Source of the DNA: Telopea speciosissima
Taxonomy: Eukaryota; Streptophyta; Magnoliopsida; Proteales; Proteaceae
Length of the DNA: 64,000 nt
NCBI RefSeq assembly: GCF_018873765.1
Contig: NC_057924.1
Coordinates: forward strand, 19,339,542-19,403,541
Direction: 5' to 3'
The notes below the pieces were generated by a model that was not told the DNA's origin, searched no databases, and worked only from the letters and a program-made list of their open reading frames with translations. A program made the position numbers and the translations under genes. Below, one piece after another: positions 1-64,000 of the stretch. Within the stretch, counting starts at the first letter, position 1; each line of letters starts with the position of its first letter.

Positions 1-478
1 ATTGAATGGAACTGAATCAAATCGGTTCGGTTTTATTTTAAAATCTGAAATCTTTCATCGGTTTGCTTTCGATTTCATGATTGAAACCGTCAAACCGAAC
101 CGAATTACCTATTTTCAAATAGAATAAGGAAATCAAATAAATCATATTCTTATTTTAATGTTTTAATCAACGTGTATGATAAATTTTATTCTATTTTAAC
201 GTTTGAAAAAAGTCCTTACAAAAAAAAAAAAAAGGTGAAAAAAGTTTATTGGTTTGTTGTAAAGATGTACAAAGTTTGTCCAAACACCTAAAATAGAGCC
301 TAAATTGAATACGAATTGAGGTCAAAATGAATATGAAACCGAACCGTGTAGGTTCGATTATGCTTTAAAAACACATGCTTTTATTCGATTTCGATTCATT
401 TTGGTTTCTACATGTTGTATATTGAACCGAACCAAAATCAAATAAAAAAACCAAAACCAAACTGATTGACACCCTTAA
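1..478. repeat. AT-rich dispersed repeat, cut by the window edge
   Basis: This AT-rich stretch is full of short words of the kind aaccgaacc / ggttcggtt on both strands (near 21-33, 86-105, 340-355 and 424-436). It ends in a run reading aactgattgacaccctta (about 459-476). That ending is typical of a class of short non-coding plant dispersed repeats whose other end would read as its complement. The left end lies outside the window, so no terminal inverted repeat or target duplication can be shown. No coding potential is seen. Confidence 0.4.
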
Positions 479-555
479 CTAGAGAAGAGCCAAATTCGAG
501 ACACACCAGACTCCAGCGATGCCCAACCCCACTGTATCAGCCTTAGTGGGAGAAA

Positions 556-834
556 TGAACCGAAACCATGGTTTGAGGTATCGGTATTGGATTGCCTGAT
601 ACGGCTGACACTATATGGTTTTGAAGGTGACCGACACCAATACCTGGTCGATATCTATTGGTGGAACAGTTCGAACAAGGGGTAAGATAGTAAAGAACAC
701 CCATTTTAAAGGAAACCCAAGGGTAAACTTGCCTGATACGGCCGATCCATGCTGATACTGTATCGATATTATATTGGTTTTGAAGATGACCGATATCCGA
801 TCCGATACCGTACTCTAAAACCATGACCGAAACC
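556..834. repeat. Inverted-repeat (MITE-like) element upstream of gene 1
   Basis: The two ends are imperfect inverted repeats: the left end, ccatggtttgaggtatcggt, pairs with the complement of the right end around 797-830 (gataccgtactctaaaaccat). The interior holds two related blocks, each with gcctgatacggc followed by tatggttttgaaggtgaccga or a close variant (597-635 and 730-795). Short ORFs here are by-products. No target-site duplication could be defined. The element lies about 250 bp upstream of the gene 1 start codon, so it may sit in the promoter. Confidence 0.5.
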
Positions 835-1086
835 AAAACCCAAAAGCCTAAATTGAAAATCCCAAGCAGCCGCAGTGCTCAGCTACTATTTTTTACTGTC
901 GACAAAGCCCCGTGGATGGAAACCATACACGTTCTTAAGGCTTAATTAAGCTTACGTTTCTTCGTTGGACCATTTCTTCGTTCTTTGTCTGCTCATTTTC
1001 TTCATCACTTTTCTCTTTTTGGTCCAAAGACGTTTTGGTATAGATTACTCTACAATCAAGCTTTTGTTAGTTCGAAATCGTGGACA

Positions 1087-2755
1087 ATGCCACTTTGGAG
1101 ACTCTCTGGCTCTGCAAGATCAGTTCTTTATGCTGAAATGCATCGTTCTCTAGGGTATGTTAGGTGTATCGTCACCAATTGCAGAGCTGTTGTTGTGCCG
1201 CGATTCGGCGGACCGGAAATTCTTGAAGTTCGTCCCAATGTAGAAGTTCCCGATCTGAAGCCTAAAGATGTACTCGTTCGTGCTCGTGCTGTCTCGATCA
1301 ATCCTCTTGATACACGCGTAAGTCTTTCATGTCTGTTTCTTTGACTAGTTTGGTTTCTTCCTCTGTTCTTTCAGTCTTATTTTGGAGTTCGTGAATGAGT
1401 GTTTAAAGTTCTGGAGGAAATTCTACAAGCTTGGTTCTTGCATTTCAAGAGCGTAAACTTGAATCTATTTAGTGTAGATTTAAGTTCATTGTTTTATTCT
1501 TTGGAAATTTATGCGGAACAAAGCAAGAATTTGGATAAAAATTGATATGACGGTCTGGGGACAGGTTATTCAAATTCGATTCCTCCGACTTGATAAGTGA
1601 GATTTAAAATAGAGGCCCACGATATCTGATAAATATTTGCGATATGGGAAGAAGAAGCACCTTGCGAGGAAGAGCAGTTGGAGGAGAACTGAATTACTCT
1701 ATATGATTTTCTTCAAGAAATTAGGCTCTCTTTTTTTTTTTTGAATACGAAAATGTCTTCTTGGTCTTTCAGACTCACAAAGATGAGTATTCTTTCTAAT
1801 TCGTTGAATCAGAGATTTGACTTGTATTGTTTGTTGTTCCGGAATATATATTATAGATACTTTGCTTCATATCTGGAAGGGGAGTTGGTAAAGTTTACAC
1901 TCGACTTTGGAAGATAGTATTGGGGTTAGGGTTGCTCTTGATTCACTCATTTTCTTGGAAGAATGCTTAATGGGAATTGGAGACTAAAATGGCGAAGGAT
2001 TGAGTATCCAATTAAGAAACCTGTAGTAACCTATCACTTCCCTGCACCTCTGAGGGAAGTTGATGGAATTCATACTACCCTGAGATAGGGGCATCAGAAT
2101 TTAATGCTCTAATTCTCCTTGCACTCTTCTGGAGTGTCCCCAGGACTGTAGGAATTAGAATGATGACAGACCAACAAATTATTAAAGAACCTGGTGGGAA
2201 ATAATCTTAAGAAGCACTATTTGGTTATTTGAGCTTTCCTCTGTTCTTTCTGAGAGAATGGGGTTCAAGTTCTACATCCTTTGGTGATGATGAACAAGGC
2301 TTTTTTTTCTCCCTTTTTGAAAGTAACTCTGTGTGGTTTGCTAAGGGACTTGAGTACTTGACCTTTCTAGGAAAGTTACTGATTCAAATATCAGACCAGG
2401 TTTGGAACTTGGACAACAATGAAAATCTCTTTGAATATAACTAGAGTCAATTGTCCAAACTGACACAAACTAACACTAATTGATTAGACTATAGTGCAAC
2501 CCTTAAAACAAAACTTTAAGGTTAAAATTTCAAATTATCAACTGCCACCCATGATAAGATTAATAAAAAAAATAAGCAAAAGTAAAAATCAAAACATATA
2601 ACTATTTTTATGCCACAAAACTTGGATATGATTTTGGAAGCAGGAGGCAACTTTTTGGCTTCCTAATTATGCCTTTTGAAGCTAAAGAATTGCTTCCAGA
2701 AACTTATCCAAACACACCTTCTGCCTTCCTCTGTATCTTGTGATCCTCTTTGATC

Positions 2756-2790
<35 letters not shown>

Positions 2791-5700
2791 CAATTTAAAT
2801 TTTCAGATGCGATCTGGATATGGACGTTCATTATTTGAACCACTTCTTCCACTAATATTGGGTCGAGATATTAGTGGTGAAGTGGCAGCAGTTGGAGGTT
2901 CAGTGCAATCCCTACGTGTTGGTCAAGAAGTCTTTGGTGCTCTGCATCCAACTGCTGTGAGAGGTACTTATGCTGACTATGCCATTCTTTCAGAAGAGGA
3001 ACTCACAACAAAACCGCCTTCTGTTACACACGTGGTAAGTTGTTTCTGTTGAGTTTATTTAATTAATTTTCTTATACAACGTTGGAATTGTTTTTTGCAT
3101 TTACTTATTCCATTCCTAATAAGTTTAACCTTTTGAGGTTAATTCCTTTTAAATGCCATGGCCCTATTTAGTTCTTGTCATTTGCATGGCTAGATATACT
3201 CCCTAAGTTCCATGATTATTTTTTATATCAGCGAAATTCTTTTTCAATTGGATTCCTCTTCATGCTGTTTTCTGTTGTTTAACTTTTCTTTTCTGCATAC
3301 CACTGGATGCTGTTTTGAGATGTTTAGCTTTTCTTTTTAAGTCACACTCCCATATGCTGATCTTGATGACAACCTAATGAATGGAAAAACTTATTATTCG
3401 TTGGCAGACTTACAGTGGCCAAAACATTTATCTGATTTTGCAGGAGGCAAGCGCAATTCCTTTTGCTGCACTGACTGCCTGGCGTGCTATAAAAAGTACA
3501 GCAAGGATTGCTAGCGGGTATGTTTAAGTGTGCATGGCAGATGGATTAATGGAATTCTTTGGTGGGCTCAAACAATTTATATGCCCAAATGTGTTCTGAG
3601 TAACATATCACCTTTTGGGGGTCTTTTGATGATTTCTTAAAAGCATGGCCATATTTATGCAAATTTGGTAGCAAAACATGCCTTAACCCTATTGAGTGGT
3701 TGCAATTGCAGTTCTACAGGTGATAAGAAATCATTTAATAAATTTGCAATTTGGGCATAATATCTCATTATTTTTTCTAGCTGAAATTATTGTGATCTTT
3801 TGTGAGTTGTGTTACGTCACCAGACCTTAGAAATATTAACCTCTTTGGGACCTCAACTGAATTCTGGACTTCTTGTTGGCCATTGCTAACACCAGTAGAA
3901 CTACTGCTAAGATTTAGTCTATTTCTAGTACTAAATATGAAGCCAATCTATGATAAGTAAGAATCTGACGTGCTACTTTTATAAATTATAGCACACACTT
4001 GTGCTATTTCTTAGTTTATTTAATTATTTTCTTTTGGCAACTTGGTCAATCTGCCAAAACAAAAGGATTCGATTCTTGACAGCAACTTGAAGAGAAGTTT
4101 CAGCTCACTTAGAGATATAATTGGACAATGATTCCTTCTACAAAATGCAGCTCTATGAGTCTGGTTTCTAAAACAATTGGAATCAAGGCAAATGAAGTTC
4201 GGTTGATGGACCAGAATTTGATTCTTGAGTTGGGATTTAACATGCATGACCAAGGATAGTTTAATTTTGCCAAAACAGAATTGTGCATGATACAAGGTCT
4301 AGGTAAAGGGGTAGAAGGAGAGCTAGAGTAGGTATAAAAACTCTTACCTATGCTTAGCACTTGGGTAATCAATTCTCTTCTTTCTCCTAGCTGAAATAGT
4401 GCCGAATCACCCCAATTGTTAATGCCTTTGCGTATTAACCTTCCCTACATGTTTCATAGGCCTAATGTATCATGTACTCGGGTAGGGCATGAGAAATCAA
4501 GAGATAGTACCTACCTTAGGCTGTACATTTGGTGGTGAACTGTACAATTATAAGGAGTTGGTGTGTGCCTTCTTGACGGTATGTAGGTCCTCACCAACAG
4601 GGCTACCTCACTAAATTCAACCACGGGATCAATGCACCATAATGTACACTGCTTTGACTTCGGGTTCCGGACCTTCAACCAAAAATTCAAATTAACATGT
4701 ATTTTTAGGCACGGGTGTAACATTCCCCCGACCTTATAAGAATTTCATCCTCGAAATTTGACGTGTCTAGGGATTTGAGTAGGTGAGGATACTTCGACCG
4801 CCTTTCATCTTCTCGTCAATTGAACGCTCCTTAATTGGGGTGACTACTCCACAGTACCTTTACAACAAGATAGTCCGGTTTTGGAGATTGTGCTCCTTCT
4901 CATTCTTGGAGTAGACTAGAATGTCATCTATGAAGACGATGACGTATTTGTCTAACACATCGTGGAACACCCTAACAATATCTGGTTCCTCCAATGGTCT
5001 GATCTTCGCCTCGGTGTCCATTACCGTGGCCAATTACCCCTGGCATCCTGCATCCAGTAATTTCCATGCTTGGAGAGCGGACAAGGTTATCTTCTTGGGT
5101 TTCTTCGTCCACTCATTGGTAGGCGAATCTTACCCCATCTTTCATCTTAAATAGAATTATCTTCTACGCGCACATGACATTTGCCCCGTAGGCGGATAGC
5201 CAATCCATGCCTAATATTACGTCAAAATCCTTCATGTCAAATTTTATCAAGCAGGCGATCAAGTTCTGCCCACAGATTTCTACTGGTCAAGGTTCATAGA
5301 CTCCCCTCAGGCTGGTGATTTTTCTTCTTCAGTAATTTCTTCATATATTTCTTCTCTTACTCTACCAGTGTCTTCTTATCAGGCTGATTCTTTATTTCTT
5401 CCCTTCTTCTGAATGAAGTATTGCTTATCTATGACTCTATATTGTTATTAAGGAGACCCACACTGAATAGTATGTCCCATAGTTGTCGACGCCTTGATGT
5501 CCAGGCCTCCAATGCTTTGGGTCGGATGCCGTGACAATTATGGTATGTCCAAGCAATATTATTGAAGCTAGGCACTTTTTCTGGTTTTGTTAAACTTACT
5601 AAGTTGATGACTTGAGGAAGTAAAGGGTTGAAGTAGGGATAAGTGGATAAAAACAGTGGGGTTAATTGGTAGACTGTAGAGAGGTTGCTGTAAACCAAAA

Positions 5701-8700
5701 TCCCTGCATTTATCGATCACTGAGAAAACATTTTCTTTCCGTCATTAGAAGGGAAAATAAAATGGCTGAATTTTTAATCCTGTTTTGTACTTTTAACCCA
5801 GATACTACTGAGAGGTCCTCAGTAACGTGGTTAATTGGTAGACTGTAGAGAGGTTGCTGTAAACCAAAATCCCTGCATTTATTGATCACTGAGAAAACAT
5901 TTTCTTTCCGTCATTAGAAGGGAAAATAAAATGGCTGAATTTTTAATCCTGTTTTGTACTTTTAACCCAGATACTACTGAGAGGTCCTCAGTAATGTAGA
6001 TACCACTATGCAGTTTGTTTGTCATGTCCTTGTTCAAATTTCCTAATTATAGACTATCTGTTATCTTCCTGGAAGAGCATTAAGATAGCAGACTAATGAG
6101 ATGGTGCTCTTTGAACCTGTTTTCATGTTGACGTTTTAATAAAATAAGCTACTGAAATTACAAGATCTATTACCCCCCAAAAATAAATCACAAGATATTA
6201 GATTAGTTCATTAGCTACACTCAATCATGCTTTTCCTTTATTCTCATCTTTTGCAATTAGTTATTTCATATGGAGGATGTTCTAATTGAGATTTCTCTTA
6301 ATGTCTAAGGAGCTTTTTAACTTTGAACAATATGTGCATCCCTTAATTATTATTTCCACAATCTCATCTCCATAGACAAAGGCTGTTGGTACTGGGTGGA
6401 GGAGCAGTAGGCTTAGCTGCAACTCAGCTTGCTGTAGCTTCAGGGTGCCATGTGTCAATTACATGTGGAAGTCAAAGTTTAGAGCGAGTTCTGGCAGCTG
6501 GTGCTGAGCAGGCTGTTGATTATACAGCAGAGGTAAAGAAATAGTGAGCTGTGGATTAGATTTATTTTTCTTTTACCTCCCTCTTGATATTAACCCTTGT
6601 TATGCTATTGGCTTGAAATTATCATTTCTCCTAACTTTTTTTTGGGGGGGGGGGGGTGTAGGAGTGCAATAACTGATGTCTTGGCTGATTTGCAGGATTT
6701 TGAAGTGGCAATTAAAGGACAATTCGATGCTGTTTTAGACACTATTGGTAAACCAGTAACTGAAAGAGTAGGCATCAATTTTCTGAAGCGAGGTGGGCAC
6801 TACATGACACTGCAGGTAGGGGACAGAGGTCTATTAGATTCTTTTCAGATGAATTATCTGATCGCTGTTTCTGAATGTTTAAAATTTTATTTGTTTCTGT
6901 TGTAGGGAGAGGCAGCATCCATGGCTGATAGTTATGGATTAGTTTTGGGGATTCCTCTAGCTACTACCATTTTGTTGAAGAAACAAATTCTGTATCGTAT
7001 CTCCCATGGAATAGGTAAGGAACTAAGATATAGAAAAAGAGTTGATTAAGCCAGATTTTTCTTGTGAAGAGTCGTATTTCTAGTTCAATATGAAATTGTT
7101 TGTTAGCTAGATGTGACTTGCCTTGCTGGCATAATAAGAGTGAAGAGAGGCAACTCAATTTATAGTGCACTTCATGTCTTTGAAATTATGAAGGGATTCT
7201 CTTATTTTTGGAATTTAGAAACGTAAGTTTTCAAGCTATCTAGTTGTCTTTCTCGCCTCTTAAACTTTTCACTGGCTCATGGGGTTATTAAGCCTGATTC
7301 AGGATGATTTATGCTGATAAAGAGCCTGAAAATCTGAGGACCTTTGTTTAGGGATGATGAAGTTGATGGGCTTGCATGGTCTAGCAGGGAAAAAAAATTT
7401 GAAACTAGTAAATCCTACTGTTGTAAGTGGCTTGATGGGGAATGCTGGCTAATGGCTACTCAGGATGATTTATGCTGATAAAGAGCCTGAAAATCTGAGG
7501 ACCTTTGCTTAGGGATGATGAAGTTGATGTGCTTGCATGGTCTAGCAGGAAAAAAATTTAAAAGACAATAGTAAATCCTACTGTTGTAAGTGGCTTGAGG
7601 GGGAATGCTGGCTAGTGGCTACTCTTTTGATGGTCAGGTTTAAAGTTTTAGGTAATTAGGAGAGGTCTCAGAACTAGAAACTCACCTTTGTTCTGCACAA
7701 ACTCATCAGCAACTGATATTAGCACTAAAATATGCTTCTTTTCCTTTGCTTTTATTGGAAGTTGATCATTAGCTGTCTATTCTTGGGTTCTCTGTGTAAA
7801 GGGGATCAGAAAGAGTATGGTAAAGACAGAATTTATGCCAAAATTGACATTGGTAACAGAGTGAGGTTCTAAGGGGGTTTGTACTAGTTGGACAGGCCAA
7901 CATAAGACATTTATAGGGTTTAATTATCTGATGATGTGCTAGAAGGAATTGCTCTAGGTTTATTTTGTGGTTTGCAAGATTTTTATAGAAGGAGATTAGG
8001 AAACGAGTATAAGAAGGTTTATTGAGTGACATGATGTGGAGATGTTTAGAGAGGAGGATCTAGAAGGTTCCCAAAGGAAGGATGTAGGATTATCTTGTAA
8101 AGTCTAGATTCCATCTACCTAGAGTAGGCATGGATAAATGTAGAAATCATTTGCCTCCTAGAAACTTTCTATAGGAAAAGATGAGTCATATACAGTAGTG
8201 ATCATGTCAAGCAAACAAGGCCAAAGAGAAAATAGTACCTAGAGTGGTGAATCAGGAATCCATGGGTGTCAGACTTGGATGCATGTCGAATATGATACTC
8301 TATCCATTTAGAAACTTAATGTGATGGTAAGGGGCACTAAATCATGGCTTATCCAGAGGCTGTCCTATTAGATTAAAGATCTGGATTGCTCATGTTATTC
8401 TTTCATATGGCTGATATCATGCTACTGTGTGGATGTGACATGTGCTTTCACCTTATCCTTGAACCACAATGCATTGGCACTAGGTCTTGCACCATGGAAT
8501 CTGCAAAATGTAAAATTTCATGTATTAACTATTGTTGCAACATAACTGTCCCTGGTGACTGGAATACCAGGTCACCAGTTTGGCCGGTGCACAGAATCTC
8601 TCACTACATTCAAAACCCAGTTTGACCAAGTGGATCAATGGGTATCTTTTAGAAAGGGCAACTGACCAGGGTGTTTGGGGGGGGTGTCAAGCATCTGTTA

Positions 8701-9266
8701 TAGTGATTATGTCCAGTTTTACTTGGCAACTTGGGTTAGGTCTCTGATCACTGGTTGGAGCTGCATTATTGATAATGTGGTGCAGCATGAATTTCTTGCT
8801 AGCCTGACCACCCATTCACCCATTAAAACTTGCGATGGACTTCCTTGCATTCTTTAGAGTTTTTGATTCATCAACTAGGCTGAATTTAAGCCAGGTCTTC
8901 TTGGAGGGTCATGGTTGGAGCTCCTTCAATTGAGGCAATATGGACTGCAATATGGACTAGAAAGTTGGAGAGGAAAATCAAGATTTATGCTGGTCCTCAT
9001 TGAATATCCCACTACCTCATTGTGGTTTTAAGTTGTATGCCTATATTCATCCATTAATACCTTATAGTTGTTTTGATGCTGCAGAGTATTGGTGGACATA
9101 TATGAGGGCTGACTCTGAAGGACTACATGAGATCCGGAAGTTATTAGAAGCCGGGAAGCTAAAGATACCAGTGGACAAGACGTTCCCAATCACCGAAGTG
9201 AGAGAGGCTCATGAGGCAAAAGACAAGAAGCTCATTCTTGGTAAGGTAGTGCTTGAAGTTGACTGA
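1087..9266 (+). CDS. RTN4IP1: Mitochondrial NADPH oxidoreductase, RTN4IP1/OPA10-like (zinc-type MDR family)
   Basis: Seven exons: 1087-1317, 2807-3034, 3444-3517, 6376-6532, 6696-6815, 6906-7014 and 9085-9266. All introns are GT-AG, phases join without a break, and the sum is 1101 nt (366 aa plus stop), the length I recall for the Arabidopsis homologue (At3g15090). The first ~27 residues are basic and hydrophobic, like a mitochondrial presequence, followed by the family start [15 protein letters not shown]. The GroES-like fold covers about residues 30-150 ([17 protein letters not shown]). The Rossmann fold starts near residue 180 with the nucleotide loop [10 protein letters not shown], then [12 protein letters not shown] and FDAVLDTIG. 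The C-terminus has [14 protein letters not shown] and GKVVLEVD. Animal RTN4IP1 (OPA10) is a mitochondrial NADPH oxidoreductase linked to ubiquinone synthesis and respiratory complexes; the plant role is inferred by homology. The start is the first ATG in the exon 1 frame. Introns 1, 3 and 6 are long and repeat-bearing. Confidence 0.95.
1318..2806 (+). other. Intron 1 of the RTN4IP1-like gene
   Basis: This 1489-bp intron has donor gtaagt and acceptor tttcag. Its 3' end carries a run of 31 T residues (2760-2790) only 16 bases before the acceptor, acting as an extreme polypyrimidine tract; its length is likely to vary between individuals or be uncertain in the assembly. I see no other gene or element in it. 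Confidence 0.8.
4400..5290 (-). mobile_element. Degenerate Ty3-gypsy fragment, antisense in intron 3
   Basis: Read on the minus strand, the order is as follows. An aspartic-protease remnant lies near 5185-5245 ([15 protein letters not shown]). Then comes a reverse-transcriptase remnant near 4885-4985 with the family catalytic motif ([13 protein letters not shown]). Next is the end of the integrase region ([13 protein letters not shown], 4735-4760) and a purine-rich tract (4723-4735, aaggtcgggggaa). The start of a 3' LTR (TGTTACACCC) has its edge at 4722 and runs leftwards to an undefined end. Protease and RT lie only ~200 bp apart, so most of the RT N-terminus is deleted, and stops and frameshifts occur. 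This is a dead chromovirus-like remnant. Confidence 0.8.
5658..5998. repeat. Tandem duplication, 2 x 169 bp, in intron 3
   Basis: Two nearly identical head-to-tail copies, starting at ttaattggtagactgtagag (5662 and 5831), differ at only a few positions, for example tatcgatcac versus tattgatcac. Such high identity indicates a recent duplication. No coding content is apparent. Confidence 0.9.
6644..6656. repeat. G13 tract just before exon 5
   Basis: A run of 13 G residues in intron 4 follows T8 and ends about 40 bp before the exon 5 acceptor at 6695. It may form a G-rich RNA structure near the splice site; that role is a guess. Confidence 0.8.
7301..7624. repeat. Tandem duplication, 2 x ~161 bp, in intron 6
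   Basis: Two head-to-tail copies start with aggatgatttatgctgataa at 7301 and 7462. They differ by a few substitutions and a short A-rich indel. The rest of intron 6 (7015-9084) holds no recognisable gene or element apart from a short GC-rich palindrome near 8552-8580. Confidence 0.9.
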
Positions 9267-9402
9267 AGATGAATTTCAGACGTTCTGGAGACACCATCTG
9301 TTATTGGACTCACAGAGAAAGTCCTTCAGCTTTTGTACAGTAACTGCTACATTGTTAATGGAATCATCACATGCACTTACAATTCTGTCCCAATAAAAGT
9401 AA
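9267..9402 (+). other. Probable 3' UTR of the RTN4IP1-like gene
   Basis: After the TGA at 9264-9266 the sequence is AT-rich and reaches AATAAAAG at about 9392, a canonical poly(A) signal. The transcript end is therefore likely just at or inside the following hairpin. Confidence 0.5.
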
Positions 9403-9614
9403 CAGGGGAAGATGATTTTCTGTGGGACTAAAGGCAAGAAATACAACCCATGTATCTGGTTTACACATTTCTACGAAGAAATTGGTTGGTTCTAGTGTAT
9501 AGTTTTGTGCTATTATATGTGCATAAGCAACCAATTTCTTCGTAAAAAATGTGTAAACCAGATACATGGGTTGTATTTCTTGCCTTTAGTTCCACAGAAA
9601 ATCATCTTCCCGTG
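9403..9614. repeat. Long near-perfect hairpin downstream of gene 1
   Basis: Left arm 9403-9487 and right arm 9528-9614 are inverted copies (for example acaacccatgtatctggttt against its complement at 9555-9575). They show only a handful of mismatches over about 85 bp, with a ~40-bp AT-rich loop. No clear target-site duplication is visible. If transcribed by read-through of gene 1 it would form a long double-stranded stem. It could be a foldback MITE or a young small-RNA precursor. Confidence 0.85.
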
Positions 9615-10856
9615 TCATTTTAAATGATAAGAGTTGATGTTACCTTCAACCTGAGCAAGGTTACCTGGTTATTTACGATATTAGGATTGAGAATTGACAA
9701 AACAAATTCTGCAGCCTAGTTGACGTATATTTTGGCTTTAATTAAAATAAATTGAAAATCATAGATTACAAATGAACCTTATTTTGTGTGCTGTATAAAA
9801 CGATGCCATAAAGGCAAAAGTATTTACCAATTTTTTGTTTTTTTGGGATCACTCAAAAGCAATTATGGTTATAAGAAAATTCTAAAGTTTTCCTAGATCA
9901 GCCCTCTTGGAGAGGTTTATAAGTGGACCACCTATTTCTGCTATGTGGAGGGAGGATTTGGCAATTCAAATTGTTGTATATCAAGGGAATAATTTGGATT
10001 TTTCATGTGTTAATCTTCATAGGACATAATTTTTCTCCACCCACAGTGAATGGGTGGGGGCCGGAGAGGACAGGTGAGGGTATCAGGAAGGTATTTTGGG
10101 AATATACTAAAATCCTAATAGGGGTTTGTGAACCCTAGGATGGTGGGGGAACCGTCCTCTATGGGTGAAAGAAAACTTTCTCTACTTTCATATATGTCCA
10201 TGAATTCTTATATTATCATATGATTTTGTTCTCTGTCACTATCCCTAGTGAAGTATAACGCTTCACTATTTACCACATGACAATACATGGATTAGCACAT
10301 GTCATATAGGACCAAACAAGCACTTCATTGGTATAATTCCAACTTAAAATGAATTGAGGGGTAACTAAAATTACAAAAGATGCCATTTTGCTTCATCGTT
10401 CTTATATTTAGGCTATGCTTGTTCTGGTATATAAAATGTTTGACAGTAGAATAGAGTTGGGGAAAACTGTCACTCTGCCATTGTGCACACAATAGTAGTT
10501 TTGGTGGAAAGCAATCCACAGAAAATGGTGGATGGGCACCTAAATCTGCCACATGACATATCAGGTGAAGTTGAAATTTTATGAACAAGTAAAACACAAG
10601 GTCCCTTGTACACATTGCAAGTTTTAACTCGATCAGAGCTGACCACCCGACAAAACAAAACATGGAAAAACATAAGACTACCAAGAGGCTCACCAATTGG
10701 CAACGGCTGCATGAACATAAATGTGAAAGTATGCCATTAGAAGAGAGGATAAATAATTAAATTTGAGGCTGAAACTGAAACATGACCAATTTTGACCATA
10801 TTCTAAACATCTAACAATCATAATTGTCAAACCATTTAAAAACATGCTTATGTAAT
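9615..10856. other. Intergenic, nothing recognised
   Basis: AT-rich sequence with only short chance ORFs on both strands. I see no domain, RNA gene or clear repeat structure here. Confidence 0.6.
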
Positions 10857-12145
10857 TGTTGGTTCCCACTTTCAGCCAAGAGTAGGCCAAGAAACGTGGC
10901 TGAAACGTGAGAAGGGCGGTTGAGATAAAAGTGCATAGTAGTTGGTTATTGGAAAGGGGCCCACCCTATTAGGAAGCAATCTGAAAAGTAGGAGATGCAA
11001 TACTGGGAATTACTTCACGAAGGGGTCATGTGCAAAATCAGGGACACGTAGCACTAGAACAAGGGGATTGTAGATACATGAGTGCGGTGGTTATGGCAAC
11101 TACCAATGGGAGCCTTTATGGGATCCATTTATAAAAGGCAGAAGTCTCCATTAAAGAAAGGACACCCAATCAACAACACAACACTCTATTATCTTTATTT
11201 CTTTTTTTTTGTTTTATCTTTCAAGATGTAGTCTTTCATCTTTCCTTGTAATTTTTGCTGGAATTGGCTTCCAGCCACCGATGTCTCATTGGCTTCTAGC
11301 CACCGATGTCTCATTGGCTTCTAGCCACCGTGTCTCATTGGCTCGTGTTTCAAGGGGCATTCAAGTAGGTCTTGCTTGGAGAATAACTCCAGCAAACTTG
11401 CCTTTTGGCCCCTGTTTCAGAAGGCAACCATCATCATCAAGTTGCAAACTTCATCAGTCCGTGGTTGACAGAATTGCAGAGGCTTCATCAGATCCGTTTT
11501 TAGGAGATGCTTGGAGAATAACTCCAGCAATCTTGTCTTTTGGCCTGTGTTTCAGAAGACGACCATTAACATCAAGTTGCAAGCTCTATCAATCCATGGC
11601 TGGTAGAGTTGTGGAAGCTTCATCAAATCCGTTTTTGGGGTATGCGATTTGGTCGTAGGATAGTTGTAGTGTAAATACCAAGTTGTAAACCTCATCAATG
11701 TTAGATTTTGCAAGTTGTACTGACTCCAATCGGATACAGACTGCAAGTAAGCAACTTTGATTTTCAATCTCCTTCCTTTGCTTCGTCCATCCCAATTTCC
11801 TTTCACTCAGAAGACCTTAAAGCTACTCAGGCACGAAAAGATCGCTTTTTCGTCCTAGTTAGAAGTCAGAACAGGCCACTTAGAACATACCGTTTCGTCA
11901 GTTAGAACAGGCCATTTCGGCCTGGCTGGAAGTTAGAACAAGTCGTTTCATCCTGGCTGAGCAGGCTTTTTCATCTTAGAACAGGCCGTTTAGTCATTTA
12001 GAACAGACTGTTTCATCTTGGTCGAAAGTTGGAACATGCCGTTTCCAGTTTCGTTTGGGCCTGCGTTAAAGGCTCTGGCACGCCCGCACTACCTTCACCA
12101 CGTGCGTTGTGCCCCTTTGTGTAGGTGTTGGATTTTTCACCAACA
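10857..12145 (+). mobile_element. LTR 'A' of non-autonomous LTR element, subtype I (5' LTR)
   Basis: The LTR starts TGTTGGTTCCC and ends TTCACCAACA, giving TG...CA termini. It is followed at once by a primer-site-like stretch (ttttggcacgcccgatggga, 12149-12168), so it is a 5' LTR in + orientation. A TATA box (TATAAAA, 11130-11136) lies ~270 bp in, with the U3 upstream. Downstream are two tandem 135-bp units (from 11375 and 11510, each starting cttggagaataactcc) and an array of ~20-35-bp units related to agaacaggccgtttcg (11868-12050). The left target-site duplication is gtaat (10852-10856). Its U3 matches LTR C, not the neighbouring LTR B. Confidence 0.88.
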
Positions 12146-13883
12146 CATTTTGGCACGCCCGATGGGACTCCAGAAAGCAAAATCGTGATGGTTCAAGGAA
12201 GAAGAAATGCCGATAAAGGGAATCCTTTCCCAAATCAGGCAGTGAGAATGTGCTCAACTAGGGGCAATTCTCGCTATCAATGAACACTGAGAGGCCGTAG
12301 CCCATCGGCAAGGGGCACGGTTTACGTCCAACAGAATTTGGGTGGTTCGAGGAGGAAGGTACATCACCAAGCAAGGGGCAAGTCTTTCTGTTGATGCTGT
12401 GATAATCCATCATGCCTGCGATTAAGGCCGAGATAATCCACTGGCATCGGGTGATCTGTCGTGCTTCACCTACCTTCCTAAATCGAAGTTGATTCTCACA
12501 TTCCTGATGTAAGCAGCATTGATTTCTCTTTTTAAAATTTTGTTTCGCCAATGATGCCATCAGAGAGTCAAAATAAAGTCGGACCGAAGTTTCCATTGGA
12601 TGTGAAATCAAGAGCCAGAGGATCTTCACCGTTTCATGGCACCAAGCCACGGAGTCATGGTCCTTCATTTCTATTTCTAGCGGTGTAAAGTGTGCGTCAT
12701 ATCGATCGACTCGGTATTCAGTTTGCAAAAAAAAAAAAAAAAGAGGCGACAGCGGAAATCTGCTGCATAGCCACTTTTTTTTGCAAGAGAGTCGGCTGTT
12801 ACAAAAAAAAAAAAAAAAAAAGAAGAGAAAAATGGGAAATCTGAGGTATACTCAGAGCAAGAGGCCGATTTACTCGGCTCAGTGGAGTACGAGACATGGG
12901 TAGTTGAAGATAAATTTGGTTTTCTCTCTTCCTTCCATCATTAGAAAGAGAGTAAGGGACACGTGTCCTCCATCAGATTCTCTCTCATCTCCCCATTATC
13001 TCTCTCTCTCCCCTCTCACATGCTTTCCACGATTTCCATTTATCTCTTCTAAAATTTCTCTTTTCTCTCTCATCCCCCCATTATCTCTCTCTCTCTCTTC
13101 TCCCACATGCTTTCCACCACCTTTCCCTAAATTACCTCTAATTCCCTCTACATGCCACATCTCACGGCTTTTCCTTCTAAACAAAAAAAAGGAGGTAGCA
13201 AGAGGCCAATTTACTTGGCTCAGTGGAGTATGAGACGTGGGTAATTAAAGATAAATCAGACTCTCTCTCTATTCCTTCCATCATTAGAAAGAGAGTATGA
13301 GACACATGTCTTCCTTCATTTCTCTCTCATCTCCCCATTATCCCACCTGCTAAATTCCACTTCCATCTCGTATACTCTCATAACTAGATGCCGATTTGTT
13401 CGGCGAAGAAGAGTCCTTAGCGATCGTTGGAAGGTGGTAGCCGCATGATTTATTTTCCGTTCCAGTGGCTTGGTGCTGGCAGGCACATGATTTCTTGAGG
13501 AGATTACCCCTTTTGTTGGATGTGTTCGAGGGGCAAATCCTGCGACTTAGTGACGATGTGCCGATGAAGGAACCCATTCCTGAATCAGGCAAACCAGGGT
13601 TAGCAATTCCCTTTACAGAGATCCTCGCCAATAAAAGAGCCATTTATTTTCCCAACCAGACTGGTTTTATTTTGGCGAAATCCATAAGTTGGTTTCAAGC
13701 ACAGCTGAAAATGCTTAAGCTATGCCTACAGAGCTACAGATGCAGGTTCAGTTGGAATGGATTTGGAACAATCTGTTCCAAGCATGGAAGAATTCGCAAA
13801 GGCCGAACTGGAGACTATAAAAACATGTCGACAATCCCATTCGAACTCGTGTGGCCTCGTTCAAACAGGATTGTGAGGGGCAT
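12146..13883 (+). mobile_element. Internal region of the first non-autonomous LTR element
   Basis: This 1.74-kb stretch between a PBS-like site and a purine-rich tract (gattgtgaggggca, 13870-13883) has no recognisable gag, protease, RT or integrase, so the element is of the LARD type. It contains an imperfect 341-bp direct repeat (copies from 12860 and 13201, both with tggctcagtggagta or a close variant), CT-rich blocks repeating ctctctcatctccccattat, and poly(A) runs. An open frame at 13465-13929 has no family I recognise. Short blocks match the internal region at 32804-34660 in inverse orientation (ccctctacatgccac versus ccctccacatgccac). Confidence 0.75.
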
Positions 13884-15166
13884 TATTTGCACCCAATCAC
13901 AAATTGGGATTCGGTTATACGTGCCATAAGGTCGTGCATCGCACGCTGCCATCAAAGAGATCCCATTTTAAATTTGATTTAACCAAGTGGAAAGGTGGGA
14001 TCCGCCATGACTATAGATGTTGGGAGGTTACAAACCCCAGATGGCCACATGGCACAGGAGATTAGCATTTTGGAGTGAAAGTGGCCCTAATACAAGGAAG
14101 CAAGTGGAAGTGGTGGTTTTGGGAGTTACCAAGTGAATATCTTCTATATAAGACAAAGCCAAGCAAAAAGAAAGGACATCACCCAACGGATCAACAAAAA
14201 CACTCTAGTTTTTATCTTTACTTTATCCTTTTCTTTTTATCTTTCAGGATGTAATCTTTCATCCTGCTCTGTAATTTTTGCTGGAGTTGGGTTCCAGCCA
14301 CCAATGCCTCATTGGCTTGTGTTTCAAGGGGCATTCATGTAGGTCTTGCTTGGAGAATAACTCCAGCACCCATGTCTTTTGGCCCGTGTTTCAGAAGACA
14401 ACCATCATCATTGAGTTGCGAACTTCATTAGTCCGTGGCTGGCAGAGTTGTGGAAGCTTCATCAAGATCTTTTTTGGGAGATGCTTGGAGAACAACTCCA
14501 ACAATCTTGTCTTTTGGCCAGTGTTTCAAAAGGCGACCATTAACATCAAGTTGCAAACTCCATCAATCCATGGCTGGCAGAGTTGTAAAGCTTCATCAAA
14601 TCCATTTCTGTGAGATTATGCGATTTGGTCGTAGAGTAGTTCTACTGTAAATGGGCCGTTTCATCTTAGAATAGGCCGTTAAAGTAGTTGTACTGTAAAC
14701 ATCAGGTTGTAAATCTCTTCAATGTCAGATTTCATAAGTTGTAATGACTCCAATCGGATATTGACTGCAAACAAGCAATTTGATCTTCAATCTTCTTCCT
14801 TTGCTTTGTCCATTGCGATTTGCTTTTACCCAAAAGACCTTAGAGCTACTCAGGCACGGAAGGATCCCCTTCTCGTCCTGGTTAGAAGTCAGAACGGGCC
14901 ATTTTCGGCCTCTCAGAATAGGCCCGTTTAGCCAGTCAGAACAGGTCATTTCGGCCTGGCTGGAAGTTAGAACAGGTTGTTTCGTCATTTAGAACAGGCC
15001 GTTTCGTCCCGATCAGAAGGTAGAACAGACCGTTTCGTTCTGGTTGAAAGCCCGGACAGGCTGTTTCCAGTTCCGTTTGGGCCTGCATCAAAGGCTTTGG
15101 CACGCCCGCGCTACCTCCACCAGGGCGTTGTACCCCTGTGTGTAGGTGTTGGATTTTTCACCAACA
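13884..15166 (+). mobile_element. LTR 'B', subtype II (3' LTR)
   Basis: This LTR is preceded by the purine tract and starts TATTTGCACCC, with TA where TG is expected. It ends TTCACCAACA. The TATA box is TATATAAG at 14145-14152. From the transcription start onward it resembles LTR A, including tandem cttggagaa units and the agaacaggccgtttcg array (14890-15070), but the first ~270 bp are unrelated to A and match LTR D. The flanking duplication on the right is ctttc (15167-15171), the exact complement of the gaaag beside LTR D. Confidence 0.88.
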
Positions 15167-15171
15167 CTTTC

Positions 15172-16250
15172 TCCTTAACTTTAAAGGTTTTGAGAGATTC
15201 TTTATGCTTTCACTTGCTATTATACCTTTCTAGAGGTTATTTTATTTCTCTCACTTTCAAAATGTTGTTACCTTGTGCATTGTATACAAGAAGAGTCACT
15301 TGGTGACTGTTGAAGATCTGTAGTTATCCAAAGGAAATTAAACTACAGGTTGTAAGGATTTCTCTACTTTCAAACTCATTTTTCTTTTGACCCTTCTTAT
15401 CATTTGATAACTGATAGTAACCATAGAATTCAACAATCTTGGTGAACCCAAAATCTATTTTTTTTTTTTAAATTCTTTTAAAGCCTTCTTTTTTAAGTGG
15501 AAAAACAAAACATTGGCATTATTGATTGATGGGTTCTTGAGTTTCCCTTGGCTCCCTTCCTTCCTCCCTCCCTATATCCCGCCCACAACCCTTTTGTCTC
15601 CTTCCTTCATTACTAAATTCCTCATGCAACCCTTTTTCATCATTTCATCCATACTGCAATCCATCTTCCCCTTCTAAAAAGTTATGGAGGATGCACTTTT
15701 TAAGAGCTTGACTATGAGAAGTAAAAAGAAGGAAAAAAAAGAGCCATTAGTCTAAAAGGTGACAAACATTTGGAGCTGGATTCTACTTCGGTGGGTTAGC
15801 CTCAAATTCCAAGCTAGTGTGGATTTCTCCAAGATGTTGAAGCAGGGGGTCTTAGCCTTTTCCTGTAGCGGATATTACAGATGTTGCTTGTTTCCCTCCC
15901 CTTGTGAGGGATAAAAATCTGGTTAGGTGCATGCAAACTGATGGTGTATCCTCTTCTTCTGGGAAGGTTAATTGACTCTATGGAGGGGAGCCATGTATTG
16001 AAAAGGGACATCAGAAGTAGATCCTATGCAGGTGGAACTTGATAGTGAAAACGTTGAATGGTGTTCCCGACCCTCCTTTAATGAATGTGCCTCTTGTTAT
16101 TGGTGAAGCCTGATTTCGATCCAGAAAGTGCAGTTGGGATCTTCGGAGGGCCATTTCAGCCTCGAAACGACCTTGAATTGTCAAAAAATGGTGTACATCA
16201 AAGCCATGGGCGGTGAGTTGTGTTGGGCTCGACGAGATCTTTGAAACAAT
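15172..16250. other. Intergenic, nothing recognised
   Basis: AT-rich and pyrimidine-rich sequence without recognisable genes. Open frames on the minus strand near 15814-16514 show no family resemblance and overlap the LTR-like segment that follows. Confidence 0.5.
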
Positions 16251-16557
16251 GTATTTTGGGATATATGTTATGTTTTGGTCCGACCCTGTCCGGTTTGACA
16301 TTTTTGGGTCTGGGGGCATTTCTGTACTTTCTTGAGTTAGGGCTTCTCTATATAAGGTTCTTATCTTTGGGAGAGCTGTAAGAGAGATTTTGTAACATTT
16401 CCAAAAGATAGTGAAATTTGTTCTATTGCTTGGTCGTGGACGTAGCTTCCCATCTTGGGGGTGAACCACGTAAATCTCTAGTGTTGTGCGTTGTGTGCTT
16501 TCTCTGTTTCTCATTTTTCTTCTGCAAATTGTTATTCTGGGCGCTATTTTCTTAACA
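16250..16557 (+). mobile_element. Copia-type LTR fragment (R-U5 part)
   Basis: A TATA box (TATATAAG, 16349-16356) is followed by sequence typical of plant copia LTR leaders: agctgtaagagagattttgt, tattgcttggtcgtggacgt and gtgaaccacgtaaatctct. It ends in TTCTTAACA at 16557. I could not find a matching TG start or partner LTR, so this is a fragment or a degraded solo LTR. Confidence 0.55.
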
Positions 16558-16589
16558 CCTCTTTCTTCTTTTGGTCCTAGCTCTTAAAG

Positions 16590-17760
16590 AGATGGGATTT
16601 CATGGAGCTCTTTGTTAGGGAATGGGCAGGGACAGGAATTCGATTGGCTATTCCTACATTTTATCCCTCCTACGCGAACTAGAGAAACTAAAGTAGCCAA
16701 AATTTTCAATGCAGAGTTGGATCTAGAGATTAACAAATGGAAAAACTCCATTACGGAACTTTTTATAGGGAAAGGGCCTCCTTTCCACTTTGTAAATGAG
16801 GTTCTGATCAGATTGTAGAAGCCAAAGGGGCTTGTGGATGCTTTCGTTCTAAAAAATGGCATGTTTATTTTCAAATTTTCAGAAGAGTGAGATAAGCTCA
16901 AAGTTTTAGAGGAGGGACCTTGGCTTGTTGCTAGAAGACAAATCATTTTGTGTCAATGGGAAAAGAATTTAGAACTACAGAAGATCCACTTATCATCTCT
17001 ATCGATTTTGGATCACTCTTGGGGCTACCTTTTCATCTGTGGGAAGAACAAGGTTTAAGCTCTATCAAGTGATCTGATAGAGTATGGATCCCAATGCAAT
17101 CTCTTTACCTTCCTTTCCTTAACTAGTAACACTGCGGTCTCGCTCTTAGCAGATTGCCAATCTAATGATATCTCCTTTGATGTGACCTCCTTGGCTCTAC
17201 GAGCCTTCCTCGTGTGGCTCCAAATTCTGTTGCTCTATAGGATTCTATCATTGAGGACAGTGCCCTAGATGTTTTTGCAGTCCTCTCTTTGCCCCCATTT
17301 ACAGCAAAAAGTCTTTGACCTTCCTCCATCTTAGGCTTCTAACATATCACATGTTGAGCAAATGGATCTTGGGAGGTATAGTTACCCCCCTTTTAGTTGT
17401 CTCCTCTGATATCACTAGAGACGAGATTCATATTATCCTTAAAGTGGACGATGTGGAAGCTGAGGTGGTAGTGATGGGGAGCGGATTTTCAAACACTCAA
17501 ATTGCTCAATCTCCTCTATCTGAGCTGGCAAAGGACGTGGTTTTTTATCCAAATGATGTGGTAGTGACGATGAGCGGATTTTCAAACATTCGGATTGCTC
17601 AATCTCCTCTATCTGAGCTGGCGAAGGATGTGGCCTTTGATCCAAATGAGGTTGACGTTGAGACCTCCTCTCTAGACTCCCCTAGTGGTAACAATTGGTG
17701 TGATACTATGAAATCTATTTTTAATGATGTGTATAATCAGGAAAGCGATGTTCAGCTGCC
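16590..17760 (+). pseudogene. DUF4283-type retroelement ORF, decayed, split by a DNA transposon
   Basis: The + strand encodes a broken open frame resembling the DUF4283 domain of plant LINE ORF1-type proteins: FIGKGPPFHFVNEVLIRL, then after a stop KPKGLVDAFVLKNGMFIFKF, KLKVLEEGPWLVARRQIIL and WEKNLELQKIHLSS. From 17315 one frame stays open. It contains a duplicated ~27-residue unit with GFSNxxIAQSPLSELAKDV (residues from ~17478 and ~17568; the copies differ in two internal positions). The frame is cut at 17761 by a PIF/Harbinger-like element; removing it and one TAA lets the frame continue to a stop near 19475. Function is not inferable beyond nucleic-acid-binding retroelement protein. Confidence 0.65.
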
Positions 17761-17763
17761 TAA

Positions 17764-19062
17764 GGAAGTGTTTGGTTGTGTAAACCTAAAGAATTAGATT
17801 TTGATCTTGGATCAGATTCCATGAAATCAGTTTCTGTGAATTCGTAACTTTGAAATTTAACCTTTTGGTTACCCTGATTCTTTAACATGAATCTTCCTGA
17901 ATAACTGTTTGGTTACCCTGATTCTGTGTCTTGATTCTTCTTGAAAAACTGTTTGGCTACCTTGAGTCTGTCAGGTGGATTCATCCTGAATCTATATGAA
18001 AAACCGTTTGGTTACCCTGAGTCTGTTAGTTGGATTTATCATGAATCTATCTAAATAATTGTTTGGTTACCCTGAGTCTGTCAGTTGGATTCATCCTAAA
18101 TCTACATAAAAGAATGTCTAGTTGATCATGTGAAAAGGATATTGGCCAAATTATTAATTCAAGTAATTTTGTGGTTAAAACTTGGCATACCTGAAATGTA
18201 TCTTAATGCCATATAGTTGGGCACCCCATCCTGATTAGTAAATCAGAAAAGAGACACATCTCCATCTCCTAGTGGTGTCAATTACTCATGGCCAAGTAAA
18301 ATTAAGTCTAAAAAAGAAAACCGAACACATCAGAAAGCCCACACATTGTTTTAATTGCTTCCTTTGTTGAAGTCAAGCTTTTGACTACAAGGAAATGGTA
18401 GGGTTGAATAGGGTTTATAAAAATAGAAGAGAATAAGAAATAAACACTATTATGATGTACAATCACCAAAAGTTATATTAATTACATTGGAAGTTGTCTT
18501 CTAGATTGCTGGGATGTACTAATACTATCTATTATACACAAAAAGCAGGCAACAACTCAGGCTTTGGAACCTCATGCTGAAATTTCTTTTCACAATTATA
18601 TTTAACAAAATGAACTATATTAGTTTATTACAATATCCAAAGAACCAAAGCAGTTCTTTTTTCCTCCAAAATCTAGTTTCACAACAATTACAGTACATTT
18701 CTACATCAAATTTAACACAGACTAGACAATATCAGTAGGGCAAAGGTATGGAACAGTCCTCTTTAAGATATTCAATTAAGCTCCAGCCAAAGATAACAAA
18801 ATACAACTTTATAGTTCAATTTCATATTAACTACAAGATGTAAGACTATCCTACCAAAGATCACAAGATACAAGTTTGAAATTTAATTTCATATTTACTA
18901 CATGATGTAAGAGTAAGGCAATTGCAACTTAAGCTGCATGAAGTTTTTGAAAACCACAAGCTACCAAAAAAAGGGAGGGGAGCGGGGGGGGGGGGGAGGG
19001 GACTTGAGAAATAAGAATATGCACTTCTCGATCCTGGAACAACTTACTGCAGAAAGGGACAG

Positions 19063-19094
<32 letters not shown>

Positions 19095-19406
19095 CACAGA
19101 TTGTTAGCTTCGACGCCCCTTCTCCTCTCCTTCCTGGTTTTTTCGTTCGAGAGCTTCAGAAGATTCGTGAAAATGGAATTAGGGTTAGAATCACCCAAAA
19201 ATCGTGAATTTATATGAGGTACCTCAACTGATAGATTCATTTTGGAATTCATGAGGTGAATTCCTCAACGAATCAACGTTACGTTAAAATGTGAAATTAC
19301 CCTGATTTCATAGAATCATGTTCCAATTGCACCAAACAGTTTTCAAATATCAAGATCATGATTCTACGGAATCTAATTCTTCCGATTTACATAACCAAAC
19401 ACTTCC
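17764..19406. mobile_element. PIF/Harbinger-like non-autonomous DNA transposon with TAA target duplication
   Basis: The ends are inverted repeats: GGAAGTGTTTGGTTGTGTAA at the left, and GGAAGTGTTTGGTTATGTAA as the complement of the right end. Similarity continues ~40 bp (agaattagatt). The 3-bp duplication TAA is present at 17761-17763 and 19407-19409, as PIF/Harbinger elements make. The left subterminal zone (17862-18110) has five copies of a 42-56-bp unit with tgtttggttaccctga. Inside are G13 (18984-18996) and a (GA)n run (~19067-19095). No transposase frame is seen, so it is non-autonomous. Confidence 0.85.
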
Positions 19407-19540
19407 TAAATCTTTTGGTTCTTCTACGCCCATTGTCCCTTCTATTCGTGGTCGAGTTGATGCTAAATTTTCGTCACTCTCCTAAGGCTTTATTACATGT
19501 TAAATTTTTGGAGTGTGCCCGCACCTCAGGTGGAAGGCTG
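19407..19540 (+). pseudogene. Right-hand remainder of the split DUF4283-type ORF
   Basis: Directly after the right TAA duplication the frame of the interrupted ORF resumes (KSFGSSTPIVPSIRGRVD, then KFSSLS and a stop at about 19474). This is a Ser/Gly/Arg-rich tail typical of the region after DUF4283. Its in-phase junction supports the transposon boundaries. Confidence 0.6.
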
Positions 19541-19828
19541 GTTTAGCTTCTCAAAACCTCAAACTCGTGTTGTAGCCTGATTTACTGTGCACCTCCAGAG
19601 ATTTCCAAACTTATTCTAGAATTGTTTCAAAACACGGAGAAAGGGTCTATTTATATAATACCTAGAAGGTTCCTTAATTCTCTCAAGAATGTGAGAGCTC
19701 AAATCTCGATGATTTTGGATGAGGAATAGGTGCTTGAAGATCTAAGGCTAACAAAACGATAAAACCCTTTGGCCAATAAAAATCCATGAGGTAATGTGGT
19801 TTTTCACATCCTGGGGTGTTAGAGCAAC

Positions 19829-20619
19829 AAATGTTGCCAAGGTTGATAACACTAAAAGCTCAAGGTCGACCACAAGATCTCCAACAGTCATTTTCTAGCC
19901 GTTAGAAGTTGGCTATAAATTGGGCACTTAATTGCCTTTGCCAACTAATTAACGACCTGATGAACCAAATTACTATCGACCAGTGAAAGGATGACATGTG
20001 GAAAACATCAGATTTGAGGCCGATCTGAGCTGATCATCCATCCAGCTCATCATACCTGTCAAATGTTGGGCCTACCCGATCTGACCTAAGTCGACCATCT
20101 AATTATCCATCCAAGTCATCATACCAGTCAAATGCCGGGCCGACCCGATCTGACCTGAGCCGACCTTCAGATCATCCATCTAGCTCATTACAACTATCAG
20201 ATTCTAGGCCGACCCGACGCCAGATCGACCCGACCCGACAATCAAGCTAAGGACAGAATCACTTCACCCACATCATGCATCTTGCATGACCCAAGGTCAT
20301 GCCTTTCATATGACTCTCTATGACAGGTGTCCGCACCAGAAGACCTCCACCTATACAAATGGGAGACCAAAACAACGGTCTAGCACCGATGAAAGGCCTA
20401 CACCGATCTATCATCCAAACTCTATAAATAGCAACTCCAAGCCCAGGTAAGAGGAGACTTGATTTCTCATTTTCTCTACTTGAGATTATCTGTTGCAAGA
20501 GGTCTGACTTAGGCATCGGAGCTATTCCGCCGGCTCAGGTCGGCACTCTTTAGCCTCTTATGTTCTTCTGTGTAGGTCAGCTCGGCCACAGGAGAGTTCG
20601 GGTCAAATCTTGCCGCAAC
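19829..20619 (+). mobile_element. Ty3-gypsy (Tat-like) LTR, partial or solo
   Basis: The segment starts near TGTTGCCAAGG and ends TTGCCGCAACA. A TATA box lies near 20423 (ctataaatag), followed by tctgacttaggcatcggag and the leader gtcggcactc, characteristic of plant Tat-type gypsy LTRs. The U3 holds three degenerate 56-69-bp units around ccgatctgacctgagccgac (20020-20215). No matching flanking duplication was found, so the left boundary is uncertain. Confidence 0.6.
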
Positions 20620-20639
20620 ACGACCTAAGCCATTTATTT

Positions 20640-21010
20640 GCACGAACTCTAGTATCAAAAGGCCAAATTTTTAGTGAAAATCAAGTAAGCTTTGATTTGT
20701 AAATCCAACCTTTTGAGAGGTTAACATTGTATTTTTATTTGTATATTTGCCTACATTAGAGGTTTTTTGAATTAAGTTGTTGAGAAACTCAATCAAAGAA
20801 CAACTTGTGAGAACTTGTGTAAAGGGATTGATCTACCACATAACAGAATGGGTTTGGTAGTGAGCCCAAAAGAACTACCGGGTTAGTTGTGATAACTTGA
20901 TATGTATTTGATTGTGTTTCTTTTTTCCTTTTACCATTCTTTGAGTGAGTTGAAAAAGTGACAATAGTTATCCAACATCTAATTTACCCTATCTTAGGCT
21001 GTCATACCGG
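20640..21010 (+). mobile_element. Copia-type LTR fragment
   Basis: The words ttgtgagaacttgtgtaaag, gggtttggtagtgagcccaa and gagtgagttgaaaaagtgac are typical of one class of plant copia LTR leaders. The fragment directly abuts the preceding gypsy LTR, so the junction is nested or rearranged. Boundaries are uncertain and no internal region is attached. Confidence 0.45.
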
Positions 21011-21109
21011 TTCGATAAGAAAAAACGAAGAATTTTATGTCAACGAAACACTTACATCTAAACTATAGGTCCATGCTTTATCTGTCAATCATCAATTCAA
21101 TTCAATTCA

Positions 21110-21492
21110 ACTCTTCAAGGGGAAGCTCTAGCAATTCACACAGCTTTATCCAAGGCACTATCATTGGGGATCCTTCATCTTCAAGCGGAATCCGATAATA
21201 GAAAACCTATTATGTTTCTTCAAGGGGCTAATCAATTATCCCCCTCTTTGGAGTCAGCAGTTGTTCTCAAGGATGCAAAGCTTCTTTGTCTTTATTTTGC
21301 TTCAATTTTTTTTTTGATGTATTCCAAGGAGTCGGTTAGCGGACACCCTGACAAGGAGGGCTCTATCTACCAATCATGTGTATTACAAATTTACCTATTT
21401 GCACTCCTTGACTTCATAGGTTATTTTCTAATGAAGTTATTGGCTCATCACATGTTTATCAATAAAGCTTCATTTTACCCAAAAAAAAAAAA
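21110..21492 (+). mobile_element. LINE 3' fragment with RNase H remnant and poly(A) tail
   Basis: The + strand encodes EALAIHTALSKALSLGILHL followed by QAESDNRK and KDAKLLCLYFASI, the RNase H-like C-terminal domain of plant L1-type LINE ORF2. It then runs through a non-coding tail with aataaag to A12 at 21481-21492. This is a 5'-truncated dead copy; the 5' edge is uncertain. Confidence 0.75.
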
Positions 21493-21549
21493 TTTGTTTG
21501 AGACTTTGAAAGTCTAGAACCATTAAGGAACTATTGCACTTTTTTTTTT

Positions 21550-23159
21550 GGGTAATTTACACATACCCCCCTGAGGTTTAACGAAAGGATATTTTCAACC
21601 CCCTGACGTTTGCAAATGGTAACAGATAGGTCCATTCCGTCAGTTCATGACTAACACTGTTAAAAAATAGACTTGAACTGACGGAATTGCTCTTACACAA
21701 TTTTTTTTTAAAAAAAAAAACACCTGCAGCTCATCTTCCCCAAACGACTTTGGGGAAGATGAGTTGTAGGTTTCAAAACCCTTTCAACCCTTACTGAAAT
21801 TAGGGAAAATTTTCAAATCCACTCCACCTGCAACTCATCTTCCTAAGAGGAATCTCATCAGGAATGAAGTGAAGTCATGAAAAAAGAGAGAATTTAACAA
21901 CTTCAAGATTGCCATGCTTGACACAAAAATCAAAACAGATAGAAGTAGGCCAATGTCAGATTAAGAAATAGAAGAACCTTTCCAGAAATTAGAGATTAAG
22001 AAATAGAAGAACCTTTCTTCTTCTTCCTCGATGAAAGACCAGGCGGTAGCTCCAAACCTCGAAGAGAAGAACTCCATGCTATGAGGTTCACTCGAGCAGA
22101 AATTCTGGATTCAAGTACTAAAAGCCATCTCTATTGGAACCAGCCAACAAACTCGAGGTTCAGCAACCTAAAAAATCAAGGGGTTAATTTGACAGGAAGC
22201 AGCACCTGGCGGAAGATAAAGAAGAAACGGTCGCCATTAGCTATAAGGTTTTCTAAGCAGAGGATTTAAGAAGGTCAATCGAAGCGATCATAGAGATTTC
22301 AGAATTTGGAAAATCCAAAGCAAAGATTGCATTTTTTGTCCCTTTTCCTTTCAATTTGTGGGAGAAAGAGAACAGAAGAGAGCCCAAAAAACCAAGGAAG
22401 ACTTATCCTTTTTATGAAATTCGAGATTCCTGCAAATATTGAAAAACCACTTAGCTAGTAAAAATTTACAGTGTCAGATCTCCAGTGATGCTGCCCTTTT
22501 TGCCCGTTAAAAGATCTCGACTTTACAGTTCTTGGCTCAGATCTCTGCTTCCGAATGGAATGGGACTTACGGTTTGTATCGAAGGATACAGACAAACCGT
22601 TAAGGACCCACTTTTTGTGAAGGGAAAATATCTTCTCCCAAGGGATCTGATCCTCTGGAATGGAGAATGACATTTTTTATTTTTGGTGAAGAGGGAGAAA
22701 GATATTTCAGACGATGATCTTGAATCCAGGATAGAACGACTGCTTAAATAGTAGGTGGCGATGGTGGAGCAGCAATTCGATTAGGTTTTAGAAGAAGAAG
22801 GAGAAGAGGTAATGAAGGGGTGAAGAGATTCAATTCATTTATTTAGTTTTGGATGCTCCCAATTTTAATGGTTTTTTCCTTGAATCAGTGCATCAACACA
22901 GCAAAACCTGCAAATCATCTTCCCCAAAATCGATTGGGGAAGATGAGTTGCAGGTGTTTTTTTTGTTTTTTTTTTAAAATTTTTGTGTAAAGGCAATTCC
23001 GTCAGTTCAAGTCTATTTTTTAACAGTGTTAGTCATGAACTGACGGAATGGACCTATTTGTTACCATTTGCAAACGTCAGGAGGGTACGCAGAATTTTCC
23101 AAACCTGGGGATTGAAAATATCCTTTCAGTAAACCTCAAGGGATATGTGTAAATTACCC
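21550..23159. mobile_element. Mutator-like element with long TIRs, non-autonomous
   Basis: The ends GGGTAATTTACACATACCCC and the complement of the right end (GGGTAATTTACACATATCCC) open terminal inverted repeats of roughly 170-240 bp. These carry tccattccgtcagttcatga and, inside, hairpins such as catcttccccaaacgacttt with its complement. The element sits in a poly(T) tract, and a 9-bp T duplication is compatible with a Mutator-type insertion. The ~1.1-kb interior shows no transposase. It holds a small duplicated block (gattaagaaatagaagaacc, near 21960 and 21994) and a 32-bp hairpin near 22569-22600. Capture of a host gene fragment is possible but unproven. Confidence 0.75.
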
Positions 23160-23347
23160 TTTTTTTTTTTTTGATTACTTCATAATTATAAAGAAAAAAC
23201 ACACAGATTTGAATGTTTGTGACTTTGAATGTTTAGAACCATTGAGAATTGAAGCAGAAGCATTTCATTAATAAATGAGATCGGATCCATATTTTGGGAG
23301 GTTCAGATTTTGAGATTGACCAATTTAGATGGATGGGGTTCCTTTGT

Positions 23348-23547
23348 GGCGTGATAGGGCATTCAATGCATATTAGACGGTCGGGAGCACGCAGCCCAAA
23401 ATATAGGCGTTGGATGGGGTTGCATGCCTGGTGCTTCAGTACACATCGGACAGTCAGGAGCACCCAGGCACGCAGCCCCATCCAACACCTATGGGTTGAG
23501 CTACGTACTCTTGACCGTCCAATTTGCATCGAACGCCCCGCCGCGCC
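23348..23547. repeat. Inverted repeat (MITE-like) upstream of the OPA3-like gene
   Basis: Arms at about 23348-23437 and 23458-23547 pair imperfectly. The left arm has gggcattcaatgcatattag and gttggatggggttgcatgcc; the right arm carries their complements (ctaatatgca-like, ccccatccaacacc). The structure is GC-rich and lies ~480 bp before the OPA3-like start codon, so it may be in or near its promoter. Confidence 0.7.
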
Positions 23548-24029
23548 ACGGAGGATCCGGGTCCTGTTTAGATGACAGTCATGACACCCTTATTTAAGCG
23601 AGTAGGCCCAACAAACCCGAGATAGTGTTTCTTTCCTCTGCTAGCAGCAGACGCCAGCGTGGCGACCATTGATTTGTGAAAGAACAAAGAACCCAATATG
23701 GAGGAAGGGCCCCTTCTCAATTTTTATAGACCCATTCGCTCATTTTTATTATGGTGTTTTTGGGTGAGGGCGTTCTAGAATCTTTCCCTATTGTAGTGAT
23801 GATGGTCAAGGCTAATTACGCCGAAGCACCCTCGTTAGCAGATGCGATGCCGTGATCGTCTCTTCTATACTTTTCTTCTTTAGCAAGAAAATCCTCTTTC
23901 AAATTGGACGCACAACGGTCGCCTACTCTATTCTCTCATCAGTTTAACGCTATCTTTATTGGGTTCATAGAGTCCAACGATCGTACAGTTGGTGCGCATT
24001 TGATTCGAAAGCCTGCAAACACTGCAGTT

Positions 24030-27000
24030 ATGGTGCTTCCTCTGGTGAAGCTCGGGACCCTCGCCCTGAAGACACTGTGCAAACCAATAGCCGGTAGGCT
24101 TAAGAAAGAGGCCGGATTGCATCCCAGGTTCCGCCAGTTGATTATCAACTTTGCCCAGGTCCTTTGCTCCTCATTTTTATTCATTTATAGTTATTTTACT
24201 TCTTATCTATTGCTGGTTAGCGTCCCTAATTTGCTTAAGTCATTTTACAATTTATTAAGATGATGTTTATTAATCTATTATCTGGGTTTAGGTTAGTTTT
24301 ATGCCTTCAGTGTTGATTATGCGGCTATGCTATCGCAGCCCATTTTGTATTCTATTGCCCTCTTATTTGTTGAGTTTAATTGACATAGATCAGAGGTTGC
24401 TAGGACCAGTGATTCATTGATCATCGGTCAGATAAATTTCTATGAGCTTTTGCTGAATTTTAACAGTCGTTCGTACTGATCTGGAATTTCTTGTGCGATC
24501 ACAAACAAGCTACGGGTTCTATGAGTTTCGGGTACTTCAGTGAATTTGTAGGGGATAATTGAATGATTACTAGTTTCGTTTACCATATTCTGGCTGTAGT
24601 TTTACCATTTGGGCCGTTGTTCTTCTGTTATAGTTCTTGCCCCTCTCTCTTAATTTGCTTCCATCCTCAATATCAAACCCAAGCATGGCCTCTTTAAGTC
24701 TTTATGCCATTGCCTTACATGTTGCCCTGGAAATTATGGTTGTAATTACCACTTCGGTAAAATAACAGATGGATGATATTTTTTAAACTTAGAAAAGAAT
24801 GCAGACTTGTGCATCTCGTGAAAATTTTGGAACTGTACTAAAGTAGGTAGGTATGATGATTTCAATTTGGTGGGGGGGGGGGGGGGAGGCACATGTGAGA
24901 CACAAACAATCAGTTGAGTTCCTATGCACCAACTCAACTCAACTCAGCAAGGTCCCTTCCCAATTACTTGTGTCAGCTACAAGATTTTTGGTTCGGTTCC
25001 CATTAACCAAACTGAATAAAATTTCACTCAAGAAGACAAATCCTTTCCTGACTATTAGGGTCAGCTCTATCAATTTAGTTTCACTAGTTCATAAAATGAG
25101 AAAAATGTAAATAGTTGTAACAATGTTTGCACACCTTTTTTTTTTTTTTTATCTATGTAATAGTTGAAAACATGAAACATATGTTCACAAGTTTTGACTA
25201 GGTAGAAGCATGAGTGTCGTCCCAAAACTAATTACACAACACCGTGTAATCCAACCAAATTTTGAAAAATAGACTGCTCTTGTTACGGTTGTCCTTTCTT
25301 CTCAATTTATGTCTTTTACTAATTTTGATCATAAATAACTGACACCTCCAACACATGCTCTGTACTACTTATATATCCTGAAATTTAGTCATTATTATTA
25401 GGAGTATAAATATGGTAGTTCTAATATTTTTGCCCTAATACATCTGTTGGAATCAGGCTAATCATCGGTTCCAAACAAACGTCCAAAGGCGCATCTATGG
25501 TCATGCAACTGATGTTGCAATCCGCCCTTTGAATGAGGAGAAAGCTGTTCAAGCTGCTGCTGATCTTCTTGGGGAACTATTTGTGTTTTCGGTAGGCTTC
25601 CTTCCCCAGTATTCTTTTTAGGTTACCTGTAAAAGAAAATATTACATAAATTAAAATGCTCTGGTGTACTTATTTTGATTCCTAAATGGTAGTTCATAAA
25701 TGCATTTGCTTTTATGTATAATATTGTATTAGTTCATAAATGCATTTTCTTTTGTGTATAAAATTGTGTTTTCAGTATGAAGTGAGCTTTGATGATCCTA
25801 ACAATCTGGTTGCTGCCAATGATGTTTGTTGAAGTATATCGAGCTCCTAGAAGGAGGAAGAATCTCAATTAGAATATTCCCTTATTCTAGTCAGGATTCC
25901 CCTCCTCCTTAGGAATCTCTCTCCTATTTTGTGTTTATGTTTTAGTTATATTTTCCTAGTCCTAGTTGGAGTCTCTAATTCTAGTTTCCTAGTTTAGTTC
26001 TAAGTTCTTTTCTATTTTCCTACGTGATTTGGAGTGCTAATCTGATTAGGAGTTAGTCCTAATATGATTAGGCGTTCTCCTTTAATGTAACAGTTGAGTA
26101 TAAATAGATAGGAGCTTGATATACTTCAACAATATTCTTGATGGAAGATAAGAGATATGTATGGATGATTAATATACACATATAAAATGTGTATCCCTGG
26201 AAAATATTTTAGGATGCTGGATCCTTAAGTACAAAATGCCTGGGGGATGATGGTTTCTTATTGTCCATATGTCAATATTCACTTTTCTGTGTGTTTCTTA
26301 GACAACGTGATTCTCATTTTTTTTAATACTCAACTGATGTTCCACTATGTGCGCTCATTCATTTAGGTTGCGGGAGCCGCTGTGATCTTTGAGGTGCAAA
26401 GAAGTTCAAGATCAGAAGCTAGAAAGGAGGAACTACGCAAGCAGGAACTAGAGGTAATATTTCAAGATTCTCATTAGGTTTATTTCACTGAAATTTCCCT
26501 CTTTTTATCTCAAACATCCTATAGATTTTTTCCTCTTTTAAGCTTACCTGCATGATGCTGAAGTCTGGCCCTTGCAATCTCATGCTTTCACCAAAACCAA
26601 AAAAAAAATTGTAACTTCCCTAAATTGTGTAGACAACAAATAAATAAATAAATTCCAATCTAAAGAATTTCAAACCTCGAAGTTGTTAAGTATAAATTCT
26701 TGAGTTACAGCAATGTGCTGTACTGCAGGGGTACTTTGTCTTATTTGCTTCTTATTTTAGAGTTATGTGTAAATACACTTATGTTGGGGGGGGGGGGGGG
26801 TTTCTTGTAATTGCACCTATTATATCTTTTAAATAAAAGGATAGTGCTACCAGTAGGGATTATAACTCTTTTCTCCCTATCGGATAGCTATTCTCTTCTC
26901 TCTTCTCCATCTTCTTCTCCTATATAATACTGCTGGTTGTATTTGATTTGTTTCCATTACATGGTATCTGCGATCCCTGGTATGTGCGAGGGGTTTTGAG

Positions 27001-28858
27001 TGTTGTACCCCTTGGTGCCACGAGATGCTGTCACGTGCAGAGCAGTGTGTGTGTGGGGGCCTGCACTTGCATGCAGTGTTGTCGTTTTGATATACGTTGT
27101 TGTAGTCCTTACCTAACAGCCCGAGCTTTGGGATAAGCAGTAGTAATAGAAGTATTACTTCTCTCTTCCGCAAACCTCTCTTCGTGTCACCTTCTTCTCA
27201 ATTTCTTCCTTTATTAAGCAATATCTTCTGTTTTATTCTTAAAATATCATTTTAACTGCTTGAAGCATGTTTCAATGCTTATGTTATTGAAATTTTATTT
27301 TCTTAGATGATAAATATATCAATTATTAATTTATTTTTCAGCATGCCATTCTTTTTTCTTTTTCTCTTTCCCTCCTTCGCTTCTCCCCCCCCCCCCCCCC
27401 CCCCCCCCACCCCCACCCCCACCCCCACCCCCAACAATTTCTTTCCTGTACCTACAAAACAAGATCCTGTTTACATCCTTTTTTCCTATGGGTTATTAAA
27501 AGAACAGAGAAGGGTCAAGGCGTGGAAGGAGGATCCCGGAAGCAGAGGCCACCAATAACTACATGAAATTGAATGATGAACAACACGGGCAATGCGACCT
27601 GCAAAACAATTCAGTTTAAACACACCTTACTTGGCAAGAGAGTCTGCTAAGTTTTTCCATGACTCTCATCTTTGTAAACTTATTCCATAGTACTAAGTTT
27701 CTTTTCCAACTCTGATTCTCTAGACATAATGTGCAGCATTCACCATTCCCTCCAAGCCTAGATACTAGACAAGAATTAGGCATCCTGATTTAATTAATCA
27801 ATTGCCTATTTTAGTTTCTTGCAGTTCTCTCAAGAAACTAAAGATTCCATAAACACCTCAAACTAGAGACAGACACAAATATAGATTGTTATACCATATA
27901 ACAGAGGCATCTATCTATCCATCTTCTCCTCCCAGATGCTGATTCTATCTTCTGCATCCCACCTGAACCCACCCACCCACCATATGCAATGGATTGGGAT
28001 AACCTAGGAAGGAAGAGTCTAGCGCTCTTCAAAGGCCGGACTGGGGTTACCCTGTAGGCTATGTTGGAAGTTCAATGATGCTCCATATCTAACACAAATA
28101 TGACATTATACCAAGACTCTTGGTTTAACAGGGGAATCTGCAGAGTCAAGTTTGACAGAAGCACTACATGTCTCATGGAGATATCCTAAGCCTAGACCAG
28201 TTCTTGTATCTACATACCATAACCTGATTGACAGTTGAGAAAGTTGTTTTTGGAAGGTTAAATCTAATGTTTTGCTGATATGGCATATAGTGCAGCACGC
28301 ATCAGATCACTTGAATGACAGTCAATTTAGCATAGATAAGACATGAGGTTGGAATAAATTCTGTCATTGGTGGGGCTAAAAAAGGTCATTTTATTGCTTT
28401 ATTCTACCAAGTTACATTCCACTCCGCTTTTCCTTTTCTGTTTCCTTTCTTACTAATAATTTGATTCCTGGACTTTCGTAGCTAACATAGGCCCTCTAAT
28501 GCTTTTAGGGCTCCACCATTTGTGACTTGTATTTTCTCCTTAAGAGTTACTTGCATTTCCTTTGTATAAAGTATTAAAGTAGATAGAGACAGAGATCCTG
28601 TCACTTGTAACTGTTAAGCTTTGAAGTTAAGCACACTGTATTCCTTCACCTGAACACTTGTAGGTTAAGCATACTAATTATTTCTCTCACTGTCAGGCAT
28701 TTAAGCAGAAGGATGAAGAGTTGGCTAGGGAAGTTGAACTTCTGAAGCATAGACTAGAAGAGCTGGAGCGTCTTGCAAGGGGACGAGGACTGAGTGGTCT
28801 TTTCAACTTGAAGCATCCTCAGACCACTGAAGATGTAAAGTCAGCGACACCTCACTAA
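24030..28858 (+). CDS. OPA3: OPA3-like mitochondrial protein
   Basis: Four exons: 24030-24158, 25457-25591, 26367-26453 and 28697-28858. All introns are GT-AG in phase 0, giving 170 aa plus stop. The protein starts MVLPLVKLGTLALKTLCKPI, then KEAGLHPRFRQLIINFAQAN, the RRIYGHAT block, IRPLNEEKAVQAAADLLGEL, and the hydrophobic stretch FVFSVAGAAVIFEV (about residues 84-97). A long charged coiled coil (about 104-147, EARKEELRKQELE... to EELERL) precedes RGRGLSGLFNL. This is the full OPA3 family layout and length. OPA3 proteins are mitochondrial membrane proteins needed for normal mitochondrial morphology and lipid metabolism in animals; the plant role is largely unknown. The start is the first ATG of the conserved N-terminus. 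Intron 2 holds a solo LTR; intron 3 carries G- and C-rich tracts. The whole gene lies inside the proposed inversion. Confidence 0.95.
24872..24886. repeat. G15 tract in OPA3-like intron 1
   Basis: Fifteen consecutive G residues on the sense strand of the 1298-bp first intron (24159-25456). I see nothing else recognisable in this intron. Confidence 0.8.
25776..25836 (+). other. Exon-like segment in OPA3-like intron 2
   Basis: After a good acceptor (gtgttttcag, ending 25775) the sequence reads open in the phase of exon 2 as YEVSFDDPNNLVAANDV, then Cys and a stop. The last codons run into the first bases of the solo LTR. It could be an alternative exon giving a truncated product or nonsense-mediated decay, or simply chance. 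I do not recognise the peptide. Confidence 0.3.
25827..26131. mobile_element. Solo LTR in OPA3-like intron 2
   Basis: A 305-bp unit starts TGTTGAAGTATATC and ends GATATACTTCAACA, so the TG...CA ends form a 14-bp perfect inverted repeat. It is flanked by atgtt (25822-25826) and atatt (26132-26136), a 5-bp target duplication with one difference. A TATA-like run, gtataaatagat, lies near 26097. No internal region is present. It resembles copia LTRs in ends and size. Confidence 0.75.
26780..26985 (+). mobile_element. Possible degraded copia LTR/PBS junction in intron 3
   Basis: G15 (26786-26800) is followed by leader-like sequence with tatataatactgctgg (~26919) and ttccattacatggtatctgc (~26956). 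The latter resembles an LTR end followed by an initiator-tRNA primer site (TGGTATC...). Only the first seven bases of the primer site fit, so this is tentative. Confidence 0.3.
27385..27432. repeat. C24 tract followed by (ACCCCC)4
   Basis: Twenty-four C residues are followed by four ACCCCC hexamers in OPA3-like intron 3; the minus strand is therefore G24 plus GGGGGT repeats. Such a tract can form quadruplex or i-motif structures and is often mis-assembled. The rest of intron 3 (26454-28696) shows no gene. Confidence 0.85.
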
Positions 28859-29367
28859 GTGTGCAGGTCACGAAATCTATTAAAATTTTACCTGTTACAG
28901 GGAAGCCTGTAATTTTTTGCATCAGGTTCATCTGAGTAATTGGGGATATATTTTACTGTTCTCATTTGTAAATGAAATTAATTGATGGTTAGAAGAGTTT
29001 GTGCCCTTCTTTTTTACCCCTTATTCTTTGTTTGCAGTCAAGAAACATGTTGAGCAACATTGTGACCCAAAACCAATCAATAGAAGTTGCCAATGATGAA
29101 TAACTCGCATGTTCCATCCCCTTGTTCGTGTGGAGGTTTTTTTTTTTTTCTGTCTAATTCATATGCAAAACCATTGTAGAAGGGGTACTCTAAATTTGCA
29201 AATGTGAACAGTGGCTTGTAGTACCATGAAATGCTTAAACACATTGTGTTTTCCTGCATAATAAAGAAAGAAATGCTTCTGAGTTTGTTATAGGCTTTAG
29301 TTCTTATATACCTAATAATGTCGGTGGTATTTCATAGCATATTTAGGGTAGTGATTCAAGCTTAGCC
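28859..29367 (+). other. 3' region of the OPA3-like gene
   Basis: AT-rich sequence after the stop at 28856-28858. AATAAAG-like signals occur near 29260, so the 3' UTR probably ends in this stretch. Nothing else is recognised. Confidence 0.4.
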
Positions 29368-29757
29368 GGTGATGAAGATGTTGAGATGGATCGGTGATGA
29401 AGATGTTGAGATGGATGAGTGGCAAAACTAAGAAGGATAAAGTAAGGAATGATATTATTAGAGCTGATTTGGAAGTAGCTCCGACACATGATAAGTTACG
29501 AGAAAGTCGTTTGAGATGGCATGACCATGTTCAACGGAAGCCTTTGGATGATCCAGTATAGATGAATGATTTGATTCAGATTGAAGGAGCTAAAAGAGGC
29601 AGGGGAAGACCTAAAATGACCTTAGGAGAAATGGGGAGGAAAGACATGCATAGCTTGGGCTGTATCAAATATGACCTCATATAGAACTGATTGGAGGGCA
29701 AGGATCCATGTAGCTGACCTCATTTAGTTGGGATAAGGCTTAGTTGTAGTTGTTATA
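29368..29757 (+). mobile_element. RTE-type LINE 3' fragment
   Basis: The + strand encodes a decayed C-terminal ORF2 tail: MLRWMSGKTKKDKVRND, then SRLRWHDHVQRKPLDD and KRGRGRPKMTLGEM. It ends tagttgggataaggcttagttgtagttgt, the characteristic 3' end of plant RTE elements. At the left edge gatgaagatgttgagatgga is duplicated in tandem (25-bp unit, 29368-29417). Stops are present and the element is 5'-truncated. Confidence 0.85.
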
Positions 29758-30632
29758 TTCAGGCGCATTGTTACTGCGGCTGTGTATGAATTTGATTTCC
29801 TCGTGAAATTCCAGGTTCATGAGGGCTGAAAGTCTATCAGTTAGCTTCTTTGCACATATGGCCATTTCGTTTATCTACCTGATCTTCCTTCCCTGATTTT
29901 GATTTAAATTCCAAGCTTTTAGCTGTTGATATGATTCCACAAGTGTCCTTAGAATTGCATGGAATGGCTCGACTATGAACACAGCCAGCCTTGGTTGTGG
30001 ATGTCACCTTTGATTTCATTTTCACTGTTGACTCTAGAGAATAGCCAGAAGAGCAAATTACCTGGGGGCTGGGGCTTCTTGAACAGAGAGAAAGATTAGT
30101 TAACACTTAAGACCTAACCAGGCCCGATGCTATATAAGACAGTTACATTGGGAGTTAACTAGGCCTAAGGTCGCCTCCCGCAGGACCAGCAGGTATATAT
30201 GAGTCGCATAGATAGATTGGCTGAAAGCTTCCCAGGTACACCAGTTATGTACTTCATATTCGGGGGTTCTGTTATGCTCTGTTTGGAATTTGTTGGGTTT
30301 CAATCCACATTTGTAGCAGAAGACCTTGCAGCCAGAAAGGTCTTCTGGATATATGGGGGAGTCTCAGATCGTATCATTTTCTCTACGGCTGCGTCCATAT
30401 CATTTTATAAGGGTGATACTGTCATTTAATAAGGAAATCAAATCTTCATCATTCCTGACAGTGAGGGTGCAACAAAAATCATTATTATAAATTAATTTGG
30501 AATCTTTATCATCCAAGAATGCAAAATTGACCTAGAATGCATTCCAAACACAACCTTGGTCTCCCTGTACAGAAAAGAAAAATAAAAATAAAGAAGTCCC
30601 AAAATGGGTCTGCAATCATCAAACTCATTTTA
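29758..30632. other. Intergenic, nothing recognised
   Basis: Unique-looking AT-rich sequence with short ORFs on both strands, none with family resemblance. Confidence 0.5.
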
Positions 30633-30754
30633 GGGGCGCTGTTCTCTGTGCCGCAGCCGCACATGGGGTGGGTGCAATGACCACCCTGCCCCCCTGAGTG
30701 GCAGGCCCATGTGCCTGGGCGCAGCCTGTGCTGTGGCACAGGAAACATTCTCCC
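30633..30754. mobile_element. Mutator-type MITE, copy 1 of the GTGCCGCAG family
   Basis: A GC-rich foldback element starts GGGGCGCTGTTCTCTGTGCC, and its right end complement reads GGGAGAATGTTTCCTGTGCC. The core is caatgaccaccctgcccccc. Flanks ctcatttta (30624-30632) and ttcatttta (30755-30763) form an 8-9-bp target duplication. The same family recurs at 43852 and 53835. It is non-coding. Confidence 0.8.
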
Positions 30755-30763
30755 TTCATTTTA

Positions 30764-31534
30764 TTACCATTGGTTGGGGAAAAGTGTCTATGTGGTGGTG
30801 GGGGGGGGGTTGTTTCTTTTCTTTTCGGTTGGTACTATTCCTCTACCTGGTTGATGGATGTAGTTATCTCTTCTTTTAGTGTTTTTTTCTCATTTTATCT
30901 TCCATTTTGTTTTTCTGATGACTAAGGGTCCTCCAAGGCATACCGCATCCTTAATTGTGTTGAACTGTGCTCTGTTTGTTTTCATGTAAAAAGGTGGGAA
31001 AGGAAAATCTTCCTGTAAAGATTTTTTACTGTTTGTTTTAATGTATAAATAAAAAAAAAGGTATTGAAAGTAGGATAACGTTTTCCTTCACTTATGGTCA
31101 CCATTGGTGATGTTATGCTCTAATTGGACTCGACTCTGGGCTCATCATTGACTTTCACCCTCTATTATATGAGGTCAAAAATACCATTCCTCAATTTAAT
31201 CTGGTCAGATCTTATGGTTTCGTAAACTAGGTCCTTGAAATTGAAGGAAAAATTTAGTCAAATTGCTCCACATATAGTTCCTTAAACTGCATTTTCGAAA
31301 CAAACCAAAGGCAATTCCAATTGATCTTGTAAGAGATCCGCTATAAAATGAATACGTTTATTTTTCAAGAGATTCATATCATCAAGTGTACCCATTCGAA
31401 ATTTCATTCCAATATAAAATCCGCAACTACCAATATATCTCGCAATAACAAAAATATTTTAGATAAAGAAATTTTTTTATTTAAAATATCATTTGCATGA
31501 AAATTTTTAACAAACAGGGCAGGAGCTCGGTTAC
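30764..31534. other. Intergenic, nothing recognised
   Basis: AT-rich sequence to the edge of the next LTR; 31530-31534 (gttac) is the target duplication of LTR C. No gene seen. Confidence 0.5.
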
Positions 31535-32803
31535 TGTTGGTGAAAAATCCAACATCTACACACAGGGGCACAACGCACGTGGTGAAGGTAGTGCAGGCGT
31601 GCTAGAGCCTTTAACGCAGGCCCAAACGGAACTGGAAACGGCCTGTTTGGGCTTCCAACCAGGATGAAATGGCCTATTCCAACTTTCGACCAGGATGAAA
31701 CGGTATGTTCTAAATGACTAAACGACCTGTTCTAAGATGAAACAGCCTGCTCAGCCAGGACGAAACAGCCTGTTCCAACTGCTAGCCAGGCCGAAACGGC
31801 CTGTTCTAAGAGGCCGAAAATGGCCTGTTCTGACTTCTAACCAGGACGAAAAGGGGATCTTTCTGTGCCTGAGTAGCTCTAAGGTCTTCTGAGTGAAAGG
31901 AAATTGTGATGGACGAAGCAAAGGAAGGAGATTGAAAATCAAAGTTGCTTACTTGCAGTCTGTATCCGATTGGAGTCAGTACAACTTGCGAAATCCGACA
32001 TTGATGAGGTTTACAACTTGGTATTTACACTACAACTATTCTACAACCAAATCGCATAATCTCCCCAAAAATGGATTTGATGAAGCTTCCACAACTCTGC
32101 CAGCCATGGATTGATGGAGCTTGCAACTTGATGTTAATGGTCGTCTTCTGAAACACGAGCCAAAAGACAAGATTGCTGGAGTTATTCTCCAAGCATTTCC
32201 CAAAAACGGATTTGATGAAGCCTCCGCAATTCTGCCAGCCACGGACTGATGAAGTTTGCAACTTGATGATGATGATTGCTTTCTGAAACATGAGCCAAAA
32301 GACAAGATTGCTGGAGTTATTCTCCAAGCAAGACCTACTTGAATGCTCCTTGAAATACGAGCTAATGAGACATCGGTGGCTAGAAGCCAACTCCAGCAAA
32401 AAGTACAAGGAAAGATAAAAGACTACATCTTGAAAGATAAAAAAAAAAAAAATAAAGATAATAGAGTGTTGTGTTGTTGATTGGGTGTCCTTTCTGCAAT
32501 GGAGACTTCTACCTTTTATAGATGGATCCCATAAAGGCTCCCATTTGGTAGTTGTCATAACCGCCGCACCCATGTATTTACAATCCCCTTGTTCCAGTGC
32601 CACATGTCCCTAATTTTGCACATGGCCCATTCGTGAAGTAATTCCCACTATTGGATCTCCTACTTTTCAGATTGCTTTCCTAGTCGGGTGGGCCCCTTTC
32701 CAATAACCAACTACTATGCACTTTTATCTCAGCCGCCCTTCTCATGTTTCAGCCACGTGGCCATGTTTCTTGGCCTACCCTTGGCTGAAAGTGGGAACCA
32801 ATA
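31535..32803 (-). mobile_element. LTR 'C', subtype I, minus orientation (3' LTR)
   Basis: On the minus strand it starts TATTGGTTCCCACTTTCAGC directly after a purine tract (gattgtgaggggca) and ends TTCACCAACA. U3 and leader match LTR A: both have ttctagccaccgatgtctca and catcatcaagttgcaaactt. B and D instead have the subtype II version (attgagttgcgaacttcat). The outer flank gttac is gtaac on the other strand, one base from the gtaat flank of LTR A. The agaacaggccgtttcg-type array occupies ~31640-31850. Confidence 0.87.
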
Positions 32804-34660
32804 ATGCCCCTCACAATCCCATTTGAACGAGGCCACACGAGTTCGAGTGGGATTGTGGATATGCCTTTATAGCCTTGCGTTCGGTCTCAATGGAGATGAG
32901 GGTGAACCAGCCTTGAGGTGGTCCCACTCGAAGTCCCACTTGAATAATCATTTTCGGTCTCAAACTCTCAATGGAGATGAGAATGAACCAGCCTCGAGGC
33001 GGTCCCACTTGAAGTCCCACTAATAAATGCATTCACTTTATAATCCTCAAGGTCCTTTTCAAGAAACAAACTAGCCTTGTACGTCACAGAGTCCACCATG
33101 AATGGTAACGTAAGTGATTCAGGGCTGGGTTCCTTCAACAGATTATCAACATTTGCCCCTTCTTCAAGAACAGTTTAAATAACTTGCCCTCGCTTGAATG
33201 AGATATAATACCTTGGCATAAGGTATAGCAACCGTTGCCAACCAGGGGCAGCAACCACACTCAGGCGCAACTCACGCTTGCAGCGGCTCGCTTGCTTCTC
33301 TCTCCCATCGTTTTTCTTCGATTTCTTCTCCATGGTATCTGTGGCCGCTACCTTTTAATTCTATAAAAAATGACTTTTCAACCATGTTCCAAATGGGTGA
33401 TCTCCTCCATGATTCTTTCCTGCAGTCCCTGAAATGGCGGTCTTTGAGTCCCTCTCATGATCATCGTTTCACAAGAAAATAACTGTCTCACGTAGAAGAC
33501 GTCGAAATCTCCAGATCCAATGAATGAGATTTTGTCATAGATGACTGGAGTGTGATATGGCATGCCACGTAAAGCACACTTAAAAGACATTGTGAGGAGC
33601 CATGCCTCTTCTCTTAAGAGAGAAAATAAAGATATATTTATCACTCCACGTATGCCCATTAAAAAAAAGCTAATAGGCTCCTACAAAAGAGAGAGAGATT
33701 TTAGGGGTGAGGGAGTTTAGGAACAATGGGAGTTGTGGGTGGCATGTGGAGGGAATTAGAAGGAGATAATTTAGGGAGAGAGATGGGAGAGAGAAACGTA
33801 GGAAAGTTGGTGGTTTAAGAAAAAATGGAGATAATGGTGGCGGTTAAGGAGTAAGTGAGTAGGGCTTAGGAGAGTGGGATGCAATCATGGTGGTTTATAC
33901 CAAACATTTGAAGCATGCAAGCACACGTTTCATGTATGGGATATTGAAATAACCACTTTCCCACTTAAGCTGCCCAACCAATGGCAAATTGAATATTGAT
34001 TTATTGTTACGGCAGTAAAAATGGAGGAAACGGCCTTTGCACAGCTCCGAGGTCGGTGCCGTTATAGCTGTAGGCACAATGAATCCATGTTCCGTCATCG
34101 AAAACAAATTCAATTGTACGGCACGTGTCACACATAGTCTCCTTAAACGACTCTATTTACCTTTGCTCTTGATCGATCAAAAGTGTTTGGGCTGGCCAAA
34201 ACAAGACTTAACCCAAGGTAGGGTTCGGTTCATTGTTATCTTGATCGGTCAGCTTGACCGAAAATAATAATCCATGATCGGTCCCCCTTTTTTTTTTTTT
34301 TTCTTTTCTTTTACAGCCCACTCTCTTGCAGAAGAAAGTGGCTATGCAGTAGATTTTTGCCGCCCTTGCCCCTTGCTTGGTGTCGAGTAATGGCCGAAGA
34401 ATAAACTGTTGGCCATTCAAAACACCAACGACAGGACTAGTAAATAAACCGTGCCCTTGGTTAGTCAATATTGACCCATATCCGATGAGTGACAACTTCT
34501 CAATGCTCGTTTACGAAGGGATTTGCCCCTTGTTGAGCACCTGCGATGCACAATTTGCAAAATTTGCCCCTTGTTGAGCATCTGCATTGTCGGCATACTT
34601 TCTTCTTCCTTGAACCATCGCGATTTTGCTTTCTGGAGTGCCACCGGGAGTGCCAAAATG
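32804..34660 (-). mobile_element. Internal region of the second non-autonomous LTR element
   Basis: This region has no gag or pol. Its right end on the minus strand carries cattttggcactcccggtgg, the counterpart of the primer-site region after LTR A. Its left end is the purine tract and a ggcctcgttcaaatgggatt flank shared with the sequence before LTR B. Short direct repeats (ttgcccctttgttgagca type, 34527 and 34563) and purine-rich blocks occur. The minus-strand block ccctccacatgccac matches the internal region of the first element, so the two interiors are homologous and opposite. No host gene recognised. Confidence 0.7.
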
Positions 34661-34904
34661 TGTTGGTGGAAAATCCAACACCTACACATAGGGGCACAAC
34701 GCCCGTGGTGGAGGTAGTGCGCGCGTGCCAGAGCCTTTGACGCAGGCCCCAACGGAACTGGAAACGGCCTGTTCGGGCTTCCAACCAAGATGAAACGATC
34801 CATTCTACCTTCTGATCGGGACAAAACAGCCTATTCTAAATGACGAAACGACCTGTTCTAACTTCCAGCCAGGCCGAAACGGCCTATTTTGAGAGGCCAA
34901 AAAC
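34661..34904 (-). mobile_element. LTR 'D', subtype II, U5 part (5' LTR, interrupted)
   Basis: On the plus strand it begins TGTTGGTGGAAAATCC, the complement of an LTR end, next to the primer-site region at 34633-34660. It carries several gaaacggcctgttc-type units and is cut at 34904 by a copia element; the LTR resumes at 39713. The target-site copies of the insertion are aaaac (34900-34904) and gaaac (39713-39717). Confidence 0.88.
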
Positions 34905-36198
34905 TGTAAATTTACCTAGAGGCGGGGTGAATAGGTGAAGCTAGTGGAAATAGTGCGGAAATAAAACAATTGATAAAATAAAGCAAATAAATTATGAAAG
35001 TAACACAATCATTTTATAGTGGTTCGGCCAATACTTGCCTACGTCCACTCCTCTCACCTTAGAGAGAATTCCACTAAAAATAAATCTTAAGTATGAGTAA
35101 GAGAACTCGTACAAATCTTGATTAAGAGCAAGAGAACTCAACTAATCTTGATTAAGAGTAAGATGACTCAACTAATCTTGATTCCGAGCAAGAGGACTCA
35201 AACTACCATTTAAAATAAAAGGTACTAAAGATTAGAGTTACCTCAACTTTAGTAGTGTTTGTTACCTTTCAACTTGAAGCTTAATGCTAAGTGTAATAAA
35301 GGAGCTAGTGAGGGAATGTGCTTGAATGCTTGATGAAGAATGCACACTTCAATGCTTTGGATGATCAAGTAGTAATGCCTTTTGATGCCTTTGATTAGCT
35401 TTTATTAATTGTGTTTAGCTTAATTAAACTTACCTATTTATAGGCAAAGGTGCTTAAAGCATCCAAGAATCATTGCTAATTTCGGATACAAATTTGTCCT
35501 AATCCGGTATGCCGTTTTCCAATTCGGTATGCAGGATCATGATTCGGTATGCCGGATCATGATTCAGAGCATTCCGTTTGTTCTCTGTAAGCAAAACCCT
35601 GAGATTGTGTTTTGCAGGAAAAATGGAATTCAGCATGCCGGATCTGGATTCGGTATGCCGAATCAGCTGTTTTGCTGAACAAGTGTAAGTTTTTGGTTGG
35701 ACTGACTTGGGTCGATTCCATTGGACAAGTCTGGGCCAATTTCTTTGGTTTTAGTCCATGTGGGAAGAGTCTAAAACAACCTCCTAGGGTCACACTACAT
35801 GTATGTATGCGTGAGTGTGTGCGATACATTGGTTGTGACTTTAACACATGATTTAACAACATAGCACAATTCTAAGTCTTCAATCTTCTTCAAGTCTTGA
35901 ACTTCACTTCTTTACATGAATGTCTTCAAAGTGAGTTCCTTTAACTTGTCTTGATCTTTGTCTTTAAAACTTGTTCTTCATTCTTCATGATTCTTTGATG
36001 TCTTGAAAGATTGGACAAGGTTCAATTTACTTTGAACATCAATCTCTTGAATTGAGTGTTCCCCCTCACTTGGTGCTATGCTCTTATCTAAACATCTTAA
36101 ACAAGAGTTAGTACAATTCATTTTATTTGTTATCATCAAAACATATATATCATCATGATAGATGATTGGAGTTTATGTATGAGGACTTTTCCTCAATA
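34905..36198 (-). repeat. 3' LTR of the copia element
   Basis: This is a direct repeat of 38281-39712; both start tgtaaatt(t/c)acctagagg on the plus strand. Its inner end reads ctcaata where the 5' LTR ends ctcaaca, so on the minus strand it starts TA instead of TG. Contains repeated agcaagagaactca-type units (35088-35210) and the words ggtatgccggatcatgattc. Confidence 0.9.
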
Positions 36199-36436
36199 AT
36201 CTCCCCATTTTTTATGATGACAAATATTGACCGAAAATAATGCAATATTTAAGAAATGTATAACATTAATTGTATAATAAGTTCAAAGAGAAAACTACAA
36301 TTTTTTCTCCCCATTTCTCTCTCCCTTTGGCATTATCAAAAAGCGGGGATAGAAAGAAAAAAAAAACTTAACAAAATTTTGATCCCCATTGTGTGTTGGG
36401 TCCATCAATGTTAGTATCATACATTTCTTTTGATTT

Positions 36437-38216
36437 TCAAACCTTTTGGTTACCATACCAATTTGGGTATGATTGGGGGTTCCAAGGTCTTTGGTATTGG
36501 GGTACCTTATATAGTCTTTGAATTTTGGGAGGGTCTCTCCGATATTCACCATAATAAGGTCTTTTAGGTTTGTAATACGCTTGATTCGTATTCTTTGATC
36601 CCATGTACTGATTTCTCCATCGAGTATCATGACAATCCCAAATTGAATGTCCCTTTTTGTTGCAATTATTGCATATAACAATTTGAGGGGTATTTGGACT
36701 TTGAGTCTCCCCTTTGGGATTGGGTTTCTTAGCTTGAGGACTTTTCTTCTTGGAATAGCATTCCTTAAGAGAATGTCCCTTCTTTCTGCAGTAGTTACTA
36801 TTTATTTTTCTTAGCTCCCTTACTTGCTATCTTACTTGAATTTGACTTTTGAGTTTGATTTGAACTCTTGTTCACATCATAGCCTAGCCCTTCCTTGTTG
36901 AAAGGTGTTTTGGATGAAAATCCAAGTAAAATATCAAGATTATTTTTACCATTAGTAAAAGATTCTAAGTCTTTACACAACTTCTCTTTTTCTTCTTCTA
37001 AGTTGTTAACTTGAGAAGTTAGAGTTGTGTTTTGGTCTTTGAAGGTATTTATCTCTTTTAAGAGATTCTTTTTAGTAGTAGCTAATTTCATGCTACTTTG
37101 GTAGAGGTCTTCAAAGGCTTCTTCTAATTCTAGAAAATCCTTATCCTTATGAGATGGAGAAGTGGGACTTACCTCATTTTGAGTGTCTTCATCTTCAATA
37201 GACATAAAAGCAAGATTGATTTGTTCTTCTTCATCTTGAGATATTTCATCATCCTCTTCTTCATCGCTTGAATCAAGAGTGTGTTCAGTTTTGTATACTT
37301 TTTTGTGTGGACAATCTTCCCTATAGTGTCTTGGTTTCTTACACTCATAGCAAACAATGTTTTTTGAAGAAGAATTATTTTCTTTAAAAATATTCTTACC
37401 TTTTTGGTCTCTTGAGAGTTTCCTCTTGTTGACTGAGGTTTTGCCTTTGTTCTTCAAGAACTTTGAGAACTTCTTTGTGAGATATTCGATCTCGTCCTCC
37501 GAAAGTTCTTCTTCATCATCACTTATTTCATAGGACTTGAAAGCCACGACTTTCTTCTTTGGTTCCTTTGGCTCATCTTCCTTGGTGTCTAATTTGAGCT
37601 CCATTTCATGAGTCTGCAGTGATCCCAAAAGCTCATCTAGGCTTAGCTTGTCTATGTCTTTGTACTCTTTAATTGTCGTAGTCTTGGGTCTCCACTCTTT
37701 TGAAAGGGATCTCAATATTTTTCGAACATTTTCTCCATTAGAGTAGACTTTTTCTAAACCCTTCAGCTTGTTCACAATATTAGTAAAACGAGTAAACATT
37801 GTATAGATATCTTCATCATTTTTCATTTCAAACAGTTCATACTCGTTTACAAGCATATCAATTTTAGATTGTTTAACTTCAGACGTACCTTCATAGGTAA
37901 CAACTAACTTGTCAAACATCTCCTTTGCGGAGTCATACATACAAGTTCTATTATACTTTTTTTCTCCTAGAGCACATTGAATATAGCTTATAGCTACAAA
38001 ATTGAGTTGTATCTTTCTTTTTTCAGCAGGGGTCCATTCTTCTTTGGGCTTGTCTATGGTATTAGGTCCATTCTTTATAACTTTCCATGTGTCAATGTTA
38101 TTGGCACACACGAAGTTCTTGAAGCATTTTTTTTAATAGGAGAATTCTTCACCTTCAAAGAAGGGAGGTCTAGTAATGGTGTCTCCCTCAATCTTTCGAT
38201 TGCTAAAGGATCCCAT
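36437..38216 (-). pseudogene. Copia Gag polyprotein (UBN2 plus CCHC zinc knuckles), disabled
   Basis: The likely start is the ATG at 38214-38216 (MGSFSNRKIEG). An in-frame TAA at 38133-38135 replaces a codon that is Trp in the family, then the frame stays open from about 38130 to a stop near 36798. The UBN2 gag domain comes first (KEMFDKLVVTYEG, IYTMFTRFTNIVNKL, SLDELLGSLQTHEMEL). A zinc knuckle follows (CYECKKPRHYREDC, CX2CX4HX4C). Next is an acidic spacer, then a coiled coil (ELEEAFEDLYQSSMKL onward). After a one-base frameshift near 36797 comes CNNCNKKGHSIWDC, a second CX2CX4HX4C knuckle, ending around 36437. It would package element RNA in virus-like particles; this copy cannot make full-length Gag. 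Confidence 0.85.
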
Positions 38217-38266
38217 GGTCTTTAACTTTTAATTGGATTGAAAAACAATCACGGTCTTGAGCTCCT

Positions 38267-38278
38267 GCTCTGATACCA
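38267..38278 (-). promoter_or_regulatory. Primer binding site of the copia element
   Basis: The minus strand reads TGGTATCAGAGC two bases inside the 5' LTR. This is the standard copia site for priming minus-strand DNA synthesis from the 3' end of initiator methionine tRNA. Confidence 0.9.
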
Positions 38279-38280
38279 AA

Positions 38281-39712
38281 TGTAAATTCACCTAGAGGGG
38301 GGGTGAATAGGTGAAGCTAGTGGAAATAGTGCGAAAATAAAACAATTGATAAAACAAAGCAAATAAAATGCGAAAGTAACACAATAGTTTTATAGTGGTT
38401 CGGTCAATACTTGCCTACGTCCACTCCTCTCACCTCAGAGAGAATTCCACTAAAAACAAATCTTGAGTATGAGCAAGAGAACTCGTATAAATCTTGATTA
38501 AGAGTAAAAGAACTCAACTAATCTTGATTAAGAGCAAGAGGACTCAACTACTCTTGATTGAGAGCAAGAGGACTCACACAACCAATCTTGATTCCGAGCA
38601 AGAGGACTCAAACTACTATTTAAAATAAACGGTACTAAAGATTAGAGTTACCTCAACTTTAGTAGTGTTTGCTACCTTTCAACTTGAAGCTTAATGCCAA
38701 GTGTGATGAAGGAGCTAGTGAGGGAATGTGCTTGAATGCTTGATGAAGAATGCACACTTCAATGCTTTGGATGATTAAGTAGTAATGTCTTTTGATGCCT
38801 TTGATTAGCTTTTATTAATTGTGTTTAGTTTAATTAAGCTTACCTATTTATAGGTAAAGGTGCTTAAAGCATCCAAGAATCATTGCTAATTTCGGATACA
38901 AATATGTCCTGATCTGGTATGCCATTTTCCAATTCGGTATGCCGGATCAAGGAATCTATCCGTTGACCAACGGCTAATTCATAATGGTCAAAAGCCAATT
39001 CGGTATGCAGGATCATGATTCGGTATGCTGGATTGTGATTCGGTATGTCGGATCATGATTTAGAGCATTCTGTTTACTCTTTGTGAGCAAAACCCTGAGA
39101 TTGTGTTTTGTAGGAAAAATGGAATTCAGCATGCTGGATCTGGATTCGGTATGTCGGATCTGGATTCGATATGTCGAATCAGCTGTTTTGCTGAACAAGT
39201 GTAAGTCCTTGGTTGGACTGACTTGGGTTGATTCCATTGGACAAGTCCGCCAATTTCTTTGGTTTAAGTTCATCTGGGAAGAGTCTAAAATAACCTCCTA
39301 GGGTCACACTACATGTATGTATGCGTGAGTGTGTGCGATACATTGATTGTGACTTTAACACATGATTTAACAACATAGCACAATTCTAAGTCTTCAATCT
39401 TCTTCAAGTTTTGAACTTCACTTTTTTACATGAATGTCTTCAAAATGAGTTCCTCTAACTTGTCTTGATCTTTGTCTTTAAAACTTGTTCTTCATTCTTC
39501 ATGATTCTTTGATGTCTTGAAGGATTGGACAAGGTTCAATTTACTTTGAGCATCAATCTCTTGAATTGAGTGCTCCCCCTCACTTGGTGCTATGCTCTTA
39601 TCTAAACATCTTAAACAAGAGTTAGTACAATTCGATTTATTTGTTGTCATCAAAATATATATATCATCATGATAGATGATTGGAGTTTATGTATGAGGAC
39701 TTTTTCTCAACA
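38281..39712 (-). repeat. 5' LTR of the copia element
   Basis: On the minus strand it starts TGTTGAGAAAAAG and ends GGTGAATTTACA, next to the primer site. It is 138 bp longer than the 3' LTR, mainly from an extra block with repeated ggtatgccggatc-like words near 38935-39060 and an extra agcaagaggactca unit near 38535-38580. Confidence 0.9.
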
Positions 39713-40734
39713 GAAACGGCCCGTTCTGACTTCTAACCAGGACGAGAAGGGGATCATTCCGTGCCTGAGTAGCTCTAAGGTCTTTTGGATTAAAGCAAAT
39801 CGCGATGGACAAAGCAAAGGAAGAAGATTGAAGATCAAATTGGTTACTTGCAGTCAATATCTGATTGGAGTCATTACAACTTACGAATCCGACATTGATG
39901 AGATTTACAACTTGACGTTTACAGTACAACTACTTTAACGGCCTGTTCTAAGATGAAACAGCCCGTTTACAGTAGAACTACTCTACGATCAAATCACATA
40001 ATCTCACAGAAATGGATTTGATGAAGCATCACAACTCTGTTAGCCATGGATTGATGGAGCTTGCAACTTGATGTTAATGGTCGCCTTCTGAAACACGGGC
40101 CAAAAGACAAGATTGTTGGAGTTGTTCTCCAAGCATCTCCCAAAAACGGGTCTTGATGAAGCTTCCACAACTCTGCCAGCCACGGACTGATGAAGTTCGC
40201 AACTCAATGATGATGGTTGTCTTCTGAAACACGGGCCAAAAGACATGGGTGCTGGAGTTATTCTCCAAGCAAGACCTACATGAATGCCCTTCGAAACATA
40301 AGCCAATGAGGCATTGGTGGTTGGAACCCAACTCCAGCAAAAATTACAGAGCAGGATGAAAGATTACATCTTGAAAGATAAAAAGGAAAGGATAAAGTTA
40401 AGATAAAAACTAGAGTGTTTTTGTTGATCCGTTGGATGATGTCCTTTTTTTTTGCTTGGCTTGGTCTTAAATAGAAGATATTCACTTGGTAACTCCCATA
40501 ACCACCACTTCCACCTGCTTCCTTGTATTGGGGCCACTTTCACTCCAAAGTGCTAATCTCTTGTGCCATGTGACTATGTGGGGTTTGTAACCTCCCACCA
40601 TCTATAGTCATGACGGGTCCCACCTTTCCACTTGGTTAAATCAAATTTAAAATGGGATCTCTTTGATGGCAACGTGCAATGCACGGCCTTATGGCACGTA
40701 TAACGGAATCCCAATTTGTGATTGGGTGCAAACA
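39713..40734 (-). mobile_element. LTR 'D', subtype II, remainder with U3
   Basis: The continuation of the interrupted LTR. On the minus strand its beginning reads TGTTTGCACCCAATCACAAA, with the U3 and leader matching LTR B (attgagttgcgaacttcat, gcacccatgtcttttggccc). The outer flank is gaaag (40735-40739), the exact complement of ctttc beside LTR B. A TATA-like run (minus ctatttaagac) lies near 40467. Together with 34661-34904 the LTR is about 1.26 kb. Confidence 0.88.
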
Positions 40735-40739
40735 GAAAG

Positions 40740-42885
<2,146 letters not shown>

Positions 42886-43851
42886 AATGCTGCTCTCTCT
42901 GTTGTTTCCTTAGTGAATTACTTTCTAATATTGTATAGTGAACCGTTTTTGGGTTTAGGGCTTTATTCTCTAGAACTTTCCCTTCTTTTAGTGGTTGGCG
43001 TATGTGGTTAATAGCAATCTTGATGGTTGTAAGTGCAGAATGGAAATTTTGGTATTTTCAGTAGTTTTCTGAATCAGAATTGGTCTGGATCGGTATGGAA
43101 TAGTTCTTTAGATCAGTCTGATCTGGATTAGCTGGAATCGGAATCTACCTGTGCCAAATCTGATCTTAGTTTTTAGTCCCTGAGCTTGATCAATGAGCTC
43201 AATGATCAGTGAGTGGGTTACTTTGATTTCTTATCTTCCATAACTTCTTATCTTGTTTTGATTATTGCCACTAAAAGAACTTATATAGGAAAAACAATAT
43301 TGATTTTCATAATTATGCATTATTCTTAAGGCCACAAACCATGTTCACCAATAAATGAAATCAAAATATGAAATACACATTCATATTTCAATTTTCAAGT
43401 TCAAGATACTAATTTCATTTACCAAGATCATTGTATATAATGAATTCTTAAATATAAAAATTTGATCATCCACAATAGTTAAATACTAATCTGAAGATGT
43501 TGCTCCATTGTTAAATTGGATTTGGAAGATAATATTTTGTCAAATGAGGTAGATCTTTTATATTGTACATCTATTTAGGCTGAACCATGGTATAGAAAAC
43601 TTTTGTCATGCTAGCTGGTTGTAGAGGTTAAACTGGATGAATTTTCAGCTAAATCCTCCCCTTCTTTCCCCTTTTAATTTGTTGAAAACCAACTATCAAG
43701 TGAATATAATTGGAACTGGACCAATAGCTAGACTCTTGGTATGGAGCTTACAACTTAGAAAGCATGGCAAAGAGATCAATGAGCAAAGTTTGCAGCCTTT
43801 TGGGACATTCTGGTTGCCTAACATAGGATTCCTGTTCCATATATTTGTATT
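42886..43851. other. Downstream of histone H3, nothing recognised
   Basis: This contains the H3 3' UTR and AT-rich intergenic sequence. No other gene seen. Confidence 0.5.
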
Positions 43852-43987
43852 GGGCTGATGTTCTTTGTGCTGCAGTGTAGTTGCGCTCAAACACATGGGC
43901 TTGCCATTTAGGGGGGTAGGGTGGTCATTTTGCCCACCCCCATGTTTTTGGGTGTAGGCTGTGCCCCCGGCATAGAGAACATTTGGT
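43852..43987. mobile_element. Mutator-type MITE, copy 2 of the GTGCCGCAG family
   Basis: The ends are gatgttctttgtgctgcag and the complement of cccccggcatagagaac. The core ggggggtagggtggtcattt is the reverse complement of the copy 1 core. Flanks atttgtatt (43843-43851) and cattgtatt (43988-43996) match in 7 of 9 positions. Confidence 0.7.
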
Positions 43988-44349
43988 CATTGTATTATTT
44001 TTTGTTGGCATCTCAAGTAAAAGTCAGTGTATTTTATCCCTTTTATTTCAATTTTGCATTTCTTTGTTGCCACAAAAAATATAACAAACGAAGTTGTGTG
44101 AGTGAAGTTTTCAGATGATAAAATAGGAAAGAAAATAGGAAAGAAGGGCTACCTTGAGGTGCCAAAGCAAATTAATATGGTGACATGGAAATTGAAATCT
44201 TAAACCGTTTGGTCCTAAAAAATTAGGGATCTGGGATTAATAACACATTACTAACTAGAGTGTTTAGGAGGTCATAAATAGAAGATATGTTTTTTTATTT
44301 TTTTTATTTTTATATTACCCTGAATATTATCTGGGACTTGGGGAAGCCT

Positions 44350-45560
44350 CTAGAATTTTATTAATTGAAAAGGAATCAAACTTAAAAAGGTAGGGGGGGG
44401 GGGGACATAGCCACCTTACTCCAACCCAACGGAGAAACATATCTCAAAAACACTCCAAAAAAGCCAACCCCTACAAGAGAAGAGGCAAAAGAAAAGAGTG
44501 CAAAACCAAACAAACTACTTTCTAAGAATCGGAAGATAGGTTTTATCCTCTCAAAGAATCTATCAAAGCTCCTTTGGTGGCTCTTCTTCAAATTGGAAAA
44601 TCTTGTTGGCATTTGTTTCATAGGGTTGTTCTGTTACTTTCCTTGAAAGCAAATGTGACACAAGACCTAGTAGAATCACATAACTTCATGATCTCCTGAA
44701 ACCATTACCACTCTTTCTAGAGATTGCAATTACTCTGATTGACCATTCTAACTATCATCGCCTAATCTGAGTTAACTACCAAATCTCACAACCCAAGATC
44801 AACACATATTTTCAGTCCATCCTCTAATTGTACCACCTCCACCCCCAATCTGGGGTTACCTTTGCAAGCATCATCAACATTAAGCTTGATCGTGCCAAAA
44901 GGAGGGCACCAAAAAACTGGAATGGGGGGTTTCCACTTCGAGGAGAAAGCTGTAAACCAAAGCAATCAAGAATTAACCTTTCTCTGTGTGGGGTAAACTT
45001 TAAATTTGGCCAGGTGAGGAATACCTCTCACCCAATCTTTTATCTTCTCTATTATCGTACTTGCATTACAATAAGCTTCATCATGTCTTCTATTGTTCCT
45101 TTCCCGCCAAAGCTCCCAAATAATTAGAGAAGGAAGAATGCCAGTAATAAAAATTCCCACATTTAAAACTAGCTGAACTCTGTCAAGCTAACATACGGGC
45201 TCTAATCTCCTGTGAGTGAATGAAATCTATATCATACAACTTCGAAAAATAAAGCCATACCTTGGATGCTGTACCTCCCTCTACCAAGCAGTGATTTGTC
45301 GTATCCATCCTTGGACTCCTATAATAAAAGCATCAGGAAGCCAGAGGAATACCTAACAACATTAAAGAATCATCAGTGAAAATTCTGCCCTTGAGGATTT
45401 GCCAGGTGAAAAAAGCTATCTTAGTAGACAGGAAACAGTTCCAAATCAACTTTGCATAAAGAACCACTGGTGCCTGTTGTCGAACTTCATTCCGGGCAGA
45501 TTTGGTTGTAAAATTTCCATCATTGGACAATGTCCAGATTAACTTGCCATTCAGATTGGA
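44350..45560 (-). mobile_element. L1-type LINE 3' fragment (reverse-transcriptase zinc domain), decayed
   Basis: The minus strand encodes NGKLIWTLSNDGNFTTKSA and AKLIWNCFLSTKIAFFTWQI followed by LKGRIFTDDSLMLLGIPLAS (45333-45560), then LPSLIIWELWRERNNRRHDE and IIEKIKDWVRGIP (44990-45140). This is the zf-RVT region after RT in plant LINE ORF2. Frames are broken. The left end near 44350-44380 (attttattaattgaaaagg) fits a LINE tail. A G12 tract is at 44393-44404. Confidence 0.75.
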
Positions 45561-45930
45561 AAAAACATAATTAACTTATCAAACAAAAGCTATGTTAATT
45601 GGTTCATCTGCTTGATTTACTGACCAAGTTAGGCCACAGAGAAGCATGAAGGAGTGTTTAAGGGAGATACTTCCTGCACACCTGGGCTTTGGTCTAGCGG
45701 TTTGGTATTGTCTGCTTGAAGGCATGCCTGAGGTTTGGTCACTTGATCAAATCATCACAAGTGCACCGGTGCTTGCCATGCACCACTATCTAGGTAGTGT
45801 TTTCTTAATTTCCTGTTCGGACTGATTTGTAATGTAGCTCAAGCGTTGCGTGTGATTGCTTTGCTCATATATCTGAAGAGAAATCTGCAAGTGTAAGTAG
45901 AAGTAATTATTCTGGTTTAGGCCTGTGTTT
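45561..45930. other. Between two LINE remnants, nothing recognised
   Basis: No coding or repeat structure could be identified in this 370-bp stretch. Confidence 0.4.
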
Positions 45931-46300
45931 TTTTTTTTTTTTAATGATAAAAGACAAATATAACATTAAAACAAGATAAAATATCGTTTATAGATCCATG
46001 AGTAGTAAGCCCCCTTTGAAGTTCGCTTTCTTTTAAGGCAAGCTTCTTAAACAATGAACAAACCCAAAAATCCTCATCATTACAAAAAGAAATTGTTTGA
46101 GAGTACACATTCAGCTGTTCAAAAATATAATGAGAATGTGATGGCCATAGGGAGAGGTTCCTTGATTGTGTCCTGTAGCTTCTGAGACACATTTCAAATC
46201 TATATGTTAGTCCATCTAAAAATATTAATAGCTTTAATTAATCCTTTTAGAAGCCCACGGACTTCTGCTTCTATACAATTTTTTGTCAAAATATTGTTTT
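45931..46300 (-). mobile_element. LINE 3' end with RNase H remnant
   Basis: The plus strand starts with T14, and the minus strand reads as a poly(A) tail preceded by gtcttttatcatt. Upstream on the minus strand NCIEAEVRGLLKGLIKAINI resembles the RNase H core of plant LINE ORF2, followed by CNDEDFWVCSLFKKLALKES. It is a truncated, dead copy. Confidence 0.6.
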
Positions 46301-46498
46301 ACTCTACCAAAAGAAAAGATCCATGATACAAAATACCAAACATCCATCCTTACTTGTATAGACTATAGACTTCTGTTATTGTGTCACAAATTAAAACAGG
46401 GTCCATTAGGTTTAGGCCTTAGTTGCTACTTCATTCTTTTTTCTTTTAATGACTGGTAAAATATCTACAAAATGCTTCAATTGCTTTGTTTGTAACTT
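46301..46498. other. Intergenic, nothing recognised
   Basis: Short AT-rich gap before the target duplication of the full-length LINE. Confidence 0.4.
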
Positions 46499-46510
46499 GG
46501 GGAGGTTCCA
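46499..46510 (+). repeat. Left target-site duplication of the full-length LINE
   Basis: GGGGAGGTTCCA is repeated exactly at 52433-52444, directly after the A7 tail. It defines the insertion boundaries. Confidence 0.85.
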
Positions 46511-46611
46511 CGTGGAGACTAATGATCTTGGGAAAGGCCTCTTTACCATGAAATTCAGATTTTTGGGTTAGACAGTTGTTAAGAATGATTGCAACGGCAA
46601 CTAGGGTTTCT

Positions 46612-48165
46612 CATGAAGTGGATGATCTGGGATGATTTCTGGGGTTCCCGGCTTTGGTTCAACAGCCTCATGTGGTGGTGCCTCGGAGGACTTTTGCGGC
46701 GGTTGTAAAACCTAGGTTGCCGGAGGTTGCTAGTCTGCCATCGCCAGTAAGGGACGGCAATCTAACGAGAATCAAGATCCCGCAGGCGGCGTACGTAGCA
46801 CAATTGGAGAAGATGAAATTCTCTTTATTGGGGAGGGTAAACTTCAAGTATACTTCGATGATTAAGCTTCGTGAGGCCACTATGGCTTGAGTGCTGAAGG
46901 AGAAGGTTCATCTAAAGTCCATTGGCAAGGGTTTGTGCTTTTTCGCTTCAGCAACACGGAGGACATGACTATTGTTTGGAGGCGTGGGCCGCTACGAGTG
47001 GATGTACAAACCTTGCGGTTTCAGCAGTGGAGAAAGGATTTCAGGGTCCAAGAACAATCGATCACTCACAGGCTAACCTGGATACGTTTCCCTAATTTGC
47101 CTCAAGAGTACTGGCACGATGAAATAATTTTGTCAATTGCAAAGGCGGTGGGGCAGCCGATTGCCATTGATAGACGGACCAAGGACACGTAATATGGCAC
47201 TATGTGAGGGTGTGTGTCGACATCGACGATTCGATTCCGTGGGTGGAGGAAGTTTATGTTGAAAGAGAGCAGGAGGATTTGCAGGAACTCTTTGTGTTCA
47301 AACAAGAAGTGGTGTTCGAAGACCCTCCATCTCGATGTGCTGGCTGCCGCGGATATGGGCATAGGATTCATGCCTGCCCCTGGAAAGAGAGGGTTGAGAC
47401 CACTGAAGCTCCAATCCTAGAGGCCAACTATGTCGATAACCAGTCACCAAAAGCAAGGGAGTGGCACTGGCGGTGAGATCCTCCGGCAGGGGCGACGATG
47501 GCTGGAAGAGACGTGGGCTTTTCAAATTTGGATGGTGATCATTCTGTGGGCCCAGGGCCAATCACACTCCCAAACCAGCCTGGTTTGGAGGAGGCGGTTC
47601 TGGGAGATCAGGTACACGTGGGTGCTGATAAGTCCCACTCAAATTCTATCTCATGTGTATGTGATTCACTCCCTCACGGTTCCTTAGCAGGGACTGAAGG
47701 TGGCGCGATGCTTGAGGGGGGGTTGAAGCCGTGGCTCATGAGGACTCTTCACAGATGGGAGATCTTGCTACAGCTGGCAACGGCCATGGAACTAGGGAGG
47801 TAGGCGAACTTCAATTTGTCTCTTCGGCCATGCCTCAGCCTAACTGAAATCCTGAGTCTGAAGGGGTTCTTGAAGTAGTTCTTTCCCCAATCTCTGTGAC
47901 CAGCAAAGACAATGGTAGAGCAGCGGTAGTCCATCATGAGGGTTACTTAGCACTGGGTAATTGTCACGATAGTGATGCTCCGTTTGTTAAGGTGACACGA
48001 CATCGGCAAGGGCGCGAGAAACACATCCAAAAATCTAATATCATATTGGGTTCGCATCGCCATGGGCAAGGCATCACAGAGGTCAACTTGGTCGATCATG
48101 ATATGCTCAGCGCACAACGCGAGGGCGCAGTTGAAGCGCGCCTCGACTCCCCTTCTGATCGGTTA
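46612..48165 (+). pseudogene. LINE ORF1 (DUF4283 plus CCHC knuckle), disabled
   Basis: The frame runs through TFAAVVKPRLPEV and RIKIPQAAYVAQLEKMKFSL to an in-frame TGA at 46888-46890. A homologous codon in the second LINE of this window is also a stop. It then shifts frame near 46935 to FVLFRFSNTEDMTIVWRRGP and RFQQWRKDFRV, the DUF4283-like core. After a stop at about 47190 and another shift, a perfect CX2CX4HX4C knuckle (47336-47377, CAGCRGYGHRIHAC) follows. The remainder up to ORF2 is low-complexity and broken. ORF1 binds element RNA in the RNP. Confidence 0.8.
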
Positions 48166-48167
48166 CC

Positions 48168-51100
48168 ATGAAGTGTATATTCTGGAACGTCAGAGGAATT
48201 GGAAACCAACCCGCGCGTGCCCACCTGCGGTTTCTCATGAAGGAGCATAACCCAGACTTCTTATGCTTAGCTGAACCCGAAATTGGAGTGGATCACTGCC
48301 CACTACAATTTTTTTCAAGGCCATGGGCTGGATGCAGAAGTTATTAGCAATAGTCGCGATGCGGGGGCACCTAATATCTGGTTTTTATGGAGGCTTGGCT
48401 TGTCACGGCCCACAATAATTTTGGACTCAGATCAGCACATCTCACTACAGGTGGAGATTCAAGGAATTAAAAGCATCATCTCGGTGGTTCATGCCAATTG
48501 CTTCTGTGCAGCCAGTCGCCAGCTCTGGTGTGATTTGGCATCCCTTGCGGGAGTTTCTTGTCCTTAGCTGGTTATTGGCGACTTTAATGCGTACATGTAT
48601 GCTTCTGAGAAATGGGGCCTGGGTCGTTTTAATTTGGGCTCGGCAGAGGATTTTGTAGCAATGGTAGACTCGGCTTCACTTCTGCCGATTCCCTCCACTG
48701 GCGTCAAGTTTACTTGGTCGAATAAGAGAAGAGTGGGAAATGTGCGGGCTATGCTTGACCGTAGTTTCTGCAATGATGAGTGGTGGTATCGGTATGATGG
48801 TTGTGTGCAGTGGGTGCTTGTTAAGGGGTCGTCAGATCACTCCCCATTAGTTATTTCATGTGAGAAAGAGGTACGCCTTACTAATGCTCCTTTCCGAATG
48901 CAATGCTTTTGGGCTGAACATGAGAGCTTTAGAAATATTGTGCTTGATTCATGGGCTGAGCCTATTCGGGGTACCCCTAGGTTTGTGGTTGCTGCAAAGC
49001 TCAAACTCCTAAAAAGCCCGCTTCAAAATTGGGCACGTAGGGAGTTCCCGCATATAGAGCGGGAAGTTTCTCGCACGCGGGCAAATCTGATGTCTGTTCA
49101 AATTTTATTGGACTCTGAAGGTTTCACAGAAGAATTATTTGAAAATGAACTGCAAGCTAGAAGAGATTATGACCAGGCTGTTCTTCTGCAAGAGAAGTTA
49201 TGGGGTGAAAAGGCCAGAGATAAGTGGGTTAAGCAGTGGGACAGATGCTCCAAATATTTCAACATGCTCACCAAGATCAGAAGGGCCAAAAATACTATCC
49301 GGGAACTAAAAACGGACGATGGAGAGGTACTTTCTGATCCAGGTGCTATTGGAGACTGTATGGCTTCGTACTTTGAAACTTTTTTCAAGCAAAGGATGTC
49401 TACCAGGCATGCAAGTTTGCTATCTGTAGTACCGAGGTTGGTGACTAATGATGACAATGCGATGCTTGCAAGGATCCCATCTCATGAAGAGATTAAAGCC
49501 GCGGTTTTTGACTTAGACCCCTCGAGTGCCTCGAAGCCGGATGGGTACCCAGGTACTTTCTTCAGGGTATGCTGGGATACTGTTGGTTCGGATGTTTGTA
49601 GAAGAATCCAAATTTCTTTTAGGGAAGGAGTAGTCACGAAGGGCCTAAACAACAATTTTCTAAGTCTGGTTCTGAAATAAAGTTAGGCAATTTTGCCCAA
49701 TCTGTTTGGGGAATTTCTTCTTTAAACTGATCCCAAAAATTATGGCAACTCGATTGGCTACAATTTTGCATAAATTGATCTCCCCTGAGCAAGGGGCATT
49801 CCAAAAGGGGAAAGTCATTTTTGAAAGCATTGGGATGGCGTCGGAGTTAACCAATGTCATGTCGATGAAATGCTGGGGGGAGGTTTGGGCATGAAGCTAG
49901 ACATCCAAAAGGCCTTCGACTCCCTTGATTGGGGTTTCTTATTCGATGTGCTAGGGGCTTTTGGCTTCTCTCAGTTGTGGATTTCATGGGTGCAACAGAT
50001 TTGTGCACAACTAAGATCTCAGTCTTAATCAATGGAGGGTCTGTGAGTCTTTTTGGGGTGAAAAGGGGGTTGAGGCAAGGAGACCCACTTTCACCCATCT
50101 TGTTCATCCTTGCTGAAGAGGTTTTTTGTAGAGGACTTACATTGCTGCACAGAGGGGGAGGGATTTCAGCCCTTCTAGGCCCACGTTAGGTAGACACCCC
50201 TACTCATCTACTTTATGCGGATGATCTGTTTATTTTTATGAAGGCAGGTTTGAAAAGTGTGAAGCGGGTTAAACAATTCCTAGATGACTATGGGGCCTAT
50301 TCAGGCCAGGTGATCAACCTCGCAAAAAGCAAAGTGTTTTTGGGTAAAATTACAGTAGCCCAAAAGCAACGCCTGACTGTAGCCCTTCAAATTCCTTTCT
50401 GCAAGCTGTCTACCCGTTATTTGGGAGTGGAGCAAATGAATGGGAGGGTGAAAAGAGATGTGTTACTGCCATTGATAGATAAATTCAAGAAAAAATTGTC
50501 GGCTTGGAAAGGGCGTCTTCTATCTATGGCAGGTCGAGTAGAGCTGGTAAGATCAGTGATGTGCAGTATCCCTATTCATAATTTTTCTGTTTATCTGTGG
50601 CCAGCATCTTCTATAGACCTCATGAAATGATGGATTCGCAATTTCATCTGGATGGGGGAAGCATATAATTCTAAGGCCATAATGGTCCGTTGGGACAAAC
50701 TCTGCAAACCTAAGAAGGAAGGGGGCCTAGGGATACGACGACTGCGGGATCTAAACTTGGCGTTGATTGCCAAGTTAGCATGGTCAATTAAAACTGGGAA
50801 ATCAACCTTTGCTAATTTTTTGCGAGGGAGGTTTTTGAAAAAAGATGGTACCCCAAAGTGATTTGTTGGAACCTTTTTTGTTCTTCCAGGCATTCGAAGA
50901 GTATGGGACTTTGTTCAGTCTGCAGAACGATGGGTCATTGGAGATGGAACCTCTATTCGATTTTGGTAAGACAGATGGGTAGGAGAGCAGAGTGTTGAAG
51001 ATCTACTGAAGTCAAGTCGAATCCCACATAACCTGTCTGCCACCGTTTTGGATTTTTTAGAGGGTGAGCATTGGGATTTCCCTTTGATTTCATCCCCGGT

Positions 51101-52240
51101 GCTTCAGGCTGTAGTCACAACAATTCAGGGTCTTGGCATCTCGGCAACTGATAGGGAGGATGTTGAGGTTTGGACCCTCTCAACCTCAGGAGCCTTTTCA
51201 GTGAAGACAACTTGGGAAGGTCTTAGACTAAAGGTTACACCTCCAGAGTGGCTCTGGGCGGTATGGCAGCGAGACCTCCATCCTCGTAGTTCTTTGTTCG
51301 GGTGGCATTTGATGCATGGAGCACTACCAACAGACGAGAAAGTGAGGCATCGAGCTGTTCCTGTTGTCTCTCGATGCGAACTCTGCCAAGCTGAATGTGA
51401 AACGTGCTCCCACATCTTCATAGATTGCCATTTCGCGCGCCAAGTATGGAGAGAAATTCTATATTACTTTAATGAGGGTTGGAATGGGTTTCCATCGATG
51501 GAGCTTCTCTTCTCCTGGAGGCGAAGGAAAGCGAAGATTGTCCCTTTAAGTAGAGTTTGGGGGTCCTTCTGATCATTGACTATCAACAAATATGGTTAGA
51601 GTGCAACAAAAGAAGATTTAACAATCTTAGAGGAACCCCGATGCAAGTGGTGAGGCGGTGCCTAAAAGAGGTCTCTGATTGCTCTCGCCTTGGTGGAATA
51701 CAAGTGAAATCGGTTGTTGATCTAGTAATGGCCAGAAAATTCCAAGTAGCTATTACTAGACCGAAACCAAATTCAGTAATAGAGGTGAAATGGCAGCATC
51801 CACCCCCTAGCTGGGCAGAGCTGAATATAGATTGGCTCTTTACTGGGAAATCCGGGTGCTGCCGGTGCAGGGGGTATTTTCCGATGTCATCTTGGCTCTC
51901 CCCTCAGATGCTTCACCACTTTCCAAGGCGTGGGATCAAACTTTAAAGCAGAATTGTCGGCCTTTTTTGATGGTATCAAGGTACCGAAAGAATTACAAAT
52001 CAGCAGCCTGTGGGTAGAATGCGACTCTACTTCAGTGGTCTCGATTGTTCTCTCAAAGACATTCCCATGGTACTTCCTGCAGAATTGGTGGTCAGTCTCA
52101 CACTACCTTGGCTCCATTCAATGGCGCATAACTCATTGTTATTGGGAGGTAAATACAGCAGTGGATGCACTACACAAGAAAGCAACAACGCTTCAAGAGT
52201 CCTTCTCCTGGACTGCTGCCCCCTCATTCATAGCCTAGGC
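48168..52240 (+). pseudogene. LINE ORF2 (endonuclease, reverse transcriptase, zinc domain, RNase H), disabled
   Basis: It starts with ATG at 48168 (MKCIFWNVRGIGN), the conserved endonuclease start. The endonuclease continues past a frameshift near 48345 and an in-frame TAG (48565-48567) just before the GDFN motif (48577-48588), then SSDHSPLV (~48825). A 361-residue open stretch spans 48595-49680. RT follows with frameshifts: ISPEQGAFQKGK, IQKAFDSLDWGF, GLRQGDPLSPILFI and catalytic YADD at 50214-50225, then YLGVEQMNGRVKRD. A zinc domain (51240-51470: LFGWHLMHGALPTDEKV, CELCQAECETCSHIFIDC) and a degenerate RNase H (51800-52230) complete it. It normally nicks target DNA and reverse-transcribes LINE RNA. 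Confidence 0.85.
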
Positions 52241-52432
52241 AGTCGAATGGGAAGTGTTGGGCAGGCCTCACTATAGATTTTAGCCTGCTTTTGCAGTGGA
52301 AGGCGTTTAATGCCCTGATTATTCTCCCATTGTGGGAAGTTAAGGGCCAAACATACTGATTTTGTACTCCTTCTTATTGTAACATTTTCATTACAATTTT
52401 AATATATACGTTTATGATATTTACCAAAAAAA

Positions 52433-52444
52433 GGGGAGGTTCCA
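52433..52444 (+). repeat. Right target-site duplication of the full-length LINE
   Basis: GGGGAGGTTCCA follows the A7 tail and is identical to 46499-46510. Confidence 0.85.
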
Positions 52445-52781
52445 AGCCTCCTAAACTATAAAAACAGACATTGTCTAGCAGTGATCATTAAATACATTGG
52501 GAAAGATGTATGGTTTTTAACAAATTCCTTATTAAAATTATAGAACTTTGGTTTAAAATGGAGGTTTTGATCATGTGTTTTACACATTTCTCACCTCCCT
52601 CCATTTTCTCTTACGCCTATTCCTCTCTCTCTCATATCATACATACACTATATCTTTTTCACAAACACACACATATATTCTTGTCCACACATGCATTTGC
52701 ATGTGCAAACCTGAAGTCCGTAATTAGATAGTCATAGCACCTTGTCAATAAAATCACGAAATCAATATTGTGGTAGCGCAT
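52445..52781. other. Intergenic, nothing recognised
   Basis: AT-rich and pyrimidine-rich sequence without genes. Confidence 0.4.
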
Positions 52782-52893
52782 GCCGCCCCTGTGCTCTGAC
52801 ACAGGGATATGCAAAATGACCGTTGCACCCCCTGAAACCCTAGAAATGACTAGCGGTCACTTTGCATGCCCCTATGTCAAGGCGCAAGGGCGG
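52782..52893. repeat. GC-rich hairpin, MITE-like
   Basis: Left arm gccgcccctgtgctctgaca and right arm tgtcaaggcgcaagggcgg pair, as do the inner gcaaaatgaccg and cggtcactttgc. The core word aaatgaccgttgcaccccct relates it loosely to the GTGCCGCAG MITE family. Target duplication not found. Confidence 0.6.
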
Positions 52894-53834
52894 TGTGTCT
52901 GGTGCGAGTGAGGTGAACAATATGACTACAATTTTGAAATCCAATTAAAAAATTATGAAATTAAAAAACATGGATGGTCTATGTTATAGAAGATCTCATG
53001 CCTATTTCATTGGCCAAATTTCAGCTTAAAACTGACAAGGAAAATAGGTTAAAATTAAGTTCAAAATAAAAATTACTAAAATGTAAGATTCCTTAAGACT
53101 GAAATGACAATTTTGTAATTGATGAAAATTTGAAGTTTGAATTCACTTTTCAATAATTTCCCATGCTTACTTGAGGCTGAAATTCTATCATTGAATTGGG
53201 CATACAATAATTTGTCACAACGAAATTACCAGGTAAGATGGGCTTGGGCATGGGATCATCTTTCCAGATCAGGTTTTACCAAACGGTTCAACAGATGTTT
53301 TTCTGTTCTGAAAATGTTTTTGGAACAAGTTTACCAAATACCATTTTAGTGGTAAAAAGACGTGTTTTCAGAATAGGAAAAAAAATGATAAAAATAAAAA
53401 CCAATAGTTCTGAAACAAAAGCATTACCAAACACAGCCTAAGACTTTACTTTTTTCATTTTACAAGTAACAAAGATGTCATTGTTGCATGAACTCTACTA
53501 GAAATGGTTCATGATCCAATGATTATAGTTTTACCCCAAAAAAAATGATATAGGATTCCAAAGTTACAAGTTTGATCAATCTTGAGGGCTGATACCAAGA
53601 GCCTTGAACTAAGGGTATTTTGTATTTGAGACAGAAATTGAATGTAGTAGCATTGGATTATCCAAAAGGCTTCATTCAGTTGCAAGGGAAGAGAAATCAA
53701 ATCAATATTAACGTGAAATTTGTTATAATCATTATCTCATGTGACTATATAACTAACTCCAAAATATTCTATATATCATTATTAACTTTACTTTGCAATC
53801 AAATCCCTTTGATTTGAAAAGTAAAATAAATATT
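52894..53834. other. Intergenic, nothing recognised
   Basis: AT-rich. The stretch 53290-53440 ends in accaaacacagcctaag, a word common at ends of plant hAT/PIF-type MITEs, but no partner end was identified. Confidence 0.4.
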
Positions 53835-53966
53835 GGGAGAATGTTCCCTGTGCCGCAGGCTTCGCCCAGGCACATGGGCCAGCCACTCAGGGGGGCAGGG
53901 TGGTCATTGCACCCACCCCCATGTGCCTGGATGTAGCTTACGCTGCGACACGGAGAACAGCACCCC
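53835..53966. mobile_element. Mutator-type MITE, copy 3, with perfect 9-bp target duplication
   Basis: 132 bp, GC-rich, foldback: GGGAGAATGTTCCCTGTGCC at the left, and the complement of the right end GGGGTGCTGTTCTCCGTGTC. The inner arms share ccaggcacatggg. The core is ggggggcagggtggtcattg. Flanks ataaatatt at 53826-53834 and 53967-53975 are identical, a 9-bp duplication diagnostic of Mutator-type insertion. It contains no ORF. Confidence 0.9.
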
Positions 53967-54440
53967 ATAAATATTATATCTAAAAAGCATAATTACTAAA
54001 CATGGGGGTGGGTTATACAATCTTGATTACAGACTTCTCTTTCATCGTTTCAAAACTGATTTCACTTCCCTTTATTTGCGACCAGACACATCCTAAAGAA
54101 ATTGGCGCAAAGTTTCCATTTTATATCCAAATAAGCTTCCTAGCTTACAAGATGGATGATGTGTGTTAAACCTTTAAAACTAGTTACAACTATTGAAAAC
54201 GTGTGAGGCGACAATGGGCACCATTTCTCCATATGTACTGCCACAATTCTGATCGTTGGTATCGGTTGAACTTGTCTAGAATCGATTGAAAGCCTATAAA
54301 CTAAAATCGGGAAGAAGAAACAAAAATTTTCCATAATCTATATTTTTTAGGAGGTATTGCTTCAATAAACTTGGGGAGGATTGGCTGAGGTAAGTTTTAT
54401 TGATTTTATGTCATTTTATTGACTAAATAAATAAAAAGCA

Positions 54441-54830
54441 TGTTGCGCAAGAAATCGTCCGACGACTCTTCCGAGGATGACTTGCATGAAAGAACAAACA
54501 GACAAGGGAGTGCCGGTTTCGACAGATGGGGACTCTCCAATGCCTAGGTCAGTTTCCTTCACAGCAAATGAATTTCTAGAGCAAAGAGCGATCCCATCCC
54601 TTTACCTAGGTCAAACCTGGATATTTATAGGCTGGAGTGGAGGTTGAGGCAGTTATGGAGAATCTCAATTTGGCAGGTGTTCCAATTTAGGTACGAGATT
54701 GGGTGTGGATTCCTTTTTGGAAAGGGTGTGTGGTATCAGGACGGACGTCTTCCGAACTTATTTTCTCGTCTTTATCATATTAACCATACATTTGGCATAA
54801 AATTAATCTGAGCCATCAATTGATTTTCTT
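54441..54830 (-). mobile_element. Ty3-gypsy (Tat-like) LTR fragment, minus orientation
   Basis: The plus strand begins TGTTGCGCAAG, the complement of an LTR end (compare TTGCCGCAACA at 20619). On the minus strand it shows actgacctaggcattggaga, ccccatctgtcgaaaccggc and a TATA-like cctataaata (~54640), the Tat LTR leader pattern also seen at 20490. The outer end is not defined. Confidence 0.55.
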
Positions 54831-54952
54831 TGGTCATCGGTTCCTGGTTTTTACGATGAAGGGTTCATGGCCACTTTTGCCGCTGCTACGATTCAATCTT
54901 TCCCGGCCCTCTCTCTCTCTCTCTCCAGTCCATCCCAATTCCTCCCGCTCTG

Positions 54953-55322
54953 TCACCCCCCACTCCTCACAGCTCCATTAAAGTAAGTTTTAATGTGGCT
55001 ATTGGATGCGACGAGGGATGCTTTTTGGTTGCAGGCTCCAACCATTACTTGGGTCTTGGACAAGTTGAGGTTCATCATCAGTGCCTCACGATCAGTGCCT
55101 AAGCCATTCCATGGACTCCGTTTTGCAAGTGCATACTGATAACGTTGATTCATTTTGATCATCCATGAATCTGACCCACTCTTGCATTTGCGCCTCCAGA
55201 CTAGACTCCTCATCAATGCCAAGATTGAATGAGTCTGGCAGTAAATTTTCCATCTCATCGTTTTCATCATCAATGGAGTCATCGATGAAGCTCGCCTCTT
55301 CGCTGGAAAATCCAGAAGTCAC
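54953..55322 (-). pseudogene. Unrecognised acidic protein fragment
   Basis: The minus strand has an open frame (55092-55322) of 76 codons, very rich in Asp/Glu: SSEEASFIDDSIDDENDEME, then LLPDSFNLGIDEESSLEAQM and QEWVRFMDDQNES. An overlapping frame continues to 54953. Composition and the amphipathic ELEAQ-like segment look like real coding sequence rather than noise, but I do not recognise the family. No start, intron structure or extension can be supported. It may be a gene or retro-copied fragment. Confidence 0.35.
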
Positions 55323-55439
55323 AAATCATGTAGAAGTCTTTACCAACTCACTCAACTATGCAGAAATATCCTCTACTTGGAGGAAAGACGTTGGGGTAGA
55401 GAAAGGGTATTTGGGTTCAGTGTTAATGTTCTTTTAGAA

Positions 55440-56219
55440 ACTATTGCAAATGTGACCGAACTACAATAATCACAAAGACTGCATCTCGGATTGAGTAAGA
55501 ATCTCCTGAAATAGGCTTCACAAAAGTAGCTAGCCATAATTTTCGAATATGATCTATTCCATCTGTAATCATCTCCTTAAGACCCAAACATAGATCATAG
55601 AGCACAGAGCTCTCACTCAGAAATCATATCCCTTCACAGAATAAGAGAAAACCAAAATCTCATAACAGCGAAGAAACTCGCAGCTAGAGGAAGCCAAAAA
55701 AATAATAATAATAAAGTAGATTCAATCAAAACCGATAGAAATAGGGAAAAAACTCGATTGATGAGGTGAGGAGAGGGAGAGAGAAGGTAGGGGAAGGGGG
55801 CTGTTGGTTCGCGGTGGAGGGGAGAGGAAGAGGGTGGATTGGGGGATGGAGAGACGCAGAGGAGAGAGAGTTAATGGTTGCAGCCGATGTTAGATTAGCA
55901 GTTCAATGACTGAGATTGAATGGGACTAAATAAACTGTTTTCAGTTGAAGAACGTACCGTCAAAATATTTGTGCGTACGTTCTACGACCTTTTAGCCTTT
56001 TGGAAAAGACTTCCTTTTAAGAAAGAGTCCTTCTTTAGTTAGAACATGGTGCTGGGCTGCTTACTTGTCAGACAAGTGATTAGATTTTCTGCGTTGGCGG
56101 CTCGAATATCCCAGTGCGAGATTAGGTAGTAGTTAAGTCGATAGTCAAGTTGGTCTATCGATGACTTGGACTGAATGGCTCTACTGCCGACCTGTGTGGG
56201 TCGACTTGAATGGTTTGAA
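55440..56219. other. Intergenic, nothing recognised
   Basis: Contains purine-rich low-complexity sequence (55760-55870, gaggagagggagagagaagg type) but no gene. Confidence 0.4.
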
Positions 56220-56369
56220 GGATCGTCTATGGCCTACTGGCCGTAGCAGCCTACTAATGAGGCGTGGCGCAATGACCACCTTACCCCTGCTCGGGCAAGG
56301 CGGTCACTACACCGCGCCTCATTAGGAGGCTGCTACGGCTGCTACTGGCAGACAGGCCGTAGACGATCC
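56220..56369. repeat. Long foldback hairpin (MITE-like)
   Basis: Arms 56220-56286 and 56293-56369 pair: ggatcgtctatggcct with its complement at 56354-56369, and cctactaatgaggcgtggcg with cgcgcctcattaggagg. The loop is about six bases. The left arm contains caatgaccaccttacccctg, the same core as the GTGCCGCAG MITEs. No target duplication identified. Confidence 0.75.
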
Positions 56370-56603
56370 AAATTCTCTCTGGTCAGCTTGATGCCTCAAC
56401 TCTCATACTTGGTGAGTTGGCATCTTGAATGATTCCTTGGACTGACCTTAGGGATCGGCCTCTGTGAATCCTGGGATCCCTGCTTGATGACCGACTTGTA
56501 AGGTCGGATCGTACTTTACTGCTTCCTTGCTAGTCTTGGCCTGTCCTGCCTTGTTCTTATCTATTTTATGAAGAACTATGTGTGTTGTGGGCCGACCCTC
56601 AAG

Positions 56604-56770
56604 GGATCTTTATCGTCTCCATTTATCTGCCTCTCCATTTCTTCTCATGGGGGGGGGAGAAATGACCATCCTACCCCCTGCATGAACACACTGCCCGGGT
56701 GGGGTCCACTCCCCCTATTAGATGAAATGGAGGAAATGAAAGGACAGATAAATGGATACGATAATTTTCC
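56604..56770. mobile_element. Mutator-type MITE with 9-bp target duplication
   Basis: Ends ttatcgtctccatttatctg and the complement of cagataaatggatacgataa form the terminal inverted repeat. The flanking word accctcaagg is repeated exactly (56595-56604 and 56772-56781). The interior contains gaaatgaccatcctaccccc, the shared core. Non-coding. Confidence 0.8.
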
Positions 56771-56781
56771 AACCCTCAAGG

Positions 56782-57700
56782 TCGGGTCATCCCTGTCTGT
56801 TTTTCTACCGAGGTTGTTCAGATCCGTAGAGTAGGCTTAGTTATTGAGGTAGTCTAAGTTTAAGACGGTCTTGTGCTGCCACGTGTCATCACCTGATCGG
56901 ATTCTGATTCCTCAAATCATGGACATGCCAATGTACAGTTACCATTTTTTTTTTGATAAGAATTTACAGTTACTATAGTATAGTTAGATTTAGCAAATCT
57001 TGACTAAGACATGCAGTATAACCGAATTTACCATATCCAATTGACAAAGACCTGTAGTATAATTAAATTTAGCAAACCTAGAAAAACACCTTTAATTATA
57101 TTTTTAGGCTGTACTAGGTAATCGACAATGCACTAATGACTAATGACCCAAAAGAATTTGCACGTTTATGGAATGCCCCTCTTTTTATTTATAACCCTTC
57201 CACTATCCTTTTAATGTAAACAATTATTAATTCGTCTTCACCCTCAACTTGTCATACCAAAACATGACTCGCAGGTTGCCATTAGGTAGATAACATATTA
57301 ATATTGGGTATATCCACAATTTTGCGGTCCTAAAAATCGGTTAACCTTTTGGGATTGATGTGTGGTTTGTGTGATTACACTTTCATTAAAAAAAAAAAAG
57401 ATATCTGGTTAATTCTTGGAGACTCATGCAACTTATATGCGGGGTGAAATATATTGGCATTTGCAACAACCATGAGCATTTTATTCCATTGGCTACAATG
57501 ACCTTAGTACGTAATGCACTAAATATGGTGAGTGTCTACCACCTTCTGATACATCTAAGAGCTGTACTGCTTTTTTGTGTTAAAGGTCGGCAAAAGAGTA
57601 TATTAATAATGAAAGAATAATGTACAATAAAAATGATCTAAGAATTGTACTGCTATATTACAAGTATATTGTAGAAAAATGTAAAAATAAAACGATACAG
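56782..57700. other. Intergenic, nothing recognised
   Basis: AT-rich with A/T homopolymers; short ORFs only. Confidence 0.4.
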
Positions 57701-57990
57701 AAAAAAATGAAAATCCCAAACAAACAATCACATAATGAATACAAAAATTTACGTGGTTCGATAAGATTGTCTATATCCACAGTGAGACGAGATTTGCTTT
57801 ACTATCAATAGAGAATAGAGCTACAGTTGCTCGTCCTCATACCTCTCTAAGATTGATTATAGAGAAAGAAGATTCACTACAAATTTATAGTAAACAGCTA
57901 TATAAGTAATACGAGATCGAGGGTTCCCTCCGAAACCCTTGTGCGGTTTTGGGAGAAGGAGGGTGTAGAATAGGGAACTGTGTCAAATAG
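57700..57990 (-). mobile_element. Copia-type LTR fragment, minus orientation
   Basis: On the minus strand the words gaaccacgtaaatttttgta and tagacaatcttatcgaacca, together with a run of leader-like sequence, resemble R-U5 of plant copia LTRs. Ends and internal region were not found. Confidence 0.4.
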
Positions 57991-58052
57991 GGGGATGTTT
58001 AGGACTTTTTAGAAGAGGTGCTATAGTGTTTCGGGTGGGGTGTGGGGAGGGA

Positions 58053-58069
58053 GGGGGGGGGGGGGGGGG
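58053..58069. repeat. G17 tract
   Basis: Seventeen G residues about 290 bp upstream of the O-methyltransferase remnant. Confidence 0.8.
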
Positions 58070-58357
58070 CGTGTAGTTTAGGCCTGGGCATTGGCGTCCT
58101 GGGAATTTTTTCCTACAAATAATTTATCAAAATACCCATATCGTCTTAAAAAACAAAAAATTCCTCAGAGCTTGCCACTCCGACCCCCCGCCATGGACAT
58201 TGCCAATTCATCGCCTCCAGTAACGAAGATTAAAAAAAAAAAAAATGCACGAGGCCCACCTATTCCTCCAGAGCTTGAGGCCTACAGCCTCTTAAGCACA
58301 AGGTTGGGATGGATTGGATTTCCGTTAGTTGTGCTGCTGAGCGCCTGAACCCCTCTC

Positions 58358-59546
58358 ATTGAGAAAGAGAGTGGGGAGGAGTTGTTCCATGCTCAAGCTC
58401 ATATATGGAACCATATATTTGGCTTCGTAAACTCTTATTCACTTGGATGTGCAGTTCAGCTGGGTATACCAGACATTGTTCACAACCATCACCAACCCAT
58501 CACCCTCTCTGAACTGGTCATGAAGCTTGCCATCCCAAAGACCAAGACTGATTGTCTGTTTCGCCTCATGCGCTTATTGGTGCACTCTGGCTTCTTTGCA
58601 TGTCGACAAGTTTGCAAATATCAGGAAGAAGAAGAAGAAGGATATCTGCTCACACCCTCGTCTAGGCTTCTCCTTAAGGATAATTCCAAGAGTGTCTCAC
58701 CCTTCTTGCGACTAATGCTTGATCCGAGATGGTTGACACCTTGGAATTTCCTCAGTGCATGGTTCCAGGGAGGTGGTCTAAATACTGCATTTGAGACCGC
58801 ACATGGGAGGAACATGTGGGACAATGCAGGCGAAGACAATGAGTTCAACAAATTCTTCAATGAAGTTATGGCAAGCGATGCTAGATTGGTGATGAGTGTG
58901 GTTGTTACAGAGTGTAAGGTTGTGTTTGAAGGGTTAAAGTCATTGATTGATGTTGGAGGTGGGACTGGAACTGTGGCTAAGACCATTGCTGAAACATTCC
59001 CAAGCTTGAAATGTATAGTGTTTGACCTACCGCATGTGGTTGCTACTTTGAAAGGCAATGAGAACCTAAAGTATATTGCAGGTGACATGTTTGGGTCCAT
59101 CCCTAGTGCAGATGCAGTTCTGCTCAAGGCAAGTGAATTCCCTCTTCTTTTCATTATTATTATTTTTCTTTTGAAGGCAAAGCAAAGATGTTTGGTTCCT
59201 AACTTCATATGGGCTTTGACATGACCACAGTGGATTCTACATGACTGGAATGATGAGCAATGCATAAAGATATTGAAGGGATGCAAAGAAGCGATCTCTA
59301 GAGGGGACATGAAAGGAAACTCGGGGAAGGTGATCATCATAGCCATGGTGGTGGGGGATAGGAAGGTAGAACACAAGTCAACAGAAACCCAGCTCTTATT
59401 TGATATGTTAATGATGATTTTGGTCACTGGAAAAGAAAGGACAGAGAAAGAATGGGAGAAGCTTTTCTTGGAGTCTGGATTTACGGACTCACTATAAGAT
59501 CACTCCTCTCGTAGGTTTAAGGTCTCTCATTGAAGTCTATCCTTAG
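58358..59546 (+). pseudogene. Plant class II O-methyltransferase (resveratrol/orcinol OMT-like), probably recently inactivated
   Basis: Exon 1 is 58358-59128 and exon 2 from 59231; the 102-bp intron has a GC donor (AAG|GCAAGT) and AG acceptor. The dimerisation domain (HAQAHIWNHIFGFVNSYSLG, AVQLGIPDIVHNH), SAM loop (DVGGGTGTVAK), DLPHV, AGDMF and catalytic WILHDWND (His general base) are intact. Three defects are visible. The codon at the expected start is ATT (58358-58360), with an in-frame TGA four codons upstream and no other ATG before the fold. The acidic residue expected in IIIDM is Ala (GCC, 59342-59344). A frameshift near 59491 gives an early TAA (59495-59497), while YKITPLVGLRSLIEVYP continues in another frame to 59546. 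Family members methylate small phenolics. Few other changes suggest recent loss; sequencing error is the alternative for the frameshift. Confidence 0.85.
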
Positions 59547-60660
59547 TGAGCCACATGAATTGTTGGTCCAACTTTTGTTGTTGGATTTGTGGGGAGTTCT
59601 GTTGGCTTGTAGTATTTTATATTTGAATAAATGGATATGATTTTAGTGTTCTAATATTTTACAGGATGAACATGATGAATCATTAAACACAAACAATCTA
59701 TAGTAATGAAGATTTGATAGGAATCATACCCGGATCCATATTGCTTGTTGAAGAATTTCTTGAAAGTCTTGTCTACTCCCTTCTCTATATAATTGTTAGG
59801 GTTAACAACTAATGGGAATTGCTACCATTATATAGACTGGGAGCAGGGACCAACCCTATAATTTAAAAAAATTATGTCTCTCCCATAATAAGACATAACT
59901 GCAAGTAGGCTCACACACAAAATCATTCTTTGCACTTAATAGAATAAGCACACTGAAGCCTTTTCCCGCTAGGGAGACTAACCCCCGCATAGGATTTCAT
60001 CCTACCATGCCCATCAGCCAACACCCATCCACTAGTCCATACCCGTACAATGACTGGATGCTAGCCCACATATGGTGAAAACATTACATTTAGTGCTGTT
60101 AGTTTTTTTGATAGCTAAAATATCTTTGAAGCTGTTACTTGTTTGATGGCATGGATACGATTACAATCGGTGATAGAAGCTATTAGTTGTTTTTGCTTCT
60201 GTTTAATAGTGTGCTTTAACATTTACAACAAAAGATTGCAATAGCAGTAGCACTCTTTTTTTTTTTTTTTTTTTGGCGAAGGTAAAGAAAAACATTGCTA
60301 GAAGTTTCTTTTGCTAGCTATATATGCTTTAAAGGCAAAAGGTTTGGTGGGGAAGTCACACAACTGTTGGATGGGAGATAAGGATATACGATGGAGTTTG
60401 GTTCCTCTGCACGTACGTGCAGGCGCATGTATATGTGAAAGCCAACCACCTATCCTATTTTTGCCGTTTACAAGGGGAGGAGGAGTATTTATGGAAACAA
60501 AATAAACATGTAATTGACTCTGAGATGTACATTCACTTGGACCCTACGTGTAGATGATCCATGTTCCCTACAATGCACCCCATCACCCCATCCGACAACT
60601 ATATGCATGGTCGTGTACCATGCACGATCATTTAAAAAATATTTCTCCTATTTTAAATAG
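59547..60660. other. Intergenic, nothing recognised
   Basis: This includes the former 3' UTR of the O-methyltransferase and a T22 run (60250-60273). No gene or clear element. Confidence 0.45.
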
Positions 60661-60819
60661 GGAGAATGTCAGAGTGCGATAGAGGATGGGGAGTGGAAGG
60701 ATTGCTGCTGTCTTTTAGGCCGAGAAGGACTCATTCGCAGATGTTGAAGAGGATGATGACCCTCCCCACTCGGGGGATGGTGGAGGGGTCCCAAAGGAGA
60801 TGGAGGCTTTGAAGGATTT

Positions 60820-63745
60820 GGGTCGAGGCACCTCAGCCCCACCAGGGGGAAGTCCTTTATGGAGGCGGTGGGTAAGAGCATCCTACCAGATGTAGAAACT
60901 CTCCCTGTGCCGATCCATGAGGGTGGATTTGCAAGGGTAAAAATCCCTCAGGGTACTTACGAGTCTCAAGTCCAGCGTTTCAGGTATGCGTTGATTGGGC
61001 GTTTAAACCTGCAACAGGTTCCCTTCGCTACTTTGCGAAAAGCAATCAGGGACTTTTAGAGGTTGAAAGGGTCTGTGGACTTGATTTCGATTGGTAAGGG
61101 GTACGTTATTTTTCGGTTTGAACTGGAGGCTGACATGAGCCTGACATGGAGGCGAAGTCTTGTTAGAGTGGAGAATCAATTGATTAGGTTCCAGAGATGG
61201 CGTCTGGATTTCAATGTCAATGGAGCTCATCAAGCTAGAAAGCTTGTTTGGGTTTGCTTCCCAGACCTTCTGTTTGAGTATTGGCACCCAGACATCCTTC
61301 TTTCTCTGTCCAAAGTGTTGGGCACGCCGGTGGCGCTTGACAAGCGAACCAGTGAGGACATTGTAGGGATGTTTGCTCTGGTCCTTATAGACATGGATGA
61401 ATTTGCCGACAGGCTGGATGAGATCATGGTGGGATGTGAACATGTCGGCTCTTTGGAGTTGTTTTGGTTCAAACAGATTATGGTGTATGAGGATAATCTC
61501 CTTCACTGTGTGTAAGTACCGTGGTCCCTCGAGACGAGGGTTCCTCAGCCCTTATTGTATATGGCGACATAGGGTTTTGGGAGATATATGTGTGTGTGTA
61601 TATGGATATGGATAATATTGTCACTGTATAATATTGATAAATAGGGGATTGGGATCATGCATTAAAATATGCTAATATAATGAGAAGTCGCCACCTAGGG
61701 TTAGGGCCTAGGACCCATTAAGTGTAGCCCTACCCGTGGTGAGCGGAATCGGGCTACGTGACTCCATATGGTCCAACCAAAGGTTCGGGTAAGGGGTTAG
61801 GTTACGAGTGTGGAAAGGTGTTAGACAGCCACCTCGCCCGACCGCTGCCGGTCTCTCTGTGTTAGATGCTACATAAGGACGAATGTTCTCTCTCTTTTAT
61901 TGCGAGGATGGGGGATATTATGAACTACATTCAGATGCTATGAATTGAACTAAAGCATAATAAACTACATTACATATGTGCAAAATATGGACTAAAATGA
62001 TGAAATATGAAAGGACTACATTGAATCAACAAAAATGCAGTAATTATACCTGTATGGTTGTATTCCCCTGGCTCAGGGGAGATAGACGAATGGACTGACG
62101 CCGATTCTTTCTCGGCAGAGTAACGGCTCTTTCAAGTGATTTGGAGAGGGGTAAACAGACATAATAACGTCTGTAATAAAGGAGTTTTGATGGTTATCCG
62201 TGCACAAACGGGATAACAACGCCAAGGAACCAAAGTGCTCTATACTCAGAGGGACAATCGAAGGATCTGTCCGCCATAAGAAAATTTCAAGCACTCACAC
62301 TCTCATGAGAGAAGGAGGAGACATGAGGGTGAAAAGGGAGGAAAATAGGCTAGGAATCACTTGGGGAGGGTCTCTCCACCCAATCCTCCTTGGGAAATGT
62401 GGGAGGGGACCCTCCTATTTATAGGGAGGGACCCCTTCTCTCTCCTGGCCGGATAAGTCCTCCACGGCGCCGTGGGTGACGTCAGCAGGCTGATGTCACA
62501 CCCCCTCATGGCACCGTGGAAATCCGGTACACACCCCCACAGTGCCATGTGAAGGCGCCCACGGTGCCGTGGGAAGGCGTCCACGGCGTCGTGGGAAGAG
62601 TCCACGGCGCCGTGGGAGCGCAGTGCCATTTTTCCTTATTTTTGGGGTTAAAATGGGCCATTTTATGTTCAGCGTGGTTTTTGGTCTTATGGGTCAGGTA
62701 TCTTGGGTCTAAAAAGAGGGAGAGTGCGTCGTCCATCGTCCATGTCCCGTTGTCATCATCGCCAATTAGGGGTGACCAAAAATCAGTGTCTACACTGTGG
62801 TTTTTGTAGGAGAGTAGGGTATGCCTTCAGTAACTGCAACGAGCATTTAGCGGTGGAGGCGAGAAAGAAAATAGTGGCGAAGGATTCAAATGTTACTATT
62901 GCTCTGGAGAACAGAAATTTGGGCTCGTCGAACAGGCCTCGCTCAGCTAGCAAGGAGAGTTCTAGGTCTCCCTCCTCCATTCCTTCTAGGATTCCTGAAA
63001 CCGTTGGTTCGTGTGTGGAGGTGGTCGGAGGGAGCCCTCTGGGGAACGGTGGTGATGCTTCAGCTGGAAACAGTGGTGACCTGTTTATGGAAAGAAACTA
63101 GGAGGGTGATACGTTGCCAGATTTGGCTCAACTTGTTGGTGTTATTTTGGAAGGGAATCCACGCCTTTCCATTGGTGGAGCTGCCTATATGGTTAATGAA
63201 GATAGAAGAGATCAAAGGAGTAGTGACCATAAGATGGCTGCCTCTGATTAGGGCGATGCAAGAATGGAAACACATCCACGCAATTCGGGTAGAGTGGATA
63301 TTATGCACCGTGACGTGGTGGTCTCTAGTCCGGGTCACGGATCGGGCCATGCAGATCATTTTACAGTGAACAATAGCCAATTTGGTGGGGCCGGGGCGAG
63401 GGTCGGGGGGCCTGGTGCTGTTTCAGCTTGTGGTGGAAGGAATGCTAGTAGTTCAAAAACCTCCTCCCCCTAGGAGCAGAACCGTGGCACCATAGTGGAG
63501 GGGAATTGGTGGTGGTTCTCCCCGTGGATACGTTGCATGTGGTGGGGGAATTGGCAGAGACGTCCATTGTTAACGAAATAGTGGTGGTGCATGCGAAGGA
63601 AGTAGCTGCCATTGACAATGCAGCCCTGCATGTAGAGATGACGGGTGCGCTACAGTCGAAGCTGCACAAAGGAAGACTGGGTTCACAAGTGGATCTGCAG
63701 GGTCACAAATGCCCAGAGCGTTTGGGGGCAAAATGTTTCAGTGCT
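60820..63745 (+). pseudogene. LINE 2 ORF1, split by a solo LTR inside its zinc knuckle
   Basis: The first part carries LPVPIHEGGFARVKIPQGTY and an in-frame TAG (61057-61059), then the DUF4283-like core (YVIFRFELEADMSLTWRRSL, RFQRWRLDFNV, VWVCFPDLLFEYWHPDI) to LLHC at 61510. After the LTR and one 5-bp duplication the frame resumes in phase as GFCRRVGYAFSNC. The two halves therefore form one CX2CX4-CX4-type knuckle in which the expected His is Tyr. The rest (62800-63745) is Ser/Gly/Val-rich and broken. It would bind LINE RNA if intact. Confidence 0.8.
61511..62794 (+). mobile_element. Solo Ty3-gypsy LTR, 1284 bp, with 5-bp target duplication
   Basis: It starts TGTAAGTACCGTGGTCCC and ends AATCAGTGTCTACA, and is flanked by CTGTG at 61506-61510 and 62795-62799. 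The U3 has the plant gypsy words gaagtcgccacctagggtta, gggttaggttacgagtgtgg and ccacctcgcccgaccg. A TATA-like tatttatagg lies near 62416. Between 62459 and 62620 is an array of palindromes built on CCACGGCGCCGTGG (62462-62475, 62559-62572 with one change, 62602-62615). No internal sequence remains, as expected after LTR-LTR recombination. Confidence 0.9.
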
Positions 63746-63747
63746 CA

Positions 63748-64000
63748 ATGAAAGTCCTCTTCTGGAATATAAGAGGTAGTAGGAAAAATGCAGCTCGCTT
63801 GGCGCTGTCGTCTATTATCTCAGACTCGAGACCGGATTTAATTTGTTTGGCTGAACCTAAGGTAGAGATTAATAAATTCCAGCTTTATTTTTCAATAAAC
63901 TGGGTTACTCGGTAGACTTTATTCACAACTTGCGTTCGGGAGCCACCCCAAATTTGTGGATCATCTGGAAAATGGAGATGGCTAGGCCTTTTGTGATCGC
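63748..64000 (+). pseudogene. LINE 2 ORF2, endonuclease start, truncated by window
   Basis: ATG at 63748 opens MKVLFWNIRGSRKNAARLAL, then PDLICLAEPKVE, the endonuclease N-terminus with the conserved WNIRG and AEPK motifs. The frame reaches a stop at 63913-63915, but the family sequence continues in another frame (FIHNLRSGATPNLWIIWKME), so a frameshift lies near 63900. Confidence 0.8.

Follow-up and report, generated by a model that had tools for sequence, protein, structure and literature searches.

Four LTRs (A, B, C, and D) lie within a 64,000-nucleotide window of the Telopea speciosissima genome, where they are laid out as two apparent elements in opposite orientation, A–B on the + strand and D–C on the − strand. 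The question raised by this locus is whether these two elements are the ones that originally inserted. A newly inserted retrotransposon is bounded by LTRs that are identical to each other, and its target is duplicated once. The original prediction held that neither apparent element conforms to this rule, and that the mispairing is due to an inversion of ~20 kb with breakpoints in the two interiors. The positions and strands given there for the four LTRs were reproduced, and no fifth copy was found when the 64,000-nt window was searched against itself. In the case of LTR D, the outer bounds stood, but its description as a single LTR had to be corrected, as a nested Copia-type element splits it into two pieces.

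Table. Coordinates of the features discussed, in window positions. Roles assigned to E1, E2, and the inverted segment follow the proposed inversion.
Feature	Position	Strand	Remarks
RTN4IP1-like gene	1087–9266	+	Outside the proposed inversion; start by eye; exons partly mapped
5′ target-site copy of E1	10852–10856	+	GTAAT; partner beyond C
LTR A	10857–12145	+	Putative 5′ LTR of original element E1; pairs with C
Interior 1	12146–13883	+	E1 leader side and E2 PPT side; would contain one breakpoint
LTR B	13884–15166	+	Putative 3′ LTR of original element E2; pairs with D
3′ target-site copy of E2	15167–15171	+	CTTTC
OPA3-like gene	24030–28858	+	Four coding exons spliced by eye; start and stop confirmed; inside the proposed inverted segment
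3′ target-site copy of E1	31530–31534	−	GTAAC on the − strand
LTR C	31535–32803	−	Putative 3′ LTR of original element E1; pairs with A
Interior 2	32804–34660	−	E2 leader side and E1 PPT side; would contain the second breakpoint
LTR D	34661–40734	−	Putative 5′ LTR of original element E2; interrupted at 34905–39712
LTR D, 3′ piece	34661–34904	−	
Nested Copia-type element in LTR D	34905–39712	−	gag ORF, LTR pair, PBS-like TGGTATCAGAGC, flanks AAAAC/GAAAC
LTR D, 5′ piece	39713–40734	−	Alignment begins at 39714
5′ target-site copy of E2	40735–40739	−	CTTTC on the − strand

The LTRs pair across the apparent elements. In a four-way alignment covering LTR positions 1 to about 1020, up to the interruption of D, 194 of the 197 informative sites group A with C and B with D (AC/BD), two support AB/CD, and one supports AD/BC. 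These sites bear out the claim that A shares its U3 type with C, and B with D. The pairing extends beyond U3, since from position 313 of LTR A onward, a region labelled here as putative R-U5, the respective counts are 55, 1, and 0. The same region gave AC/BD in 1000 of 1000 bootstrap draws, and IQ-TREE gave this split an SH-aLRT of 100 (positions 313–1015). The tree thus has the split AC/BD and not AB/CD, the topology that the original prediction had named as contrary to it. Both apparent elements are chimeric, in that the two LTRs of each fall in different subtypes.

Similarly, the target-site duplications are exchanged between the two elements. As compared in element orientation, the 5-bp flanks match at 4/5 positions between A and C and at 5/5 between D and B, versus 1/5 between A and B and 2/5 between D and C. 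This is the cross-pairing that had been described, with neither apparent element matching itself. Among 200,000 random 5-mer pairs drawn from the window, 0.14% matched at all five positions and 1.8% at exactly four, corresponding to a chance of 0.0014 for a 5/5 match and of 0.020 for a match of at least 4/5. Once the pairs are sorted as A–C and D–B, the LTRs have TG..CA ends and 5-bp target duplications, except that both 3′ LTRs begin with TA and that the E1 duplication is imperfect (4/5); this imperfect duplication counts against the inversion model. The outer flanks on the A and C sides, and likewise on the B and D sides, had no match in the window self-comparison, a weak test that could reveal only a split host feature having repeated or inverted parts.

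As A–B and D–C violate the insertion rule and A–C and D–B obey it, the latter are taken to be the original pairs, belonging to elements E1 and E2, respectively. Target duplications arise at insertion, which makes today's arrangement the derived one. Very probably, an intrachromosomal inversion occurred after both elements had inserted, with one breakpoint falling in each interior. A single inversion is supported as the simplest reading of the LTR types, the orientations, the positions of leader and PPT-like stretches, and the flanks taken together; the LTR tree and the flanks both agree with the placement of breakpoints in the two interiors that had been proposed. Two homologous copies in opposite orientation, one at each breakpoint, were identified by the LTR search and the window self-comparison. 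The breakpoint intervals are 12104–13883 and 32804 to about 34702, so the inverted segment would be about 19 to 23 kb in length, in keeping with the ~20 kb first estimated.

The proposed course of events would begin with the insertion of E1 and E2 in opposite orientation, ~20 kb apart, each with its own 5-bp duplication. An exchange between the interiors of E1 and E2 would then have flipped everything between the exchange points. The products would be the chimeras A–B and D–C, each combining an LTR and a target copy of E1 with an LTR and a target copy of E2, and the OPA3-like gene would have been carried along unbroken, with its strand switched.

The sequences support E1 and E2 as putative copies of one non-autonomous LTR retrotransposon family having two U3 subtypes. 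Pfam domains were absent from the 12 interior ORFs that were scanned, namely 2 ORFs of interior 1 and, for interior 2, 10 of the 11 that are 60 amino acids or longer. This lack of gag-pol domains fits a non-autonomous LTR retrotransposon. Non-autonomous LTR retrotransposons of plants include the LARD and TRIM types, which the Telopea elements resemble in their TG..CA LTRs, leader, PPT-like stretch, 5-bp duplications, and lack of a Pfam domain in the 12 ORFs. A 31-base leader pattern had no match in the viral contigs or the genome contigs of the viral and prokaryote collections, which says little. E1 and E2 are about equal in age, as judged by K2P distances of 0.073 ± 0.008 for A–C and 0.072 ± 0.008 for B–D, and the nested element looks younger (0.054 ± 0.007 between its two LTRs). 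Nesting requires this order, which counts in favor of the reading. The nested element has a gag match to PF14223 (Pfam), LTRs roughly 1.3 and 1.4 kb long, and flanks that match at 4/5 positions; its PBS-like TGGTATCAGAGC is presumably of the iMet type. The inversion postdates both host elements.

The two interiors had been described as homologous. Clear similarity does occur at both of their ends, but the middle is weakly similar and the likeness is patchy overall. At the 5′ end, some 171 nt are 71% identical with gaps included, and the first 61 nt of this patch are about 93% identical by eye. There is also a patch of 88 nt at 82% (12741–12825 versus 34374–34286), and further matches are weak and CT-rich. 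The patch adjoining U3 at the 3′ end (87 bp at 86%) counts against the inversion model, as does the longest exact run common to the interiors, which is 25 bp (maxima of 9 to 13 in 20 letter-shuffled pairs). The ends score far above shuffled sequences (185.5 versus 62.5, and 122 versus 28). For the middle, the local score of 136 was reached by none of 100 shuffles (mean 84.9, maximum 117.5); the weakness of this similarity was likewise counted against the model. Counted for it, every patch of homology occurs a single time per interior, and the patches follow one another alike in the two. The interior alignments examined for a mosaic signal took in these two copies only and did not place the switch point. 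The patchy likeness affects the joining mechanism and not the geometry of the inversion.

The best candidate tract for a homologous crossover is an ungapped patch of 104 positions, 98 of them identical (12104–12207 versus 34702–34599), which spans the LTR end and the leader and lies just past the last diagnostic site; this patch is another point in favor of the inversion model. Its two copies may have been near-identical at the time of exchange, as the six differences are about what each element's own LTRs have accumulated since insertion. The exchange would most likely have been ectopic recombination guided by a short homologous patch of this kind, with the LTR end and leader as the best candidate.

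A homologous crossover is judged likelier than end joining or template switching. Two breaks, one in each interior, could have led to the same inversion through end joining, whether non-homologous or microhomology-mediated, as could template switching during replication. The interiors have no near-identical tract longer than about 100 bp, and the longer homology of the LTRs was apparently left unused, both of which favor such joining. However, the patches are collinear and occur once each in both interiors, as an exchange at equivalent positions predicts, and the 98/104 patch is present. We consider end joining or template switching unlikely, this judgment being a share of the mechanism step within the inversion and not a reading apart from it. 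The length of homology between the LTRs bears also on whether the exchange took place within the 5′ LTRs A and D, whose homology exceeds any interior tract in length. Over the last ~243 bp of the LTR, which contain tandem repeats, the raw counts for AC/BD, AB/CD, and AD/BC are 6, 5, and 2 over 13 sites, and the five AB/CD sites would accord with such an exchange. This count is unusable, as the mixed stretch results from the alignment of unlike repeat units, and it was entered against the inversion model. Outside the unreadable stretch, AC/BD sites continue to about position 1017 and then recur at 12067, 12095, and 12103, making 3/0/0 in the last 104 bp with no AB/CD site. An exchange within the 5′ LTRs is accordingly most improbable, and one located before the final 42 bp of LTR A is disfavored. 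As the last AC/BD site is at 12103, the exchange probably lies 3′ of this position, outside the LTR body. In the last 243 bp, B and D have diverged more (K2P 0.139) than in the preceding part (0.0575), which also counts against the inversion model. This excess was not taken as a sign of mosaicism, since transitions dominate it (26 to 4) and A–C likewise dips in parts of the repeat zone (two blocks of 100 columns, at 84.8% and 91.3%).

Two further explanations dispense with a chromosomal inversion. The real chromosome might have intact A..C and D..B elements, with the assembler having flipped the segment between inverted repeats. Inverted copies ~20 kb apart, with LTRs B and D sharing up to 100 bp exactly, could invite such an error, but the false joins would have to fall in the interiors, where no exact inverted match exceeds 25 bp, and the window contains no N. 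An assembly artefact is thus quite improbable. Alternatively, each apparent element could be an independent hybrid, formed by exchange with copies elsewhere or by gene conversion of LTRs, with the flanks matching by chance. Hybrids lacking matching flanks are known to result from recombination between elements. However, the LTR and flank pairings here are reciprocal between the same two loci, and the flank matches would have a chance of about 0.0014 x 0.02 as judged by random 5-mers, making two independent hybrids barely credible. The inversion remains the reading that we favor. It is possible, though somewhat doubtful, that the inversion bypassed the long LTR homology and made use of ~100 bp of diverging leader homology or less (microhomology).

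The OPA3-like gene has a match to PF07047 (Pfam), and all 170 of the 170 residues of its spliced protein agree with an OPA3-like record of Telopea speciosissima, a point in favor of the inversion reading; the gene looks intact because of this identity. Among the best 120 of 1034 matches listed, the runner-up is a second Telopea protein, at 85%. Of five ORFs scanned for the RTN4IP1-like gene, one has ADH_N and one ADH_zinc_N_2 above the Pfam cut-off; ADH_zinc_N falls below the cut-off, and the first ORF has no domain. For the last exon, the better of two PDB matches is 2vn8, reticulon-4-interacting protein 1 (E 0.00048). The geometry of the inversion implies that the OPA3-like gene was formerly on the − strand, facing the RTN4IP1-like gene, which is on the + strand and ends at 9266. 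The earlier claim that the two genes were once convergent follows from this geometry.

Rearrangements mediated by proviruses in primates were reportedly inferred by Hughes and Coffin in 2001 from mismatched LTR pairs and flanks. The logic of LTR phylogeny and target duplications is shared with the present case, and unlike for those animal proviruses, both reciprocal products of the Telopea event lie within one window. A related event is described in Drosophila buzzatii, in which Galileo, a DNA transposon of the P superfamily with 7-bp duplications, generated inversion 2z3 (PMC2775673). According to that source, opposite Galileo copies occur at both breakpoints, target duplications are exchanged, and both copies are chimeric; comparison with other copies narrowed the switch to 141 bp, and sequence was also obtained from chromosomes lacking the inversion (PMC2775673). 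On the points given there, the Telopea case is alike in having same-family copies in opposite orientation at the breakpoints, exchanged duplications, and chimeric copies, and it differs in involving an LTR retrotransposon with 5-bp duplications, about 20 kb, a plant, and the two copies of one chromosome (PMC2775673).

The probable Telopea inversion is a clean new example of an already known type of event. Both the event and its direction can be read from one chromosome, and no outgroup is needed to recover the ancestral order, as target duplications date from the insertion itself. A test that combines an LTR quartet with crossed flanks could find and polarize small inversions across plant genomes. 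The OPA3-like gene would have gained a new strand and new neighbors while remaining unbroken. If a short, diverging stretch of leader homology or less was indeed used, then pairs of old, patchily similar non-autonomous elements could still flip gene-bearing segments of plant genomes.

The two LTRs of the Copia-type element nested in LTR D are separated by a K2P distance of 0.054. Within the inverted segment, which carries the OPA3-like gene, a reverse-transcriptase-like match scores 25 bits against a cut-off of 21.6, and an imperfect inverted repeat is possibly a small DNA element. The RTN4IP1-like gene has a tandem duplication of 169 bp between exons, with copies 98.8% identical. LINE-like remains match zf-RVT above the Pfam cut-off and RVT_1 below it; a Pfam scan of an ORF in this region gave no matches. 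The core histone gene a short way outside the inversion consists of one ORF and, judged by eye, is H3-like.

Features of the window and LTR starts compared
Feature	Position	Strand	Detail
Nested Copia-type element	34905-39712	-	within LTR D; gag ORF
Reverse-transcriptase-like match	21062-21517		RVT_3
Inverted repeat	21550-23159		arms 21550-21773 and 22904-23159
Tandem duplication	5660-5997
LINE-like remains	48568-52238	+
ORF in LINE-like region	48568-49680
Core histone gene	42373-42885		PF00125
O-methyltransferase-like exon	58349-59224		PF00891, PF08100
LTR starts, A and C	10857, 32803
LTR starts, D and B	40734, 13884
LTR starts, nested element	39712, 36198

All three LTR elements of the window, namely the original elements E1 (LTRs A and C) and E2 (D and B) and the nested element, have a 5' LTR starting with TGTT and a 3' LTR starting with TATT. 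The same G/A difference thus distinguishes the 5' from the 3' LTR at position 2 in each of the three pairs. This recurrence may reflect parallel decay, or it may be a property of the PPT/U3 junction.
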